Part shown: one piece after another, positions 1 through 64,000 of the stretch
How the letters are laid out: each line of letters opens with the position of its first letter
How positions within the stretch are numbered: the first letter of the stretch is position 1
Source: Microlunatus sagamiharensis
Lineage (GTDB): Bacteria; Actinomycetota; Actinomycetes; Propionibacteriales; Propionibacteriaceae
Direction: 5' to 3'
NCBI RefSeq assembly: GCF_900105785.1
Contig: NZ_LT629799.1
Coordinates: 434,001 to 498,000, forward strand
DNA: 64,000 nt
Notes under the pieces: model-generated
Databases searched by the model: none
Told to the model about the DNA's origin: nothing
Seen by the model: the letters and a program-made list of their open reading frames with translations, nothing else
Made by a program: the position numbers and the translations under genes

Positions 1-900
1 GCGGCCCTCGAGGTGCTGCCCGGGTCGCTGCCGGAGGCGAGCGTGCCCGCACCGACCTCCGTCTCCGACGACACCACCCGCGAGGAGTTCGTCGCCCACG
101 CCGAGCAGGCGCTCGAGCACATCCGCCTCGGCGACATCTACCAGGTGCAGGTGGGCCACGCGATCACCGTGCGCACGGAGGCCGACGAGCTGACCGTCTA
201 CCGCCGCATGCGCGAGCGCAACCCGAGCCCGTACATGAGCCTGCTGCCGATCGCGGGCCGCGTCGTGGTCGGGGCCAGCCCCGAGCTGTTCCTGCGGCTC
301 GAGGGCCGCACGGCGACCATGCGCCCGATCGCCGGCACCGCGCGTCGCAGCGGTGACGCCGCCCGCGACGAGCTCGCCGTCGAGCGGCTGCTGTCGGACC
401 CCAAGGAGCGCGCCGAGCACGTCATGCTCGTCGACCTCTGCCGCAACGACATGGGCCGCGTCTCGGTGCCCGGCTCGGTGTCGGTCGACGACTTCATGGT
501 CATCGAGGCCTACAGCCACCTCTTCCACATCGTCTCCAGCGTCAGCTCGCAGGTGCGCGCGGAGCACGACGTCTACGACCTGATCCGGGCCAGCTTCCCG
601 GCCGGCACGATGACGGGAGCGCCCAAGGTCCGGGCGATGGAGATCATCGAGGAGCTGGAGACGAGCCGGCGCGGCCTCTACGCCGGATCATTCGGCTTGA
701 TCGGCTTCGGCGGCTGGACCATCCTGGGGCTGGCCATCCGGATGACCGTGCGCACGGGCTCCGGTGCCAACGGCGCGTACGTGCTGCGCGCCTCGGCCGG
801 GGTGGTCGCCGACTCCACGCCGGACGGCGAGTGGGCGGAGACGCTGACCAAGATGGGCGCCGCCTACTGGGCGGTCGCCGGAGAGGAGCTCGTGCCGTGA
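1..900 (+). CDS. trpE: Anthranilate synthase component I, C-terminal part (5' truncated by window edge)
   Basis: Chorismate-binding catalytic subunit that makes anthranilate for tryptophan synthesis using ammonia from the partner amidotransferase. The frame is open from base 1, so the N-terminal domain lies outside the window. Visible signatures are RPIAGTARR near residue 105, DLCRNDMGRV, YSHLFHIVS and FPAGTMTGAPKVRAMEII. The Ala in PIAGT argues for anthranilate (or ADIC) synthase; PabB enzymes carry Lys (PIKGT) there. The stop codon overlaps the GTG of the amidotransferase by 4 nt, so the two are translationally coupled. A secondary-metabolite ADIC synthase is a less likely alternative. Confidence 0.85.
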   Translation, partial: AALEVLPGSLPEASVPAPTSVSDDTTREEFVAHAEQALEHIRLGDIYQVQVGHAITVRTEADELTVYRRMRERNPSPYMSLLPIAGRVVVGASPELFLRLEGRTATMRPIAGTARRSGDAARDELAVERLLSDPKERAEHVMLVDLCRNDMGRVSVPGSVSVDDFMVIEAYSHLFHIVSSVSSQVRAEHDVYDLIRASFPAGTMTGAPKVRAMEIIEELETSRRGLYAGSFGLIGFGGWTILGLAIRMTVRTGSGANGAYVLRASAGVVADSTPDGEWAETLTKMGAAYWAVAGEELVP

Positions 901-1523
901 AGGTCGTCCTCATCGACGCGTTCGACAGCTTCGTCTACATCATCGAGCAGTACCTCGCCGAGCTCGGCGCCGAGCCGGTCGTGATCCGCTCCGACCCCGG
1001 CAACAGCGACCGCGTCCGCGACCTCGCGCCCGACGTGCTGGTCCTCGGCCCCGGCCCCGGCCACCCGCTGGACTCCGGCCACGTCGAGCTGGTGCGCGAG
1101 TTCGCCGGCGAGGTGCCGCTGCTCGGGGTCTGCCTCGGCCACCAGGCGATCGGGGCCGCGTACGGCGCCACCGTCAGCCCGGCGGCGCACATCATGCACG
1201 GCAAGACGAGCACGCTCGACCACGATGGGCGCGGCATGTTCCGCGGCGCCGACCGCGACCAGGTCGTCACGCGCTACCACTCCCTGGTGGTGGAGGACTC
1301 GACGCTGCCGAACCAGCTCGAGGTGAGCGCCCGCAGCCGCGACGACGGCTACATCATGGGGCTGCGGCACCGCGAGCTCCCGGTCGAGTCGGTGCAGTTC
1401 CACCCCGAGTCGATCACCACGCAGTCGGGCATCGGGCTGTTCCGCTCGTTCCTGGAGACGTACGTGGGCGAGCGGACCGGCGAGGAGCCGCTGCACCCGC
1501 GCGACCCCTCGCGGACGCCCTGA
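897..1523 (+). CDS. trpG: Anthranilate synthase component II, glutamine amidotransferase
   Basis: Class I glutamine amidotransferase supplying ammonia to the component I subunit encoded just upstream. The nucleophile is Cys79 in GVCLGHQ and the His-Glu pair is in FHPES; the oxyanion segment GPGPGHP is at about residues 51-57. The GTG start at 897 shares 4 nt with the upstream stop, which decides the start over a longer upstream reading that lacks family similarity. About 208 residues, normal for the family. Amidotransferases of this type can serve TrpE or PabB; the partner's PIAGT motif favours tryptophan. Confidence 0.85.
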   Translation: MKVVLIDAFDSFVYIIEQYLAELGAEPVVIRSDPGNSDRVRDLAPDVLVLGPGPGHPLDSGHVELVREFAGEVPLLGVCLGHQAIGAAYGATVSPAAHIMHGKTSTLDHDGRGMFRGADRDQVVTRYHSLVVEDSTLPNQLEVSARSRDDGYIMGLRHRELPVESVQFHPESITTQSGIGLFRSFLETYVGERTGEEPLHPRDPSRTP

Positions 1524-4075
1524 GCACGGCGGCGGCGGGCGCCGGGGCGTCGCTCGCCGACCTGGTCCCCGCCGAGCCCGGCCCGGACGCCACCTACGAG
1601 GCGTTCACCGGCTGGCTGGAGAGCCGGGGGCTGACGCCGTACGCGCACCAGACCGACGCGCTCATCGAGCTGGTCAGCGGCGCGAACGTGATCCTCTCGA
1701 CCCCGACCGGTTCGGGGAAGTCGCTGGTCGCCACGGGCGCTGAGTTCGCGACGCTCGCCAACGGCGGGCGCACCTTCTACACCGCGCCGATCAAGGCGCT
1801 GGTGAGCGAGAAGTTCTTCGACGCCGTCGCCACCTTCGGCCACGAGCGCGTCGGGATGATGACCGGCGACGCGAGCGTCAACCCGACCGCGCCGATCATC
1901 TGCTGCACCGCCGAGATCCTCGCCAACCTGGCGCTGCGCCAGGGCGCGGCCGCCGACGTCGCGTGCGTGGTCATGGACGAGTTCCACTACTACGGCGACG
2001 CGTCGCGCGGGTGGGCCTGGCAGGTGCCGCTGATCGAGCTGCCGAACGCGCAGTTCCTGCTGATGAGCGCCACGCTCGGCGACGTGAGCCGGTTCGAGTC
2101 CGAGCTGACGCGGCGCACCGGCCGGCCGACGACGACGATCAGCTCGGTCGAGCGTCCCGTCCCGCTGCACCACCGCTACGTCACCACGACGCTGCACGAG
2201 ACCGTCGAGGAGCTGCTGGGCACGCACGAGGCGCCGGTCTACGTCGTGCACGCCAGCCGGGCGGCCGCGGTCGAGCAGGCCCAGGCGCTGACCAGCCTCA
2301 AGATCAGCAGCCGCGAGGAGAAGGACCAGATCGCCGCGCTGATCGCCGACTTCCGCTTCAGCGCGGGCTTCGGCAAGGTCGTCTCCCGCCTGGTCCGGCA
2401 GGGGATCGGCGTCCACCACGCGGGGATGCTGCCCAAGTACCGCCGCCTCGTCGAGCGCCTCGCCCAGGCCGGGCTGCTCAAGGTCATCTGCGGCACCGAC
2501 ACCCTCGGCGTCGGCATCAACGTGCCGATCCGCACGGTGCTGATCGCCTCGCTGAGCAAGTACGACGGGACGCGGGCGCGGCTGATGTCGGCGCGCGAGT
2601 TCCACCAGGTCGCGGGGCGTGCGGGCCGGGCCGGCTTCGACACCAGCGGCCAGGTCGTGGTGCAGGCGCCGGACCACGTCGTGGCCAACGAGAAGGCCCT
2701 GGCCAAGGCCGGCGACGACCCCAAGAAGCGTCGCAAGGTCGTGCGCAAGAAGCCGCCGGAGGGCACCGTCGGCTACGGCCTGCCCACCTTCGAGCGCCTC
2801 GTCTCCGCGCCCCCGGAACCGCTCACGTCCCACTTCAAGGTCACGCACGCGATGGTGCTCGACGTCGTCGCGCGCCCGGGCGACTGCTGGGCCGGCATGC
2901 GCCACCTGCTGCTCGACAACGACGACGCACCGGCCGCCCGGCGCGGGCACGTCTCGCGCGCGCTGTCGATCTACCGCGGCCTGCGCGAGTCGGGCGTGGT
3001 CGAGCAGCTGCCCGAGCCGGACGACGAGGGCCGGACCGCGCGGCTGACCGTCGACCTGCAGCGCGACTTCGCGCTCAACCAGCCGCTCTCGCCCTTCGCG
3101 CTCGCCGCCCTCGACCTGCTCGACCCCGACGCCGAGACGTACGCCCTCGACGTCGTGTCCGTCATCGAGGCGACGCTGGAGGATCCGCGGCCGATCCTGA
3201 TGGGCCAGCGGGACCGCGCACGGCGCGAGGCGATCGACGCGATGAAGGCCGAGGGCATCGAGTACGAGGAGCGGGTCGTCCTCATCGAGGACGTCACCTG
3301 GCCCCGCCCGCTGGCCGAGGTGCTCGAGGTGGCCTTCGCCGCGTACGCGAAGAGCAACCCGTGGGTGCTCGACGAGAAGCTGTCGCCGAAGTCGGTGGTG
3401 CGGGAGCTGTTCAGCGAGGCGATGACCTTCTCCGAGTTCGTCGCCCGCTACGGGCTCGCGCGCTCCGAGGGGCTGGTGCTGCGTTACCTGTCGGACGCGT
3501 ACAAGGCGCTGCGCCAGACCGTGCCCGAGGAGCGTCGGACCGAGCCGCTGACCGACCTCGTGGTCTGGCTCGGCGAGCTGGTGCGCCAGGTGGACTCGAG
3601 CCTGCTCGAGGAGTGGGAGCGGCTGTCCCACCCGGAGCAGGCCGATCCCGGGGCGCTCGTGGACGCAGCCCTCGAGGCGCCGCCGCCCGTGACCGGGAAC
3701 GCGCGGGCCTTCCGCGTGCTGGTGCGCAACGCGCTGTTCCGTCGCGTCGAGCTGGCCGCGCGGCGGCAGTGGTGGCCGCTGGGCGAGCTGGACGGCGACG
3801 ACGGCTGGGACGCCGACCGCTGGGCGGCCGCCTTCGAGCCCTACTTCGCCGAGCACGCGGCGATCCTGACCGGCGCGGACGCGCGCGGTCCGGCGCTGTT
3901 CGAGGTGCGCGAGGAGCCCGGCCGCTGGCGGGTGCGCCAGGTCGTGGACGACCCCGAGGGCGACCACGACTGGGCGGTCAGCGCGACCGTCGACCTCGCG
4001 GCGAGCGACGAGGCCGGCGAGGCGGTCGTCCGCGTCGACACGGTCGAGCGGCTGCAGGGCTTCACCTCCGACTGA
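1520..4075 (+). CDS. DEAD/DEAH-box helicase with DUF3516 C-terminal region
   Basis: Superfamily 2 (Ski2-like) helicase of the actinobacterial DUF3516 type, probably acting on RNA. Walker A TPTGSGKS, motif II as DEFHYYGD, motif III LMSATLG and the RecA2 segment with HHAGMLPKYRR, GTDTLGVGINVPIRTV and QVAGRAGRAGFDTSG are all present, followed by a long DUF3516-like C-terminus. The first GTG (1688) falls inside the Walker A strand, too late to be the start. The frame is open upstream with no ATG/GTG/TTG, and a CTG at 1520 overlaps the trpG stop by 4 nt (CTGA), mimicking the coupled starts nearby. That gives 851 residues, near family length. The start is an inference; the helicase assignment is firm. 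Confidence 0.85.
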   Translation: MSTAAAGAGASLADLVPAEPGPDATYEAFTGWLESRGLTPYAHQTDALIELVSGANVILSTPTGSGKSLVATGAEFATLANGGRTFYTAPIKALVSEKFFDAVATFGHERVGMMTGDASVNPTAPIICCTAEILANLALRQGAAADVACVVMDEFHYYGDASRGWAWQVPLIELPNAQFLLMSATLGDVSRFESELTRRTGRPTTTISSVERPVPLHHRYVTTTLHETVEELLGTHEAPVYVVHASRAAAVEQAQALTSLKISSREEKDQIAALIADFRFSAGFGKVVSRLVRQGIGVHHAGMLPKYRRLVERLAQAGLLKVICGTDTLGVGINVPIRTVLIASLSKYDGTRARLMSAREFHQVAGRAGRAGFDTSGQVVVQAPDHVVANEKALAKAGDDPKKRRKVVRKKPPEGTVGYGLPTFERLVSAPPEPLTSHFKVTHAMVLDVVARPGDCWAGMRHLLLDNDDAPAARRGHVSRALSIYRGLRESGVVEQLPEPDDEGRTARLTVDLQRDFALNQPLSPFALAALDLLDPDAETYALDVVSVIEATLEDPRPILMGQRDRARREAIDAMKAEGIEYEERVVLIEDVTWPRPLAEVLEVAFAAYAKSNPWVLDEKLSPKSVVRELFSEAMTFSEFVARYGLARSEGLVLRYLSDAYKALRQTVPEERRTEPLTDLVVWLGELVRQVDSSLLEEWERLSHPEQADPGALVDAALEAPPPVTGNARAFRVLVRNALFRRVELAARRQWWPLGELDGDDGWDADRWAAAFEPYFAEHAAILTGADARGPALFEVREEPGRWRVRQVVDDPEGDHDWAVSATVDLAASDEAGEAVVRVDTVERLQGFTSD

Positions 4076-4095
4076 GGCCGGGCCATCCTGGCGGG

Positions 4096-4392
4096 ATGGA
4101 CCGGGAGTTCGAGGGCGTGCTCTTCGAGTGGCGCGGACCGGCGCCGTTCCACTTCGTCGCGGTGCCCGAGGACGTGGCCGACGACCTCCGGGAGATCGCG
4201 CCGCTCGTCAGCTACGGCTGGGGCATGGTGCCGGCGCGGGTGAGCACCGGCTCGAGCAGCTGGGAGACCGCGCTCTGGCCCAAGGACGGCGGCTACGTCG
4301 TGCCGGTCCGGGACCGCTTCCGACGCGCGGAGCGCCTGGAGGTCGGCCGGCCCGTCACCCTGCGCGTCGAGGTCGGGCCCGGCGGGCCCTGA
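4096..4392 (+). CDS. DUF1905 domain protein
   Basis: Small protein of 98 residues made almost entirely of a DUF1905 beta-barrel: EGVLFEWRGPAPFHFVAVPE at the start, then the GWGMVPA and W..ALWPKDGGYVVPV segments typical of the family, ending in a VTLRVEV strand. The function of DUF1905 is unknown; the fold is sometimes found with OmdA-like proteins. It starts 20 nt after the helicase stop in the same direction and may be co-transcribed. There is no clear Shine-Dalgarno; CATCCT lies 6 nt before the ATG. Confidence 0.75.
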   Translation: MDREFEGVLFEWRGPAPFHFVAVPEDVADDLREIAPLVSYGWGMVPARVSTGSSSWETALWPKDGGYVVPVRDRFRRAERLEVGRPVTLRVEVGPGGP

Positions 4393-4435
4393 CGGCCGCG
4401 GTGCCAGACTGGGCCCGACGAGCCGAGGAGGGCAG

Positions 4436-4861
4436 ATGCCGGAGAAGGGCAGCGAGGCCGAGCGCATCGAGGAGGAGCGGCTCCCGAGCACGCTGGAGCG
4501 CTCCGACCAGAAGGCCAGGGACACCTACGCCGAGACGCTGGCGTCGGCGGAGGAGCAGTACGGCGACGGCCAGCGGGCGCACCGCACCGCATGGGCGGCG
4601 GTCAAGCACACGCACGAGAAGGTCGGCGACCACTGGGAGCCCAAGGACGAGAACGGGCCCTCCGACGCCAAGGCGGCCGGCGGCCTCGACACCGACGCCG
4701 AGACCAAGGGCGGGGTGGACGCGAACGCCACCAAGGAGCACCTCTACGAGCTGGCGCAGAAGGCCGACATCGAGGGCCGCTCGACGATGAGCAAGGACGA
4801 GCTCGTGGACGCCCTGCAGAAGGCCAACGACCGGGCCACCGCGAAGGCTCGCCAGGGCTGA
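4436..4861 (+). CDS. ChaB-like protein with C-terminal Rho-N/SAP-like segment
   Basis: A 141-residue highly charged soluble protein. The first ~65 residues resemble the ChaB fold (LPSTLERSDQKARDTYAETL, then W..VKHTHEKVGDHW). The C-terminal part ATKEHLYELAQKADIEGRS followed by MSKDELVDALQ looks like a Rho termination factor N-terminal or SAP-like helical nucleic-acid-binding module. A good ribosome site, GAGGAGGG, precedes the ATG. ChaB was once linked to cation transport in Escherichia coli, but in actinobacteria the role is unknown. The combination with a Rho-N-like module hints at nucleic-acid association (inference). Confidence 0.7.
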   Translation: MPEKGSEAERIEEERLPSTLERSDQKARDTYAETLASAEEQYGDGQRAHRTAWAAVKHTHEKVGDHWEPKDENGPSDAKAAGGLDTDAETKGGVDANATKEHLYELAQKADIEGRSTMSKDELVDALQKANDRATAKARQG

Positions 4862-4879
4862 GGGCGGCCCCGGCCGGTG

Positions 4880-4906
4880 TGACCCAGGTCATAGCAGGTC
4901 CGACCT
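4880..4906 (+). promoter_or_regulatory. Two adjacent palindromes upstream of the alkyltransferase pair
   Basis: TGACCCAGGTCA (4880-4891, 5-bp arms) is followed by AGGTCCGACCT (4896-4906, 5-bp arms), in the 119-nt gap before the first alkyltransferase gene. Both share the AGGTC half-site, as expected for a dimeric repressor or activator. No regulator gene is adjacent, so the cognate protein is unknown. Confidence 0.4.
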
Positions 4907-4980
4907 CACGTCTCGCGTCCCCGGCGCGTCTACGGGGTGACAGGTACCGGGACGCGGTGCCGCACGTGAGGAGCTGACCG

Positions 4981-5577
4981 ATGACCGGCACGACCACGCT
5001 CGAACCCGCCTTGACGACGCCCGCCCCGGCCACACCGCCGCGCCGGCACGCCGTGCTGAGCACGGCGGTCGGGGAGCTGACGCTGGTGGCCGAGGGCGAC
5101 GGCCTGGTGGGCGTCTACTTCGCCGAGCACCACCCGGCACCGGACCGCGACGGCTTCGGCGCGACCGTCGACCCCGCGGGCGACGCGGTCCTGGCGGCGG
5201 CGGCGCAGCAGCTGGGCGACTACGTCGACGGCCGACGGGACTCCTTCGACCTGCCGCTGCGGCCGGCCGGCAGCGAGCGGGCCCGTCAGGTGTGGGAGCT
5301 CGTGGCCGCGGTGCCGCGCGGCAGCACCACCACGTACGCGGCGCTCGGCCGGACCGTGGGCATCGGCCCGCGGGTCGCCGGCCAGCTCGTCGCCCGCAAC
5401 CCGCTGTGCGTCGTCGTGCCGTGCCACCGGGTCGTCGCGTCCGACGGCCGGCTGACCGGGTACGCCGGGGGCGTCGACCGCAAGCAGGCGCTGCTGCGGC
5501 TCGAGGGGGCCCTGGCCGAGGGGGCGACGGTGGTCCCGAAGGCCCCGCGGCCGCCCGAGGGGTCGGACCCGGCGTGA
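4981..5577 (+). CDS. Methylated-DNA--protein-cysteine methyltransferase-like protein (first of tandem pair)
   Basis: Suicide alkyltransferase of the Ogt/MGMT family that removes alkyl groups from O6-alkylguanine. The acceptor is Cys148 in VVVPCHRVV; the DNA-binding tyrosine is in STTTYAALG and an Arg sits at the expected arginine-finger position in IGPRVAGQLVARNP. It lacks the Ada N-terminal zinc domain. Ribosome site GAGGAGCTG lies just before the ATG. The stop overlaps the GTG of a second family member by 4 nt, so two alkyltransferases are made from one message. The first 20 residues are Thr/Pro/Ala-rich and probably disordered. Confidence 0.85.
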   Translation: MTGTTTLEPALTTPAPATPPRRHAVLSTAVGELTLVAEGDGLVGVYFAEHHPAPDRDGFGATVDPAGDAVLAAAAQQLGDYVDGRRDSFDLPLRPAGSERARQVWELVAAVPRGSTTTYAALGRTVGIGPRVAGQLVARNPLCVVVPCHRVVASDGRLTGYAGGVDRKQALLRLEGALAEGATVVPKAPRPPEGSDPA

Positions 5578-6173
5578 GCGAGCGCGCGGCCGAGGCGTTC
5601 GACCCGACCGGCAGCCACCTCGAGCGACTGCTCGGACGGCTGGTCGACGAGGCCGACCGCCGGGACGGGGTCGATGTCGGCTACCGCACCGTCGACGGCC
5701 CGGTGGGCCCGCTGCTCCTGGCCGCGACACCGGCCGGTCTGGTCCGGGTGGCCTTCGCCAGCGAGGGCGAGGACGCGGTGCTCCAGGAGCTGGCCGACCG
5801 GGTCAGCCCGCGGGTGCTGCCGCTTCCCGCCCGCCTCGACGAGACGGCCCGGGAGCTGGACGAGTACTTCGCCGGCCGGCGTCACCGCTTCGACGTCGCA
5901 CTCGACTGGCAGCTCTCCGGCGGTTACCGCCGCGAGGTGCTCTCCCACCTCGCGGTGGACGTCGAGTACGGACGGACGACCTCGTATGCCGGGCTGGCGG
6001 CGATGACGGGCAGCCCACGGGCCGTCCGGGCCGTCGGCACAGCCTGCGCGACCAATCCCATCCCGGTCGTCGTCCCCTGCCACCGGGTGGTGCGCTCGGA
6101 CGGGTCGATGGGCCGCTACCGCGGGGGTGAGGAGGCCAAGCACGTCCTGCTCGAGCTCGAGGGAGCGCGGTGA
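5574..6173 (+). CDS. Methylated-DNA--protein-cysteine methyltransferase-like protein (second of tandem pair)
   Basis: A 199-residue Ogt/MGMT family member with acceptor Cys169 in VVVPCHRVV, Tyr in RTTSYAGLA and the arginine finger in SPRAVRAVGTACATNP. This is closer to the canonical MGMT recognition helix than its upstream partner. Start is GTG at 5574, sharing GTGA with the upstream stop. The N-terminal ~35 residues (HLERLLGRLVDEADRR) form a predicted helix not found in minimal Ogt. The two proteins differ strongly outside the core, so they are diverged paralogs rather than a recent duplication. Confidence 0.85.
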   Translation: MSERAAEAFDPTGSHLERLLGRLVDEADRRDGVDVGYRTVDGPVGPLLLAATPAGLVRVAFASEGEDAVLQELADRVSPRVLPLPARLDETARELDEYFAGRRHRFDVALDWQLSGGYRREVLSHLAVDVEYGRTTSYAGLAAMTGSPRAVRAVGTACATNPIPVVVPCHRVVRSDGSMGRYRGGEEAKHVLLELEGAR

Positions 6174-6248
6174 GGCCGCCCGCCCGCGGCGGACGGCCTC
6201 ACCGGGGTGCTCCGGCCGACGGACCGGGCGGAGCGGGGTGAGCTGGGC

Positions 6249-7067
6249 TCAGCCCTGCGCCTCGAGGGCGACGGGCTGCCACTCGTTCCAGGTCGCGAGG
6301 CGGGACTCGTAGTCCTTGGTCGCGATGCCGAGCGGGGCCTCGCCGAAGAAGACGCGCAGCGGCGGCTGCTCCGCGTCGACCACCTTGAGCAGGGCGCGGG
6401 CCGAGGCCTGCGGGTCGCCCGGGGTCTGGCCACCACGACGGGCGCGGCCGGCCTCGCGGGCCTTCTCATACGCCGGGTTCTCCTCGCTGTGCTTGGCCGA
6501 CGGGCCGGACCAGTCGGTGGAGAAGCCGCCGGGCTCGACGAGCGTCACGTGGATACCGAGGGGGGCGACCTCCTGGGCGAGCGACTGGCTGATGCCCTCG
6601 AGCGCCCACTTGGAGGCGTGGTAGGCGCCGATGCCCGGGAAGGCGCTGATCCCGCCGATGGAGGAGACCTGGATGATGTGGCCCGAGCCCTGCTCGCGGA
6701 GGTAGGGCAGGGCGGCCTGGGTGACCCACACGGCGCCGAAGAGGTTGGTCTCGAGCTGGCCGCGGAGCTCGTCCTCGCTCAGCTCCTCGACCATGCCGAA
6801 GTGGCCGTAGCCCGCGTTGTTGATGACGACGTCGAGCCGTCCGAAGTGGTCGTGCGCCTGGGCGACCGCAGCCCGGTCGGCCTGGCGGTCGGTGACGTCG
6901 AGCTGCAGCGGCAGCAGGGCGTCGCCGTACTTGGCGACGAGGTCGTCGAGGGTGGAGGTGTCGCGGGCGGTCGCGGCGACGCGGTCGCCGCGCTCGAGGG
7001 CTGCGATGCTCCACTCGCGGCCGAAGCCGCGGGAGGCGCCGGTGATGAACCAGACCTTGTCGGTCAT
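6249..7067 (-). CDS. Short-chain dehydrogenase/reductase
   Basis: Classical SDR of 272 residues. The cofactor glycine motif TGASRGFG is at 9-16, NNAG at 83-86, catalytic Ser about 135, Tyr149 and Lys153 (YHASK). The Arg in TARD after the second strand suggests NADP(H). The C-terminal region resembles the common SDR group annotated as oxidoreductases of unknown substrate. A ribosome site (GGAAGGA) precedes the ATG. It is flanked by convergent repair genes and a co-directional secreted-protein gene; no pathway context identifies its substrate. Confidence 0.85.
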   Translation of the reverse strand: MTDKVWFITGASRGFGREWSIAALERGDRVAATARDTSTLDDLVAKYGDALLPLQLDVTDRQADRAAVAQAHDHFGRLDVVINNAGYGHFGMVEELSEDELRGQLETNLFGAVWVTQAALPYLREQGSGHIIQVSSIGGISAFPGIGAYHASKWALEGISQSLAQEVAPLGIHVTLVEPGGFSTDWSGPSAKHSEENPAYEKAREAGRARRGGQTPGDPQASARALLKVVDAEQPPLRVFFGEAPLGIATKDYESRLATWNEWQPVALEAQG

Positions 7068-7120
7068 GTGCGTGTCCTTCCGTCGTGGGGCGGAGCGCGT
7101 GCGGCTCCGCCGACCACTGC

Positions 7121-7186
7121 GACAACCCGGTCACCCGGGCCTTTATGCCCGTCTGAGCGAGCATGGCCCGAGGTGACCGGGTCGTC
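7121..7186. repeat. Inverted repeat upstream of the SDR gene
   Basis: GACAACCCGGTCACC (7121-7135) is repeated in inverted orientation at 7172-7186 with one mismatch and a 36-nt spacer. The arms lie 54-119 bp upstream of the SDR start in the 240-bp gap before the secreted-protein gene. This may be a paired operator or a weak structure; nothing else coding is visible in the gap. Confidence 0.4.
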
Positions 7187-7235
7187 GTGGCGGGCCTGGA
7201 GCCCTGCCGTGCGCCCCCGCGCGGCTGGTTCGCGG

Positions 7236-7303
7236 CTGGTCCGACCGGCCCGACCGGCCCGACCGGCCCGTCGTCCCCCGACGGCGACGACCGGTCGGAC
7301 CAG
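7236..7303 (-). terminator. Terminator-like hairpin after the secreted-protein gene
   Basis: A perfect 13-bp stem (7236-7248 with 7291-7303) starts 4 nt past the stop codon of the minus-strand gene. The loop holds three CCGACCGGC-type direct repeats and a nested CCGTCG/CGACGG hairpin. There is no U-tract, as is usual in high-GC actinobacteria. Confidence 0.6.
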
Positions 7304-7307
7304 GTCG

Positions 7308-7772
7308 CTACTTCGTGCGGTCGGCTATCCGCGTGGCCGTGACGGTGCTGCCGTCCTTGACGGCGACGACGCGGACCTTGTCGCCCTTCTTGACGTCGCC
7401 GATCGCGGCCTGCTCCTTGGCCTGGCGGACCTTGGTCTTCGCGTCGACCACGTAGGTGGCGGAGTAGCCGTCCTTGCTCTCGACGCTGATCGCGGTGGCG
7501 CTCACCGAGCTGACCGTGCCCCGCTGGAAGTCGACGACCTTGTGCTTCTTGCCGCCGAGGGTGACCTCGCCGTGCAGGGCCCGCCGGGTGAGGTCGCCCT
7601 TGGCGTGCTTGCCGGCCTTGTCCGGCTTGGCGGTCGCGCCGGGCGTGGCGCTCGCGCTCGCGCCCGGGGACGGGCTGGTGGTGGGGTCGGCCGACGCCAC
7701 CCCGATCCCGACCACGCCGGCGAGGGCGACGGTCGAGAGGGCGGTGGCGAGGATGACGACGGGCTTCTTCAT
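7308..7772 (-). CDS. Secreted protein with DUF5666-like C-terminal domain
   Basis: A 154-residue exported protein. Residues 1-28 form a signal peptide (MKKPVVILATALSTVALAGV, cleavage near ASADP), followed by a Ser/Pro/Ala/Lys linker and a small beta-rich domain (RGTVSSVSATAISVESKDG, YVVDAKTKV, GDVKKGDKVRVVAV, GSTVTATRI). That order of strands is characteristic of DUF5666-type domains. The function is unknown. The gene is monocistronic with its own downstream hairpin. Confidence 0.7.
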   Translation of the reverse strand: MKKPVVILATALSTVALAGVVGIGVASADPTTSPSPGASASATPGATAKPDKAGKHAKGDLTRRALHGEVTLGGKKHKVVDFQRGTVSSVSATAISVESKDGYSATYVVDAKTKVRQAKEQAAIGDVKKGDKVRVVAVKDGSTVTATRIADRTK

Positions 7773-7940
7773 GGGTGTCCTCCGGCTCGGGCGAGGCGAC
7801 CGACGCCCCGCGACCTCCGCCAGTCTCGGAGCGGGGCGGCGCCCGTCACGACCTCCCGGCCGGATGCTTCAGCAAGGCTTCAGGCGCGCCCCGACGCCCC
7901 CTCGAGGAGTGAGGACCTCGGGGTCCTCGGCGAAGGCGGC

Positions 7941-9254
7941 TCAGGCCGGCGTCTGCGGGGGCGTGATCTCGTCCGGCTCGACCAGGCGCGAGCGGTGGAT
8001 CGCCGGGACCGCGACCGCGAAGAAGGTCGCCGTGGCGACCACGCTGCACGCCACGGCGACGATCCCGAGCGGCACGGCGGTGTCCTCGCCCGCGAGGCCG
8101 ACGAGGGGCGCCACGACGGCGCCCATCACGTACTGCCCGAGGCCCAGCAGCGACGAGGCGGCGCCGGCCCGGTCGGGGTAGTCGGCCAGCGCCAGCGCGG
8201 TCGAGGTCGGGAAGACCAGGCCGAGGGCGCTCACCATGACGAACAGCGAGCCGAGCAGGAAGGGCAGGCCCAGCCCGACTAGCACGGTGACGGCCAGCCC
8301 GGCGCTGCCGAGCAGGTTGAGCAGCAGCCCGAGCGCCATGACCCGGTGCGGGCTCCAGCGGTGCGCGAGCCGGGCGCCGACCTGGCCGAAGACCATGATC
8401 CCGAGCGCGTTGGCCCCGAAGGCGAAGGAGAACTGCTGGGCCGAGAGCCCGAAGAGCCGCTGCAGGACGAAGGTCGCGCCGGCGATGTAGGCGAACATCG
8501 ACGCCCCGGCGAAGCCGGCCGCGAGGACGACGGCGACGAAGAGCCGGTCCTTCAGCAGCGTGCCGAAGCTGCGCAGCGTGTCGCCCACGCCTCCGGCCCG
8601 GCGCCGCTCGGGCGGCAGCGACTCCGGCACGCCGAAGACGCCGGCGGCGAGCAGCACCACGCCGAAGGCGGCGAGGACGAGGAAGATCCCGCGCCAGCTC
8701 ACGACCAGGGCGAGCTGGCCGCCGATCACCGGCGCCAGGATCGGCGCGAGACCGTTCACCAGGATCAGCCGGGAGAAGATGATCACCAGCCGGCGGCCGG
8801 AGTAGAGGTCACGGGCGACGGCCCGGGCGATGACGATGCCGGCCGCGCCGGCCAGCCCCTGCACGAGCCGCAGCGCGACCAGCGCCTCGATCGTCGGGGC
8901 GAAGGCGCACGCGGCGGAGGCCAGCAGGTAGACCGCCAGCCCCACGACCAGCGGCTTGCGGCGACCGAACTGGTCCGACAGCGGCCCGGCCACCAGCTGG
9001 CCGACGGCCAGCCCGAGCAGGCAGGCGGTGATCGACAGCTGGGCCGCCGAGGTGGAGGAGCGCAGGTCGGTGGCCAGCGCGGGCAGCGCGGGCAGGTAGA
9101 GGTCGAGCGAGATCGGCCCGAACATCGACAGCATGCCCAGCACGACCACCAGGCGGACGGTGGAGGCCGAACCACCCCTCGGCTCCGAAGGAGACGAGGA
9201 CGCACCCTCCGGCTCTGCGCGAGCGGGGCGGGGACGGGTGGTGTCGGAGGGCAC
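7941..9254 (-). CDS. Bcr/CflA-family MFS multidrug efflux transporter
   Basis: A 437-residue, 12-helix proton-driven exporter in the inner membrane. The Bcr/CflA hallmark SLDLYLPALPALA lies in helix 1, the MFS motif A-like GPLSDQFGRRKPL follows helix 2, and RLVQGLAGAAGIVIARAVARD is in helix 4. The first ~30 residues are a Ser/Pro/Glu-rich cytoplasmic extension. The substrate is unknown; relatives export bicyclomycin, chloramphenicol or sulfonamides. No regulator is adjacent, and it is divergent from the NRAMP gene. Confidence 0.85.
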   Translation of the reverse strand: MPSDTTRPRPARAEPEGASSSPSEPRGGSASTVRLVVVLGMLSMFGPISLDLYLPALPALATDLRSSTSAAQLSITACLLGLAVGQLVAGPLSDQFGRRKPLVVGLAVYLLASAACAFAPTIEALVALRLVQGLAGAAGIVIARAVARDLYSGRRLVIIFSRLILVNGLAPILAPVIGGQLALVVSWRGIFLVLAAFGVVLLAAGVFGVPESLPPERRRAGGVGDTLRSFGTLLKDRLFVAVVLAAGFAGASMFAYIAGATFVLQRLFGLSAQQFSFAFGANALGIMVFGQVGARLAHRWSPHRVMALGLLLNLLGSAGLAVTVLVGLGLPFLLGSLFVMVSALGLVFPTSTALALADYPDRAGAASSLLGLGQYVMGAVVAPLVGLAGEDTAVPLGIVAVACSVVATATFFAVAVPAIHRSRLVEPDEITPPQTPA

Positions 9255-9404
9255 GGGTCACCGTAACCGGGCCCGACGCCGCCGGCCCGCGCGTCTCCCG
9301 GGCCCCCACGACGGGGGCGCGTGGTGGTTACCCTCTCGTCCGCGGGACGGGTGGGCAGCGCGAGAACGGGCTGTGTGGGAACGACGAGGGCCGGGAGCGA
9401 ACGG

Positions 9405-10631
9405 GTGCTGGTGCAGCGGGAGCGGATCGAGCGGCTCCGTGCGGGCTCGCGCCTGCTCGGACCCGCGTTCGTCGCCGCGGTCGCGTACGTCGACCCGGGC
9501 AACGTCGCCACCAACACGGCCGCGGGCGCCAGGTACGGCTACCTGCTGCTGTGGGTGCTCGTGGGCGCGACGCTCATGGCCGGGCTCGTGCAGTACCTCT
9601 CGGCCAAGGTCGGGTGGCTGACCGGACGTTCGCTGCCGGCCCTGGTCGCCGAGCGGAACCCGACCTGGTCGCGCCGGGCCTACTGGGTGCAGGCCGAGGT
9701 CGTCGCCGTGGCGACCGACCTGGCCGAGATCGTCGGCGGCTCGCTCGCGCTCGACCTGCTCTTCGGGGTGCCCGTGGTCGCCGGGGCGTTCATCACCACC
9801 GCGGTCAGCACCACGCTCCTGCTCCTGCAGAGCCGTCGGCGGCAGAAGACCTTCGAGCGCGTGGTGACGGGCATGCTCGCGGTGGTCGCCGTCGGCTTCC
9901 TCGCGGGGCTGTTCCTCGACCCGCCGGACCCGGTCGGCGCCCTCAGCGGCCTGCTGCCGCGGCTGGACGGGGCCGACAGCGCGCTCCTCGCGGTCGGGAT
10001 GCTCGGCGCCACCGTCATGCCGCACGCCGTCTACCTGCACTCCGCGCTCGTCGGCGACCGTCACGGGCGCGCCACCGGCGCCGACGCCCGGCAGGTGCTG
10101 CGGGGCGTCCGGCTCGACGTGGTCCTCGCGATGGTGTTCGCCGGCGCCGTGAACATCGGCATGCTGCTCGTGGCGGCGTCCACGCTGTCCGGCCTCCCGG
10201 TCGCCGACCTGCCCGACGCGGTGGCGGGGATCGGCGAGCGGCTCGGCCCGGCGGTCGCCACGCTCTTCGCCCTCGGGCTGCTGGCCTCCGGGCTCGCGTC
10301 GACCTCGGTGGGGGGCTACGCCGGGGCGGTCATCACCGAGGGCCTGCTGCAGCGCCGCATCCCGCTGCTGGTCCGCCGGCTGATGACCGCCGGACCGGCG
10401 CTGGTCCTGCTCGCCGTCGGGCTCGACCCGACCGAGCTGCTCATCGGCTCGCAGGTCGTGCTGTCCTTCGGGATCCCCTTCGCGCTCGTGCCGCTGGTCC
10501 GCATCGCGGCCGACGCCCGACTGATGCGCCTGGCTCCGACCGGTCGCCGCACGATCGCCGTGGCCTGGCTGGTCGTCGGGATCGTCGTGGCCCTCAACGC
10601 GAGCCTGGTCGTCCTGACCGTCCTCGGCTGA
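9405..10631 (+). CDS. mntH: NRAMP-family divalent metal (Mn2+/Fe2+) transporter
   Basis: Proton-coupled manganese/iron importer with 11 predicted helices. The metal-binding DPGN motif is in helix 1 (VAYVDPGNVATNT) and the helix 6 motif is MPHAVYLHS. A consensus transport segment (GLASTSVGGYAGAVITEGLL) is also clear. In-frame GTG codons exist at 9321, 9351, 9375 and 9405. The last leaves a normal short N-terminus before helix 1 and has GGGAG about 10 nt upstream, so it was chosen. No MntR-type or Mn-riboswitch leader could be recognised upstream. Confidence 0.85.
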   Translation: MLVQRERIERLRAGSRLLGPAFVAAVAYVDPGNVATNTAAGARYGYLLLWVLVGATLMAGLVQYLSAKVGWLTGRSLPALVAERNPTWSRRAYWVQAEVVAVATDLAEIVGGSLALDLLFGVPVVAGAFITTAVSTTLLLLQSRRRQKTFERVVTGMLAVVAVGFLAGLFLDPPDPVGALSGLLPRLDGADSALLAVGMLGATVMPHAVYLHSALVGDRHGRATGADARQVLRGVRLDVVLAMVFAGAVNIGMLLVAASTLSGLPVADLPDAVAGIGERLGPAVATLFALGLLASGLASTSVGGYAGAVITEGLLQRRIPLLVRRLMTAGPALVLLAVGLDPTELLIGSQVVLSFGIPFALVPLVRIAADARLMRLAPTGRRTIAVAWLVVGIVVALNASLVVLTVLG

Positions 10632-10655
10632 CCCGGGGAGGGCCCGCAGCAGGGC

Positions 10656-11300
10656 CTAGGGGGTGGACGTGGTCCAGAGGTCGCTCCAGCGGACGCCGAG
10701 TGAGCGGAGCACGGTGCGGAGCAGCGGCAGGCTGATGCCGACGACGTTGTGGTGGTCGCCCTCGATCCGCTCGACGAACGCGCCGCCGAGGCCGTCGACG
10801 GTGAACGAGCCGGCCACCTCGAGCGGCTCGCCGGTCGCCACGTAGGCGGCGACCTCGTCGTCGTCGAGGTCGGCGAAGTGCACGGTGGTCGAGCCGACCT
10901 CGGCCCGCACCAGCCGCTCGCCACGGGCGTGCACGAGCACGTGGTGCCCGGTGTGGAGGACGCCGCTGCGCCCGCGCATCCGGCCCCAGCGCTCGACCGC
11001 CGAGGCGGGGTCGTGGGGCTTGCCGTACGCCTGCCCGTCCAGCTCGAGCATCGAGTCGCAGCCGACGAGCACGGTCACGCGGTCGTCGAGGACCAGCGTC
11101 GCGTCGACCGCCTCGGCCTTGAGCCGGGCCAGCTCGGCGACCAGGGCCGCCGGCTGCTCGGCCGTCACACCGGACTCGTCGACCCCGGACACGACGACCT
11201 CGGGGTCCAGGCCGGCTGCCCGCAGGGTCGCCAGCCGCGCCGGGGAGGCGGAGGCGAGGACCAGGCGCACGCGGTCGGCGACCACGTCGGTGGCGCTCAT
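10656..11300 (-). CDS. maf: Maf-family nucleoside triphosphate pyrophosphatase
   Basis: House-cleaning pyrophosphatase acting on non-canonical or modified NTPs; actinobacterial Maf is also linked to cell division. The N-terminal LASASPARLATLRAAGLD contains the conserved S-x-S-P-R segment, with CDSMLELDG (catalytic Asp), KP and the GSFTVDGLGG region further on. The ATG at 11300 has GAGGAG at the right distance; a TTG 27 nt further upstream is less likely. It follows the carboxylase epsilon gene in the same direction, an arrangement common in actinobacteria. Confidence 0.85.
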   Translation of the reverse strand: MSATDVVADRVRLVLASASPARLATLRAAGLDPEVVVSGVDESGVTAEQPAALVAELARLKAEAVDATLVLDDRVTVLVGCDSMLELDGQAYGKPHDPASAVERWGRMRGRSGVLHTGHHVLVHARGERLVRAEVGSTTVHFADLDDDEVAAYVATGEPLEVAGSFTVDGLGGAFVERIEGDHHNVVGISLPLLRTVLRSLGVRWSDLWTTSTP

Positions 11301-11323
11301 GGGGATGCTCCTCGGTGGGGTGT

Positions 11324-11550
11324 TCAACCTCGGGCCGACAGGCGCCAGGCGTCGGGCCCGGGCCGGCCCAGGGTGCGGCCGCCGCGGGCCGACGCCGCCC
11401 AGGCGCTCGGGCCCTGCCGGGGCGGTGCAGGCTCCTCGACCGGGCGCGTCCGGGCCGCGAGCACCACGCTCAGCGCGGCCAGCTCGACGTCGGTCGGCGT
11501 GCCGCGCACGACGCGGAACAGCGGCTCCGGCGCCACGTCCTCGGTGTCGC

Positions 11551-11554
<4 letters not shown>
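11324..11554 (-). CDS. accE: Acyl-CoA carboxylase epsilon subunit
   Basis: A 76-residue protein that stabilises the actinobacterial acyl-CoA carboxylase complex. The motif [20 protein letters not shown] is the family signature, and the Pro/Ala-rich tail ends in the typical SAWAAS...WRLSARG. GTG start at 11554 overlaps the beta-subunit stop by 4 nt, as in Streptomyces and Mycobacterium where the epsilon gene follows the beta gene. Short length and coupling make the call reliable. Confidence 0.85.
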
Positions 11555-13149
<1,595 letters not shown>

Positions 13150-13157
13150 AGCAGGGA

Positions 13158-13188
13158 ACCCTAGCCCTCGTCGCGCCTGCCCTAGGGT
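13158..13188. promoter_or_regulatory. Back-to-back -10 boxes of pccB and birA
   Basis: The 45-bp divergent gap carries TAGGGT on the minus strand (13158-13163), 8 nt before the pccB GTG, and TAGGGT on the plus strand (13183-13188), 6 nt before the birA GTG. Both positions imply leaderless or nearly leaderless transcripts. No ribosome site is present on either side. Confidence 0.55.
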
Positions 13189-13194
13189 TCGGAC

Positions 13195-14022
13195 GTGCCC
13201 GACGCCGACCCGATCGACCGTCCGACGCTCGCCTCGGACCTGCTCACCTCGGACGGGCTCTGGCGACGGCTCGACCTGGTGGCGTCCACCGGGTCGACCA
13301 ACGCCGACCTGGCCGCGGCGGCCCGCGACGGGGCGCCGGGCGGGACCGTGCTGGTCGCCGACCACCAGTCGTCCGGCCGCGGACGCCTCGGGCGCACCTG
13401 GACCGCGCCGCCCGGCAGCGGCGTCGCGATCTCGGTGCTGCTGCGCCCCGAGGTGGCGCTCGACCGCTGGACGTGGCTGCCCCTGCTCGCCGGCGTCGCC
13501 GTCAGCGACGCGCTGCGCCAGACCGCCGGCCTGCCCGCCGACGTCAAGTGGCCCAACGACGTCCTGATCGGTGACCGGAAGGTCTGCGGCGTCCTCGCCG
13601 AGCGAATCGAGACGCCCGACGGGCCGGCCGTCGTGCTCGGCATGGGCGTCAACGTCCACCTCGGCGCCGACGAGCTGCCCGTGCCGACCGCCACCTCGGT
13701 CGACCTCGCCCGCGCCGAGCTCGGCGTGGCCGGCGTCCCGGTGTCGCGGACCGCGGTCACCTCGAGCGTGCTGCGCTGCCTCGAGCGCGACCTGCGCCGC
13801 TGGGAGGAGGTCGCCGCCCTCGGCTCCGAGGGTGGCGACGGCATCGCCCTCGCCTACCGCGAGCGCTGCTCGACGCTCGGCCGGAAGGTTCGCGTGACGC
13901 TGTCCGACGGGAGCGTGCTCGAGGGCACGGCCCGCGACGTGGACGCGTACGGACGCCTCCTCCTCGACACGGGCGACGGCTCCCACGTCCTCGGGGCCGG
14001 GGACGTCGTGCACCTGCGCTGA
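13195..14022 (+). CDS. birA: Biotin--[acetyl-CoA carboxylase] ligase
   Basis: Attaches biotin to the carboxyl carrier of the acyl-CoA carboxylases via biotinyl-AMP. Class I enzyme with no DNA-binding domain, 275 residues. The ligase loop [10 protein letters not shown] is at about 59-68, followed by [17 protein letters not shown] and GMGVNVH, and a C-terminal SH3-like domain ([19 protein letters not shown]). The GTG start sits 6 nt after a TAGGGT box. Its placement opposite pccB links enzyme and substrate. Confidence 0.9.
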
Positions 14023-14047
14023 CGCTCGCTGTCGAACAGCATGAGGA

Positions 14048-14074
14048 ACGCTCCCTGACCCTGTCAGGGAGCGT
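14048..14074 (+). terminator. Terminator hairpin of birA
   Basis: A perfect 12-bp stem (14048-14059 with 14063-14074) with a 3-nt CCT loop, 26 nt after the birA stop, followed by TCTTCC. The right arm doubles as the beginning of the 32-bp tandem repeats described at 14065-14170. Confidence 0.7.
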
Positions 14075-14170
14075 CTTCCGGGCCCTTCGACAAGCTCAGG
14101 GAGCGTCTTCCGGGCCCTTCGACACGCTCAGGGAGCGTCTTCCGGGCCCTTCGACACGCTCAGGGAGCGT
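14065..14170. repeat. 32-bp tandem repeats carrying TTCGACAAGCTCAGGG
   Basis: Three full 32-bp units begin at 14065, 14097 and 14129, with a partial fourth at 14161 and a degenerate echo (TCAGGGAGCG) at 14191. Units differ at one position (TTCGACAAGCTC versus TTCGACACGCTC). The element fills the gap between birA and the PH-domain gene. There are no spacers, so this is not a CRISPR. The core is, from memory, a sequence widely dispersed between genes in high-GC genomes. Confidence 0.8.
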
Positions 14171-14253
14171 GCTCCAGCCGTGCGCCGAGCTCAGGGAGCG
14201 TTCGGGGTGGACGCGACCTGAGTCTGATCTTCGGGGCGGCCCGCTGTGCCACC

Positions 14254-14775
14254 ATGGCTGGCGTGGGCCTGCCGTCGCGGATGCTGGGCGCCGACGAGTA
14301 CGAGGTCCTGCACACGCGGACCCACGCCAAGGCGCTCGTCGGCCCTGCGCTCGCGCTCATCGGCACCGGGGCGCTGGTCGGCGCCGGCACCGCGATCGTC
14401 CCGTCCGACTACCGCCCGTACGGCCAGTTCGTGGTCCTCGTGCTCGCGGCCGCGCTCGCGGGCTGGGCGTGCGTACGGCCCTTCCTGCACTGGTGGACGA
14501 CGACCTACTCCCTGACGAACCGCCGTCTGGTCATGGGCACCGGCGTGCTCAAGAAGGTGCGCGTCGACCTGCCGCTGTGGCGGATCACCGACCTCTCGGT
14601 CGAGCGCAGCCTGTCGGACCGGGTGATCGGGTGCGGGACGCTGGTCGCGCGGACGGCGGGGGAGGGTTCGGTGTCGCTGCGCGACGTACCCGAGGTCCAG
14701 CACGTGCAGCGCGCGGTCGCCGAGCAGCTGTTCGGCGAGCTGCACGACGCGCCGCACGAGGGAGCCGTCCGGTGA
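14254..14775 (+). CDS. Membrane protein with bacterial PH-like (bPH2) domain
   Basis: A 173-residue membrane protein. Two transmembrane helices (about residues 28-50 and 58-75) are followed by a bPH2 domain: TTYSLTNRRLVMGTGVLKK, then DLPLWRITDLSVERSLSDR and the GCGTLVARTAGEG beta segment. Relatives are of unknown function and are often membrane-associated with the YdbS/YdbT type. It overlaps the following GtrA gene by 4 nt, so the two membrane proteins are probably made together. Confidence 0.75.
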   Translation: MAGVGLPSRMLGADEYEVLHTRTHAKALVGPALALIGTGALVGAGTAIVPSDYRPYGQFVVLVLAAALAGWACVRPFLHWWTTTYSLTNRRLVMGTGVLKKVRVDLPLWRITDLSVERSLSDRVIGCGTLVARTAGEGSVSLRDVPEVQHVQRAVAEQLFGELHDAPHEGAVR

Positions 14776-15221
14776 GCCCGCTGCCGCAGCCGGTCGAGCT
14801 GCCGGTCGACGAGCGCACCTCGGCCCTGCCCCTGCGGACCCAGCTGGTGCGGTTCGTGCTGACGGGCGGGCTGTCGGCCGTCGTGGACTTCGGGCTGCTG
14901 GTCCTGCTCATGCACCTGGGTCTCGGCCACACCGCCGCCAAGGCCCTCTCCTTCGTCGCCGGGACGACGACGGCGTACCTGATCAACCGCCGCTGGACCT
15001 TCCGGGCGGAGCCGTCGCGCAAGCGGTTCCTCGCGGTGGTCGTGCTCTACGCCCTCACCTTCGCCCTCCAGGTGGGCCTCTTTTCCGTGCTCTTCGACGC
15101 CCTCAGCACGCGAGGCCTCGCGCTGACCGTCGTCCAGGTCGTCGGATTCGTCGTCGCGCAGGGGGTGGCGACCACGGTGAACTTCGTCGTCCAGCGCGGG
15201 GTGATCTTCAAGATCAGGTGA
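14772..15221 (+). CDS. GtrA-family membrane protein
   Basis: A 149-residue four-helix protein of the GtrA family, thought to help move polyprenyl-linked sugars across the membrane or anchor glycosyltransferases. Family features are QLVRFVLTGGLSAVVDFG in helix 1, KALSFVAGTTTAYLINRRWTF in the helix 2 region, and the C-terminal VATTVNFVVQRGVIF. The GTG start at 14772 shares GTGA with the PH-domain gene's stop. No adjacent glycosyltransferase indicates a specific glycan. Confidence 0.85.
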   Translation: MSPLPQPVELPVDERTSALPLRTQLVRFVLTGGLSAVVDFGLLVLLMHLGLGHTAAKALSFVAGTTTAYLINRRWTFRAEPSRKRFLAVVVLYALTFALQVGLFSVLFDALSTRGLALTVVQVVGFVVAQGVATTVNFVVQRGVIFKIR

Positions 15222-15294
15222 GCCTCGTCGCACCTGCGCCCGGACGGGAACAACGCGGGTCCAAGCGCCTTGAACCAGTCATGAGAGCAGTGGA

Positions 15295-16239
15295 GTGACC
15301 GAGTTCGGCGGGCCCGAGGCCCTGCACCTGGTCGACGTTCCGGAGGTGCACGCGGGTCCGGGCGAGGTCCGGCTCGCGGTGCGCACCGCGGCCGTGAACC
15401 CGACCGACACGCACGGCCGCAACGGCGACTACGCCCGAATGGCCGGCGGCGAGCCGGAGATGCCGTGGATCGTCGGCATGGACGTGGCCGGGGTCGTCGA
15501 CGAGGTCGGGCCCGACGGCGACGGACGCCTCGCCGAGGGCGACCGCGTGATGGCGATCGTGGTCCCGTCCGGCAGCCACGGCGGCTACCGCGAGCAGGTC
15601 GTGCTGCCGGCCGCGTCCGTCGTCCCGGTCCCCGCCGGCGTGGACTTCCCGGCGGCCTCGTCGCTGCCGATGAACGGGCTCACCGCACGGCTGGCGCTCG
15701 ACCGGATGGAGCTGCAGCGCGGCGACGTCCTCGCGGTCACGGGCGCGGCCGGCTCCTTCGGCGGCTACGTGGTCCAGCTGGCGAAGGCCGACGGGCTCAC
15801 CGTCGTCGCCGACGCGAGCGAGCTCGACACCGGGCTCGTCACCTCGCTCGGCGCCGACGTCGTGCTGCCCCGCGGCGAGGGCTTCGCGGCCGCGGTGCGC
15901 GAGCGGTACCCGGACGGCGTCGACGGCCTGGCCGACGGCTCCGTCCAGGGCGCGCAGGTGCTCCCCGCCGTCCGTGACGGCGGGGTGGTGACGACCGTGC
16001 GCGGCTACCAGGGCGAGGACGCCGACCACGAGCTGGCCCGGGGCGTCCGGGTGCTGCCGGTCTTCGTGCGCGACTACGGGCAGAACACCGAGGCTCTCGA
16101 CCGGCTCCGCGCGCAGGCCGAGGACGGAACCGTCACCCTGCGCGTCGCCGACGTGCTCCCCGCGGCCGACGCCGCCGAGGCCCACCGACGGCTCGAGGCC
16201 GGCGGCGTCCGCGGCCGGCTCGTCCTCTCCTTCGGCTGA
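15295..16239 (+). CDS. Zinc-independent MDR (quinone oxidoreductase-like) dehydrogenase, probable 5' frameshift
   Basis: NADPH-dependent medium-chain reductase/quinone oxidoreductase type. The GroES-like domain (EVRLAVRTAAVNPTDTHGRN, GMDVAGVVDEVG) precedes the Rossmann domain with GAAGSFGGYVVQLAK. Family members begin MRAVxVTEFGG. Here ATG AGA GCA GTG lies at 15281-15292 but two bases (GA) follow before the GTG ACC GAG TTC of this frame, so one base appears missing and the first strand is out of frame. As the sequence stands, translation would need GTG 15295, which has no good ribosome site. Indel mutation or sequence error cannot be told apart here. Confidence 0.75.
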   Translation: MTEFGGPEALHLVDVPEVHAGPGEVRLAVRTAAVNPTDTHGRNGDYARMAGGEPEMPWIVGMDVAGVVDEVGPDGDGRLAEGDRVMAIVVPSGSHGGYREQVVLPAASVVPVPAGVDFPAASSLPMNGLTARLALDRMELQRGDVLAVTGAAGSFGGYVVQLAKADGLTVVADASELDTGLVTSLGADVVLPRGEGFAAAVRERYPDGVDGLADGSVQGAQVLPAVRDGGVVTTVRGYQGEDADHELARGVRVLPVFVRDYGQNTEALDRLRAQAEDGTVTLRVADVLPAADAAEAHRRLEAGGVRGRLVLSFG

Positions 16240-16255
16240 GACCGAGGCTGAGCCG

Positions 16256-16759
16256 GTGCCCGCCCCCGTGCCCCTCGAGGTCGTCGCGCTCACGCCCGAC
16301 GACTGGGCGCGGTGGCGGACGCTGCGGCTCGCCGCGCTCGCGGAGGCGCCGTACGCCTTCGGCTCGACGCTCGCCGGCACCCTCGCCGACGACGGTGAGG
16401 CGTACTGGCGGGCGCGGCTGACCACGGTCCCGCACAACCTGGTGGTGGTCCTCGCCGGGCAGGACGCCGGCATGGTCAGCCTCGTCGCACCCGACCCGGC
16501 GGACGGGTCGCCCGAGCTGATCTCGATGTGGGTCTCGCCTCACGCGCGGGGGACGGGGGCGGCCGACGCCGCCGTCGAGGCGGTGCTGGCCGTGGCCGAC
16601 GGCGAGCACCCGGGGCGTCCGGTCACGCTGTCGGTGTTCGCCGACAACGCCGCGGCGACCCGGTTGTACCGGCGCCACGGGTTCGTGGACGCGGGCCCGT
16701 CGCCCGACGACGACCGCGAGCGGCGGATGGTCCGGCTCCCCACCGCCTCGGCCCGATAA
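16256..16759 (+). CDS. GNAT-family N-acetyltransferase
   Basis: A 167-residue acyltransferase using acetyl-CoA; the substrate is unknown. The GNAT core is seen as RTLRLAALAEAPYAFGSTL (N-terminal helix), ELISMWVSPHARGTGAADAAVE (motif A with the pyrophosphate loop, where the usual G-x-G-x-G/A is SPHARGTGAA) and VFADNAAATRLYRRHGFVDAG (motif B). The GTG start lies 16 nt after the oxidoreductase stop. Its stop codon overlaps the -10 box of purK. Confidence 0.8.
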   Translation: MPAPVPLEVVALTPDDWARWRTLRLAALAEAPYAFGSTLAGTLADDGEAYWRARLTTVPHNLVVVLAGQDAGMVSLVAPDPADGSPELISMWVSPHARGTGAADAAVEAVLAVADGEHPGRPVTLSVFADNAAATRLYRRHGFVDAGPSPDDDRERRMVRLPTASAR

Positions 16760-16762
16760 CCT
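16757..16762 (+). promoter_or_regulatory. -10 box of purK
   Basis: TAACCT ends 8 nt before the purK GTG and includes the GNAT stop codon. It fits a leaderless or near-leaderless transcript, as seen for several other genes in the window. No separate ribosome site is visible. Confidence 0.45.
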
Positions 16763-16770
16763 TGCGCGGC

Positions 16771-17943
16771 GTGACGACCTCCGCGCCCGTACGCCCCTTC
16801 GTCGTCGGGATCGTGGGCGGCGGCCAGCTGGCCCGGATGATGTACGAGGCCTCGATCGGGCTGGGCATCAGGGTCGCGCTGCTGGCCGAGGGGCCCGACG
16901 TCTCCGCGGCGCAGGTCGTGCACGACGTCACCGTCGGCGACTACACCGACCACGACACCCTCCGCGCCTTCGCCGAGCGCGTCGACGTGATCACCTTCGA
17001 CCACGAGCACGTCCCGACGGGCCTGCTCCGCGACCTCGAGGCCGCCGGTGTCGCCGTGCGCCCGGGGCCGGACGCCCTCGTCCACGCCCAGGACAAGGTC
17101 GTCATGCGCGACCGGCTGAGCGCGGCCGGCATCCCCTGCCCGGCGTACCGGGTCGTGGCCGACGCCGACGCCCTGCGCGCCTTCGGCGAGGAGACCGGCT
17201 GGCCGGTGATCGCCAAGACCTCGCGCGGCGGCTACGACGGCAAGGGCGTGTGGAAGATCGACACCCCCGACCAGGCCGAGGAGCCCTTCGCCGCGCTCGG
17301 CGGGCTGAGTGCCGGCGCGGAGATCCTCGCCGAGGAGTTCGTCGACTTCACCCGCGAGCTGAGCGCGCTCGTCGTGCGCTCGCCCTCGGGCCAGGCGGTC
17401 GCGTACCCGGTGTCGGAGTCGGTCCAGCGCGACGGGATCTGCGTCGAGACCACGACGCCGGCGCCCGGGCTGAGCGAGGAGCAGGCCGTGGCCGCCCAGG
17501 CGCTCGCCCTGCAGGTCGCCGGGGAGCTCGGCACGGTCGGTGTCCTGGCCGTCGAGCTGATGGAGCGCCGCGACGGGACGGTGGTCGTCAACGAGCTGGC
17601 GATGCGGCCGCACAACACCGGCCACTGGAGCATCGACGGGGCGCACACCTCGCAGTTCGAGAACCACCTGCGCGCCGTCCTCGACCTGCCGCTCGGCGAC
17701 CCCGGCACCCGCGAGGACTGGACCGTGATGGCCAACGTCCTCGGCGGGGGCGAGCCGGACCTCCCCTCCACGCTGCTGCACTGCTTCGCGCGCGACCGCC
17801 GGCTGCAGGTCCAGCTTTACGGCAAGGAGGTGAAGCCCGGCCGCAAGGTCGGGCACGTGACCACATACGGCGACGACCTGGTCGAGGTCCGTCGGCGCGC
17901 CCGGCACGCCGCCGGCTACCTGATGGGGGACCCGAATGCCTGA
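16771..17943 (+). CDS. purK: 5-(carboxyamino)imidazole ribonucleotide synthase
   Basis: ATP-grasp enzyme of purine synthesis that carboxylates AIR to N5-CAIR. 390 residues. The N-terminal Rossmann-like domain starts [16 protein letters not shown]; the ATP-grasp core shows [16 protein letters not shown], the [17 protein letters not shown] segment and [17 protein letters not shown] near the active site. The GTG at 16771 was chosen because the Rossmann strand follows about 12 residues later. The last 8 nt overlap purE, which uses the product. Confidence 0.93.
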
Positions 17944-18463
17944 GACCGGCCTGCCCAAGACCGTGCCGCCGCGGGTCGGCATCGTCATGGGGTCGGACTC
18001 CGACTGGCCGACCATGCAGGCGGCAGGCCACGCGCTCGAGGAGTTCGGGATCGCGTACGAGGCCGACGTCGTCTCCGCGCACCGGATGCCCGACGCGATG
18101 CTCGCCTGGGGCCACGCGGCCCACGGGCGCGGGCTCGAGGTCGTCATCGCCGGGGCCGGGGGAGCGGCGCACCTGCCCGGCATGCTCGCCGCGGTCACAC
18201 CGCTGCCGGTCATCGGCGTGCCGGTGCCGCTCAAGCACCTCGACGGGCTCGACTCGCTGCTGTCGATCGTGCAGATGCCCGCGGGCGTCCCCGTCGCGAC
18301 CGTCTCGGTCGGCGGGGCGCGCAACGCCGGTCTGCTGGCCGTCCGCATCCTCGCCTCCGGCGACGCCGACCTGACCGCCCGGGTGCTCGCCTTCCAGGAC
18401 GAGCTGCGCGCGGTCGCCGAGGCCAAGGGCGAGGCGGTGCGCCGTGCCGTCCGCCCCGGCTGA
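17936..18463 (+). CDS. purE: N5-carboxyaminoimidazole ribonucleotide mutase
   Basis: Converts N5-CAIR to CAIR, the step after PurK. 175 residues. Signature motifs are [24 protein letters not shown] (conserved His), [13 protein letters not shown] and [20 protein letters not shown]. The ATG at 17936 overlaps the end of purK by 8 nt, giving a tight purKE unit. Its 3' end in turn overlaps the EI24-protein gene by 20 nt. Confidence 0.93.
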
Positions 18464-19253
18464 GGTCGTGGGCGGCGCGGCCCTGCTCGCCCGCTCCGCC
18501 TCCTTCCTCCTGCGTCGCCCGCGGCTCTTCTGGCTCGGCGCCGTACCGCCGCTGATCACCTCGGTGCTCTTCGTCGTGCTGCTCGTCCTGCTGGTCGCCG
18601 AGCTGCCCGCTCTCACCACCTGGCTCACGCCGTTCGCGTCGTCGTGGGGCGAGGGGTTCGCGCTGACCGCGCGCGTCGTCGTCGGCACGCTCCTGGTCGG
18701 CGGGACGGTCCTGCTGATGGTGCTGGTCTTCAGCACGCTCACCCTCGCCCTCGGCTCGCCGGTCTACGACCGCATCAGCGAGGCCGTGGACCGGTCCTGC
18801 GCCGGCGCCCCCGCACCGCTCGACGAGCCGCTGCGGACCGGGGCCGTCCGCGCCGTGCGGCAGTCCGTCGCCCTCGTGCTCGTCTCCGCGGCGGGAGCGG
18901 TGGTGCTCTTCGGCGTCGGGTTCGTGCCCGTGGCCGGGCAGGTCGTCGCCGCGGTCGGCGGGGCGCTGTTCGGGGGCTGGATGCTGGTGATCGAGCTGGT
19001 CGGCAGCCCCCTCGAGCGGCGCGGCGTGCTCACCCTCCGCGAGCGCCGGCAGACCCTGGCCCGACGCCGCTGGCGCAGCCTCGGGCTCGGCGTGCCCTGC
19101 TTCCTGCTGCTGTCCGTGCCCTTCGTCGCCGTGGTCGCCTTCCCGGTCGCGACGGCGGCCGGGACCCTCCTGGCGCGCCAGCTCCGCGACGAGCCGTCGG
19201 ACCTCTCGACGGTTGCGCAGAAGTCGACGGCCCGACAAGTTACCGACCAGTAA
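18444..19253 (+). CDS. EI24-domain membrane protein
   Basis: A 269-residue polytopic membrane protein of the EI24/CysZ-like superfamily with about five hydrophobic segments (for example [18 protein letters not shown] and [19 protein letters not shown]). The family signature region is [14 protein letters not shown]. CysZ relatives import sulfate, but actinobacterial EI24 proteins are uncharacterised. The GTG start lies inside the purE 3' end (20-nt overlap), so it is probably translated from the purKE message. Its stop codon lies within the operator-like palindrome of the next gene. Confidence 0.8.
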
Positions 19254-19256
19254 CTT
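19237..19256 (+). promoter_or_regulatory. Operator-like palindrome before the acyl-CoA dehydrogenase
   Basis: AAGTTACCGACCAGTAACTT has perfect 7-bp arms around a 6-nt centre, the geometry of TetR-type operators. It ends 7 bp before the TACGCT -10 box (19264-19269), which lies 6 nt before the dehydrogenase ATG. A bound repressor would cover the -35 region. No regulator gene is adjacent. Confidence 0.6.
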
Positions 19257-19275
19257 CCGGGGTTACGCTGCCCGC

Positions 19276-20448
19276 ATGGGCTTCGACGACGAGGTGACCA
19301 CGGGCCTGTTCCGGCCGACGGAGGACCACGAGGCGATCCGCGAGGCGGTGCGCGAGCTGTGCGACGACAAGGTCGCGCCGCTGGCCGCCGAGGTCGACGA
19401 ACGGGCCGAGTTCGGCTGGGCGTCCTACGAGGCGCTGCGGGCCGGGGAGTTCCACGCCCCGCACGTGCCGGAGGCGTACGGCGGCGTCGGCGCCGATGCG
19501 CTGGCCGTCGCGATCGTCATCGAGGAGGTCGCGCGCGCCTGCGCCTCGACCTCGCTGGTGCCCGCGGTCAACAAGCTGGGTTCGCTGCCCTGGGTGCTGG
19601 CCGGCAGCGACGAGCTCAAGCAGCGCTACCTGCCCCGCCTCGCCCGTGGCGAGGCGATGGTCAGCTACTGCCTGTCCGAGTCCGAGGCGGGTTCCGACGC
19701 GGCGTCCATGCGGACCCGGGCGGTCCGCGACGGCGACGGGTGGGTGCTGGACGGCGCCAAGCGGTGGATCAGCAACGCCGGCGTCTCCGAGCTCTACACC
19801 GTCTTCGCCGTCACCGACCCCGCCGCCCCGAGGGGCAAGGGAATCAGCGCCTTCGTCGTCGAGAAGTCCGACCCGGGCGTCTCCTTCGGCGCGCCCGAGC
19901 GCAAGCTCGGCATCAAGGGCTCGCCGACGTGCGAGGTCTACCTCGACCACGTCCGCGTGCCCGCCGACCGGATGATCGGCGAGGAGGGCGGCGGCTTCGC
20001 GCTGGCCATGCGGACGCTCGACCACACCCGCGTCACGATCGCCGCGCAGGCGGTCGGCATCGCGCAGGGCGCGCTCGACGCGACGCTGGCGTACGTCGCC
20101 GAGCGGCAGCAGTTCGGCCGCGCCGTCGCCGACTTCCAGGGCGTGCAGTTCATGCTCGCCGACATGGGGATGAAGATCGAGGCCGCGCGGCAGCTGACGT
20201 ACGCGGCCGCCGGTCGCTCCGAGCGCGACGACCCCGACCTGACGTGGTTCGGGGCGAGCGCCAAGTGCTTCGCCTCCGACGTGGCCATGCAGGTGACGAC
20301 CGACGCGGTCCAGCTCTTCGGCGGCTACGGCTACACCCGCGACTACCCGGTCGAGCGGATGATGCGCGACGCCAAGATCACCCAGATCTACGAGGGCACC
20401 AACCAGGTGCAGCGCGTGGTCATGGCGCGTCAGCTGCTGCGACGCTAG
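19276..20448 (+). CDS. Acyl-CoA dehydrogenase
   Basis: FAD enzyme that introduces the alpha-beta double bond in acyl-CoA. 390 residues. The FAD-binding YCLSESEAGSDAASMRT, the signature GYGYTRDYPVERMMRDAK and the catalytic Glu in IYEGTNQVQ place it in the short/medium-chain group. The ATG at 19276 lies 6 nt behind a TACGCT -10 box with a 20-bp palindrome upstream, suggesting a repressor-controlled gene, possibly leaderless. The acyl substrate is not deducible. Confidence 0.9.
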   Translation: MGFDDEVTTGLFRPTEDHEAIREAVRELCDDKVAPLAAEVDERAEFGWASYEALRAGEFHAPHVPEAYGGVGADALAVAIVIEEVARACASTSLVPAVNKLGSLPWVLAGSDELKQRYLPRLARGEAMVSYCLSESEAGSDAASMRTRAVRDGDGWVLDGAKRWISNAGVSELYTVFAVTDPAAPRGKGISAFVVEKSDPGVSFGAPERKLGIKGSPTCEVYLDHVRVPADRMIGEEGGGFALAMRTLDHTRVTIAAQAVGIAQGALDATLAYVAERQQFGRAVADFQGVQFMLADMGMKIEAARQLTYAAAGRSERDDPDLTWFGASAKCFASDVAMQVTTDAVQLFGGYGYTRDYPVERMMRDAKITQIYEGTNQVQRVVMARQLLRR

Positions 20449-20524
20449 AAGGCCTCCGGCTCTCGGCAGGTTCTCAGGTGCGGGGCTGGGGAAAACCACC
20501 CGGACGGCCTGACGGCCCACGAGA

Positions 20525-22198
20525 ATGTCGATCATGACCACCGGGCAGGACCCCGCACAGCTCTTCGGGCCACCACCGAGCACCTTCGGGCAGCAGGAGC
20601 TCTTCGCCGGCGGCTCGGTGCTGCAGACGCGCACCGGGGTCGCCGCCGCGGCGGACGCCTGGTCGGTCGCGGTCGGCAACCTCGACCTCGACGACCTCGC
20701 CGTCGACCTGCTCGAGGCGTCGATGCAGCGCCCCGGCCCGCTGCCCGAACGCGCGGCCGGCCGCCACGCCTCCTTGCTGATGATGGCCGGCCGGTACGCC
20801 GACGCGCTGGCCGTGCTGCCGGCCGACGTGACGCTGCCACCGCCGACCGGTGACGACCTCGAGCGCGACCACCTCGTCCAGGCGACGTGCCGCGCCGCGC
20901 TCGGCGACGACGGCGCGCTGGTCTGGCTGCGTCAGGTCGCGCCGATGGTCTCGGCTACCGACTGGGCGACGTACATGGCCCACTGCCTGCTGCGCGTGGG
21001 CGACGCCCGCGGGGACGCCGGCCTGACGTCCGCGTCGCTCGCCCAGCTGCAGCGGCTCGGGGACCGCGGGCGGCGGGTCGTGCCGCGCCTCGCCGCCGAC
21101 GTGATCGCCTCCCGGCCGCGTCAGGCGCCGACGGGCAAGGCCGGTCGGGTCAAGTGGTGGGGCTCGAACGCCGACCAGCCGGCGGCCGTCGCGGTCAAGG
21201 ACGCCGCCGGGCGGCTGCGGGTCGGGACCGACCTCCTGCACGGCGCCTCGGAGTCGTTCGTCTCCGACCCCTCGTTGGTCCTCGAGACCGCCGACCGGCT
21301 CCGCCTCGGCGGCGACCCGCAGGGTGCCGCGCTGCTGCTGCACGCGGTGAACCGGACCAACCCGCACGTGCGGCGCATCGAGGAGGCGCTCGCCGCGTAC
21401 GTGCCCCCGGGTGCTCGCGGCCGTCGCCGTGCCCGGCGCGGGATCCTGCTCGCGCTCACCGCCGTCGCGTTCCTCGTGAGCGGGGTGACGGGCTACCCGG
21501 TCATCGCCATCGTGGCCGGCCTCGTGGTGGGGGCGACCGAGATCTTCGCCCGCGAGCCCGGGCTCGACCGCTTCGCGACGAACGTGCTCGACAACTACGG
21601 CGAGCGGGCCGGGCTGCGTGCCTTCTGGCTGCTGCCACGCTCCGTGGCCGACGAGGAACCCATCGGCGGGCGCCGCCGCATCTCCCCGCTGGTGCTCGGC
21701 CTGGTCGCCCTGGTGCTCGGGATCCTCATCTTCCCCGCCGCCCGGGACGCCGCGGCGGCGCACGGCCCGGCGACGAGCTGGCGGACCTCCCCGGGTCTGA
21801 CGTGCTTCCTGGTCTGGATCCTGCTGCTGCCGGTGCTGACCACGTGGGCCGTGAGCCTGCTGCCCGGGCGTCGGATGGGCTACGTGGTGCCACGCCTCCC
21901 CGCCGCCGACACCGACTGCCAGTGCCGCCGCTGGACCGGGCTGTCGGGAACCTTCGCCTTCGCGTACGCCGCTGCGCACCTCGTCCCCGTGGCCACACCG
22001 CCGGTGCTCGAGCCCGCGTTCCGGCGCCACGGGCCGTTGCCGCCGTCGGTCAGCAGCTGCCCGGTGACCGGCGCGGCCTGGCTCGTGCTCACCCTCGGTC
22101 CCGAGAACGGCAAGCTGCTGCTCCGCAGCCCGATCGGCGCGTTCCCGGACCCGCCCGAGCAGGGCCACGAGGACGTGCGGACGGGGCAGTACCTCTAG
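20525..22198 (+). CDS. Hypothetical protein: helical N-terminal half, membrane C-terminal half
   Basis: No family recognised. About 557 residues. The first ~300 are soluble, Ala/Leu-rich and helical, with repeat-like segments (GRHASLLMMAGRYADALAVL, DGALVWLRQVAPMV, GDPQGAALLLHAVNR) that recall TPR-like scaffolds. The C-terminal half has four to five hydrophobic helices around residues 305-440 (LLALTAVAFLVSGVTG, PLVLGLVALVLGILIF, FLVWILLLPVLTTWAVSLL) and a Cys pair in DTDCQCRRW. Two ATGs, 20525 and 20534, are both possible; neither has a strong ribosome site. It stands alone between an acyl-CoA dehydrogenase and the HNH gene. Confidence 0.6.
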   Translation: MSIMTTGQDPAQLFGPPPSTFGQQELFAGGSVLQTRTGVAAAADAWSVAVGNLDLDDLAVDLLEASMQRPGPLPERAAGRHASLLMMAGRYADALAVLPADVTLPPPTGDDLERDHLVQATCRAALGDDGALVWLRQVAPMVSATDWATYMAHCLLRVGDARGDAGLTSASLAQLQRLGDRGRRVVPRLAADVIASRPRQAPTGKAGRVKWWGSNADQPAAVAVKDAAGRLRVGTDLLHGASESFVSDPSLVLETADRLRLGGDPQGAALLLHAVNRTNPHVRRIEEALAAYVPPGARGRRRARRGILLALTAVAFLVSGVTGYPVIAIVAGLVVGATEIFAREPGLDRFATNVLDNYGERAGLRAFWLLPRSVADEEPIGGRRRISPLVLGLVALVLGILIFPAARDAAAAHGPATSWRTSPGLTCFLVWILLLPVLTTWAVSLLPGRRMGYVVPRLPAADTDCQCRRWTGLSGTFAFAYAAAHLVPVATPPVLEPAFRRHGPLPPSVSSCPVTGAAWLVLTLGPENGKLLLRSPIGAFPDPPEQGHEDVRTGQYL

Positions 22199-22224
22199 GG
22201 CCTGATGTTCTGGCGGGGCGAGAT

Positions 22225-22265
22225 TCGCTCACGTGTTCGATTATGTCAGTGGGCTTCCGTAGTGT
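22225..22265 (+). promoter_or_regulatory. Probable LexA (SOS) box and -10 box of the DUF222-HNH gene
   Basis: TCGCTCACGTGTTCGA at 22225-22240 matches 10 of the 12 defined positions of the actinobacterial SOS box TCGAAC-N4-GTTCGA, with the right half perfect. It overlaps the expected -35 of a promoter whose -10 is TAGTGT (22260-22265), ending 7 nt before the ATG. Repression by LexA fits this geometry. Confidence 0.55.
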
Positions 22266-22272
22266 CCTGCAC

Positions 22273-23628
22273 ATGGACGACGGGGCCGGGCTGGTGGAGG
22301 CGACGCCGGTCGAGCTCGCCCTGGCTGCGCACGAGGCGTCGTTCGACCATCTGCTGAAGCTGGTGGGTGACGGTGGTCTGGGCGATCATGACGACCTGGG
22401 CCTGGTCGCGGTGCTGCAGCGGGTCGAGCGGCTGCGCAACCGGCACGCCCTGCTCGACCACGCGCTGGTCGCCGAGGGCGAGGCCCGCCGGCTGCCCGAG
22501 ACGTTGACCCAGCGGAGCATGGCCGGGGTCCTGACTTCGGCGCTGCGCCTGTCGCGGGGCGAGGCGGCCCGGCGGGTGCGGGCTGCCGAGCAGCTCGGGT
22601 CACGGCGCTCGGTGACCGGGGAGCCCCTGGCGCCGCTGCGGCCCGCGCTCGCCGCGGCACAGGAGGCCGGGGACGCGAGCCCGGAGCAGGTCGACGTGTG
22701 CCTGCGCGCCCTCGCGACCGTCGATCATCGTGGCTTCGACCCGGTCGAGGTCAGCGCGGCGGAGGAGCTGCTGGCCGGGTTCGTGGTCGCGTTCGCCCCG
22801 AAGCCGCTCGCCGACCTGGCCCGGCAGGTGGTCGAGCGGGTCGACCCGGACGGGACCCTGCCCGCCGACGAGGTCGACGCCGAGCGGCGCCACCTCACCC
22901 TTCGGACCGCTCGGGACGGGATGTGCGTGGGCGAGTTCCGGCTGACCCCGACCCTCGGGGCGAAGCTGAAGGCGGTCCTCTCACCCTTGGCGGCACCGCG
23001 GAACAGCGTGGTGGGTGAGGTCGATGGCCGGTCGGTGACCGAGGTCGACCCGCGCCACCACGGCCAGCGCCTGCACGACGCCCTTGAGAACGTGTGCGAC
23101 CGGCTGCTGCGCTCGGGAACGCTGCCCGACTCCGGCGGCACACCGACGAGCGTGATCGTCACGGTCGGGCTCGACGAGCTGCAGCAGCGCACCGGCACGG
23201 GAGTCACGAGCGACGGGAATCGTCTGAGCGCGGCCGCGGTAGCGGACCTCGTCGAGCAGTCCGTCGTCCACCCCGTCGTCGTCGAGGCGAAGGGCGTCGT
23301 GCTCTCGATGGGACGGACGAGTCGGCTGGCGACACCGGGTCAGACGATGGCGCTCATCGCGCGAGACGGTGGGTGCAGCTTCCCGGGCTGTGAGCACCCA
23401 CCGGAGTGGTGCGAGCGCCACCACGTCGTCGCGTGGGTCGACGGGGGCCGTACGGATCTGGACAACCTGACCCTGCTGTGCCGCTACCACCACCGACAGT
23501 TCCTGGCCCGGGGCTGGACGTGCCGGATGATCGAGCGGCTCCCGACCTGGACCCCACCACGATGGGTCGACCCGCAGCAGAGACCGTTGCGCAACACCCG
23601 CATCACCACACGCCACCTGGTCTGCTGA
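22273..23628 (+). CDS. DUF222 protein with C-terminal HNH endonuclease domain (13E12 family)
   Basis: A 451-residue member of the abundant actinobacterial DUF222-HNH (13E12 repeat) family. The helical DUF222 region runs through LRLSRGEAARRVRAAEQLG and VDPDGTLPADEVDAERRHL. The HNH motif is near the C-terminus: GGCSFPGCEHPPEWCERHH, then GGRTDLDNLTLLCRYHH, with two Cys pairs that could bind zinc. Some mycobacterial 13E12 genes are under LexA control, in line with the box seen here. ATG 22273 is favoured over 22243 because the -10 box lies 7 nt upstream of it. Mobility or nuclease role is unproven. Confidence 0.85.
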   Translation: MDDGAGLVEATPVELALAAHEASFDHLLKLVGDGGLGDHDDLGLVAVLQRVERLRNRHALLDHALVAEGEARRLPETLTQRSMAGVLTSALRLSRGEAARRVRAAEQLGSRRSVTGEPLAPLRPALAAAQEAGDASPEQVDVCLRALATVDHRGFDPVEVSAAEELLAGFVVAFAPKPLADLARQVVERVDPDGTLPADEVDAERRHLTLRTARDGMCVGEFRLTPTLGAKLKAVLSPLAAPRNSVVGEVDGRSVTEVDPRHHGQRLHDALENVCDRLLRSGTLPDSGGTPTSVIVTVGLDELQQRTGTGVTSDGNRLSAAAVADLVEQSVVHPVVVEAKGVVLSMGRTSRLATPGQTMALIARDGGCSFPGCEHPPEWCERHHVVAWVDGGRTDLDNLTLLCRYHHRQFLARGWTCRMIERLPTWTPPRWVDPQQRPLRNTRITTRHLVC

Positions 23629-23666
23629 TGCGGAGCCGCACTGCTGCCGTGCGTGTGGAGACTCCG

Positions 23667-24932
23667 CTACTGAGCGAACTTGGCGAGCTTGGAGGTGTCG
23701 CCCTTGGCGATCTGGCCGAACATGTCGTCCGCCTTCGACGCGTCCCACAGCACCGCCGAACCCACCGGCGAGGCGTAGCCCGGGTTGGCCACCGGGACGG
23801 TGAGGGTCAGTCCGTCGCCCGCGGAGACGGTGCGCAGCGCGAGGCCGGCCCGCGCCGTGTCGACGATCGTGGTGTCGTCGCCGACCTTGACCGCGGAGGC
23901 GGTCGCGGTCGACAGCTCCCAGTAGCGGCTTGGGTTGAGCACGGTCGCCGGCGAGGCGGCCTTCGCGGCGACGGCCGACAGCATCGCGCGCTGCCGCTCG
24001 ACGCGGCCGAGGTCGCCGCGGGGGTCGGCCTTGCGCATCCGGACGTAGCCGAGGGCCGTCGTCCCGTCGAGGGTCTGGCAGCCCTTCTTGAGGTCCAGGT
24101 GGGAGTCGCGGTCCTTGATCGCCGACGGGATGCACATCCGGATGCCGTCCAGCGCGTCGATGACCCCGACGAAGCCCCCGAACCCCACCTCGGCGTACCC
24201 GTCGACCCGCAGGCCGGTGGCCTGCTCGACGGTCTGCACCAGCAGCTCGGGGCCGCCGATGGCGTACGCGGCGTTGATCTTGTTCTGCCCGTGCCCGGGG
24301 ACCGTGACGTAGGAGTCGCGCGGGAGCGAGATGAGCACCGGCTTCCCGGTCGGCGGAGCGTAGACCAGCATGATCGTGTCGGTGCGCTGACCCGCGACGT
24401 CGCCGGTGCCGAGCTTCTTCTGCTGCGCCTTGGAGAGCCCCTCGCGGGAGTCGGAGCCGACCAGCAGGAAGGTCTCGCCCGGCTGCTCACCCGGCCGCTT
24501 GCCGCTCGGGGTGTCGTCGACCCGGCCCACCTGGTTCCACGCGTACGCGGGCACCCCCACGAGCCAGACGAGCGCGACGAGCAGCAGGACCAGGAGCGTG
24601 CGGAGGACGGTCCGTACCGGGCGCCGGCGACGCGGCCGCTTCGCGCCCCCGCCCGCGGGGACCCCCGGACCGCCCGGCCCGACCGGACCCGAGGGGCCGT
24701 ACGGGTCGCCCGGTCCGCCGGGCTGCACGGGGCGGCCAAAGGGGGACGGGTACGCCGGCGGCACCGGTCGGGCGGGAGCCGGGGGAGCGGCGACGGAGGA
24801 GCGCGGCGGCACCCCGCCGGCGCGGCTCTCGGGCGGCGACGGCAGGGGCATGACGCGCGTGGGCTCGGGCTCCGGCCGGCTGCGCTCGCGCCCGTAGAGC
24901 CAGTCCAGGTCGTCCTCGCGGCGGCTGGGCAT
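23667..24932 (-). CDS. LytR-CpsA-Psr (LCP) family protein
   Basis: LCP phosphotransferase that attaches undecaprenyl-linked polymers (arabinogalactan, teichoic-type glycans) to peptidoglycan. 421 residues: a Pro/Gly-rich cytoplasmic N-terminus (about 1-100), one transmembrane helix (VLRTLLVLLLVALVWLVGVP) and an extracellular LCP domain with LLVGSDSRE, RTDTIMLVYAPP, ISLPRDSYVTVPG, NKINAAYAIGG and VERQRAMLSAV. The conserved Asp/Arg residues of the pyrophosphate site are present. Start ATG 24932 is divergent, with a 172-bp gap, from a second LCP-type gene. Confidence 0.88.
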   Translation of the reverse strand: MPSRREDDLDWLYGRERSRPEPEPTRVMPLPSPPESRAGGVPPRSSVAAPPAPARPVPPAYPSPFGRPVQPGGPGDPYGPSGPVGPGGPGVPAGGGAKRPRRRRPVRTVLRTLLVLLLVALVWLVGVPAYAWNQVGRVDDTPSGKRPGEQPGETFLLVGSDSREGLSKAQQKKLGTGDVAGQRTDTIMLVYAPPTGKPVLISLPRDSYVTVPGHGQNKINAAYAIGGPELLVQTVEQATGLRVDGYAEVGFGGFVGVIDALDGIRMCIPSAIKDRDSHLDLKKGCQTLDGTTALGYVRMRKADPRGDLGRVERQRAMLSAVAAKAASPATVLNPSRYWELSTATASAVKVGDDTTIVDTARAGLALRTVSAGDGLTLTVPVANPGYASPVGSAVLWDASKADDMFGQIAKGDTSKLAKFAQ

Positions 24933-25104
24933 GACCTCGAGGCTACCGGCGCGGGGGTGCTCCGGCGTCAGACCGCGGGCCCTCCCGGAGGCAAGCCGCG
25001 TCGGACCGGCGTGGCACACCCAGGGCTGGCCCGATGCCTGCCCATACTGACGGACGGCCCGCTCCGGCGGTCCGTCCACGCCGTCGGCAGAGAGGCTCCA
25101 CCCG

Positions 25105-26637
25105 GTGTCCAGCACCTTGACGCCCGAGCGCGAGGCCCACCTCGACGAGTCCCTCGACGGCGCCGAGCGCGACCGTCTGATCACCGACTCGCTGCAGACC
25201 TCGCAGCGCCGAGCCGAGGGGGTCAAGCTCCGTCGCGGGCTGACCTTCCTGCTCATGACCCTCGTGCTGCCGGGCTCGGCGCAGGTCGCCGCCGGCAACC
25301 GCCGCGTCGGCCGCTTCGCGCTGCGCATCTGGGCGGCGATCTGGGTCCTCGCCCTGCTCACCGCGCTCTTCCTGCTCGCCTGGCACACCGCGGCGATCAC
25401 GGTGCTCACCGGCTCCGCCACCCTGCGCGTGGTGCAGGTCGCGCTCGTCGTGCTCGGCATCGGCTGGGCGCTGCTCTTCCTCGACGCGTGGCGGCTGAGC
25501 AACCCGCCGGACCTCGCCCGGCGCCACCGTCTCGGCTTCGCGCTGCTGAGCCTGGGCCTGGCCTTCGCCGTGGCGGCGGGCCTGGTCGCCTCGGCCAACG
25601 TCGTCTCCGCCCAGCGTGAGCTCGTCAGCACGGTGTTCGCCGGCGGTGGTGACGAGGCGGCCAAGGACGGCCGGATCAACGTGCTGCTCATGGGCGGCGA
25701 CGCCGGCGCGGACCGCACGGGGCTGCGACCCGACAGCATGACGGTGGCGAGCATCGACCAGGTCACGGGCCGCACGGTCCTGGTCAGCCTGCCGCGCAAC
25801 ATGGAGCGCGCGCCCTTCCCGGCGTCGTCGCCGATGCACGCGAAGTTCCCCGACGGCTTCCGCTGCGCCGACCACAGCTGCATGCTCAACGCGGTCTACA
25901 CCTATGCCTCGGAGCACAAGAACCTCTACCCGGGCGTGAAGAACCCCGGGGCCCAGGCGACCAAGGAGGCGATCGAGGGCGTCACCGGCCTGACGATCAA
26001 CTACTGGGCGCTGATCGACCTCAAGGGCTTCGAGGACCTCGTCGACGCGGTCGGCGGCATCACGATGGACGTCTACCGCAAGGTCCCGATCGGCGGCGGC
26101 CACGCCAAGCTCTACGGCTACGTGGAGGCGGGCAAGGACCGTCACCTCGACGGCCGCGAGGCGCTCTGGTTCGCCCGGTCGCGCTCGGACTCCAGCGACT
26201 ACGACCGCATGGTCCGGCAGAAGTGCGTGATGAACGCGATGCTCAACCAGCTGGACCCGATGACCGTGCTGACCAAGTTCAACGGCATCGCCTCGGCCAG
26301 CAAGGAGATCGTCGCCACCGACATCCCGAGCTCGCAGATCTCGACGATGCTCGACCTCGCGCAGAAGGCGAAGTCGAAGCCGGTCGGCAGCATCGCCGTC
26401 GTCCCGCCGCTGATGAAGGACTCCAGCAACCCGAACCTGCCGAAGATCCGCGCGGCGATCGGCGACCAGATCGCGAAGTCCGAGGCGATGGACCAGCCCA
26501 AGCCGTCGGCCTCGGCGGCACCGGCGGGCGGGGCCTCCACCAGCGCGCCGAAGAAGAGCAGCACCAGCGCGAGCTCGTCGGACCCGGGCAAGAAGGGTGC
26601 CGACACCTCCAACCTGTCGAAGGTCTGCTCGGCCTGA
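25105..26637 (+). CDS. LCP-family protein with four N-terminal membrane helices
   Basis: A 510-residue actinobacterial LCP variant. Four hydrophobic segments lie between residues 45 and 175 (LTFLLMTLVLPGSAQVAAGN is characteristic), followed by an LCP domain with VLLMGGDAG, RPDSMTVASIDQ, VSLPRNMERAPFP, a Cys pair (FRCADHSCMLNAVY) and HLDGREALWFARSRSDSSDYDRM. The C-terminal ~55 residues are Ser/Ala/Lys-rich and end in a Cys. It probably transfers wall polymers like the divergent LCP gene. GTG start at 25105; followed by a GT2 glycosyltransferase. Confidence 0.85.
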   Translation: MSSTLTPEREAHLDESLDGAERDRLITDSLQTSQRRAEGVKLRRGLTFLLMTLVLPGSAQVAAGNRRVGRFALRIWAAIWVLALLTALFLLAWHTAAITVLTGSATLRVVQVALVVLGIGWALLFLDAWRLSNPPDLARRHRLGFALLSLGLAFAVAAGLVASANVVSAQRELVSTVFAGGGDEAAKDGRINVLLMGGDAGADRTGLRPDSMTVASIDQVTGRTVLVSLPRNMERAPFPASSPMHAKFPDGFRCADHSCMLNAVYTYASEHKNLYPGVKNPGAQATKEAIEGVTGLTINYWALIDLKGFEDLVDAVGGITMDVYRKVPIGGGHAKLYGYVEAGKDRHLDGREALWFARSRSDSSDYDRMVRQKCVMNAMLNQLDPMTVLTKFNGIASASKEIVATDIPSSQISTMLDLAQKAKSKPVGSIAVVPPLMKDSSNPNLPKIRAAIGDQIAKSEAMDQPKPSASAAPAGGASTSAPKKSSTSASSSDPGKKGADTSNLSKVCSA

Positions 26638-26695
26638 CCTCGGCAGGGGGTAGAGGACGGTCAGGCGCGGCAGGCACGACAGGCGGGGTGGAGCG

Positions 26696-27691
26696 ATGAG
26701 CAGGGACTGGCCCGGCGTCAGCGTCGTCATGCCCGTGCTGAACGAGGAGCGCCACCTCGGCGCGGCGGTCGCCGGCGTGCTGGCCCAGGAGTACGCGGGT
26801 GAGCTGGAGGTCGTGCTGGCCGTCGGCCCGAGCCGGGACCGCACCCGGGCCATCGCCGACGCCATCGCGGCGGAGGACCCGCGCGTGACCGTCGTCGACA
26901 ACCCGGCGGCACGGACGCCGCACGCGCTGAACCTGGCCATCGGCGCCGCGCGGCACGACGTCATCGTCCGGGTCGACGGGCACGGCATGCTCGCCGACGG
27001 CTACGTGCGCCGAGCGGTGGAGCTGCTGGAGGAGACCGGCGCCGCCAACGTCGGCGGGGTGATGGACGCGCAGGGCTCGACGCCCTTCGAGGAGGCCGTC
27101 GCCGCGGCGTACACGACGAAGCTCGGGCTCGGCGGCAGCGCGTTCCACCTCGCGGAGTCGCAGGCCGGCCCGGCTGAGACGGTGTTCCTCGGGGTCTTCC
27201 GCCGCGAGGCGCTGCGCGCGGTCGGCGGCTTCGACGAGACGATGCACCGCGCCCAGGACTGGGAGCTGAACCACCGCCTGCTGGCGAGCGGCCGGCTCAT
27301 CTGGTTCTCCCCGGAGCTGCGGGTGACCTACCGGCCCCGCTCGAGCGTGCGGGCCCTGGCCAAGCAGATGTACGACACCGGCAAGTGGCGTCGCGAGGTC
27401 ATCCGCCGCTACCCCGACACCGCGAACGTGCGCTACCTCGCCCCGCCGGTCGCGACGCTGGCCATCGCCGCCGGCACGGCGGCCGCGCTGGTGGGTTCGC
27501 TGACCGGCTCACCTCTGCTCCGGCTCGGCTGGGCCGCGCCGGGCGGGTACGCCGCCGTGATCCTCGGCGGGTCGGCCGTCACCGCGCGCTCGATGTCGGA
27601 CGCCGCCCGCGTACGCCTGCCGCTGGTCCTCGCCGTCACCCACCTGTCCTGGGGTGCCGGCTTCCTCGTCGGCCTGCGCCGTCGGCCCTGA
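26696..27691 (+). CDS. Family 2 glycosyltransferase with C-terminal membrane helices
   Basis: A 331-residue GT-A glycosyltransferase. The nucleotide-sugar fold starts VSVVMPVLNEERHLGAAVAG; the metal-binding position is in VRVDGHGMLADGYV, and the acceptor/catalytic region is AQDWELNHRLLASGRLIWF. Two or three hydrophobic segments at the C-terminus (from residue ~245) anchor it to the membrane. It resembles succinoglycan-type transferases of exopolysaccharide synthesis. It lies 58 nt downstream of an LCP gene, so a cell-envelope glycan role is likely; the sugar is unknown. Confidence 0.82.
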   Translation: MSRDWPGVSVVMPVLNEERHLGAAVAGVLAQEYAGELEVVLAVGPSRDRTRAIADAIAAEDPRVTVVDNPAARTPHALNLAIGAARHDVIVRVDGHGMLADGYVRRAVELLEETGAANVGGVMDAQGSTPFEEAVAAAYTTKLGLGGSAFHLAESQAGPAETVFLGVFRREALRAVGGFDETMHRAQDWELNHRLLASGRLIWFSPELRVTYRPRSSVRALAKQMYDTGKWRREVIRRYPDTANVRYLAPPVATLAIAAGTAAALVGSLTGSPLLRLGWAAPGGYAAVILGGSAVTARSMSDAARVRLPLVLAVTHLSWGAGFLVGLRRRP

Positions 27692-27715
27692 CCGCCTGCC
27701 CGAGAGCCGGTGGCC

Positions 27716-28672
27716 TCAGGGCACCAGCACGATCCGGCCGAAGACCGAGCCCTCGTCCATCCGGCGGTGGGCCTGCGCCGCGGCCTCCAGGGGCAGCACG
27801 TCGTGGACCACGGCGTGGAGCTCGCCCCGCGCCGCAGCGTCGAGGGCCTCGGCACGGGCCGCCCGCAGGTCGGCCCGCGCGACGGTGTCCAGGCTGAAGG
27901 TCGAGAACGACCGCGACTGCCGGAACGCGGCCAGCAGGCGCGCGCCGAAGTCGGCCGGCGGCATGCCGCCCACCACGCCGACCAGGACGTGGCGCCCGTT
28001 CGGCGCGAGGCGGTCGAGGAAGTCCGGCAGGTCGGGTCCGCCTACGACGTCGACGACCAGGTCGTACGCCGCAGGCCCGTCGCCGGCGCCGCGGCGATCG
28101 AGCACGTGGGTCGCGCCCAGGGCGCGCAGCCGCTCGCCGCGGGCGGGCGAGGACGTGGTGACCGCCACCGCGGCGGCGCCGGCCCGGACCGCGAGCTCGA
28201 CGGCCGCGATGCCGAGGCTGCCCGCCGCCCCGCGCACGAGCACCGACCCGCCGGGTGCGGCGTGCCCGTGGGCCAGCGCGAAGCGGGCGACGGGGACGGC
28301 GCTGCCGAGGGTCACGGCCGCGACCGCACCCAGCCCCTCCGGGAGCGGGACGACGTCCTCGAGGCGGGCCAGGGCGCGCTCGGTGTAGCCCCCGCCGGTC
28401 CCGGTGAACGCCCACACGCGCCGTCCCACCCAGGTCGGGTCGACCCCGGCACCGACGGAGACCACGGTGCCTGCGACCTCGCTGCCCGGGACGAAGCCGG
28501 GGGAGAACCCGAGCCCGCCGATCGTGCCGCGCCGGATGACGGCGTCGACCCCGCCGACGCCCGTGGCCTCGGTCGCGACCAGCACCTGGTCCTCGCCGGG
28601 CGCCGGCTCCGCGACCTCCACCACCTCCAGCCCGTCGGGGTCCCCGAAGCGTCTGACCTGCACCGACCGCAC
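27716..28672 (-). CDS. MDR-superfamily quinone oxidoreductase-like dehydrogenase
   Basis: A 318-residue NADPH-dependent reductase without structural zinc. The N-terminal GroES-like domain begins MRSVQVRRFGDPDGLEVVEV and the Rossmann domain shows GSVLVRGAAGSLGIAAVELA with the usual AxxGxxG loop. It is divergent from a TetR regulator with an 18-bp palindrome between them, the classic layout in which the regulator controls the enzyme in response to a small electrophile or drug. The substrate is unknown. Confidence 0.85.
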   Translation of the reverse strand: MRSVQVRRFGDPDGLEVVEVAEPAPGEDQVLVATEATGVGGVDAVIRRGTIGGLGFSPGFVPGSEVAGTVVSVGAGVDPTWVGRRVWAFTGTGGGYTERALARLEDVVPLPEGLGAVAAVTLGSAVPVARFALAHGHAAPGGSVLVRGAAGSLGIAAVELAVRAGAAAVAVTTSSPARGERLRALGATHVLDRRGAGDGPAAYDLVVDVVGGPDLPDFLDRLAPNGRHVLVGVVGGMPPADFGARLLAAFRQSRSFSTFSLDTVARADLRAARAEALDAAARGELHAVVHDVLPLEAAAQAHRRMDEGSVFGRIVLVP

Positions 28673-28725
28673 CGCTGCCTCCGTCCTGCCACCCGGCTGC
28701 CGGGGTGGCTACGCTGCGACCGTAG

Positions 28726-28743
28726 GTGGACGCACCCGTCCAC
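28726..28743. promoter_or_regulatory. Operator-like palindrome between oxidoreductase and TetR genes
   Basis: GTGGACGCACCCGTCCAC has perfect 7-bp arms (28726-28732 and 28737-28743) around CACC, centred in the divergent gap. It is the best candidate site for the adjacent TetR-family protein. Confidence 0.6.
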
Positions 28744-28781
28744 TTGGTCAAGCGAGGACGATCGGGCGGCGGACGCCTCAG

Positions 28782-29417
28782 ATGCTGCGGGCGGACGCCC
28801 GCGACAACCGCGACCGGGTGCTGTCGGTCGCGCGGACCCTCTTCGCCGAACGGGGCCTCGGCGTCACGATGCGCGAGGTGGCGAGGAGGGCCGAGGTCGG
28901 GCCCGCGACGCTCTACCGGCGGTTCCCGACGAAGCAGGAGCTGGTGGACGCCGTCTTCGCCGACGAGGTCCGGGCCTGCCGGAGGATCGTCGAGGAGGGC
29001 TGCGCCGACCCGGACGCGTGGCGCGGCTTCTGCTCGGTGGTCGAGGGGCTGAGCGTGCTGAACGTGCGCAACCAGGGCTTCGTCGCCGCGTTCACCTCGG
29101 TCAGGCCGGACGTCGAGGTGTTCAGCGCGCACCGGGCCTCGTCGCTGCGGATGCTCGACGGCCTGGCCCGCCGAGCCCAGCGGGCGGGCCGGCTGAGGCC
29201 GGACTTCGTGCTCGACGACTTCGTCCTCGTGCTCCTCGCCAACCGCGGGATCGCCGCCGTCGCGGGCGTGGAGCGGGACGCGGCGGCCCGCCGCTTCGCC
29301 GCCCTGGCGCTCGAGGCGTTCAGCGCCTCGGGCGGGACCCGGCTGCCCCCGGCCCCGAGGCTCGTCGCCGGTGCCGTTCGTACACGAACAGGACCGGACC
29401 CAGCACCGCGAAGGTGA
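28782..29417 (+). CDS. TetR/AcrR-family transcriptional regulator
   Basis: A 211-residue repressor. The N-terminal helix-turn-helix is canonical: RVLSVARTLFAERGLGVTMR followed by EVARRAEVGPATLYRRFPTK, with ligand-binding helices after residue 60. ATG 28782 leaves a normal short N-terminus. It most likely represses the divergent oxidoreductase and itself through the palindrome at 28726-28743. The last ~30 residues (Pro/Arg-rich) overlap a convergent small gene by 98 nt and may not be structured. Confidence 0.85.
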   Translation: MLRADARDNRDRVLSVARTLFAERGLGVTMREVARRAEVGPATLYRRFPTKQELVDAVFADEVRACRRIVEEGCADPDAWRGFCSVVEGLSVLNVRNQGFVAAFTSVRPDVEVFSAHRASSLRMLDGLARRAQRAGRLRPDFVLDDFVLVLLANRGIAAVAGVERDAAARRFAALALEAFSASGGTRLPPAPRLVAGAVRTRTGPDPAPRR

Positions 29418-29556
29418 TCAGGAAGCCGACGATGCCGACGTAGACGCTGTCGGTGCGCCAGACGACGTACGCGCCCACCGACGCGCAGACCAGGGACAGC
29501 AGCCAGAGCCGCCCCTGCTGGGCCAGCTCGCGTCGTCGTCCGGGGTCGAGCTCCAT
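29320..29556 (-). CDS. Small two-helix membrane protein, unknown function
   Basis: A 78-residue protein starting MELDPGRRRELAQQGRLW, with two hydrophobic helices (WLLSLVCASVGAYVVW and VYVGIVGFLITFAVLGPVLFV) and a basic Arg-rich tail. A ribosome-site-like GAAGGAG lies just upstream of the ATG. No family is recognised with certainty. It converges with and overlaps the 3' end of the TetR gene by 98 nt, which lowers confidence in the exact end of one or the other. Confidence 0.6.
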   Translation of the reverse strand: MELDPGRRRELAQQGRLWLLSLVCASVGAYVVWRTDSVYVGIVGFLITFAVLGPVLFVYERHRRRASGPGAAGSRPRR

Positions 29557-29613
29557 GCGGCTCCTTCGGCGTCGTCCCGGCGGTCGCCGGGCCCCCGATC
29601 GTACGGGGCGGCC

Positions 29614-29656
29614 TTGAACCCCCCGCGCTGCTCCTGCTAGTTTGTCCGAACAAACT
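29614..29656 (+). promoter_or_regulatory. Promoter and operator of the tautomerase gene
   Basis: TTGAAC (29614-29619), 18-bp spacer, TAGTTT (29638-29643). A perfect dyad AGTTTGTCCGAACAAACT (29639-29656) covers the -10. Its core TTTGTCCGAACAAA is a variant of the sites before iolC, the 40573 dehydrogenase gene and the ABC importer, implying a shared repressor. Confidence 0.6.
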
Positions 29657-29673
29657 TCGGGAAGGGGCGGGCC

Positions 29674-30063
29674 GTGCCGCTGGTCAGGATCGACGTCGTC
29701 GAGGGTCGGGAGCCGGCCGCGCTGCGCCGCCTCGCCGACGTGGTGCAGGAGGTGCTGGAAGAAGTCTTCGCGGCCCCGCCGCTCGACCGCTACCAGGTCG
29801 TCGACGAGCACCCGGCGCGGAACCTGATCCTGGCCGACACCGGGCTCGGCTTCCAGCGCACCGACGACCGCGTCCTCGTCCAGGTCTTCCAGCAGGGCCG
29901 CACCGACGAGCAGAAGCAGGCCCTGTACGCCCGCCTGGCCGAGCGACTGAAGGCCGAGTGCGGCCTGGCACCGACCGACCTGGTGGTCTCGGTGGCCGCC
30001 AACACCCGGGCCGACTGGTCCTTCGGGCTCGGTCGGGCGCAGTTCCTCGAGGGCGACCTCTGA
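29674..30063 (+). CDS. Tautomerase-superfamily protein (4-OT/MIF-like)
   Basis: A 129-residue tautomerase whose second residue is Pro (GTG CCG), the catalytic Pro1 after Met removal. The family core PLVRIDVVEGREPAALRRLA leads into a helix, and the second beta-alpha-beta unit includes VLVQVFQQGRTDEQKQALYA. Ribosome site GGGAAGGGG precedes the GTG. The operator upstream is shared with the inositol genes, so it may act on a keto/enol intermediate of inositol breakdown (inference). No tautomerase is part of the textbook iol pathway. Confidence 0.8.
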   Translation: MPLVRIDVVEGREPAALRRLADVVQEVLEEVFAAPPLDRYQVVDEHPARNLILADTGLGFQRTDDRVLVQVFQQGRTDEQKQALYARLAERLKAECGLAPTDLVVSVAANTRADWSFGLGRAQFLEGDL

Positions 30064-30084
30064 GCCGCTGCGCGCTCGTGACCA

Positions 30085-30130
30085 TTTGTCAGGACAAAGC
30101 GTTGACACTGTCAGCGCCGACCCGTAGCGT
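30085..30130 (+). promoter_or_regulatory. Promoter and operator of the iol operon
   Basis: Operator TTTGTCAGGACAAA (30085-30098) lies 3 bp upstream of TTGACA (30102-30107), which is 17 bp from TAGCGT (30125-30130). The predicted start is about 39 nt before the iolC ATG, and GAAGGAGA serves as ribosome site. This is one of five related dyads in the window. Confidence 0.7.
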
Positions 30131-30175
30131 CGGGCACGTCGACCGACCGCACGTCGGAGAACTCGAAGGAGAGCG

Positions 30176-31252
30176 ATGACCAGCCAGTCAGCCCTGCCCC
30201 AGCAGCCGGCGGGGGAGTCGACCGGGCCGGTCGACGGCGCCGAGCTGGAGGTGCTGACCTTCGGCCGCGCGGGCGTCGACATCTACCCGCTGCAGGTCGG
30301 TGTCGGCCTCGAGGACGTGGAGAGCTTCGGCAAGTACCTCGGCGGCACCTGCGCCAACGTCGCCGTCGCCGCCGCGCGCTTCGGCCACCGCACCGCGATC
30401 ATCACCGGCGTCGGGGACGACCCCTTCGGCCGCTTCGTGCGCCGCACCTTCCGCGAGCTGGGCGTGACCGACGAGCACGTCGTCACCAACCACACGTACG
30501 CGACCCCGGTGACCTTCTGCGAGATCTTCCCGCCGGACGACTTCCCGCTGTACTTCTACCGCAAGCCCACCGCCCCGGACCTCCAGGTGACGCCGGCCGA
30601 CATCGACCTCGACGCGGTGCGTGCGACGCGGCTGATGTGGCTGTCGGTCACCGGCTTCAGCGAGGAGCCGAGCCGCGAGAGCCACTTCGCCGTCCTGGAC
30701 GCGCGGGCCGGCGCTCGCCAAGCACAGGGCACGTGGACCGTCCTCGACCTCGACTACCGCCCGATGTTCTGGGAGACCCCGGCGCACGCGACGGAGCAGA
30801 TCCAGCGCGCCCTGCCGCACGTCACCGTCGCGGTGGGCAACCGCGAGGAGTGCGAGGTCGCCGTCGGCGAGACCGAGCCCGAGCGCGCGGCCGACGCCCT
30901 GCTCGCCGCCGGCGTCGAGCTCGCCGTGGTCAAGCAGGGCCCCAAGGGCGTGCTGGCCAAGACCCGCTCGGGCGAGCGCGTCGAGGCCCCGCCGATCCCG
31001 GTCCGGCCGCTCAACGGCCTGGGCGCGGGCGACTCGTTCGGCGGTTCGCTGATCCACGGCCTGCTCGAGGGCTGGCCGCTGGAGAAGGTCCTGCGCCACG
31101 CGAACGCCGCCGGGGCGATCGTCGCCAGCCGGCTCGAGTGCTCCACGGCCATGCCGACGCAGGAGGAGATCGAGACGCTGCTCGCGGGTGGCGACCCCAA
31201 CGAGCGCCTCGCCGACTCCCTCGCGGTGCACTTCGCCGGGGCCGGGCGGTGA
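30176..31252 (+). CDS. iolC: 5-dehydro-2-deoxygluconokinase
   Basis: PfkB-family kinase phosphorylating 2-deoxy-5-keto-D-gluconate in myo-inositol breakdown. 358 residues. Sugar-binding signature GGTCANVAVAAARFGH at about 58-73 and the catalytic GAGDS motif at 283-287 (Asp286 as base). First gene of a tightly packed operon with its own promoter and operator; the stop overlaps the next gene's GTG by 4 nt. The first ~25 residues are a Gln/Ser/Pro-rich extension not needed for the fold. Confidence 0.93.
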   Translation: MTSQSALPQQPAGESTGPVDGAELEVLTFGRAGVDIYPLQVGVGLEDVESFGKYLGGTCANVAVAAARFGHRTAIITGVGDDPFGRFVRRTFRELGVTDEHVVTNHTYATPVTFCEIFPPDDFPLYFYRKPTAPDLQVTPADIDLDAVRATRLMWLSVTGFSEEPSRESHFAVLDARAGARQAQGTWTVLDLDYRPMFWETPAHATEQIQRALPHVTVAVGNREECEVAVGETEPERAADALLAAGVELAVVKQGPKGVLAKTRSGERVEAPPIPVRPLNGLGAGDSFGGSLIHGLLEGWPLEKVLRHANAAGAIVASRLECSTAMPTQEEIETLLAGGDPNERLADSLAVHFAGAGR

Positions 31253-32172
31253 CCGCGACGATGGACGGGACCAGGGCCACCGACCGCGCGGGCTCGCGCT
31301 TCGTGTCCTCGGTCTCCGAGATCTCCGAGGTCCGGGCCCGCGAGCCCCAGCGGATCGGCGAGCTGCTCGCCTCCCGCGAGCGGCGCGACCTCTTCGGCGC
31401 CGAGGGCCAGCTGATGATCGTCGCCTGCGACCACCCGGCCCGCGGCGCGCTCGGCGCCTCCGGGCGGCGCAACGCCATGGCCAACCGCGTCGAGCTGCTC
31501 GACCGGCTCGCCACCGCGCTGGCCCGCCCCGGGGTCGACGGGCTGCTCGCCACGGCCGACATCGCCGAGGACCTGCTGCTGATGGGCGCGCTCGAGGGCA
31601 AGCTCGTCTTCGCCTCGCTCAACCGCGGCGGGATCCAGGGCGCCTCCTTCGAGATGGACGACCGCGCCACCGGCTACGACGTCCGCGGCACGCTCGAGGC
31701 CCGCTTCGACGGGCTCAAGATGCTCACCCGCATCGACCTCGACGACCCGGGCACCGTGGCCACGCTGGAGACGCAGGGGCGTGTGGTCACTGAGTGCAAC
31801 CGGGCCGGCCTGGTCGCCATGGTCGAGCCCTTCATGTCGCGCCGCGTCGGCGGCAAGGTCGTCAACGACCTGAGCCCGGACGCCGTGATCAAGTCCGTGG
31901 CCATCGCCTCCGGCCTGGGCGCCTCCAGCGCGTACACGTGGATGAAGCTGCCCGTGGTCGACGAGATGGAGCGCGTCATGGACGCCACCACCCTCCCGAC
32001 CCTGCTGCTCGGCGGCGACCCGGAGGGCTCGCCCGACGAGACGTACGCCTCCTGGTCGGCCGCGCTCGCGCTGCCGTCGGTCCGCGGCCTCGTCCTGGGC
32101 CGCACCATGCTCTACCCGGCCGACGACGACGTGGCCAAGGCCGTCGACACCGCCGTGGGGCTGCTGCGATGA
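31249..32172 (+). CDS. Cgl0158-type (beta/alpha)8 barrel protein, probable DKGP aldolase
   Basis: A 307-residue class I aldolase-like barrel. Visible segments are QLMIVACDHPARGALGA at the first strand, DGLLATADIAEDLLLMGAL, and GYDVRGTLEARFDGLKMLTR with a candidate Schiff-base Lys. It matches, from memory, the Corynebacterium gene that follows iolC. No IolJ (class II aldolase) is encoded in the window, so this protein is the likely 2-deoxy-5-keto-gluconate-6-phosphate aldolase that yields dihydroxyacetone phosphate and malonate semialdehyde (inference from position). Coupled by 4-nt overlaps to iolC and iolB. Confidence 0.8.
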   Translation: MTATMDGTRATDRAGSRFVSSVSEISEVRAREPQRIGELLASRERRDLFGAEGQLMIVACDHPARGALGASGRRNAMANRVELLDRLATALARPGVDGLLATADIAEDLLLMGALEGKLVFASLNRGGIQGASFEMDDRATGYDVRGTLEARFDGLKMLTRIDLDDPGTVATLETQGRVVTECNRAGLVAMVEPFMSRRVGGKVVNDLSPDAVIKSVAIASGLGASSAYTWMKLPVVDEMERVMDATTLPTLLLGGDPEGSPDETYASWSAALALPSVRGLVLGRTMLYPADDDVAKAVDTAVGLLR

Positions 32173-33050
32173 CCGAGCTCTACCTCCCGGCCGGCACGGC
32201 CGGGCACGGCGCGTACGAGCTCGAGGTCACGCCGGAGTCGGCGGGCTGGGGCTACTCCGGCCTGCGCGTGGTCGCGCTCGACGCGGCCGAGGAGCACCAC
32301 TTCGACACCGGTGCCGACGAGGTCGTCGTCGTCCCGCTCAGCGGCGGGGCCACCGTCGACGCCGACGGCAGCCACGTCGACCTCACCGGACGCGCGGACG
32401 TCTTCGCGGGCCCGACCGACTTCGTCTACCTGCCGCCGGGCACCACGGTCACGCTGCACAGCGAGCGCGGCGGCCGCTTCGCCCTCTGCTCCGCCCGCAC
32501 CGACCGGCGCCTGCCCGTCCGCTACGGCGCGGCGTCCGAGGTGCCCGTCGAGCTGCGCGGGGCCGGGCGCTCGAGCCGCCAGGTGCGCAACTTCGGCACC
32601 CCGGACAACCTCGACGCGGGCGCGATCATCGCCTGCGAGGTGATCACGCCGGACGGCAACTGGTCGTCGTACCCGGCGCACAAGCACGACGAGGCCTCCG
32701 AGCACGAGAGCGAGCTCGAGGAGATCTACTACTTCGAGGTCGCCGCCGGCCCGCAGGGCCAGCCGGGTCTCGGCTTCTTCCGGACCTCCTCCTCGCCCGG
32801 CCACCCGATCGAGATCACCGAGGAGGTGCACGACCGCGACGTCGTGCTCGTCCCGCACGGGTGGCACGGGCCCGCGGTCGCGGCTCCCGGGCACGCGATG
32901 TACTACCTGAACGTCATGGCCGGACCGCCGCACCTCGGTGCGGAGCACGGCCGGGCCTGGCTGATCAGCGACCACCCCGACCAGACCTGGGTCCGCTCCG
33001 CGTGGGCGGACCAGGAGGTCGACCCGCGACTGACCCAGGAGGGGTCCTAG
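32169..33050 (+). CDS. iolB: 5-deoxy-glucuronate isomerase
   Basis: Bicupin isomerase converting 5-deoxy-D-glucuronate to 2-deoxy-5-keto-D-gluconate. 293 residues. The metal ligands of the C-terminal cupin are in SSYPAHKHDE and ELEEIYYFEV, with HGWHGP completing the site. ATG shares ATGA with the upstream stop, and the stop abuts the iolD ATG directly with no gap. Length and motifs are standard. Confidence 0.93.
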   Translation: MTELYLPAGTAGHGAYELEVTPESAGWGYSGLRVVALDAAEEHHFDTGADEVVVVPLSGGATVDADGSHVDLTGRADVFAGPTDFVYLPPGTTVTLHSERGGRFALCSARTDRRLPVRYGAASEVPVELRGAGRSSRQVRNFGTPDNLDAGAIIACEVITPDGNWSSYPAHKHDEASEHESELEEIYYFEVAAGPQGQPGLGFFRTSSSPGHPIEITEEVHDRDVVLVPHGWHGPAVAAPGHAMYYLNVMAGPPHLGAEHGRAWLISDHPDQTWVRSAWADQEVDPRLTQEGS

Positions 33051-34952
33051 ATGGCAGAGAAGGTGAGGATGACCGTCGCCCAGGCGACGATCAGCTTCCT
33101 CGGCGCGCAGTACAGCGAGTCCGACGGGGTCGAGCAGAAGCTCTTCGCCGGCTGCCTCGGCATCTTCGGCCACGGCAACGTCGCCGGGATCGGCCAGGCG
33201 CTGCTGCAGGCCGAGCTGGAGACGCCCGACCTGCTGCCGTACGTGCTCGGGCGCAACGAGCAGGCCATGGTGCACACCGCCGTCGCGTACGCTCGGATGA
33301 AGGAGCGTCGCCAGACCTGGGTCGTCTCGACCAGCGTCGGCCCGGGTGCGACCAACATGCTCACCGGTGCCGCGCTGGCGACGATCAACCGGCTCCCGGT
33401 GCTGCTGCTCCCGGCCGACACCTTCGCCGACCGCTCCGCGTCCCCGCTGCTGCAGGAGCTCGAGCAGCCGTACGCCGGCGACGTCACCGTGAACGACGCG
33501 TTCCGGCCCGTCTCGGTCTACTTCGACCGCGTCTGGCGCCCCGAGCAGCTGCCCGCGGCGCTGCTGAGCGCGATGCGCGTGCTCACCGACCCGGCCGCCA
33601 CCGGCGCGGTGACCGTCTGCTTCCCCCAGGACGTGCAGGCGGCTGCCTACGACTGGCCGGCCGATCTGTTCGAGCGTCGCGTCTGGCACATCGCCCGGCC
33701 GCTGCCCGAGCGCGCCGTGCTGCAGCAGGCGGCCGACCTGATCCGCGCGGCCGAGCGCCCGCTGGTCGTGGCCGGCGGCGGCGTGCACTACTCCGGCGCC
33801 ACCGACGCGCTCGCGGCCTTCTGCGAGGCCACCGGCATCCCCGTCGGGCAGACCCAGGCCGGCAAGGGCACGCTCGTCTTCGACCACCCGCAGTGCCTCG
33901 GCGCCATCGGCTCCACCGGCACCACGGCGTCGAACGCGGTCGCCGCCGAGGCCGACCTCGTGATCGGCATCGGCACCCGCTACTCCGACTTCACGACGGC
34001 GAGCCGGACGGCCTTCCAGCACCCGGGCGTCGGCTTCGTCAACATCAACGTCGCCGGCCTCGACGCGGTCAAGCAGTCCGGGCTCTCGGTCGTCGCCGAC
34101 GCCCGCGAGGCGCTCGACGGCCTGACGGCGCTGCTCGAGGGCCACCACGTCGACCAGGCCTACGTCGAGCGCTACACCGCGCTCGACGCCGAGTGGGAGG
34201 CCACGGTCGAGCGCGTCTACGCCGAGACCGAGACGCCGGAGGGGCTGCTCACCCAGAACGCCGTCATCGGCACCGTCAACGAGGTCTCCGACCCCCGCGA
34301 CGTCGTCGTGTGCGCCGCCGGCTCGATGCCCGGCGACCTGCACAAGCTGTGGCGCACGCGGGACCCGAAGGGCTACCACGTCGAGTACGGCTACTCGTGC
34401 ATGGGCTACGAGGTCGCCGGCGGTCTCGGCGTCGCGATGGCCTGCCCGGACCGCGACGTCTTCGTCATGGTCGGCGACGGCTCGTACCTGATGATGGCCA
34501 CAGAGCTGGCCACCGCGGTCCAGGAGCACGTCAAGGTCATCACCGTCCTCGTGCAGAACCACGGCTACGCCTCGATCGGCGCGCTCTCGGAGTCGCTCGG
34601 CTCGCAGCGTTTCGGCACCCGCTACCGCGAGCGCGGCGCCGGTGGCCGCCTGGACGGGGAGCTCCTGCCCGTCGACCTCGCCGCCAACGCCGCCAGCTTC
34701 GGCCTCGAGGTCCTGCGCGCCACGACCAAGGCCGAGCTCGCCGACGCGATCAAGGTCGCCAAGGCCGGCAGCGACCCGGTCGTGATCTACGTCGAGACCG
34801 ACCCCTTCGTCGACGCCCCGAGCTCGGAGTCGTGGTGGGACGTCCCGGTCAGCGAGACCTCGACGCTCGACTCGACCCGGCAGGCCCGCACGACGTACGA
34901 GGAGCACAAGGCGCGCCAGCGCCTGTTCCTCACCCCGCCGCGCACCTCCTGA
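33051..34952 (+). CDS. iolD: 3D-(3,5/4)-trihydroxycyclohexane-1,2-dione hydrolase
   Basis: Thiamine-diphosphate enzyme that opens the inositol ring. 633 residues in three domains: the N-terminal PYR domain with the catalytic Glu-type segment LPYVLGRNEQAMVH, the middle domain (VVAGGGVHYSGATDAL) and the C-terminal PP domain with the ThDP/Mg motif GDGSY from residue 475, ending in QNHGYASIG. It starts one base after the iolB stop. A ribosome-site-like GGAGGGG in the end of iolB precedes the ATG. Confidence 0.95.
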   Translation: MAEKVRMTVAQATISFLGAQYSESDGVEQKLFAGCLGIFGHGNVAGIGQALLQAELETPDLLPYVLGRNEQAMVHTAVAYARMKERRQTWVVSTSVGPGATNMLTGAALATINRLPVLLLPADTFADRSASPLLQELEQPYAGDVTVNDAFRPVSVYFDRVWRPEQLPAALLSAMRVLTDPAATGAVTVCFPQDVQAAAYDWPADLFERRVWHIARPLPERAVLQQAADLIRAAERPLVVAGGGVHYSGATDALAAFCEATGIPVGQTQAGKGTLVFDHPQCLGAIGSTGTTASNAVAAEADLVIGIGTRYSDFTTASRTAFQHPGVGFVNINVAGLDAVKQSGLSVVADAREALDGLTALLEGHHVDQAYVERYTALDAEWEATVERVYAETETPEGLLTQNAVIGTVNEVSDPRDVVVCAAGSMPGDLHKLWRTRDPKGYHVEYGYSCMGYEVAGGLGVAMACPDRDVFVMVGDGSYLMMATELATAVQEHVKVITVLVQNHGYASIGALSESLGSQRFGTRYRERGAGGRLDGELLPVDLAANAASFGLEVLRATTKAELADAIKVAKAGSDPVVIYVETDPFVDAPSSESWWDVPVSETSTLDSTRQARTTYEEHKARQRLFLTPPRTS

Positions 34953-34999
34953 TCCCGACCCACCCGCACGCACCTCCACCGCAGAAGGAGCACCACGCA

Positions 35000-35917
35000 G
35001 TGCCTGGCAAGCTGACCATCGGAACCGCCCCCGACTCCTGGGGCGTCTGGTTCCCCAGCGACCCCGAGCAGGTCTCGGCCGACGTCTTCCTCCGCGAGGT
35101 GGTGGAGGCGGGCTACGAGGCCATCGAGCTCGGCCCGTACGGCTATCTGCCGAAGGATCCGCAGGAGCTCGGCGAGACCCTCGAGAAGCACGGGCTGAGC
35201 GTGCTGGCGGGCACGGTGTTCTCGCACCTGCACCGCCCGAGCTCGTGGGACGCGGTGTGGAAGCAGGTCACCGACGTCGCCGCGCTGACGAAGGCGGTCG
35301 GCGGCGAGCACATCGTCGTCATCCCCGACGTCTGGCGCGACCACAAGACGGGCGCCAACCTGGAGAGCCGCGACCTCACCGACGAGCAGTGGACGGCGCT
35401 CACCGAGGGCCACGACGAGCTCGGCCGACGGATCCTCGAGGAGTACGGGCTGCACGTGCAGTTCCACAGCCACGCCGACAGCCACGTCGGCTACCAGCCC
35501 GACATCGAGCGGTTCCTGGAGTCGACGAACCCGGAGTACGTCAACCTCTGCCTCGACACCGGCCACGTCGCCTACTACGGCGGCGACTCGGTGGAGCTGA
35601 TCACCAAGTACCCCGAGCGCATCGGCTACGTGCACCTCAAGCAGGTGAACCCGACGGTGGTCGCCGAGGTCCTCGACAAGGACCTGTCCTTCCCCGAGGC
35701 CGTCCGGATGGGCTCGATGATCGAACCGCCCCTCGGCGTGCCGGACATGCCGCCGGTCCTCGACGCACTGGCCGCCCTGGGCCGGCCGATCAAGGGGATC
35801 ATCGAGCACGACCTCTACCCGACCACGCCCGAGGTCCCGCTGCCGATCGCCAAGCGCACCCGTACCTACCTGCAGTCCTGCAGCAGCGCCGACATCGACC
35901 TGGGAGACCGCTCGTGA
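35000..35917 (+). CDS. iolE: Inosose dehydratase (2-keto-myo-inositol dehydratase)
   Basis: TIM-barrel protein of the AP-endonuclease-2 superfamily that dehydrates 2-keto-myo-inositol. 305 residues beginning with GTG at 35000, 10 nt after GAAGGAG. Metal-site segments are AIELGPYGYLP, FHSHADSHVGY, LCLDTGHVAYYGG and KQVNPTVVAEV, with a final Glu in GIIEHD. The family is shared with IolH and IolI; the position before iolG and the GTAPDSWGVWFPSD start, as in actinobacterial IolE, support this call. Stop overlaps iolG by 4 nt. Confidence 0.82.
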   Translation: MPGKLTIGTAPDSWGVWFPSDPEQVSADVFLREVVEAGYEAIELGPYGYLPKDPQELGETLEKHGLSVLAGTVFSHLHRPSSWDAVWKQVTDVAALTKAVGGEHIVVIPDVWRDHKTGANLESRDLTDEQWTALTEGHDELGRRILEEYGLHVQFHSHADSHVGYQPDIERFLESTNPEYVNLCLDTGHVAYYGGDSVELITKYPERIGYVHLKQVNPTVVAEVLDKDLSFPEAVRMGSMIEPPLGVPDMPPVLDALAALGRPIKGIIEHDLYPTTPEVPLPIAKRTRTYLQSCSSADIDLGDRS

Positions 35918-36924
35918 GCGACCTGCAGCGTGATCTGAGGATCGCCGTCCTCGGTGTCGGGATGATGGGTGCTTTCCACGCCGACGCCCTGGCGACCCGC
36001 ACCAAGGGTGCGCGCGTCGTCGTGGTCAACGACTTCGCCGCGGAGAAGGCCGCGGAGGTCGCGGCCAGGGTCGGCGCACGCGTCGTCGAGGACCCGATCG
36101 CCGCAATCAACGCCCCCGAGGTCGACGCGGTCCTCATCGCGACGCCCGGCAAGGCGCACGCCGAGCAGGTCCAGGCGTGCCTCGCCGCGGGCAAGCCGGT
36201 GCTGTGCGAGAAGCCGCTGACCACCGACGAGGAGTCCTCGTACGCGCTGGTGCAGGCCGAGGCAGCGGTGGGCCGGCCGCTGGTCCAGCTCGGCTTCATG
36301 CGGCGTTTCGACGCCGAGTACGCCGCGCTGAAGGACCTGATCACCTCAGGCGGCCTCGGCAACCCGCTGCTCGTGCACTGCACGCACCGCAACCCGGCCG
36401 TGCCGGACTTCTTCAACTCCGAGTTCATGGTGCGCGACTCGGTGGTGCACGAGGTCGACGTCGCCCGCTTCCTGCTCGACGAGGAGATCACCTCGGTGCA
36501 GGTGCTGCGCGGCGTCGCGACGTCGTCGGCCCCGGAGGGCACCTGGGACCCGATGATCGTCGTCTTCGAGACCGAGTCCGGCCGGATCGTCACCGACGAG
36601 ATCTCCGTGCGCACCGGTGTCGCGTACGAGGTTCGCACCGAGGTGGTGGGCGAGACCGGCAGCGCCATGATCGGCCTCGACCAGAGCCTGGTCCGCACCA
36701 GCACCGACGGCCGGTGGGGCGGTCAGATCACTCCCGGTTTCGTCGAGCGCTTCGGGCAGGCCTACGACACCGAGCTGCAGCGCTGGGTCGCTGCGGCGAA
36801 GCAGGGCACGATCGACGGTCCCGGTGTCTGGGACGGCTACGCGGCGGTCGCGGTCTGCGAGGCCGGCGTCAAGGCCGTGCAGACCGGCGAGAAGGTCGCG
36901 GTCGCCCTGAAGGCCAAGCCGTGA
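35914..36924 (+). CDS. iolG: myo-inositol 2-dehydrogenase
   Basis: Gfo/Idh/MocA NAD-dependent dehydrogenase that oxidises inositol to 2-keto-inositol, the first catabolic step. 336 residues. Rossmann glycine motif VLGVGMMGAFHADAL, EKP motif AGKPVLCEKPLT and the active-site region NSEFMVRDSVVHEVDVARFL with the Asp and His of the catalytic set. GTG start coupled to iolE; stop coupled to iolH. A second family member is at 40573-41763. Confidence 0.9.
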   Translation: MSDLQRDLRIAVLGVGMMGAFHADALATRTKGARVVVVNDFAAEKAAEVAARVGARVVEDPIAAINAPEVDAVLIATPGKAHAEQVQACLAAGKPVLCEKPLTTDEESSYALVQAEAAVGRPLVQLGFMRRFDAEYAALKDLITSGGLGNPLLVHCTHRNPAVPDFFNSEFMVRDSVVHEVDVARFLLDEEITSVQVLRGVATSSAPEGTWDPMIVVFETESGRIVTDEISVRTGVAYEVRTEVVGETGSAMIGLDQSLVRTSTDGRWGGQITPGFVERFGQAYDTELQRWVAAAKQGTIDGPGVWDGYAAVAVCEAGVKAVQTGEKVAVALKAKP

Positions 36925-37811
36925 GGCTCGCGCTCGACGCCCAGATGTTCTTCGCCGACGCGAGCGTGTACGAGCTGCCCGACATCGCGGCGTCGCTGGG
37001 CTACTCCTGGATCGAGCTGTCGCCCAAGGACGACTTCATCCCGTTCTTCCGGCACCCGCGAATCGACGACGCCGGCGTCCGGAAGCTCAAGAAGGTCGCC
37101 GCCGACGCGGGGGTCGGCTTCGCGTCGATTATCCCGCTGAACCGCTGGGCCGGGCCGGACGAGGACCAGCGCCAGGCCGCCGTGCGGTCCTGGAAGCGGG
37201 CGATCCAGATCGCCGTGGACCTCGAGGTCGACATCCTCAACTCCGAGTTCAACGGGCGTCCCGAGGACCCGGAGACGGCCGAGGCGATGTTCCTGCGGTC
37301 GATGGACGAGCTGCTGCCGATCCTCGAGCGCGAGGGCGTCCAGCTGGTCCTGGAGCCGCACCCGGACGACTTCATCGAGGACGGCCTCGACGCGGTCGGG
37401 ATGGTCAAGGGTCTGAACCGCGACTGGCTCGGCTTCCTGTACTGCACGCCGCACGCCTTCCACCAGCGCCACAGCCCGACCTCGATCATCGAGGCGGCCG
37501 GTGAGAAGGTGCGCTACGTGCACCTCGCCGACGCGTTCGACCACACGGCGTCGCACGGCCTGCGCTACATCACCAACCCGCCCGGCAACGCCGTCCGCGT
37601 CCATCAGCATATGGAGGTCGGGCGCGGCGAGGTGCCGTACGACGAGGTGTTCGCGGCCCTGGCGTCGGTCGGCTTCGACGGCGTGGTGAGCAGCTGCGTC
37701 TTCGGCTTCGAGGAGGACGCCCGCGCGATCTCCGAGCGCCAGCGCGACGCCGCCGTCGCCCTGGTCGAGAAGCACTTCGGCACTGGCACGGCCGCCACCC
37801 TCACCCGCTAG
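36921..37811 (+). CDS. iolH: IolH-like sugar phosphate isomerase/epimerase
   Basis: A 296-residue TIM barrel resembling IolH of Bacillus inositol operons, particularly the block RWAGPDEDQRQAAVRSWKRA followed by IQIAVDLEVDILNSEFNG. Metal ligands are likely in LVLEPHPDDFIE, TPHAFHQ and LADAFDHTASH. The exact reaction of IolH is unsettled; it is accessory to inositol breakdown. GTG start is coupled to iolG by a 4-nt overlap, and it closes the first tightly packed block. Confidence 0.82.
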   Translation: MRLALDAQMFFADASVYELPDIAASLGYSWIELSPKDDFIPFFRHPRIDDAGVRKLKKVAADAGVGFASIIPLNRWAGPDEDQRQAAVRSWKRAIQIAVDLEVDILNSEFNGRPEDPETAEAMFLRSMDELLPILEREGVQLVLEPHPDDFIEDGLDAVGMVKGLNRDWLGFLYCTPHAFHQRHSPTSIIEAAGEKVRYVHLADAFDHTASHGLRYITNPPGNAVRVHQHMEVGRGEVPYDEVFAALASVGFDGVVSSCVFGFEEDARAISERQRDAAVALVEKHFGTGTAATLTR

Positions 37812-37867
37812 CACCACCACCCGGACGAACCAGCACACCCGACGAGACAGGCAAAGGAAACCCTGCG

Positions 37868-39361
37868 ATGGCCACCACCCTCCACCACTGGCTGAACGGC
37901 GCGACGTACGAAGGCTCCGGCGGCCGCTTCAGCGACGTCACCAACCCGGCGACCGGCGAGGTCAGCGCCCAGCTCGCGCTGGCGTCCGAGGAGGACGTGA
38001 ACGCGGTCGTCGCGGGCGCCGCGGCGGCGTTCCCCGCGTGGCGCGACACCTCCCTGGCCAAGCGGGTGCAGATCCTCTTCGCCTTCCGCGAGCTGCTGAA
38101 CGCCCGCGCCGACGAGCTCGCCGCGATCATCACCAGCGAGCACGGCAAGGTCCTCTCCGACGCGAGGGGCGAGGTCGCCCGCGGCCAGGAGGTCGTGGAG
38201 TTCGCCTGCGGCATCCCGCACCTGATCAAGGGCATGTTCACCGAGAACGCCTCCACCAAGGTCGACGTCCACTCGGTGCGTCAGCCGCTGGGCGTCGTGG
38301 GTGTCATCAGCCCGTTCAACTTCCCGGCCATGGTGCCGATGTGGTTCTTCCCCCTCGCGATCGCCGCCGGCAACACCGTCGTGCTCAAGCCGAGCGAGAA
38401 GGTCCCGACCGCCGCCCTGTTCATGGCGCAGCTGTGGAAGGAGGCCGGCCTGCCCGACGGCGTCTTCAACGTGCTCAACGGTGACAAGGTCGCCGTCGAC
38501 GGGCTCCTGACGCACCCGGACGTGCAGTCCATCAGCTTCGTCGGCTCCACCCCGATCGCGCGCTACGTGTACGAGACCGGCACCCAGCACGGCAAGCGCG
38601 TCCAGGCTCTCGGCGGGGCGAAGAACCACATGATCGTGCTGCCCGACGCCGACCTCGACCTCGCCGCCGACGCGGCCGTCAACGCCGGCTACGGCTCGGC
38701 CGGGGAGCGCTGCATGGCGATCTCGGCGGTCCTCGCCGTGGGCGAGATCGGCGACACCCTGGTCCAGAAGATCAAGGAGCGGACCGTCGGCCTGCGCACC
38801 GGCGACGGGACCCGCGGCTGCGACATGGGCCCGCTGGTCACCTCGGTCGCGCAGCAGCGCGTCGCCGGCTACGTCGACGCCGGCGAGGCGTCCGGCGCGA
38901 CCATCGTCGTCGACGGCCGTGACCCCGAGGTCGACGCCGACGGCAACGGCTTCTTCGTCGGCCCGACGCTGTTCGACCACGTCACCACCGACATGAGCAT
39001 CTACACCGACGAGATCTTCGGCCCGGTCCTCTCGGTCGTGCGCGTCGACTCGTACGCCGACGGCCTGCAGCTGATCAACGACAACCCGTACGGCAACGGC
39101 ACCGCGATCTTCACCAACGACGGCGGCGCCGCCCGGCAGTTCCAGAACGAGGTCAAGGTCGGCATGATCGGCATCAACGTGCCGGTCCCCGTGCCGATGG
39201 CGTACTACTCGTTCGGTGGCTGGAAGAACTCGCTGTTCGGTGACACCCACGCCCACGGCGTCGAGGGCGTGCACTTCTTCACCCGTGGCAAGGTCGTCAC
39301 CAGCCGTTGGCTCGACCCGAGCCACGGCGGCATCAACCTGGGGTTCCCCCAGAACGCCTGA
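37868..39361 (+). CDS. iolA: Methylmalonate-semialdehyde dehydrogenase (CoA-acylating)
   Basis: Converts malonate semialdehyde to acetyl-CoA (and methylmalonate semialdehyde to propionyl-CoA), the last step of inositol breakdown. 497 residues. The catalytic Cys282 is in GSAGERCMAIS, the cofactor segment is KPSEKVPTAALFM, and the Rossmann turn is SFVGSTPIARYVYE. Absence of the usual general-base Glu is typical of CoA-acylating MMSDH. Ribosome site AAAGGAAA lies 10 nt before the ATG; a strong hairpin follows the stop. Confidence 0.93.
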   Translation: MATTLHHWLNGATYEGSGGRFSDVTNPATGEVSAQLALASEEDVNAVVAGAAAAFPAWRDTSLAKRVQILFAFRELLNARADELAAIITSEHGKVLSDARGEVARGQEVVEFACGIPHLIKGMFTENASTKVDVHSVRQPLGVVGVISPFNFPAMVPMWFFPLAIAAGNTVVLKPSEKVPTAALFMAQLWKEAGLPDGVFNVLNGDKVAVDGLLTHPDVQSISFVGSTPIARYVYETGTQHGKRVQALGGAKNHMIVLPDADLDLAADAAVNAGYGSAGERCMAISAVLAVGEIGDTLVQKIKERTVGLRTGDGTRGCDMGPLVTSVAQQRVAGYVDAGEASGATIVVDGRDPEVDADGNGFFVGPTLFDHVTTDMSIYTDEIFGPVLSVVRVDSYADGLQLINDNPYGNGTAIFTNDGGAARQFQNEVKVGMIGINVPVPVPMAYYSFGGWKNSLFGDTHAHGVEGVHFFTRGKVVTSRWLDPSHGGINLGFPQNA

Positions 39362-39371
39362 TCTCAGGCGC

Positions 39372-39407
39372 CCGCGACCCGACCCGGACGCCCGGGCCGG
39401 GTCGCGG
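39372..39407 (+). terminator. Terminator-like hairpin after iolA
   Basis: A perfect 10-bp GC-rich stem, CCGCGACCCG (39372-39381) with CGGGTCGCGG (39398-39407), begins 10 nt after the iolA stop. It separates the iol operon from the LacI gene. No U-tract. Confidence 0.65.
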
Positions 39408-39436
39408 TGCCTCACGGGCACCCAGTCAGGAGCTCG

Positions 39437-40465
39437 ATGACCAGCACCGGACCAGGGACGCCGCCCGCCCGGACGGGGCGCCCGACGATGCTCGACGTGG
39501 CCGAGGCGGCCGGGGTGTCCCGGGCGCTCGTGTCCATCGTCTTCCGAGGAGCACCCGGCGCGAGCGAGCAGTCGCGCGCACACGTCATGGAGGTCGCCGA
39601 CCGGCTCGGTTTCAGCCCCAACCGGTCCGCGAGCCTGCTCAAGCTGCGTCGCAACCGTCATCTCGGTGTGGCGATGGACGTGCGCAGCACCTTCCACGCC
39701 GAGCTCGTCGAGGGCATCCAGGCAGCGGCCGACAGCGCCGGCTACGAGGTCGTGCTCTCGGCCGTCACGTCGGGACGTCCGGAGGAGCGCGCGGTGTCGA
39801 CGCTCCTGGACTTCCGGTGCGAGGCGCTGCTCCTGCTCGGGACCGGCCTCGACGACGATGCGCTGACCGAGCTGGCCCGCCGGGTGCCGCTGGTGCTCGT
39901 CGGTGGGGCCCGGGCGCGCGGGGCGCTGGACGTCGTGCGGTCGTCCGACGAGCGCGGGTCCGGGCTCGTGGTCGACCACCTCGCCACGCTCGGCCACCAG
40001 CGGCTCGTCCACGTCGACGGCGGGCCGACGTGGACGAGCACCGAGCGACGTCGCGGCTTCCGCCGCGCCCTGGACCGTCACGGGCTCCGGGAGGTGACGG
40101 TACTGAGCGGCGGGAACGACGAGGCCGCCGGAGCCCGGGCGGCCGAGCGGCTGCTCGACGCCGAAGAGCTGCCCACGGCGGTCTGCGCCTACAACGACCG
40201 GGTCGCGATCGGGGTGCTGGAGCGTCTGGGTCGCGCCGGCGTGACGGTGCCCGACGACGTCTCGGTCACGGGCTACGACGACACCGCGTTCGCTGGCCTG
40301 CTCGCCATCGACCTCACGTCGGTCAACCAGGAGGCGCAGCTCCAGGCCCGGGGTGCCGTCGAGGCAGCGGTCGAGCGGCTCGACGGTGGTCGGTCGGAGG
40401 TGGCGGAGCGGGTGTTCGAACCCCGCCTGGTCGTCCGCGGCAGCACCGCGCCGCCGCGGGGCTGA
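39437..40465 (+). CDS. LacI-family transcriptional regulator
   Basis: A 342-residue repressor. The N-terminal helix-turn-helix reads TMLDVAEAAGVSRALVSIVF with hinge LGFSPNRSASLL, then a periplasmic-binding-protein-like effector domain (HLGVAMDVRSTFHAELVEGI and SVTGYDDTAFAGL). ATG 39437 has AGGAG just upstream. Placed between the iol operon and the second dehydrogenase gene, it is a prime candidate to sense an inositol. Its likely site is the CG-centred palindrome at 40516-40531, and possibly the TTTGTC dyads. Confidence 0.88.
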   Translation: MTSTGPGTPPARTGRPTMLDVAEAAGVSRALVSIVFRGAPGASEQSRAHVMEVADRLGFSPNRSASLLKLRRNRHLGVAMDVRSTFHAELVEGIQAAADSAGYEVVLSAVTSGRPEERAVSTLLDFRCEALLLLGTGLDDDALTELARRVPLVLVGGARARGALDVVRSSDERGSGLVVDHLATLGHQRLVHVDGGPTWTSTERRRGFRRALDRHGLREVTVLSGGNDEAAGARAAERLLDAEELPTAVCAYNDRVAIGVLERLGRAGVTVPDDVSVTGYDDTAFAGLLAIDLTSVNQEAQLQARGAVEAAVERLDGGRSEVAERVFEPRLVVRGSTAPPRG

Positions 40466-40478
40466 CGCCGGGCGAGAC

Positions 40479-40531
40479 CTTGACAGGACAAACCCCGGGC
40501 ACTAGCGTCAGCCGAACTAGACCGATCTAGT
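40479..40531 (+). promoter_or_regulatory. Promoter with two operators before the second Gfo/Idh/MocA gene
   Basis: TTGACA (40480-40485), 17 bp, TAGCGT (40503-40508). CTTGACAGGACAAA (40479-40492), 12 of 14 bases identical to the iolC operator, overlaps the -35. ACTAGACCGATCTAGT (40516-40531), a perfect 6-bp-arm dyad with a CG centre as in LacI operators, lies at about the transcription start. Confidence 0.65.
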
Positions 40532-40572
40532 CCGCGACCACCGTCGCGGGCGCCGCTCGAAGGAGAGCCCGG

Positions 40573-41763
40573 ATGACCCTCGGTGTCGCCGTCATCGGCG
40601 CTGGCATGGCCGGACGCGCGCACGCGTCCGCCTACCGCGTCGCCCCCACGCTGTACGCGTCCACGCTGCCCGACCTGCGCTACGTCTCGATCGGTGACCT
40701 GAGCCCCGAGCTCGGCGCGGAGGCCGCGAAGCGGTTCGGCTACGAGCGCAGCGACACCGACTGGCGCGCGATCGCCGAGAACCCCGACATCGACGTGGTC
40801 AGCGTCGTCGTCGCGAACTTCCTGCACCGCGAGATGGTCGAGGGGCTGGTCGCGGCCGGCAAGCACGTGCTCTGCGAGAAGCCGCTCAGCGACAGCCTCG
40901 ACGACGCCCGGGCGATGGCCGACCTGGCGCGGGGCGCGGACACGGTGGTCCGCGTCGGCTTCACCTTCCGTCGGGCGCCCGGCGTCGCGATGCTGCGCCA
41001 GCTCGTCAACGACGGCACCCTGGGCAACGTCCAGCACGTCGACGTCCGCTACTACTGCGACTACGCCGCCGACCCGTCAGGCCCGATCAGCTGGCGCTTC
41101 AAGGGCGGTCCGGGCACCGGGGCGCTCGCCGACGTCGGCAGCCACGCGGCGTACCTGGCCGAGTTCGTCGCCGGGGACATCTCGGAGGTCAGCGGCGGCC
41201 GGTTCACCACGGCGATCAAGGAGCGCCCGGTCGCGCTCGGGGTCGTGCAGCGGGTCGGGAAGGTCGAGGTGAGCGACCAGCGCGAGCCGGTCGAGAACGA
41301 CGACTACGCGAGCTTCAGCGCCCAGTTCGCCTCCGGCGTCGGGGTGGTCGAGGTCTCCCGCGTCGCAGCCGGCCACCCGAACGGCCTGGTCATCGAGGTG
41401 TACGGCGACAAGGGTGCCGCGGTGTGGGACCTCGAGCGGGCCGGGGAGTTCCAGCTGGTCCTCAACAGCGACCCGTCGGCAATCCGCGGCTTCCGCCGCG
41501 TCGTCCTCGGTCCGGAGGCGCCGTACTTCGGCGGCGGTCTGGCCATGGACGCCCAGGGCGTCGGGGTCGGGCAGAACGAGGGCTTCAACTTCCAGGCGCG
41601 CGCGTTCCTCGAGGAGGTCGCCGGGCTCGACGAGTCCGCGTCGCTGCCGCGCTGCGCCACCTTCGACGAGGGCGTCCACAACATGGAGATCCTCGCCGCC
41701 GTCGCCGAGTCCGCCGCCCATGGCGGAGCCGGCGTCGCCGTGCCGCCCGCCCGTACCTCCTGA
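40573..41763 (+). CDS. Gfo/Idh/MocA-family dehydrogenase (second inositol/polyol dehydrogenase candidate)
   Basis: A 396-residue NAD(P)-dependent oxidoreductase. Rossmann motif VIGAGMAGRAHASAY, EKP motif AGKHVLCEKPLSD, and a second-domain active-site helix around GALADVGSHAAYLAEFV with the Asp and His. It is longer than IolG and resembles the OxiD-type extra inositol dehydrogenases of Corynebacterium. It may oxidise another stereoisomer such as scyllo- or chiro-inositol (inference). Own promoter with an operator shared with iolC; GAAGGAGA ribosome site. Confidence 0.83.
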   Translation: MTLGVAVIGAGMAGRAHASAYRVAPTLYASTLPDLRYVSIGDLSPELGAEAAKRFGYERSDTDWRAIAENPDIDVVSVVVANFLHREMVEGLVAAGKHVLCEKPLSDSLDDARAMADLARGADTVVRVGFTFRRAPGVAMLRQLVNDGTLGNVQHVDVRYYCDYAADPSGPISWRFKGGPGTGALADVGSHAAYLAEFVAGDISEVSGGRFTTAIKERPVALGVVQRVGKVEVSDQREPVENDDYASFSAQFASGVGVVEVSRVAAGHPNGLVIEVYGDKGAAVWDLERAGEFQLVLNSDPSAIRGFRRVVLGPEAPYFGGGLAMDAQGVGVGQNEGFNFQARAFLEEVAGLDESASLPRCATFDEGVHNMEILAAVAESAAHGGAGVAVPPARTS

Positions 41764-41846
41764 CCCACCCCACCCCGACCTAGACCCACCCCCGACCCAA
41801 GCCCACCCCCGACCCAAGCCCACCCCCGACCCAAGCCCACCCCCGG
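41764..41846. repeat. 17-bp tandem repeats in the 41764-41946 gap
   Basis: CCCACCCCCGACCCAAG occurs three times in a row (41785-41801, 41802-41818, 41819-41835) with degenerate partial units on both sides, directly after the dehydrogenase stop. The strand is almost pure C on top, G below. It looks like a slippage-prone microsatellite rather than a functional site, though it could reduce read-through. Confidence 0.75.
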
Positions 41847-41905
41847 CGGTGGCCACTGGTCATCTCCGGCCCCGGACCGGCCTCCGTAACGGCCGGAAGT
41901 GCCCA

Positions 41906-41915
41906 GTTGGCCAAC
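41906..41915 (+). promoter_or_regulatory. Short palindrome before the TIM-barrel gene
   Basis: GTTGGCCAAC, a perfect 10-bp palindrome flanked by CC and GG, lies 31 bp before the ATG of the isomerase gene. It is a possible operator, but short enough to occur by chance in GC-rich DNA. Confidence 0.3.
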
Positions 41916-41946
41916 GGGGGTCCAGCAGAGCGACGAAGGAGTCCCC

Positions 41947-42948
41947 ATGAAGTTCGGCGTCTACAACGCGGTCCTGCACGACCGTTCCCTGCCGGAGGCG
42001 ATCGAGGTCGTCGCCGGTCTCGGCCTGACCGGGATCGAGCTCAACTCGGGCGGCTTCCTGCCGGCCGTCCACATCCCGACGTTCGACGACATCCTGACGT
42101 CGGACACGGCGCGCGACGACTTCCTCGGCCAGTTCGAGGGCACCGGCGTCGAGATCGCCGGGCTCAACTGCAACGGCAACCCGCTGCACCCCACGAAGGC
42201 GATCGGGGACGCGCACGCGGAGGACATCCGGCGCAGCATCCGGCTGGCCAACCGCCTGGGGCAGCACCGGGTCGTGACCATGTCCGGACTGCCGGGCAGC
42301 GAGCCCGGGGTGAAGCAGCCCACCTGGGTCGTCAACGCCTGGAACTCCGCCGCCCTCGACGTGCTCGAGCACCAGTGGGCCGTGGCCGAGACGTTCTGGC
42401 GCGAGATCGACCGTGAGGCGGCCGACCTGGACGTCAAGGTCGCCCTGGAGCTGCACCCGCAGAACATCGTCTTCAACCCGGCCGGCATCCGCGAGCTGGT
42501 CGAACGCACCGGCGCCACGCACCTCGGCGTCGAGCTGGACGCGTCGCACCTCTTCTGGCAGTGGATGGACCCGGTCGCCGTGGTGCAAGACCTCGGTCCG
42601 CTGGTCTTCCACGCCGCCGCCAAGGACGTGCGGATCAACCCGGCCGCTGCAGTCTTCGGCGTGCTGGACAACCGGTTCCGCAAGCTGTCGCCGGACGAGC
42701 CCCGCACCAACCTCGGGGGCGACGAGTGGGCGAACGAGTGGCCGAAGGAGGCCGCGTGGGACTTCGTCGCACTCGGTCGCGGCCACGACGCCGTCTACTG
42801 GTCGACCTGGCTCGCCGCCCTGCACGCCGTGGACCCCGACATGCTCGTGAACATCGAGCACGAGGACACCAGCCTCGGCCGCATCGAGGGCCTCGAGGTC
42901 GCGTCCGGCGTGCTGCTCGACGCCGCTCGTCGCGCCGGGGTCGCCTGA
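41947..42948 (+). CDS. TIM-barrel sugar phosphate isomerase/epimerase
   Basis: A 333-residue AP-endonuclease-2 superfamily barrel, third of its kind in the region. Metal-site segments are TGIELNSGGFLP, VALELHPQNIVF, GVELDASHLFWQW, FHAAAKDVRIN and VNIEHEDTS. It follows the second Gfo/Idh/MocA dehydrogenase, a pairing common in inositol and rare-sugar pathways. It could be an inosose isomerase/epimerase (IolI-like) or act on a keto-sugar. GAAGGAG lies 9 nt before the ATG. Confidence 0.82.
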   Translation: MKFGVYNAVLHDRSLPEAIEVVAGLGLTGIELNSGGFLPAVHIPTFDDILTSDTARDDFLGQFEGTGVEIAGLNCNGNPLHPTKAIGDAHAEDIRRSIRLANRLGQHRVVTMSGLPGSEPGVKQPTWVVNAWNSAALDVLEHQWAVAETFWREIDREAADLDVKVALELHPQNIVFNPAGIRELVERTGATHLGVELDASHLFWQWMDPVAVVQDLGPLVFHAAAKDVRINPAAAVFGVLDNRFRKLSPDEPRTNLGGDEWANEWPKEAAWDFVALGRGHDAVYWSTWLAALHAVDPDMLVNIEHEDTSLGRIEGLEVASGVLLDAARRAGVA

Positions 42949-42963
42949 GGTCGGCGCGCCGGG

Positions 42964-43761
42964 CTAGCCCGGTACCGGCGCCGTGGCCGCGGTGCGTGAG
43001 CCGAGCCGGGCGGACATCTCGGAGGCCGTACGCAGCAGCGCGCTGACGTGCTCGCTCCGAAGGGGCACGACGTCCTCCCTGATCCCGCCCAGGCTGATGG
43101 CGCCGACGACGCGCTCGTGGTGGCCGAAGACCGGGGCACCGATCGCGGCGACGCCCACCGTGCTGTCGCCGTCGGAGATCGCGTACCCACGCGCCCGCGT
43201 CGCGGCCAGGTCGGCCCGCAGGTCCTCCTCGCCGGTCAGGGTGGCGGGCGTCCTGGCCGTGAGTCCCGCCCGGAGGAGCCCAGGCAGGAGGGCGATCTCG
43301 TCGAAGGCGAGCAGGGCGCGCGGCGCACCGCCCATGTGGAGCGGTTGCGAGCCGCCGATCTCCAGCTCGAGGACGCGGATCCGCGCCCCGACGGTGACCC
43401 GCTCGAGGCAGACCGCGTCAGTGCCCGAGGCCACGACGAGGTACGTGGTCTGCCCGGACTCGATCGACAGCCGCGTCAGCAGGGGAGGGGCGACGCGCGT
43501 GACGTCCAGGCTCTCGACGAGGACCGAGCCCGTCTGGAACGGCCGGATGGTCAGCCGGAAGGTGCTGGTGGGCGTGCGTTCCAGCCAGCCCCCGACCTGC
43601 AGGGTGTTCAGCAGGCGGTGCGTGGTCGACTTCGAGTAGCCGGAGCGCCGGACGAGCTCGGCCAGGGACAGCTCGGGCTCCCCGGTGCGGAAGCACTCGA
43701 GCAGCCGCAGGGCGCGCAGCACGGACTCGACGACCGGTCCGCCTCGGTCGGTGCGATCCAT
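42964..43761 (-). CDS. IclR-family transcriptional regulator
   Basis: A 265-residue regulator. The winged helix-turn-helix is LSLAELVRRSGYSKSTTHRL with NTLQVGGWLERT, followed by the GAF-like IclR effector domain (LEIGGSQPLHMGGAPRALLA and GAPVFGHHERVVGAISLGG). It is divergent from the sugar MFS transporter, with a perfect IclR-like palindrome in between (43858-43878), so it probably controls that transporter and itself. The effector is presumably the transported polyol or a metabolite. Confidence 0.88.
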   Translation of the reverse strand: MDRTDRGGPVVESVLRALRLLECFRTGEPELSLAELVRRSGYSKSTTHRLLNTLQVGGWLERTPTSTFRLTIRPFQTGSVLVESLDVTRVAPPLLTRLSIESGQTTYLVVASGTDAVCLERVTVGARIRVLELEIGGSQPLHMGGAPRALLAFDEIALLPGLLRAGLTARTPATLTGEEDLRADLAATRARGYAISDGDSTVGVAAIGAPVFGHHERVVGAISLGGIREDVVPLRSEHVSALLRTASEMSARLGSRTAATAPVPG

Positions 43762-43812
43762 GGGGCTGCTCCTTGCTCGTTCGCTGCCGACGTTCTACCA
43801 CTCCTGCGCTCC

Positions 43813-43878
43813 TTGACCTCCGGCTCGCGACGAAATAGCGTCCCGTAGGAGGGGACTGCGTTCCGTACAGCGGAACGC
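43813..43878 (+). promoter_or_regulatory. Promoter and IclR-type operator of the sugar transporter
   Basis: TTGACC (43813-43818), 17 bp, TAGCGT (43836-43841). Perfect 8-bp arms GCGTTCCG (43858-43865) and CGGAACGC (43871-43878) around TACAG lie at about +10 to +30, where a bound repressor would block transcription. A second dyad, GTCAGCGCTGAC, occurs further down the leader just before the gene. Confidence 0.65.
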
Positions 43879-43926
43879 CGAGGTGGCATCCCTCGACGTG
43901 TCAGCGCTGACGGAAGGACCTGCACC

Positions 43927-45342
43927 ATGGCCCACGACACCACCTCGCCGGCGGTCGGGCTACCACCCGACACGAAGGGGCCCCACTCCTCCCGGCTGGG
44001 CCTGGTCGCCGTCGTCGCCACCTTCGGCGGTCTGCTGTTCGGCTACGACACCGGCGTCATCAACGGCGCGCTGGAGCCGATGAAGTCCGACCTCGGGCTC
44101 ACCTCCGTCACCGAGGGCCTGGTCGTGTCCATCCTGATCTTCGGGGCCGCCATCGGCGCGATCGTCGGCGGCAGGCTCTCGGACCTGCGAGGTCGCCGGA
44201 ACAACATCCTGCTCATCGCCCTCGTCTTCATGATCGGGACGCTGGGCTGCGTGCTCAGCCCGAGCTGGCCGGTGCTGGCGTTCTTCCGGCTCGTCCTCGG
44301 CCTCGCCGTCGGGGCGGCGTCGGCGACCGTGCCGGTCTACCTGTCCGAGATCGCCCCGTACGAGCGGCGCGGCAGCATGGTCACCCGCAACGAGGTCATG
44401 ATCGTGAGCGGGCAGTTCGCCGCCTTCATCATCAACGCGGTCATCTTCCAGGTCTGGGGCGAGCACGAGGGTGTGTGGCGCTTCATGCTGGCGGTCGCGG
44501 TCCTGCCGGCGATCGCCCTCTTCGTCGGCATGCTGCGCATGCCCGAGAGCCCGCGCTGGCTGGTGCTGAAGGAGCGTGACGCCGAGGCCCTCGACGTGCT
44601 CAAGCAGGTGCGCTCCGAGGGCCGGGCCGAGGCCGAGATGGCCGAGGTGCGCGCGCTCGCCGACGAGGAGCGTGCCTCCCAGACCGGCGGCGCGTCCGAC
44701 CTCGGCGTGCGCTGGATCCGGCGCCTGATCTTCATCGGCGTGGGGCTCGGGGTGTTCCAGCAGCTCACCGGGATCAACTCGGTCATGTACTACGGCACCC
44801 AGCTGCTGACGCAGTCCGGCTTCTCCGCCTCCGCCGCGATCATCGCCAACACGCTCAACGGCCTCTTCAGCGTCCTCGGCATCACGGTCGGGCTGCTGCT
44901 GATGAACCGCATCGACCGGCGCAGGATGCTGCTGGGCGGCTTCACCCTGACCACGTTCTTCCACCTGCTGGTCGGGCTGTCGGCCCTGCTGCTGCCCGAC
45001 GGGCAGGCCAAGGCGTACTTCATCCTGGTGTTCGTCGTGCTCTTCGTGTTCTCGATGCAGGGCACCATCGGACCGCTGGTGTGGCTCATGCTGGCCGAGA
45101 TCTTCCCGCTCAAGATCCGCAGCTTCGCGATCGGCCTGTGCGTCTTCATGCTGTGGATCGCCAACGCCGTGGTCGCCCTCGGCTTCCCGACCGTCGTCAG
45201 CGCCCTGGGCATCGCGCCCACGTTCTTCATCTTCGCCGGGCTCGGCGTGCTGGCGCTGATCTTCATCTACACCCAGGTCCCCGAGACCCGTGGCCGCTCG
45301 CTGGAACAGCTGGAGGACCAGTTCCGCACGCAGTACAGCTGA
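43927..45342 (+). CDS. iolT: Sugar/inositol MFS proton symporter
   Basis: A 471-residue, 12-helix transporter of the sugar-porter family. Diagnostic motifs are GGLLFGYDTGVINGAL in helix 1, GGRLSDLRGRRNNIL, PVYLSEIAPYERRGSM, the QQLTGINSVMYYGTQL sugar-binding helix 7, and VPETRGRSLEQLE at the end. It is close to bacterial myo-inositol transporters (IolT). With the iol operon nearby, inositol is the probable substrate. Controlled by its own TTGACC/TAGCGT promoter and probably by the divergent IclR protein. Confidence 0.85.
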   Translation: MAHDTTSPAVGLPPDTKGPHSSRLGLVAVVATFGGLLFGYDTGVINGALEPMKSDLGLTSVTEGLVVSILIFGAAIGAIVGGRLSDLRGRRNNILLIALVFMIGTLGCVLSPSWPVLAFFRLVLGLAVGAASATVPVYLSEIAPYERRGSMVTRNEVMIVSGQFAAFIINAVIFQVWGEHEGVWRFMLAVAVLPAIALFVGMLRMPESPRWLVLKERDAEALDVLKQVRSEGRAEAEMAEVRALADEERASQTGGASDLGVRWIRRLIFIGVGLGVFQQLTGINSVMYYGTQLLTQSGFSASAAIIANTLNGLFSVLGITVGLLLMNRIDRRRMLLGGFTLTTFFHLLVGLSALLLPDGQAKAYFILVFVVLFVFSMQGTIGPLVWLMLAEIFPLKIRSFAIGLCVFMLWIANAVVALGFPTVVSALGIAPTFFIFAGLGVLALIFIYTQVPETRGRSLEQLEDQFRTQYS

Positions 45343-45380
45343 GCCTCCCACCCGTCGCCCTCGTCACCCGTAAGGAAGCC

Positions 45381-45740
45381 GTGAGCATTCTCGTCGCTGT
45401 CGCGGACAGCAAGGAGGGCCGGCAGGCCCTGGTCACCGCCGCCGCCGAGGCTCAGCAGCTCGGCACCGACCTCGTCGTGGTCAACCTCGCGCTGAGCGCC
45501 CTCGACACCACCTCGATACCCCCGACGGTCGGGCACGAGCTCGTCGAGCGGCACGGGCGCGACGACGCCGATCCCGTCGAGGCGGTCCTGGACGCGCTCG
45601 AGGCCCGCCCGGGCGTGACGCGGCTCGTCATCGGGCTGCGCCGTCGCTCGCCGATCGGCAAGGCCGTGCTCGGCAGCACCGCGCAGCGGCTGCTGCTGGA
45701 GTCGCCCGTCCCGGTCCTCGCGGTCAAGGCCGCCCGGTAG
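45381..45740 (+). CDS. Universal stress protein (UspA family)
   Basis: A 119-residue single USP domain. It begins with the beta strand SILVAVADSKEGRQAL, and the C-terminal ATP-loop-like segment GLRRRSPIGKAVLGSTAQRL is followed by SPVPVLAVK, typical of ATP-binding USPs. It starts 38 nt after the MFS transporter stop with AAGGAAG as ribosome site, so it is likely co-transcribed. USPs next to transporters often modulate them, but no specific role is known here. A related gene is at 46384-46785. Confidence 0.82.
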   Translation: MSILVAVADSKEGRQALVTAAAEAQQLGTDLVVVNLALSALDTTSIPPTVGHELVERHGRDDADPVEAVLDALEARPGVTRLVIGLRRRSPIGKAVLGSTAQRLLLESPVPVLAVKAAR

Positions 45741-45774
45741 CGGTGCACAGCCGAGACGACGCCGGAGGAGCACG

Positions 45775-46323
45775 ATGACGACGCAGGAGCAGCACGGGTT
45801 CGCGGGCCTCGCGGACGGCGTCGACGACGACGTCTTCTACGAGGTCGCGCCCGTCTCCGGGAGACGGGGGCAGGGCTCGGCGGTGCCGGCCACCGCGTCC
45901 GAGCACGCCGACATCAACTTCTACACGCGGAAGTGGATCAAGCCCGAGGACCTCAACGCCAACGGCACGTTGTTCGGCGGCAGCCTGCTGCGGTGGATCG
46001 ACGAGGAGGCGACGATCTACACGATCGTGCAGCTTGGCAACCCCCGGGTGGTGACCAAGTTCATCTCCGAGATCAACTTCGTCAGCTCCGCCCGGCAGGG
46101 CGACCTCGTGGAGATGGGGTTGCGCGCCACGGCCTTCGGCCGGACGTCGATCACCATGCGGGCGCGGGTGCGCAACATGGTGACCGGGGCGTCGATCCTG
46201 ACGATCGAGAGGATCGTCTTCGTCAGTCTCGACGAGAGCGGCGAGCCTGCGCCCCACGGGTTCAGCGAGATCACCTACGAGCGGGACCGGTTCTCGCCCC
46301 GTGGCGCCGCACCCACGGCGTAG
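45775..46323 (+). CDS. Acyl-CoA thioesterase, hotdog fold
   Basis: A 182-residue cytosolic acyl-CoA hydrolase of the YciA/Acot7 type. Signature segments are FYTRKWIKPEDLNANGTLFG, GGSLLRWIDEEATIYT with the catalytic Asp/Glu region, and FVSSARQGDLVEM. The N-terminal 40 residues are a non-conserved extension. GGAGGAG lies 6 nt before the ATG. It is 34 nt downstream of the USP gene in the same orientation; a link to inositol-derived acetyl-CoA or propionyl-CoA is speculative. Confidence 0.83.
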   Translation: MTTQEQHGFAGLADGVDDDVFYEVAPVSGRRGQGSAVPATASEHADINFYTRKWIKPEDLNANGTLFGGSLLRWIDEEATIYTIVQLGNPRVVTKFISEINFVSSARQGDLVEMGLRATAFGRTSITMRARVRNMVTGASILTIERIVFVSLDESGEPAPHGFSEITYERDRFSPRGAAPTA

Positions 46324-46383
46324 CGCGGCGTCGAGCGGTGCCGCGAGGAGACGGCCCGACGGCCGAGCGGGCCCCGCTGGGGC

Positions 46384-46785
46384 TCAGCCCCTGTCCTTCA
46401 CCACGAGCACGGGCACGTCCGCCTGCAGGATGAGCGTCTGGGTCACGCTCCCGAGCAGGAACTTGCCGACGGGGGAGCGGCGTCGCGCGCCGATCACGAG
46501 GACCTCGGCGTCGATCGTCTCCACGAGCCCGAGGATGGCGCTGGCGACGTTCTCCTCGCCGGTCGCCAGGTGCAGCTCCCACTCCACGTCCAGCCCGGAC
46601 TCGCTCAAGATCCGGTCGACCTCGTCCGAGATCCCGGAACGGTTGGCCGCGGCGATGTCGAGGTCGAGCGACTCGACGACGTGCAGGACCGCGAGACCGG
46701 TCTGGCGCATGGATGCCTCGCGGGCCGCCTCGGCGAGCGCGATGCGGCTGGTGGAGGAGACCTGGTGGGCGACGGCGACGGTCAT
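46384..46785 (-). CDS. Universal stress protein (UspA family)
   Basis: A 133-residue USP domain with MTVAVAHQVSSTSRIALAEA at the start and the ATP-loop segment GARRRSPVGKFLLGSVTQTL followed by DVPVLVVK. It is divergent from the ABC importer operon. A dyad of the inositol-regulon type (46827-46840) lies about 42 bp upstream of its ATG, between the two genes. Its ribosome site is GGAGG just before the ATG. Confidence 0.82.
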   Translation of the reverse strand: MTVAVAHQVSSTSRIALAEAAREASMRQTGLAVLHVVESLDLDIAAANRSGISDEVDRILSESGLDVEWELHLATGEENVASAILGLVETIDAEVLVIGARRRSPVGKFLLGSVTQTLILQADVPVLVVKDRG

Positions 46786-46826
46786 GGACGACCTCCGGCT
46801 AGGACGGTTCCCGCGGGTGCGGACCC

Positions 46827-46840
46827 TTTGTCAGGTCAAT
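46827..46840. promoter_or_regulatory. Fourth inositol-type dyad (TTTGTCAGGTCAAT)
   Basis: Matches the iolC operator at 12 of 14 positions. It sits in the divergent region between the USP gene and the ABC importer, 76 bp upstream of the fifth site. It could control the USP gene or cooperate with the site at 46916. Confidence 0.5.
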
Positions 46841-46915
46841 GTAGCGAACAAGTGCGCAGGAGCGCTCCTGCCAGCCGCATGGGCAGCCGAGGAGCGCGGC
46901 AGAAGGCTCGAAAAG

Positions 46916-46951
46916 AATGTCTTGACAAAGGTTGAGCCACGCCTCTACGGT
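46916..46951 (+). promoter_or_regulatory. Promoter and fifth inositol-type dyad before the ABC importer
   Basis: TTGACA (46922-46927), 18 bp, TACGGT (46946-46951). AATGTCTTGACAAA (46916-46929) overlaps the -35; its core TGTCTTGACA fits the KGWCHTRACA motif I recall for GntR-type IolR of Corynebacterium glutamicum. Confidence 0.6.
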
Positions 46952-47290
46952 CGCGGTACGCAACCCAGCCGCTCGTGCCACACGAGCGGACGGGGAAGGT
47001 CAAATCTCAAGGGAGAGTGCGTGACCTCGACTGCAGCCACGGGCGGTGCCTGGGGAGCGACGGACCTCCGTCGTCGGTCCCAGCACCGCGCCGAGGCCGT
47101 GGAGAACTCTCGCTCTCCTGCTCGGTGGCACCGAGCCCCTCGCGGTGCTCCACGCCTCCTGCTCGTGCACGCCCGGCGCCAGTACGGTCCGGCTGCGCGA
47201 CGAGTGCCCGACCGGCTCCTGTCCGACCCCGCCCAGCGGCAACCAGATCACCAGACGACGGGCCAGACCCGTCCACGGAAGGAATCACAG
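46952..47290 (+). other. Long untranslated leader of the ABC importer (about 330 nt)
   Basis: No gene is supported here. An open frame continues upstream of the lipoprotein ATG, but its Arg/Pro-rich product shows no family likeness. The leader can fold: GACGGACCTCCGTC and CTCGGTGGCACCGAG (47121-47135) are perfect short hairpins. No known riboswitch was recognised. Confidence 0.5.
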
Positions 47291-48283
47291 ATGATCCCTC
47301 GCAGAACTCGCGTCGGGCTGAGCCTCGTCGCAGCGACCACCGCGCTCGTCCTGACCGCCTGCAGCGGAGGGGGCGCTCCTGAGCCCGCTCCCGCGGGCAG
47401 CGCCGGCGCCGGAGGCGGTGGCAACAGCGGCTACACCTTCGCGATGGTCACCCACGAGACCCCGGGCGACACGTTCTGGGACAAGATCAAGGCCGGCGCG
47501 CAGCAGGCGGCGACCGACACGGGCTCCACGCTGAAGTACTCGAACGACCCCGATCCCGCCAAGCAGTCCACGCTCATCCAGAACGCCGTGGACTCGAAGG
47601 TCGACGGGATCGCGACGACGCTGGCCACCCCGGACGCGCTCAAGGGTGCGGTGCAGAGCGCCAAGGCGGCGAACATCCCGGTGGTCGCCTTCAACTCCGG
47701 GATCGACCAGTACAAGGACGTCGGCGCCCTCATGTACTTCGGCTCGGACGAGACCCTCGCCGGCCAGACGGCCGGCCAGCGGATCGCGGCGGCCGGGGCG
47801 AAGCACCCGCTGTGCGTGATCCAGGCGGCCGGCTCGGTCGCGCTGGAGGCGCGGTGCGCGGGCGTCAAGAACGGCGTCGCCGGCACCGAGAACCTCCAGG
47901 TCAACGGCGCGGACGACTCGTCGGTCGTCTCGAGCCTCCAGGCCAAGCTGAGCGAGGACAAGTCGATCGACTACGTCGTCACGCTGGGTGCCCCGATCGC
48001 CCTCGACGCCATCAAGGCGATCGACCAGTCGAGCAGCTCGGCCAAGCTGATCACCTTCGACCTGAACGCCGAGGCCGCCCAAGACATCAAGGACGGCAAG
48101 ATCCAGTTCTCGATCGACCAGCAGCCGTACGTGCAGGGCTACCTCGCGATCACGTCGCTCTACCTGAACAAGAAGAACGGCAACGACATCGGCGGCGGCA
48201 AGCCGACCCTGACCGGCCCGTCCTTCGTCGACAGCAGCAACATCGACGTCATCCTCCCGTTCACCAAGAACAACACCCGCTAG
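47291..48283 (+). CDS. Sugar ABC transporter substrate-binding lipoprotein
   Basis: A 330-residue periplasmic-binding-type lipoprotein. Signal peptide with lipobox LTAC (Cys24), a Gly/Ala/Pro linker, then a ribose-binding-protein fold (PBP type 1): FAMVTHETPGDTFWDKIKAG, STLIQNAVDSKVDGIATTLA, VVAFNSGIDQYK. Its fold class matches inositol binders (IbpA-like) and ribose/xylose binders. Together with the operator upstream, inositol or a related polyol is the likely ligand (inference). Confidence 0.85.
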   Translation: MIPRRTRVGLSLVAATTALVLTACSGGGAPEPAPAGSAGAGGGGNSGYTFAMVTHETPGDTFWDKIKAGAQQAATDTGSTLKYSNDPDPAKQSTLIQNAVDSKVDGIATTLATPDALKGAVQSAKAANIPVVAFNSGIDQYKDVGALMYFGSDETLAGQTAGQRIAAAGAKHPLCVIQAAGSVALEARCAGVKNGVAGTENLQVNGADDSSVVSSLQAKLSEDKSIDYVVTLGAPIALDAIKAIDQSSSSAKLITFDLNAEAAQDIKDGKIQFSIDQQPYVQGYLAITSLYLNKKNGNDIGGGKPTLTGPSFVDSSNIDVILPFTKNNTR

Positions 48284-48292
48284 CACTCGGAC

Positions 48293-48319
48293 GGGAGGCC
48301 GCCCGACCGGCGGCCTCCC
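48293..48319 (+). terminator. Intra-operon hairpin between binding-protein and permease genes
   Basis: A perfect 11-bp stem (48293-48303 with 48309-48319) around CGACC, 9 nt after the binding-protein stop. Such hairpins usually cause partial termination or protect the upstream message from 3' decay, giving more binding protein than permease. Confidence 0.7.
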
Positions 48320-48351
48320 ACCCGGGCCCTCTTCGACACGGAGACCACCGC

Positions 48352-49416
48352 ATGAGTCAAACCGTCAAGACCGCACCGGCCGGTGCACCGGCTGAGGCGT
48401 CGAACCGCGTCAGCCTCGGACTCTCGAACCGGTTGCTCGCGCGCCCCGAGGTGGGTGCGGCCGTGGCCGCGATCGTGATCCTGATCTTCTTCCTGATCAT
48501 GGCGCCGGCCTTCCGGTCGCCCGCCTCGTTCTTCACCGTGCTCTACCAGGCCTCGACGATCGGCATCGTGGCCGTCGGCGTGGGCATGCTGATGATCGGC
48601 GGCGAGTTCGACCTGTCCGCCGGCGTCGTCCCGGTCTCGGCCGGGCTGGTCAACGCCATGTTCTGCTACAACCTCGGCGTCAACCTCGTCGTCGGGGCGG
48701 TGCTGTCGCTCGTCTTCGCCCTGCTCGTCGGGTTCCTGAACGGCTACCTGGTGATGAGGACGGGAATCCCGAGCTTCCTCATCACCCTCGGCACGTTCTT
48801 CGTGCTGCAGGGGGCGAACCTCGGCGTCACCAAGCTGGTGACGGGCTCGGTGTCGACGCCCAACATCAACCAGATGGACGGCTACGCCTTCCTGCACCTG
48901 GTCTTCGCCTCCAGCTTCAAGCTGGGTCCGGTGACCGTGTGGGGGACCGTGATCTGGTGGCTGCTGTTCGTGGCGCTGTCGGCGTACGTCCTCCAGCGGA
49001 CCCGGATCGGCAACTGGATCTACGCCGTCGGCGGCAACGCGGCCAGCGCCCGCGCCGTGGGTGTCCCGGTGACCCGCGTCAAGATCGGCCTCTTCATGGC
49101 CACGTCGTTCCTCGGCTGGTTCATCGGCATGCACAGCCTCTACAACTTCAACACCCTCCAGGCCGGCAACGGCGTGGGCAACGAGTTCCTCTACATCATC
49201 GCCGCGGTGGTGGGCGGGACGCTGATGACCGGTGGCTACGGCAACGCCTGGGGCGTGGCGATCGGCGCCTTCATCTTCGGCATGACCAGCCTCTGCATCG
49301 TCTACGCCGGCTGGGACCCGAACTGGTTCAAGGCCTTCCTCGGCGTGATGCTGCTGCTGGCCGTGCTGGTCAACCTCTACGTCAAGAAGCTCTCCACCAC
49401 GCGAAAGGTGGGCTGA
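48352..49416 (+). CDS. Sugar ABC transporter permease (RbsC-type)
   Basis: A 354-residue membrane component with about ten helices of the branched-chain/ribose permease family. Signature segments are VGVGMLMIGGEFDLSAGVV, FLNGYLVMRTGIPSFLITLG, YAVGGNAASARAVGVPV and AAVVGGTLMTGGYGNAWGV. It lies 68 nt after the binding-protein gene, separated by a strong hairpin, and 3 nt before the ATPase gene. Substrate is set by the binding protein. Confidence 0.9.
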   Translation: MSQTVKTAPAGAPAEASNRVSLGLSNRLLARPEVGAAVAAIVILIFFLIMAPAFRSPASFFTVLYQASTIGIVAVGVGMLMIGGEFDLSAGVVPVSAGLVNAMFCYNLGVNLVVGAVLSLVFALLVGFLNGYLVMRTGIPSFLITLGTFFVLQGANLGVTKLVTGSVSTPNINQMDGYAFLHLVFASSFKLGPVTVWGTVIWWLLFVALSAYVLQRTRIGNWIYAVGGNAASARAVGVPVTRVKIGLFMATSFLGWFIGMHSLYNFNTLQAGNGVGNEFLYIIAAVVGGTLMTGGYGNAWGVAIGAFIFGMTSLCIVYAGWDPNWFKAFLGVMLLLAVLVNLYVKKLSTTRKVG

Positions 49417-49419
49417 CAC

Positions 49420-50235
49420 ATGACCGACACGCTGCAGGAGCACGCGGACCCGGAGCTGACCGAGGGCGAGTCGCTCATCGAGATGCGGGACGTGGGCAAG
49501 ACGTACGGCGCCATCCGGGCGCTGAAGGGCATCAACCTCACGGTGAACGCGGGCGAGGTGTCCTGCGTCCTCGGTGACAACGGCGCCGGCAAGTCGACCC
49601 TGATCAAGATCATGGCCGGCCTGCACCCGCACAACGAGGGAGAGATGCTCGTCGACGGCCAGCCCGTGCACTTCGGCTCCCCGCGGGAGTCGCTCTCGCA
49701 CGGCATCGCGACGGTCTACCAGGACCTCGCGGTGGTCGGCCTCATGGAGGTGTGGCGCAACTTCTTCCTCGGCTCCGAGATGACCGGCAGCAAGTTCCCG
49801 CTCTCGGGGCTCAAGGTCAAGGACATGAAGCGCATCGCCGACGAGGAGCTGCGCAAGATGGGCATCGTCGTCAAGGACATCGACCAGCCCATCGGCGAGC
49901 TGTCCGGCGGCCAGCGTCAGTGCGTCGCCATCGCCCGTGCCGTGTACTTCGGCGCCCGGGTGCTGATCCTCGACGAGCCGACGGCGGCGCTCGGGGTGAA
50001 GCAGTCGGGCGTGGTGCTGAAGTACACCGCGGCCGCCCGCGACGCCGGGCTGGGTGTCGTGTTCATCACCCACAACCCGCACCACGCCTACCTGGTCGGC
50101 AACCACTTCATCATCCTCAAGCTCGGCCAGGCGGTGCTCGACAAGCACCGTTCCGAGGTGGGGCTGGACGAGCTGACCCGGCAGATGGCCGGGGGCGACG
50201 AGCTCACCGAGCTCAGCCACGAGCTGCAGCGCTGA
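49420..50235 (+). CDS. Sugar ABC transporter ATP-binding protein (single nucleotide-binding domain)
   Basis: A 271-residue ATPase with one ABC domain: Walker A GDNGAGKST at 52-60, signature LSGGQRQ at 161-167, Walker B with DEPT at 185-188 and a His switch in FITHNPHH. RbsA/IatA-type sugar ATPases usually have two fused ABC domains (about 500 residues); this one has a single domain and probably works as a homodimer. It follows the permease by 3 nt. A hairpin follows downstream. Confidence 0.9.
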   Translation: MTDTLQEHADPELTEGESLIEMRDVGKTYGAIRALKGINLTVNAGEVSCVLGDNGAGKSTLIKIMAGLHPHNEGEMLVDGQPVHFGSPRESLSHGIATVYQDLAVVGLMEVWRNFFLGSEMTGSKFPLSGLKVKDMKRIADEELRKMGIVVKDIDQPIGELSGGQRQCVAIARAVYFGARVLILDEPTAALGVKQSGVVLKYTAAARDAGLGVVFITHNPHHAYLVGNHFIILKLGQAVLDKHRSEVGLDELTRQMAGGDELTELSHELQR

Positions 50236-50284
50236 CGTCGGCGCCTCCCCGCCCGAGGTCACGCACCCGAGCGGTGCCCGTTCA

Positions 50285-50314
50285 CCGTCCCGAGACGTCC
50301 AGGACTGGGGACGG
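50285..50314 (+). terminator. Terminator-like hairpin after the ABC operon
   Basis: CCGTCCC (50285-50291) pairs with GGGACGG (50308-50314), 50 nt after the ATPase stop. It is modest in length and has no U-tract. The position before the convergent TfoX-like gene supports the call. Confidence 0.45.
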
Positions 50315-50346
50315 GTGCCGCTCGCGGCGTTGCTAGAGCGTTCGCG

Positions 50347-50702
50347 CTACCGGCGGGGAGCGTCGCGGGCGGCGGTGACGCCCCTCTCGACCCAGGCCGT
50401 CAAGGCCTCGTCGTCGGCGAGAGCGGCGGGGTCGACGTCGACCCAGCTGCGCGAGGGCGGCCGGCCATCCGCATCGGCTCGACGCCGTCGGCCTCGGTCA
50501 GCTTCTCCTGCTCGCCTGGGTGGACACGGACGAGGAGGCCGCCGCCCGAACCCGCGCAGACGGCGAGGTGCCCGGCGACCATGAACCCCAGCCCGCCGAA
50601 CATCGGCTTCTCGTCGACCATCCCGAGGTCGTCGTCGCGCTCGTCGTCCCAGCCGCCGAGCACCGCGCGCAGGCGGTCGGCGAGGTCGCGGTCGTACGGC
50701 AC
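50347..50702 (-). pseudogene. TfoX N-terminal-domain protein, frameshifted
   Basis: The first ~80 codons from GTG 50702 encode a good TfoX_N domain (VDEKPMFGGLGFMVAGHLAV, LLVRVHPGEQEKL, EPMRMAGRP). The frame then runs into nonsense and stops at 50400. In another frame the expected end follows at once (RSWVDVDPAALADDEAL, TAWVERGVTAARDAPRR) and stops at 50347. Joining them needs one extra base near 50451. This is either a real one-base deletion, making a pseudogene, or a sequence error. TfoX_N proteins outside Proteobacteria have no known function. Confidence 0.75.
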
Positions 50703-50781
50703 CCGCCCAGTCTGGTGCCCCGTCGGCGTCCGGAGGCCGGGGTTAGGTTCGGGGTCTCACCAGACGATGCGAGGAGACGAC

Positions 50782-51054
50782 GTGCCCGAGCCGTACGACG
50801 AGGTCATGGAGCCCGACGAGGACCCCGGCCTGCACCACGACCGCCGCGTCAAGGGCGGTATGCCCCTGCGCGAGGACGACGACGCGCTGGAGCGCGCGGT
50901 CGAGGAGGACCGGGTCGCCGCCGGGCTGTCCGACTACGCCGAGGCCGACGTGCCGCCAGCGACCGACCTGCCCCCGGAGGGCACGTCGGAGCGTGTGATC
51001 AGCGCCCAGGAGGGCCTGCTCGGCGACACCAGCGTCTCCGACCGGCAGGACTGA
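50782..51054 (+). CDS. Small acidic hypothetical protein
   Basis: A 90-residue very acidic, probably disordered protein beginning VPEPYDEVMEPDEDPGLHHD. It contains GGMPLREDDDALERAVEEDR and ends SVSDRQD. GAGGAG lies 5 nt before GTG 50782, so this start is preferred over the in-frame ATG 50767. No family is recognised. It is likely real because of the ribosome site and codon bias, but no role can be given. Confidence 0.6.
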   Translation: MPEPYDEVMEPDEDPGLHHDRRVKGGMPLREDDDALERAVEEDRVAAGLSDYAEADVPPATDLPPEGTSERVISAQEGLLGDTSVSDRQD

Positions 51055-51072
51055 GCCCGTACGCCGTCCTCC

Positions 51073-51783
51073 TCAGCTGGGGAGGACGACGTCCACGCGC
51101 TCGGTCGCGGCGATCCCGGCGACGCGGGCGGGGTCGGGCGTGCCGCTGACCACGACCGACGAGCCGCCGTCGCGCAGCGGGACGACGAGCGCGTCGCGCA
51201 CGGTCTCCCAGGCCCCGCCCGCGGTGACCAGCACCCGGCGGGCGTCGGCCGGGTCACCGGCGAGCAGGTCCTGCTGGGTCAGCGAGCGGGTGTCGTCGCG
51301 CCAGGCCGGGGCGTCGCCCGTGACCGGCAGGCCGGACCACTGGTCCGGCTGGCCCCGCACCTCCGTCGCGAAGTCGACGACGCCCGCCGGCAGGTCACCG
51401 ATCCCGAGGCCGAGCGGGTGCAGCGAGCAGGCGACCACCTCGGTCCCACCCGTGCCGGCCCCGGGGGTCGGGCCGGTCACCAGCAGGGCGGCCTCGTCCG
51501 GCCGCCCGAGCGTGACGGTGGCGCCGACCTGCCAGCAGGACAGGGCCCACACCAGCGTCATCCAGTGGCCCGGGTGCTCCCGCGCCACGTCCAGCTCGAC
51601 GAGGGCGCCCGGCTCGAGCAGCAGCTCGTCGGTCAGCAGGTTGCTGGTCTTGGCGACCCAGTTCGCCGTGGTGGTGGCCGACAGCTCGACCCGGGTGCCG
51701 TCGCCGAGGTCGTAGCAGGTGACGAGCGGGGCCGAGCCGTCGCTGCGGACGCGGCGGGCGAGCAGGTCGGCGATGAGCGGCAC
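51073..51783 (-). CDS. TIGR03089-family protein
   Basis: A 236-residue actinobacterial protein of the TIGR03089 family, distantly related to the N-terminal part of AMP-binding (acyl-adenylate) enzymes: FATEVRGQPDQWSGLPVTGD and the WVAKTSNLLTDEL and HPGHWMTLVWALSCWQVGA helices resemble that fold, but the catalytic P-loop and C-terminal domain are absent. It is usually found beside manC/whiB/F420 genes, as here. GTG start at 51783; divergent from manC. Function unknown. Confidence 0.8.
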   Translation of the reverse strand: MPLIADLLARRVRSDGSAPLVTCYDLGDGTRVELSATTTANWVAKTSNLLTDELLLEPGALVELDVAREHPGHWMTLVWALSCWQVGATVTLGRPDEAALLVTGPTPGAGTGGTEVVACSLHPLGLGIGDLPAGVVDFATEVRGQPDQWSGLPVTGDAPAWRDDTRSLTQQDLLAGDPADARRVLVTAGGAWETVRDALVVPLRDGGSSVVVSGTPDPARVAGIAATERVDVVLPS

Positions 51784-51855
51784 GGGCGGAGCGTACCGGT
51801 GCGCGGACGCCCCGCCGACGGCGTTCGCGTGGCCGTCCGGAGGGTGCGGTTCCCC

Positions 51856-51861
51856 TAGCCT
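51856..51861 (+). promoter_or_regulatory. -10 box of manC
   Basis: TAGCCT ends 7 nt before the manC ATG and there is no Shine-Dalgarno sequence, consistent with a leaderless transcript. Confidence 0.45.
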
Positions 51862-51868
51862 TGCGCCC

Positions 51869-52948
51869 ATGCGTTTCGTCCTGATCGTGGCCGGCGGTTC
51901 CGGCAAGAGGCTCTGGCCCCTGTCGCGGCAGGGCATGCCGAAGCAGCTGCTCAAGGTCGTCGGCGGCAAGAGCCTGCTGCGCCTGGCGTACGAGCGGGTC
52001 GAGGGCCTGGTGCCCGCGGAGAACATCCTCGTGTGCACCGGGCGCGACTACGCGCAGACCGTGGCCGCGGACCTCCCGGAGCTGCCGGCGGAGAACATCC
52101 TCGGCGAGCCCGAGGGCCGCGACTCGCTCAACGCCGTCGCCTGGCCCGCGGCGATGCTCGCCGCCCGCGACCCCCAGGCCGTCGTCGCGGTCGTCACCGC
52201 CGACCAGATCATGAGCCCGGTCGAGGCCTTCCAGGACGCGTTGCGCGAAGGCTTCGCCGTGGCCGAGGAGGGCCCGGACACCCTCGTGACGTTCGGCGTC
52301 GTCCCCACCTCGCCGCACACCGGCTACGGCTACCTGCACCGCGGCGAGACGCTGGCCGCGCACCCCGACGTCTGCACGGTGCGCGCCTTCCGCGAGAAGC
52401 CGGACCGCGACGTCGCCGAGCACTACCTCGCCAGCGGCGAGTACTGGTGGAACTCCGGCATGTTCGTCTGGCGCGCGGCGACCCTGCTGCGCCAGCTCGA
52501 GGTGCTGCAGCCCGAGACGTACGCGGCCGTCACCCGCCTGGCCGCCGAGCCGGAGCGGCTCGGCGAGATCTACCCGGGGCTGCAGAAGATCAGCGTCGAC
52601 TACGCCGTGATGGAGCCCGTGTCCCAGGGGCAGGGGACCGCACGCGTGGTCGCCGTCCGCCTGCCGATCACCTGGCACGACGTGGGCGGGTTCACGGCGC
52701 TGGCCGAGCACCTGCCCCAGGACGACCGCGGCAACGTCACGCAGGGCGTCAGCGTCCTCGTCGACGCCCACGACAACCTGGTCATCAACCAGTCCGAGGA
52801 CGGCCGCCTCGTCGCCGTGGTCGGGCTGTCGGGGATGGTCATCGTCCAGACGCCGCAGATCACCCTGGTCTGCCCGTCGAGCGAGGCCGAGCGCGTCAAG
52901 GAGCTCGTCGCCCAGGTGACGGACCAGCTCGGCACGACGTACGCGTAA
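51869..52948 (+). CDS. manC: Mannose-1-phosphate guanylyltransferase
   Basis: Makes GDP-mannose, the donor for mannosylated envelope lipids, glycans and proteins. 359 residues. The nucleotidyltransferase signature GGSGKRLWPLSR is at 9-20, then MPKQLLKVVGGKSLL, TADQ (metal Asp), GYGYLHRGE and FREKPD, with a short left-handed helix C-terminal domain. It lacks the phosphomannose isomerase domain of bifunctional enzymes. Proximity to whiB and the F420 genes matches other actinobacteria. Confidence 0.92.
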   Translation: MRFVLIVAGGSGKRLWPLSRQGMPKQLLKVVGGKSLLRLAYERVEGLVPAENILVCTGRDYAQTVAADLPELPAENILGEPEGRDSLNAVAWPAAMLAARDPQAVVAVVTADQIMSPVEAFQDALREGFAVAEEGPDTLVTFGVVPTSPHTGYGYLHRGETLAAHPDVCTVRAFREKPDRDVAEHYLASGEYWWNSGMFVWRAATLLRQLEVLQPETYAAVTRLAAEPERLGEIYPGLQKISVDYAVMEPVSQGQGTARVVAVRLPITWHDVGGFTALAEHLPQDDRGNVTQGVSVLVDAHDNLVINQSEDGRLVAVVGLSGMVIVQTPQITLVCPSSEAERVKELVAQVTDQLGTTYA

Positions 52949-52966
52949 CGCTGTGCCCTCGGTCGT

Positions 52967-53247
52967 CGCTCCGCTCCGACGCGCCCGGTGCTCTGGTCCG
53001 ACGCCTTCCTCCCTGCTCCGTCCGTCCAGGCGTCGGCGCACCGGTCGGCGGTGGTCCGCCTTCTAGCCGTGGTGGTCGAGGGACCCGTGGTCGAGTCCCT
53101 GCCCTCGCCGACCGCTGCGCCGACGCCTGGACGACCGCAGCACGACGTCGCCCCTTCCGCGGACCTCAGCCGAGGCAGGGAGCAGGCGGCGTCATGCGGA
53201 GGGAGGAAGGCGTCGGACCAGAGCAGCGGGCGCGCCGGAGCGGAGCG
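52967..53247. repeat. 281-bp inverted-repeat element between manC and the DUF3105 gene
   Basis: Outer arms of 48 bp (52967-53014 and 53200-53247) pair with only two mismatches. An inner pair of 24 bp (53024-53047 and 53109-53132) pairs with one mismatch, offset so that 3' arm material of about 58 nt is unpaired. No open frame with family likeness lies inside. It fills the 306-bp gap between two convergent genes. It could be a bidirectional terminator or a non-autonomous mobile element; no clear target duplication is seen. Confidence 0.8.
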
Positions 53248-53254
53248 GAGGCAA

Positions 53255-54076
53255 TCAAGCCCCGTTGGGCTCGGGGCTGCTCGCGACCGGGTACTTGGCC
53301 ATGAAGTCGGCGATCGCCTGGCCGCTGACCTTGGTGCAGGACTGGCGCACGCCCTTCTGCTGGGTCTGGTCGGCCGGGTTCTGCGGGTTCGCCGTCCAGC
53401 GGGCGAGGACCATGTCCTTGCCCTCGGGGAAGGTGCCGTCGGCGCTCGAGTAGGGCGCGGCGATGAACTTCTGCGACGGGTCGTAGGTCTCGCTGCCGAA
53501 GGTGCCGGCCGCCTGGCGCAGGGCGTTGACGTCCTCGGTCGAGGCGTCGGCGCGGTACCAGGCGATGGTGTAGCCGTGCTCGAGGTTGTGCACGAGCGTC
53601 TCGAGCTGGGGCCGGTCGTCCTCGGTGTAGAAGTGCTTGGTGAAGGCGGCGGGCGAGGGGTAGTGCTTGCCGGAGTCGGGCGGGGACTGGTCGTAGGTGA
53701 CCTTGGTGCCCTCGGCCACGTGCTCCTGGTTGCCCGTCGCCTGGTTCTCGCTCACGGGGTCGCAGCCGGCGTCGGCGAGCGTCGCGCCCAGCCCGGCGAG
53801 CCCGGCGGCCGTGGCCTTGGTGTCCTTGGCCACGAGGTAGATCGGGTAGGCCAGCAGGGCCGCGGCGACCACGACGCAGATCCCGAGCAGCAGCACGGTG
53901 CGGCGGCGCTGCTCGGCCTTGCGGGCCTTCTCGAACGAGGCGAGCCGGTCGCGCCGGTTGCCGCCGCCGCCCTTGCCGCCGCCGGCCCCCGTGGCGCCCT
54001 TCTTCCCGGGCTTCGGCGGGGCGCCGCTGCCGTCGGACCGGCCGGAGGAGGGCTTCGGCAGGGGCGCGTGGGTCAT
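53255..54076 (-). CDS. DUF3105 membrane-anchored protein
   Basis: A 273-residue protein. A charged Gly/Lys-rich cytoplasmic region (1-60) is followed by one helix (RTVLLLGICVVVAAALLAYP) and an extracytoplasmic DUF3105 domain. Domain hallmarks are TYDQSPPDSGKHY, LVHNLEHGYTIAWY with conserved His residues, and a Cys pair (AGCDPV and RQSCTK). The His cluster suggests metal binding, but the function is unknown. The right end of the inverted-repeat element is 7 bp past its stop. Confidence 0.82.
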   Translation of the reverse strand: MTHAPLPKPSSGRSDGSGAPPKPGKKGATGAGGGKGGGGNRRDRLASFEKARKAEQRRRTVLLLGICVVVAAALLAYPIYLVAKDTKATAAGLAGLGATLADAGCDPVSENQATGNQEHVAEGTKVTYDQSPPDSGKHYPSPAAFTKHFYTEDDRPQLETLVHNLEHGYTIAWYRADASTEDVNALRQAAGTFGSETYDPSQKFIAAPYSSADGTFPEGKDMVLARWTANPQNPADQTQQKGVRQSCTKVSGQAIADFMAKYPVASSPEPNGA

Positions 54077-54301
54077 GTCGGCTCCTTGGGGGCGCGGCGG
54101 GCGAGCGCGGCTCGCGGGTCGGGCCTGGGGGCCCAGCGGGGACTGCGTCGGGTGCGTCGGGGGACGACCTGGACGCCGATGTTAGTCGGCGAGGCTGTGC
54201 CCGGCACCGTCCGCGCGCCGCGGCCCTGCCGGTCCGTGCCCGGCCCGCGCCGTATGAGCGTCGGCTCAGGCGTTCACCCAAGCCTTCACCCGGGCGTCGG
54301 C

Positions 54302-55216
54302 TCAGGCGTCGCGGCGGTGCAGGTCGGCGACCAGCAGCCGTTCGACGAGGGCGGCGGCGGCGGGTTCGAGGTCCTCGCCGCCGGGACCGTCCAGCAGCGC
54401 ACGCGCCCGTGCCTCGCGGGGGAGGTCGAGCAGCTCCTCGTAACGGCCCGGCTGCCCGACCGCCTCCAGGACGGCGGCGAGCACGGCCTCCTGGCTGCCG
54501 TGGCCGAACATGTCCTGCGCGGGATCGCGCGCCAGGTCGCGCGCGGTGCCCGCGTCGTCGCCGACGAGGTGGGCGAGCCCCCGGACGAGCGCGACCGGGC
54601 GCCCGGCGAGCTTGGTCTTGACCAGGTCCGCCGCGGAGGCCAGCTCGTCGGCCAGCGCGACGGCGGTGACGTGCAGGTCGTTGCCGTAGGTGTCGGTGCG
54701 CCCGGCGTAGTCCTCGACCACGCGGACGCCGGCGGCGCCGATGGCGACGTCGGTCTGGCCGAGGCGCCAGGCCCGCCCGAGGGTGTCGGAGACGACGACG
54801 CCGACGTCCACCCCGGCGCGCTCGCGGAGGGCGGACCGGATGCGGGCGGCGCTGGCGTCGGGGTCGACGGGGAGCAGCAGGACCCGGCCGGGGTCCACGT
54901 TGGAGTTGTCGACCCCCGCAGCGGCGAGCACCAGGCCGTTGCGGTCGCGGACGATCCGGGTGGGGCCGCGACGGGCGAGGGTGTGCACGGCCGCCTCACG
55001 GATGGCGGACTCCCGGGCCTCGGCCGGGACGGAGCGGCCCTCGCTCTTGCTCACGACCTTGGACGTGACCACGAGGACGTCCCCGTCGCGCAGCGGGCCC
55101 GCCGGGTCCCCGGCCGCGGCGTCGAGGACCAGGGCGGCGAGGTCGTCGCCCGGGTGGACCTCGCCGATCCCGCCGAGCGCCAGGACGCTGACCTCGGCCC
55201 GGCCGGGTCCGGTCAC
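54302..55216 (-). CDS. cofE: Coenzyme F420-0:L-glutamate ligase (short form)
   Basis: Adds gamma-linked glutamates to F420-0. The CofE core runs from [18 protein letters not shown] through [13 protein letters not shown], the [20 protein letters not shown] region and [21 protein letters not shown] to about residue 245. Mycobacterial FbiB has a further ~200-residue nitroreductase-like domain; here only about 60 helical residues follow, total 304. GTG start at 55216 overlaps the cofD stop by 4 nt. A duplicated 16-bp sequence straddles its stop codon. Confidence 0.88.
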
Positions 55217-56196
55217 GCCGCGACCCGCTCCACGGCCCGGCGCACGAAGGCCGCCGTCGCGTCGGGGCTGCTCATGACCAGGTCGTCGACGAGGGCGCGC
55301 AGCCCGGCCGCCTCGACGGCCCCCACCGAGGTCTCGTCGCCGGTGTCCATGACCCAGGCGTCGAGCACGCCGTCGGAGCCGCCGGCGCGGGAGCCGTAGT
55401 GGCGCCCGACCGCACCCGCGTCGACCTCGACGCCGATCGCCGGGAGCAGCCGGTGGGCCATCCCCAGGACGGGGGCGCCGTGCAGGATGCCGGCGAAGCC
55501 GAGGACCGGGGCGGACGTGGAGCGCAGCGCGGCCCGGATGCCAGGCACGGCCAGGATCGGGCCGATGGAGACGACCGGGTTGCTGGGTCCGACGAGCACC
55601 AGCTCGGCGCCCGCCAGGGCCTCCTCGACCCCGGGGGCCGGTCGCGCCTCTTCGATGCCGACGCGCGTCACGGCGAGGGCCTCGGGCTCGGCCCGCAGCC
55701 GCACCCAGTACTCCTGGAAGTGCACCGCACGCCGCCCCTCGGCGGCCTCGGGGTCCGGGACGTCCACCCAGGTCTCGACGGGGTCGTCGCTCATCGGCAG
55801 CAGCCGCAGCGCCGGGTCGTGCGCCCACCAACGGGCGCAGAGCCGCCTGGTGACCTCCGACAGCGGCACCCCGGCCGCGAGGAGCTGCGTACGGAACAGG
55901 TGCGTGCCGAGGTCGCGGTCGCCGAGGCCGAACCACGTGTTGTCGGCGCCGTACGCCCGCAGCTCCTCGACCGCCCGCCAGCTCTCGTCGACGCGGCCCC
56001 AGCCGCGCTCGGTGTCGCCGCCGCCGCCCAGGGTGTACATGAGCGTGTCCAGGTCGGGACAGATCCGCAGCCCGTGGAGGGTGATGTCGTCGGCAGTGTT
56101 GCCGATCACCGTGATGTCGGCGTCGCCGTACGCCCGCCGCACCCCCTGGGTGAACCGGGAACCTCCGACACCGCCCGCGAGCACCACGATCCGCAC
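55213..56196 (-). CDS. cofD: 2-phospho-L-lactate (phosphoenolpyruvyl) transferase CofD
   Basis: Transfers the phospholactyl or phosphoenolpyruvyl group to Fo, giving F420-0 or its dehydro form. 327 residues. Signature segments are [16 protein letters not shown] at the N-terminus, [34 protein letters not shown] and [18 protein letters not shown]. Actinobacterial enzymes (FbiA) use phosphoenolpyruvate-derived donor. GTG start at 56196; divergent from a membrane protein gene and coupled to cofE. F420-dependent enzymes are therefore expected in the organism. Confidence 0.92.
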
Positions 56197-56245
56197 CCGC
56201 GCAGTGTTCCACCGCGGCGGGAGCCCGCGCCGTACGCTGCTGCGC

Positions 56246-56935
56246 GTGGACCGGCTGACGAGGCTGCGGGCACCGCTGGCGGTCGTCGCCCTGGCGGCGC
56301 TGACGCTCGTCGCCCTGGCCCGGGTCGTCCTCGGGCTGTCGGAGGTCGGGGCCGGTGGCTCGACCGCGGTCGCCGCGGCCCGGCTCGCGCCCAACGGCAG
56401 CGACGGCGCGCTCACCGTCCTCGTCGGCGTGCTGGTCGCCGCCTGCGCGGTCGGCCCGGAGGTCCCCGTACGCCGACGGCTTGCGGTTTGGGGTGCGGTG
56501 CTCACCGCCGTCTCGCTGGTGGCCACGGTCCTGGCGCTCTCGCTGACGAGCGTCGCGGTCGCCGGCTGGAGCCTGGTCTGGACCATCCCCGACGTCGTGG
56601 TACCGGTCGTCGTCGGGCTCGGGCTCGTGGCCCTGGCCCGACCCGCACCGGAGGCCCCGCCCGCCGCGGGGGAGCCGGCCGCGCTCGAGCAGGAGCCGGA
56701 GCAGGAGCCCGAGCCCGATCCGGAGCTGCAGCCGTCCTGGACGCCCGACGCCGCGGCCGGGGCCGTCTGGCGTACGGCGGGGGAGGCCGCGAGCGGAGCC
56801 CCCGCGAGCGGCTGGGGCTCGCAGGAGGCGTCGCCCTGGGCGTCGCCCGAGCGCTGGTCGACCACCGGACCCGTCGAGGACGGGCGTGCGAACGGTCCCG
56901 TGGACGACGCTCGCCCCGACCCTGCCGACAGGTAG
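56246..56935 (+). CDS. Membrane protein, unknown function
   Basis: A 229-residue protein with four hydrophobic segments in its first 135 residues ([64 protein letters not shown]). An acidic, Pro-rich C-terminal tail ends with the Trp-containing repeats [15 protein letters not shown] and [13 protein letters not shown]. No family recognised. GTG 56246 is 7 nt behind a TACGCT -10 box. Divergent from cofD; the stop codon lies in a hairpin. Confidence 0.65.
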
Positions 56936-57145
56936 GTTGCGGCGCTGATCCGGGGCCTGCGGCCGCGGCAACCTACCGCTCGCGGAGCTGAGGGCGGGGG
57001 TTCTGGGGATCGGGCGAGGACTCCGCCGGCCGGTCGGAGCGCCTCCGGAGCGGCGCGGGGCGGACCTGGCGAGGACGCCGGACGGATGCGCGTCGAGCGG
57101 TGGCCTGCAGCGCTCTTCAGGCGCTTGGAGGCGCGGCAACCTACC
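56931..57145 (+). repeat. Repeated GGTAGGTTGC/GCAACCTACC arms in the whiB upstream gap
   Basis: GGTAGGTTGC (56931-56940, including the stop of the preceding gene) pairs with GCAACCTACC (56968-56977), a terminator-like 10-bp stem. The right arm and its surroundings, GCGGCAACCTACCGCTCGCG, recur as a direct copy whose GCAACCTACC is at 57136-57145. The rest of the 56936-57247 gap holds nothing recognisable. Confidence 0.6.
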
Positions 57146-57247
57146 GCTCGCGGGGTCCGTCCTGGACGACTGATCAGTATCTTCAGCCCCAGTGGTAACA
57201 GGCCCGCGCCACGCCGGCCTGATGCATTCTTGCCGTCCTCACAGGTA

Positions 57248-57275
57248 TTGACAGGGATGTAATTTCACGTATGTT
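57248..57275 (+). promoter_or_regulatory. Probable whiB promoter
   Basis: TTGACA (57248-57253), 16 bp, TATGTT (57270-57275), in a locally AT-rich stretch. It implies a leader of about 140 nt before the whiB GTG, unlike the short leaders of neighbouring genes. Confidence 0.55.
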
Positions 57276-57419
57276 GTTCGGCAAGCGATCGCCGGTCCGG
57301 AGGTCCTCCCGGTGCTGTAGCAGCGGGTGGGAGCACGGGTCGACGACGTGCCAGGCAGCAAGGCGGCCCGCGAAGTCCGCCGGACCTGGTCCACACGCTC
57401 GGGGTCGAGGAGGCGGGTC

Positions 57420-57686
57420 GTGAACGATCTGATGTTGCTGGTGGAGGGCGAGGAGACCGACGAGGGTCTGCTCGGGTGGCAGGAGCGCGCGCTCTGCGCG
57501 CAGACGGACCCGGAGGCCTTCTTCCCGGAGAAGGGCGGGTCCACCCGCGAGGCCAAGAAGGTCTGCCTGACGTGCGACGTCCGCGGGGAGTGCCTGGAGT
57601 ACGCGCTCGCCAACGACGAGCGCTTCGGCATCTGGGGCGGGCTGAGCGAGCGCGAGCGGCGCAAGCTCAAGAAGCGCGCCGTCTGA
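57420..57686 (+). CDS. whiB: WhiB-family iron-sulfur transcription regulator (WhiB2/WhmD type)
   Basis: An 88-residue Wbl protein binding a [4Fe-4S] cluster through Cys26, Cys49, Cys52 and Cys58 (C-X22-C-X2-C-X5-C), followed by GIWGGLSERERRKLKKR for sigma-factor/DNA contact. The sequence WQERALCAQTDPEAFFPEKG marks the WhiB2/WhmD branch, which governs septation in Mycobacterium and sporulation in Streptomyces. GTG 57420 is preceded by GAGGAGG, deciding the start over an upstream in-frame codon. Its neighbours (cofD/E, manC, DUF3499) match that branch. Confidence 0.92.
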   Translation: MNDLMLLVEGEETDEGLLGWQERALCAQTDPEAFFPEKGGSTREAKKVCLTCDVRGECLEYALANDERFGIWGGLSERERRKLKKRAV

Positions 57687-58052
57687 GGCTCGCCCTCACG
57701 GTCCGTCGCGGCTCTCGGTCGCCGTCGAGGACACCCGTCGCGGCGCTGGGCGCCACCGACCCCACCGGGTGTCCGCCGGGGCCCGGCCGCGTTCGGCCAC
57801 CCGCTCCACGGCCCGTCGCCCGCCTCGTCGGCTTGGGCCACGGAGCGGGGTTGCACGTAGAGTGACGTGTCACCCACAAGGGTGACCCACGCGTGGCCCG
57901 CCCTCTCGGCGGGAGCGGTGCGCCGCCCGTCGCGGACGCCCACGGTGGTCCGGTGAAGAGCTCGGGAGTGTCGTCGGTGTCGTGGTCCGTGGGCGCTGAG
58001 GCCGGCCCCCGTCTCCGCCGGGCACCGGCACCGCTCGGGCGCACGGACGACC
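57687..58052 (+). other. Gap between whiB and the large glycosyltransferase gene
   Basis: 366 bp without a supported gene. It contains the small hairpin GTCACCC-ACAA-GGGTGAC near 57870 and a TAGAGT that might be a -10 box about 10 nt before it. This may be the promoter and leader of the downstream gene; nothing else is recognised. Confidence 0.4.
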
Positions 58053-61000
58053 GTGGCTGAGCGCGTCCGCCGCGCCCCCTCCGGGCTGCGCACCCGGACC
58101 ACCGACCTCGGCTGGAACGACCTGCCGCCGGCGGCGCCGGGCGGTGAGGACGAGAACCCCTGGGCCTGGGCCGCGCACGAGCCCGAGGAGGGGGAGCGGG
58201 TCGACGTCTCACGCTTCGACGTCACCGCCGTCCTCGTCTGCTTCGACGCCGCGCGCTGGCTCCCGGCGACGCTCGACGGGCTCCGCCGGCTCGACGTCCG
58301 CCCGCAGCGCCTCGTCGCGATCGACAACGGCAGTTCCGACAACACGCGCGCGCTGCTCGAGCAGGCGCAGGCCGAGGGCGTGCTGGACGCGGTCCACGTC
58401 GGCAAGAAGACCTTCGGCTTCGGTCAGGCCGTGACCGCGGCGCTGCGCCAGGACCGGCTGGCCCGCACGGGGTCGGCCGACACCCAGACGATGGAGCGCC
58501 GCCTCGACGAGGCCGGCTCCCCGGACTGGGCGCGCGACCACCGCTGGCTGTGGCTGCTGCACGACGACGCGGTGCCGGCGCCCGACACTCTCTACCGCCT
58601 GCTCGCCCACGTGGCCACCGAGCGCGGGATCGACGTCACCGGCCCCAAGCTGCTGCTCCCGCGACGCCGGCAGAGCAACCACCAGCTGAGCGAGGTCGGC
58701 GTCACGATCTCCGGCACCGGGCGGCGCGAGCTGCTGCTCGACCGGGGCGAGATCGACCAGGGCCAGCGCGACCAGCCGGCCGAGCGCCTCGGCGTCTCCA
58801 CCTGCGGGATGCTCGTGCGCACCGCGGTCTGGCGCGACCTCGACGGGCTCGACCCGGCCGTGCCGGTCTTCCGCGACGGGGTGGAGTTCGGCTGGCGCGC
58901 CCACCTGAACGGCTACCGCGTCGTCACCACCCCCGACGCCGAGATGACGCACCGCCAGGTCGGACGCGCCGGGCTGCGCCCGCGCGGGCTGGGCGGGCGG
59001 CACCCGGGGGCCCTGGACCGCCTGCTCGGCATGACCGTCGTCGCCGGCCACGCGCCGGCCCGGGCCCTGCCGCTGGTCTGGCTGCGCCTCGTGCTGAGCT
59101 GCCTGCTGCTGGCCGTCGGCTACCTCCTGGGCAAGGCGCCTGGGCGCTCGCGCGACGAGCTGGCCGCCATGGCGACGTTCGTCGCGCACCCCGGCCGGCT
59201 GCGGGCCCTGCGCCGGCGTACGGCCTCCATCGACCCCGCGCCCGGCACCGCCGAGGTCGTGCGGACCCTCCGCCCACCGTGGTGGTCGAGCCTGCGCATC
59301 CTCGCCGAGACCCTGGGCGGCGCCCTCTCGGAGCGCTACGCCTCCGTCGCCGGCGAGGTCGACTCCGCCTCGATCGACGAGCTGACCACCGACGAGTTCA
59401 GCTCGGTCTCCGACGAGGGCTCGCGCCACCCGTGGCTGAGGCCCGGCGTCCTCCTGCTCGGCGCCGCGGTCGTCGCCGCGCTCGTCGCGGCCCGCGGGCT
59501 GGTCGGCACCGGTTCGCTGGTCGCCCCCGCGCTGCTGCCTGCGTACGACTCCCTCGGCGCCCTGTGGTCGGCCGTCTGGCAGCCGATCCCCGGCGCCCCC
59601 GGGCAGGTCGCGCCGCCGTGGCTCGCGATCACCGCGCTCGGCTCGACGGTCACGCTCGGTCAGCCCGAGTGGTTCACGACGCTGCTGGTCTGCGGCGTGG
59701 TGCCGCTGTCGCTCCTGGCCGTCTACCCGGTGACGCTGCGCCTCCTGGTCGACCGGCGGCTCCGCCTGTGGTGCGCGGCGACGTACGCGCTGCTGCCCGT
59801 GCTGCTCGGCGGCACCAACCAGGGGCGCCTCGAGCTCAGCGTCTTCAGCATCGGCCTCCCGCTGCTGGTGATGGCCGTGCGGTCCCTCGTGCTGCGCCGG
59901 GTCCGCTCCTTCGAGGCGTGGCGCGGCGGCTGGGCCGCCGGCGTCGTGCTCGTCGTGCTGTCCGCCTTCCAGCCGGCCGTGATGCTCCTGGCCCTGGTGC
60001 TCGGGATCGGCGGCGCCGTCGCGCTGCGGCGCACGCCCCGCAAGATCGGGCGGATCGGCATCGCGCTGGGCCTGCCGCTCGTGGTCTGGCTGCCCTGGTG
60101 GCCGACGGTGATCCTCGCCCCCGGCCGGCTGCTGGTCGGTCCCGACGCGGCCCTCGACGGGGCCGGTCCCGCACCCGACGCGCTCGGCCTGCTCCTCGGC
60201 CGTGGCCTCGGGCAGGGGCTCCCGCCGCTGTGGGTCGGTGCGGTCGTGCTCGGCATGGTCTGGGCCGTCGCCCTCTTCGCCCTCGTGCGCCGCCCGGCCG
60301 ACCGCGTCGTGCTCGCCGCCTGGGCGACCGCCGCCGCCAGCCTGCTGCTGGCGCTCGTCGCCTCGCGGCTGCTCGTCGAGGTGCCGCCGCTCGGGACCGA
60401 GGTGCGTCCCTGGGTGGGCGCGCTGCTGCTCGTGACCTTCGCCTCGCTCCTGCTCGCCGGGGCCGTGGGCTCGGACGGGCTGTCGGGCGAGGTGTCGGGA
60501 CGCAGCTTCAGCTGGGTCCAGCCCGCCGCCGTCCTCGCGGGTGCGGCCGTCACCCTGGTCGCTCTGGGCGGTGCGGCCTGGTGGGTGTGGGCCGGCGCCC
60601 GGGGGCCCGTCGAGCGCGCCTCGCTGGACGTCCTGCCCACCTACGTCCGGGTGGCGATGACCTCCGACGCGCAGCCCCGCGTGCTCGCGCTCGACCTCAC
60701 CGGCGACCGGGTCGGCTTCAGCGTGCTGGCCGGCGACGAGGGCGCGTCGCGCCAGGGCGACGCCGACCGGGGCTTCGCCTTCGGCGGCTCGAAGGCCGCC
60801 CGCGACGACGTCACCGACGCGGTGTCGCGCCTGGCGGCCGGCTCGGCCGACGCCGACGTCGCCCAGCGACTGCGCCGCCTGGGCGTGGGCTACGTCGTGG
60901 TCCGCGGCGCCGACGACGAGCAGCGCGCCCGGATCGGCAACACCCCCGGCCTCGGTACGGCCAGCGGCACGGGGTCGACCGTGGTCTGGCAGCTCGACCC

Positions 61001-61391
61001 GGCGGTGAGCCGGGTGGCCGTCGTTCCGGCCGACCCCGCTGGCGGTGACGACGACGTCCCCGTCACCCGTGCCCCCGTCGCCGTGCCCCCGGGCACCGGC
61101 GAGCGGCACCTCCTGATCGGCGAGGCCGCCGACCCGCGCTGGCGCGGCGAGCTCGGCGGTGCCCCGCTCCCGCGGGTCGTCGACGGCTGGCAGGAGGGCT
61201 TCGTCGTGCCCGCCGAGGGCGGCACGGCGGTCTGGCGCCTCGACAGCGTCGCGCCCTGGCTGCTCCCGGTCCAGGGGGTCGTCCTGCTGGTCGCCCTCGT
61301 CCTCGCCGCCCCCGGCATCCGCCGTCCCGACGTGCGCGACCCGGCCCTGTCGGCCCGGCGCGCCGCGACCCTCAGCGAGGTGGGCGCCTGA
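58053..61391 (+). CDS. Large membrane glycosyltransferase (N-terminal GT2 plus multi-helix region)
   Basis: A 1112-residue protein. The first ~60 residues are unstructured; residues ~65-330 form a GT-A glycosyltransferase (DVTAVLVCFDAARWLPATLD, LVAIDNGSSDNTRALLEQA, WLWLLHDDAVPAP with the metal-binding DD, and GVEFGWRAHLNGYRVV). About 14 helices and extracytoplasmic segments follow, ending in a final helix near residue 1080. Orthologs lie next to whiB and DUF5719 in Streptomyces and relatives. Probably transfers a sugar to a lipid- or protein-linked envelope acceptor; its donor is unknown. GTG start without a clear ribosome site. Confidence 0.82.
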   Translation: MAERVRRAPSGLRTRTTDLGWNDLPPAAPGGEDENPWAWAAHEPEEGERVDVSRFDVTAVLVCFDAARWLPATLDGLRRLDVRPQRLVAIDNGSSDNTRALLEQAQAEGVLDAVHVGKKTFGFGQAVTAALRQDRLARTGSADTQTMERRLDEAGSPDWARDHRWLWLLHDDAVPAPDTLYRLLAHVATERGIDVTGPKLLLPRRRQSNHQLSEVGVTISGTGRRELLLDRGEIDQGQRDQPAERLGVSTCGMLVRTAVWRDLDGLDPAVPVFRDGVEFGWRAHLNGYRVVTTPDAEMTHRQVGRAGLRPRGLGGRHPGALDRLLGMTVVAGHAPARALPLVWLRLVLSCLLLAVGYLLGKAPGRSRDELAAMATFVAHPGRLRALRRRTASIDPAPGTAEVVRTLRPPWWSSLRILAETLGGALSERYASVAGEVDSASIDELTTDEFSSVSDEGSRHPWLRPGVLLLGAAVVAALVAARGLVGTGSLVAPALLPAYDSLGALWSAVWQPIPGAPGQVAPPWLAITALGSTVTLGQPEWFTTLLVCGVVPLSLLAVYPVTLRLLVDRRLRLWCAATYALLPVLLGGTNQGRLELSVFSIGLPLLVMAVRSLVLRRVRSFEAWRGGWAAGVVLVVLSAFQPAVMLLALVLGIGGAVALRRTPRKIGRIGIALGLPLVVWLPWWPTVILAPGRLLVGPDAALDGAGPAPDALGLLLGRGLGQGLPPLWVGAVVLGMVWAVALFALVRRPADRVVLAAWATAAASLLLALVASRLLVEVPPLGTEVRPWVGALLLVTFASLLLAGAVGSDGLSGEVSGRSFSWVQPAAVLAGAAVTLVALGGAAWWVWAGARGPVERASLDVLPTYVRVAMTSDAQPRVLALDLTGDRVGFSVLAGDEGASRQGDADRGFAFGGSKAARDDVTDAVSRLAAGSADADVAQRLRRLGVGYVVVRGADDEQRARIGNTPGLGTASGTGSTVVWQLDPAVSRVAVVPADPAGGDDDVPVTRAPVAVPPGTGERHLLIGEAADPRWRGELGGAPLPRVVDGWQEGFVVPAEGGTAVWRLDSVAPWLLPVQGVVLLVALVLAAPGIRRPDVRDPALSARRAATLSEVGA

Positions 61392-63166
61392 TGGCCCGCG
61401 CCAGCCGGCCGGTCGGCGCCCTGCGCCGCGGCCTGACCGTCGCCCTCGTCCTCCTCGTCCTCGCCGGGGTCGTCGTCGCCGGGGCGCTGCTGCGGCCCCA
61501 GCAGCCCGACGCCCGTGAGGTCGTCACCGTGGCCGCGGGCCAGGCCGACGCCGTCTGCACCGTGGGCAGCGTGACCACCGAGGGCGCCACGCCGACGCCG
61601 ACGCCCGGCGCCGACCCGACCGCCGCCGCGACCCCGGTGCCGGGATCGCCGGCCACCCCGGCCTCGCCGACGGCCAGCGCGACCGCGCCGCAGACGCCCG
61701 TCCCGACGCCGGGTGCCACCCAGACCGGGGTCCCGACGACGCCGGGCTCGCCCGACGCGTCCAGCACGCCGGGTGCCACGTCCCCCACGAGCGGGGCCAC
61801 CCCGGGCGCCACCCTCCCCGGCACCACCCTCCCGAGCGCGACGCCCGGGGGTGCCCCCACGGTCGCCCCGCTGCCCAGCTCGACGGCGGAGGCCACCTCG
61901 GGTGACGTCGTGGTGGTCGCGTCGGGACCGACGGACACCGGCACGACCGGGACCGACGGCCGCGCGACCCTCGCACCCCTCACCGGCGGCCAGGCCACGG
62001 TGACGGTCGACCGGCAGGGCCGCGGCGCGACGCTGCAGCGTGCCGGGTCCCCGGTGCTGCTGCAGGCCGAGGGCAGCATCGCCCCCACCGCCGTCGGGGC
62101 GGTGCTGAGCGCCACGTCCGACGGGCCGGAGGCCGGCCTCGCGGCCGCGCCGTGCCTGGTCGCCTCGACCTCGGCCTGGCTTCCGGGGATCGCGTCCGGC
62201 AGCGACGACCGCACCGAGCTCGTCATCAGCAACCCCGACGACGCCGGGGCCACGGTCGACCTCACCTTCTACGGCCGCAACGGCCGGGTGCCCGTGCCGG
62301 GCAGCCCGGGCGTCGACGTGCCCGCGCGCTCCAGCCGCTCGGTGTCGCTCTCGGCCCTGGTGGACGCCGACGGGCCACTCACCGTGGCCGTCTCGGCCAC
62401 CGAGGGCCGGGTGGCGGTCGCCGCGCGCCGCATCCGTACGGACGGCGACAAGCCCGCCGGCGCCGACTGGGTCGTCCCGGCCGCGGCTCCCGCCAAGCAG
62501 GTCGTCGTGCCGGCCGTGCCCGGCGACGAGGGGGCCCGCGAGCTCGTCGTGACCAACCCGACCGAGCTGCGCACCACCGTCAACGTCTCCGTCCTCGGCC
62601 TGCAGGGCCCCTTCGCCCCGGCCGGAGCCGAGACGCTCGACCTCGCCCCGCAGAGCTCGGGGACGGTCCAGCTCGCCGACGGGCTCGCCGGGACGGGCTC
62701 GGGCGTCGCGCTCACCAGCGAGCAGCCGGTGACGGCCGCGGTCGTCTCCACGAGCTCGCGCAGCGACGCGCAGCCCGACGTCGCCGTCCAGCCCGCCTCG
62801 CCCGCACTCGTCCGCACCGGTGTCGCGGCGGTCGCCACCGCGCGGGACGCCGACTCCGAGCTCGTCCTGTCCAACGCCGCGACCAGCGACGTGAGCGTGC
62901 GCTTCTCGGTGCGCAGCCTCGACGGCGTCGAGCTGCGCGGCGGGGACATCCTGCTCGCGGCGCAGGGCAGCGCCACCCGCCGGCTCAGCGCCCCGGGCTC
63001 GTCCTACGTCGTGGTCACGGTGCCCGACGGCTCGTCGGTCACGGGCGGGGTCGACCTCACCGAGCCGGACGGCGACGTCGCGGGTCTGGCGTCCGTCCCG
63101 CTCGTGTCACCGGACACCTCCGGGCCGCCGCCGGTCGTGGAGCAGGACCCGGGCGCCGGTCGCTGA
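61391..63166 (+). CDS. DUF5719 secreted/membrane-anchored protein
   Basis: A 591-residue protein beginning with a membrane anchor (LTVALVLLVLAGVVVAGALL). A long Thr/Pro/Ala/Ser-rich stretch (about 60-160), likely glycosylated, is followed by repeated beta domains with motifs such as ELVISNPDDAGATVDLTFYG, ELVVTNPTELRTTVNVSVLG and ELVLSNAATSDVSVRFSVRS. These are three related strands of the DUF5719 region. The ATG overlaps the stop of the glycosyltransferase by one base, so the pair may form a membrane glycosylation unit. Confidence 0.83.
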   Translation: MARASRPVGALRRGLTVALVLLVLAGVVVAGALLRPQQPDAREVVTVAAGQADAVCTVGSVTTEGATPTPTPGADPTAAATPVPGSPATPASPTASATAPQTPVPTPGATQTGVPTTPGSPDASSTPGATSPTSGATPGATLPGTTLPSATPGGAPTVAPLPSSTAEATSGDVVVVASGPTDTGTTGTDGRATLAPLTGGQATVTVDRQGRGATLQRAGSPVLLQAEGSIAPTAVGAVLSATSDGPEAGLAAAPCLVASTSAWLPGIASGSDDRTELVISNPDDAGATVDLTFYGRNGRVPVPGSPGVDVPARSSRSVSLSALVDADGPLTVAVSATEGRVAVAARRIRTDGDKPAGADWVVPAAAPAKQVVVPAVPGDEGARELVVTNPTELRTTVNVSVLGLQGPFAPAGAETLDLAPQSSGTVQLADGLAGTGSGVALTSEQPVTAAVVSTSSRSDAQPDVAVQPASPALVRTGVAAVATARDADSELVLSNAATSDVSVRFSVRSLDGVELRGGDILLAAQGSATRRLSAPGSSYVVVTVPDGSSVTGGVDLTEPDGDVAGLASVPLVSPDTSGPPPVVEQDPGAGR

Positions 63167-63179
63167 CCCGCCGGCCTGG

Positions 63180-63196
63180 ACGCGCGCGCCGCGCGT
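63180..63196. terminator. Bidirectional hairpin between convergent genes
   Basis: ACGCGCG (63180-63186) pairs with CGCGCGT (63190-63196) around CGC, in the 53-bp gap between the DUF5719 gene and the convergent metallopeptidase-like gene. Confidence 0.5.
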
Positions 63197-63219
63197 GCGG
63201 AGCGCGTACGGGGGAGGGT

Positions 63220-63660
63220 TCAGTCCTCCTCGTCCCCGAGGCCGTCGGGGTCGATCTCGTCCACGCTGCGCCCGGTGAGGGCGCTCAGCTGCTCGACCAC
63301 GGTGCGGTAGACGAGGATCCGCAGCCCGCGACGACTCGCGGCGCGGTGCTCGAGCGGGCGGCGGTAGAGCACGACCTGGGCCCCGCGCGTCGGCGTCGCC
63401 TCGATCGCCGAGGCGAGGGGGACGCGGCCGTGCGCCCAGGACGGGTCGAAGGCGGGCACGTCCTCCACGCCCACGCTGGTGCCCGCGAGGGCCTCCGGGC
63501 ACTGCCGGGCGACCCGCTCCACGGCCGCGCCGACGGCGTCGTCGAAGAAGGCGACCCGGGTCGCGGGCCGCGGCGGGAGGGCGGTGCGGACGCCCAGCGC
63601 GTTGGGCAGGGCGAGCGGGCCGCGCAGACCGCGCCCGTGGCGCTCGCGGCGGATCGACAT
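63220..63660 (-). CDS. Metallopeptidase-like (zincin) family protein with degenerate active site
   Basis: A 146-residue protein of the small metallopeptidase family found beside DUF3499 in actinobacteria (AFFDDAVGAAVERVARQCPE, VLYRRPLEHRA and the C-terminal VEQLSALTGRSVDEIDPDGL). Where active zincins have HExxH, this sequence has VYRTVVEQL, so zinc catalysis is unlikely. The acidic tail is GDEED. ATG 63660 is chosen over the GTG 9 nt upstream. It is divergent from DUF3499 with 61 bp between starts. Confidence 0.75.
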   Translation of the reverse strand: MSIRRERHGRGLRGPLALPNALGVRTALPPRPATRVAFFDDAVGAAVERVARQCPEALAGTSVGVEDVPAFDPSWAHGRVPLASAIEATPTRGAQVVLYRRPLEHRAASRRGLRILVYRTVVEQLSALTGRSVDEIDPDGLGDEED

Positions 63661-63709
63661 GCCCGCCACTGTAGGGGCGCGGCGTGCGGGACGGACCCGC
63701 CGTTCGCGG

Positions 63710-63715
63710 TAGCGT
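63710..63715 (+). promoter_or_regulatory. -10 box of the DUF3499 gene
   Basis: TAGCGT ends 6 nt before GTG 63722, the expected position if the mRNA starts at that GTG. The same hexamer serves as -10 before iolC, the 40573 gene and the sugar transporter. Confidence 0.5.
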
Positions 63716-63721
63716 CGCGGG

Positions 63722-64000
63722 GTGGTGGGGATGCGTCGGTGCTCGCGAGCGGGGTGCCCGTCGCGGGCGGTGGCGACCCTGACGTACGTCTACTCCGACT
63801 CGACCGCGGTCCTCGGACCGCTGGCGACGCGGGCCGAGCCGCACGGCTACGACCTCTGCGAGCAGCACGCGCACTCGCTGTCGGTTCCGCGCGGCTGGGA
63901 GGTCATCCGGCTGGCGAACGACGACGCCGCAGCCCACAGCGAGGACGACCTGCTCGCCCTCGCCGACGCCGTGCGCGAGGTGGGGCTGTCCTACGACGCG
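63722..64000 (+). CDS. DUF3499 protein, 3' truncated by window edge
   Basis: N-terminal ~93 residues of an actinobacterial DUF3499 protein: MRRCSRAGCPSRAVATLTYV, then YSDSTAVLGPLATRAEPHGY and DLCEQHAHSLSVPRGWEVIR. The Cys pairs (CSRAGC and the Cys-x2-His) look like a small zinc ribbon. The family is conserved beside whiB2 and manB but its function is unknown. GTG 63722 is chosen because TAGCGT is 6 nt upstream; ATG 63731 is an alternative. The frame is open to the end of the window. Confidence 0.8.
   Translation, partial: MVGMRRCSRAGCPSRAVATLTYVYSDSTAVLGPLATRAEPHGYDLCEQHAHSLSVPRGWEVIRLANDDAAAHSEDDLLALADAVREVGLSYDA

Follow-up and report, generated by a model that had tools for sequence, protein, structure and literature searches.

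Predicted IolR-type operators in an inositol gene cluster of Microlunatus sagamiharensis

Introduction

In Corynebacterium glutamicum, the GntR-type protein IolR represses the genes for inositol transport and degradation, as well as its own gene, according to two reports (PMC9603128, PMC8634428), whereas in some other bacteria inositol genes are under LacI-family regulators, LacI-family IolR groups being listed in a third (PMC4052901). The cluster described here lies in a window of 64,000 nucleotides of the M. sagamiharensis genome (434001-498000), in which five dispersed dyads had been proposed to define an inositol regulon. Compared with the C. glutamicum regulon as described, the likeness consists of a GntR-type regulator and inositol genes; nevertheless, iolR is unlinked here, behind a Gfo/Idh gene, and a tautomerase gene and usp are apparent targets. 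The likeness to the LacI-family IolR regulators consists of a LacI gene in the cluster, but this protein pairs with a separate CG-centered dyad, which leaves the five sites unexplained. The GntR plus UTRA architecture of IolR is also common to HutC-type NagR/YvoA and DasR, which the IolR profile matches among solved structures at 2e-51 to 4e-42 (1.8e-101 for the uncharacterised 2ra5). NagR/YvoA and DasR control aminosugar genes, and their operators carry a G before the GTC core, in place of the T found here.

A literature search found no paper joining Microlunatus, inositol and a transcriptional regulator. Very probably, the system is an IolR regulon of a known type, in a lineage new to it and with some targets not seen before. 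The five dyads are best read, with a probability of about 0.9, as predicted operators of a GntR/UTRA repressor of the actinobacterial IolR kind, whose gene lies beyond the window. The features are collected in Table 1.

Table 1. Predicted operators, promoters and genes of the M. sagamiharensis cluster (positions in the window)
Feature	Position	Strand	Sequence or profile	Remarks
Predicted IolR-type operator 1	29641..29654		TTTGTCCGAACAAA	overlaps tautomerase promoter -10; matrix score 19.4
Predicted IolR-type operator 2	30085..30098		TTTGTCAGGACAAA	end 3 bp before iolC promoter -35; score 26.9, window best
Predicted IolR-type operator 3	40479..40492		CTTGACAGGACAAA	includes second-dehydrogenase -35; score 15.7
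Predicted IolR-type operator 4	46827..46840		TTTGTCAGGTCAAT	41 bp before usp start, minus strand; score 21.2
Predicted IolR-type operator 5	46916..46929		AATGTCTTGACAAA	includes importer -35; score 22.5
Candidate LacI operator	40516..40531		ACTAGACCGATCTAGT	about +1 to +17 of second-dehydrogenase promoter (start point inferred)
Tautomerase promoter	29614-29643		TTGAAC 29614-29619, TAGTTT 29638-29643	looser pattern
iolC promoter	30102-30130		TTGACA 30102-30107, TAGCGT 30125-30130	looser pattern
Second-dehydrogenase promoter	40480-40508		TTGACA 40480-40485	looser pattern
Importer promoter	46922-46951		TTGACA 46922-46927	looser pattern
Tautomerase gene	29674..30063	+	PF14552, PF01361	
iolC, 5-dehydro-2-deoxygluconokinase	30176..31252	+	TIGR04382	389.9 bits, cut-off 300
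Cgl0159-type aldolase gene	31252..32172	+	PF22649	2e-120; start approximate
iolB	32184..33050	+	TIGR04378	above cut-off; start approximate
iolD	33051..34952	+	TIGR04377	above cut-off
iolG-like Gfo/Idh dehydrogenase	35920..36924	+	NF052679	3.2e-85, under cut-off; start approximate
iolE-like TIM-barrel isomerase/dehydratase gene	36882..37811	+	PF01261; TIGR04379	TIGR04379 weak, under cut-off; start approximate
mmsA/iolA-type aldehyde dehydrogenase	37868..39361	+	TIGR01722	above cut-off
LacI-family regulator gene	39407..40465	+	PF00356, PF13377	
Second Gfo/Idh dehydrogenase gene	40573..41763	+	PF01408, PF22725	
TIM-barrel isomerase gene	41899..42948	+	PF01261	
Sugar-porter-type transporter gene	43927..45342	+	PF00083; TIGR00879	TIGR00879 above cut-off
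Universal stress protein gene (usp)	46384..46785	-	PF00582	
Importer substrate-binding protein gene	47291..48283	+	PF13407	start inferred; frame opens upstream
Importer permease gene	48412..49416	+	PF02653	start approximate
Importer ATPase gene	49420..50235	+	PF00005	

Occurrence of the Dyads in the Window and the Genome

All five sequences proposed by the sequence-only reading are present where it placed them (29641, 30085, 40479, 46827, and 46916), and a weight matrix made from the stretches between iolC and iolR in other genomes ranks them as the top five of the 64-kb window, with scores of 15.7-26.9 against 2.1 for the sixth place. Counting TTTGTCNNRACAAA with up to three mismatches in the window gives seven palindromic places, or 14 strand matches, compared to a shuffle mean of 7.5, a weak test because 5 of 100 shuffles reach 14; on the better strand the named sites carry zero to two mismatches and the two extra places three. 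Across the whole genome, TTTGTCNNGACAAA with up to two mismatches occurs at 15 places, including the five sites, versus one for the reversed pattern; eight of the 15 (scores 2.8-14.0) are provisionally treated as background. With at most one mismatch, WWTGTCNNGACAWW has six matches in the genome, an excess that is numerically small because the reversed control gives four. Scattered matches lacking enrichment at inositol genes would have told against a regulon, but all six lie at regulon genes, one of them preceding a dehydrogenase-iolR operon. The five sites are real and far beyond chance. The motif also precedes a distant pair of dehydrogenase genes, in addition to iolR's own operon.

The likeness that the sequence-only reading saw to KGWCHTRACA, which it gave as the motif of the GntR-type IolR of Corynebacterium and which a literature search did not find in print, holds for part of the set: three of the five sites match exactly and are the sole matches in the window, the other two do not match, and three matches are reached in 3 of 100 shuffles.

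Conservation in Related Genomes

Of 40 relatives, 28 carry a site ahead of iolC (32 of 4000 shuffles), so that the comparison with relatives, a possible source of refutation, leaves the proposal standing; together with the genome-wide placement, this conservation upholds the inositol-regulon reading of the five dyads. The scan retained at least 80 named loci, at least 58 of them with divergent iolC-iolR. Among the loci listed, 49 of 58 iolC-iolR regions hold the site with up to two mismatches (shuffles, 3/1160), and a count of short perfect palindromes in the listed regions, independent of the motif first proposed, places TGTC-N2-GACA first (43/58; runner-up, 26). Four of the 40 relatives (L108, L109, L110, and L112) possess an IolR-type gene and no recognizable site before iolC, and no strong site is seen near the unlinked iolR of the genus relatives L206, L207, and L210.

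Beyond iolC, G017, G014, and G007 have a site ahead of the tautomerase gene, and a matrix match lies upstream in 35 of 42 importer loci, the window itself included. The two closest relatives, G017 and G014, have in common the targets iolC, tautomerase, usp, and dehydrogenase-iolR; against the regulon, 5 of their 16 places have no recognized target.

The Probable Regulator

The sequence-only reading left the regulator as either the LacI protein of the cluster or one encoded elsewhere, and the evidence favors the latter. The lacI gene lies inside the cluster, beside site 3, and LacI-family control of inositol genes has precedent; even so, it is very improbable that its product reads the five sites. 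G017 and G014 retain the sites, yet their best LacI matches are only 48-49% identical, the level of the protein's own paralogue (48%). Most even-length LacI operators have a central CG, according to PMC4052901, whereas the central pairs of the five sites are CG at 29641 alone, AG at 30085, 40479, and 46827, and TT at 46916. The dyad that accompanies the closer LacI homologues is, unlike these sites, CG-centered: ACTAGACCGATCTAGT, a single exact match in the genome, recurs with zero or one mismatch in the loci of seven of nine other LacI homologues of at least 44% identity, and in none of 20 weaker homologues with up to two mismatches. The copy at 40516 has the central CG expected of a LacI-family operator and is probably the LacI protein's own operator, judging from these comparisons; therefore, the second-dehydrogenase promoter looks doubly controlled.

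The remark that the window lacks a GntR gene is correct: the genome has 21 matches to PF00392, none of them within 434001-498000; the clear GntR proteins number 16. Among 40 relatives, 26 have a GntR gene of the IolR family close to iolC, and the search for its counterpart leads to one GntR/UTRA protein, L025 (G000:C1:2027307-2028062), encoded about 1.56 Mb from iolC, which is the best match of all 26 iolC-linked genes at 41-63% identity, with the next own paralogue at no more than 38%. Its GntR DNA-binding domain is recognized by PF00392 at 3.7e-16 (L113:5308-6063). Of 20 genomes of the genus, 18 have IolR together with IolC, and the remaining 2 lack the pair. Linkage of iolR to iolC, not seen in M. 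sagamiharensis, is not taken as essential to the regulon type. CATGTCCTGACAAT lies 38 bp before the Gfo/Idh dehydrogenase gene, which overlaps iolR by 4 bp; since iolR follows a gene with the motif in its promoter, IolR is probably autoregulated.

Related GntR/UTRA proteins read GTC-N2-GAC dyads of like spacing, and the 16 clear GntR proteins offer paralogues to choose from, such as L018 or L020, that might read the sites alone or with IolR. This alternative is very improbable, given the wide margin by which L025 is the best match and the site before its operon, the paralogue stretches L039, L041, and L042 reaching a best score of 0.9.

Promoters and Probable Target Genes

Four sites had been described as lying on or beside a -35 or -10 element, those of the tautomerase, iolC, second dehydrogenase, and importer, and this is borne out by TTGA(C/A)N-16..18-TANNNT, a pattern looser than that of a consensus promoter scanner, with six occurrences on both strands of the window, four of them at dyad sites; the stricter scanner reports no promoter in three stretches around these sites. 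That the dyads are promoter hexamers palindromic by accident has a negligible probability: sites 40479 and 46916 do contain a -35 TTGACA, but 29641, 30085, and 46827 do not, and the shuffles, conservation, and genome-wide placement contradict it.

Site 46827 appears, from comparison with G017 and G014, to be the operator of the usp gene, both relatives having a site before usp, identical in G017. A loop between 46827 and 46916 is set aside because usp keeps its site in these genomes, whose 3-kb usp loci yielded no importer gene.

Proposed Mechanism and Implications

From the sites, their conservation and genome-wide placement, and the kinship of the regulator, we infer binding, repression, and a ligand: (i) an IolR dimer would bind WWTGTC-N2-GACAWW on or beside the -35 or -10 of the tautomerase, iolC-operon, second-dehydrogenase, and importer promoters, and also before usp; (ii) bound IolR would block RNA polymerase; and (iii) a ligand derived from inositol would cause its release. 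The analysis defines a predicted operator, names a probable gene for its regulator, and lists the genes of inositol use that it would control, with usp and the tautomerase gene added as likely targets. The site recurs ahead of iolC in many other Actinobacteria. The case also shows that lacI, the regulator gene inside the cluster, would have been a mistaken choice for the main operator.

More tentatively, and at somewhat less than even odds, IolR may reach past inositol breakdown, with usp and the tautomerase gene each forming a unit of its own, and the operon of the second dehydrogenase may be a two-input switch, at which IolR, over the -35, and LacI, made from the iol operon and bound at about +1 to +17, would both have to be released. 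If true, this would couple inositol to some further sugar or isomer of inositol.

Elsewhere in the genome, the site TTTGTCCTTTCAAA at 2241182, which remains a candidate because its minus-strand reading includes AAAGGAC, resembling a ribosome-binding site, scores 20.9 and adjoins an iolG homologue at its start codon.

The five dyads and the inositol gene cluster

All five IolR-type dyads proposed by the sequence-only reading to define an inositol regulon are present in the window (see table). Gene content is consistent with an inositol cluster: the tautomerase gene, iolC, a Cgl0159-type aldolase gene, iolB, iolD, an iolG-like gene, an iolE-like TIM-barrel gene, mmsA and lacI are followed by genes for a second Gfo/Idh dehydrogenase, another TIM-barrel protein and a sugar porter, by a divergent usp and by the genes of an ABC importer. 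For iolG and iolE the assignments score under the curated NCBIfam cut-offs.

Predicted operators in the window and their relation to neighbouring genes and promoters
Feature	Position in window	Neighbouring gene	Relation to promoter
Site 1	29641	tautomerase	overlaps the -10
Site 2	30085	iolC	ends 3 bp short of the -35
Site 3	40479	second Gfo/Idh dehydrogenase	contains the -35
Site 4	46827	usp	
Site 5	46916	ABC importer	contains the -35
ACTAGACCGATCTAGT, candidate LacI operator, CG-centred dyad	40516-40531	between lacI and second dehydrogenase	just downstream of the second-dehydrogenase promoter

Taken alone, a window search for the dyad at up to three mismatches discriminates poorly (14 strand matches; mean of shuffles, 7.5; 14 reached by 5 of 100 shuffles). 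A weight matrix was built from 17 distinct sequences among 49 iolC-iolR intergenic sites, none from the genome itself; of the loci used for training, L121 (Microlunatus endophyticus) probably belongs to the same genus. Its top five places in the window are exactly these five sites (26.9, 22.5, 21.2, 19.4 and 15.7; sixth place, 2.1), the maxima in 50 shuffles of the window being 14.8 for the best place and 6.9 for the fifth; the training sites were selected by a pattern derived from the finding, whereas the palindrome count described below is free of such a pattern.

The pattern TTGA(C/A)N-16..18-TANNNT occurs six times in the window, four of them coinciding with sites 1, 2, 3 and 5, which bears out the earlier suggestion that four sites overlap or abut a -35 or -10; the same window search found no such promoter for usp. 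Because of this layout of sites on promoters, repression at the predicted operators is favoured, a likeness to the IolR of C. glutamicum, described in PMC9603128 and PMC8634428 as a GntR-type repressor of myo-inositol genes. A promoter-like pair, TTGACC-17-TAGCGT (43813-43841), also lies upstream of the sugar-porter gene (43927), without an IolR-type site.

Placement across the genome

In the scan of the whole genome (a single contig of 4,405,185 bases, the window being G000:C1:434001-498000) suggested by the sequence-only reading, TTTGTCNNGACAAA at up to two mismatches occurs at 15 places, against 1 for the reversed pattern; the matrix scores 15.7-26.9 for the five sites and the places at 3287084 and 2241182, and 2.8-14.0 for the remaining eight. 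WWTGTCNNGACAWW at up to one mismatch gives six places versus four for the reversed control, four being inside the cluster and the others at 3287084 and 2026068. The former lies about 46 bp upstream of the probable start of an IolG-related Gfo/Idh gene (NF052679, 1.4e-70, below cut-off), followed by a second Gfo/Idh gene; the latter lies 38 bp upstream of a Gfo/Idh gene, the last 4 bp of which are shared with the start of a GntR/UTRA gene. At G000:C1:2241182-2241195 (L038:3183-3196), TTTGTCCTTTCAAA immediately precedes the start codon in an iolG homologue and may represent either an additional operator or a stretch for ribosome binding.

Conservation in relatives

A profile search of genome contigs with the IolR alignment provided the best 80 named loci among the matches listed, including Mycolicibacterium, Rhodococcus, Gordonia, Geodermatophilus and Microlunatus; the 58 with divergent iolC/iolR were counted and the other 22 excluded. 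Among these, 49 of 58 intergenic regions carry the site at up to two mismatches (shuffled regions, 3 of 1160), many loci being closely related and 26 of the 49 sites sharing one identical sequence. When perfect short palindromes were counted in these regions with no prior pattern, TGTC-N2-GACA ranked first (43/58; runner-up, 26).

Comparison of iol upstream regions, likewise proposed beforehand, places a site within -150..+30 of iolC in 28 of 40 relatives (shuffles, 32 of 4000). Of the remaining 12, one region is cut by a contig end and two have a three-mismatch site; in five the site lies 0.9-1.9 kb upstream, and in four no site was found for iolC. Within 600 bp upstream of the importer gene, a matrix match of at least 12 occurs in 35 of 42 loci, the window counted in, mostly in the AATGTC...ACAAA orientation of site 5. 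The Gordonia polyisoprenivorans locus (L127:2388-2672) displays several matrix matches in about 230 bp upstream of this gene, including a pair separated by 82 bp.

In the two closest relatives, G017 has a sequence identical to site 4 at 37 bp upstream of usp, and G014 has ATTGACCGGACAAA at 52 bp upstream; no importer gene was detected in the 3-kb usp loci of either, an importer gene of G014, with its own site, lying about 2 Mb away. Since the relatives' site precedes usp with no importer gene detected nearby, site 4 most likely serves usp and site 5 the importer. Site searches gave eight hits in each genome (reversed controls, 4 in G017 and 5 in G014). Of these 16, 11 lie at regulon genes, five from G017 and six from G014; for the remaining five there is no recognised target.

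The probable regulator

The genome encodes 21 PF00392 matches, all outside the window, in line with the earlier remark that no GntR gene is present there. A GntR gene of one family occurs in the iolC regions of 26 of 40 relatives (that of L095, of a different kind, being excluded). In 13 it and iolC are immediate divergent neighbours, and in 8 the two diverge across a gap of at least about 1 kb; in the others it lies upstream of iolC in the same orientation (1) or further downstream (4). For all 26, the best own match is L025 (2027307-2028062; 41-63% identity; next own paralogue, at most 38%), a protein with GntR and UTRA domains. Matches to the profile of its family include the solved structure 2ra5 (1.8e-101) as well as the repressors NagR/YvoA and DasR. 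The best named matches of this putative IolR, among the matches listed, are from Propionibacteriaceae and Microlunatus. Across 20 genomes of the genus, matches to IolR (at least 58% identity, one being a fragment) and IolC (at least 74%) occur together in 18 and are jointly absent from G002 and G004.

The sequence-only reading had left the choice between the LacI protein of the cluster and a regulator encoded elsewhere. The second option is favoured, with L025 as the predicted regulator. The first is very unlikely: the best matches of LacI reach only 49% in G014 and 48% in G017, genomes that keep the sites together with IolR at 89% and 93%, respectively. An IolR regulon whose regulator gene is unlinked, ordinary in kind, is well supported; new details would be usp and the tautomerase gene as predicted targets, a putative dehydrogenase-iolR operon with its own site and the likely double control with LacI described below.

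Because a CG-centred dyad accompanies closer LacI homologues, LacI most likely has an operator of its own, the candidate being ACTAGACCGATCTAGT. Its exact sequence occurs once in the genome; at up to three mismatches it is not more frequent than the reversed pattern (34 versus 37). Of nine other LacI homologues with at least 44% identity, seven have the dyad at their loci at 0-1 mismatch, among them this genome's paralogue at 1879439 (site about 80 bp upstream of the gene), the exceptions being L230 (53%) and L249; at 0-2 mismatches it is found at none of 20 weaker homologues. A central CG characterizes most even LacI operators, as PMC4052901 reports. The second-dehydrogenase promoter, carrying both predicted operators, is likely under double control by IolR and LacI. 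Elsewhere in the genome, CCTAAAACGTTCTAGT (G000:C1:2245875-2245890, L116), with two mismatches to the LacI dyad, lies about 50 bp upstream of an apparent transporter gene.
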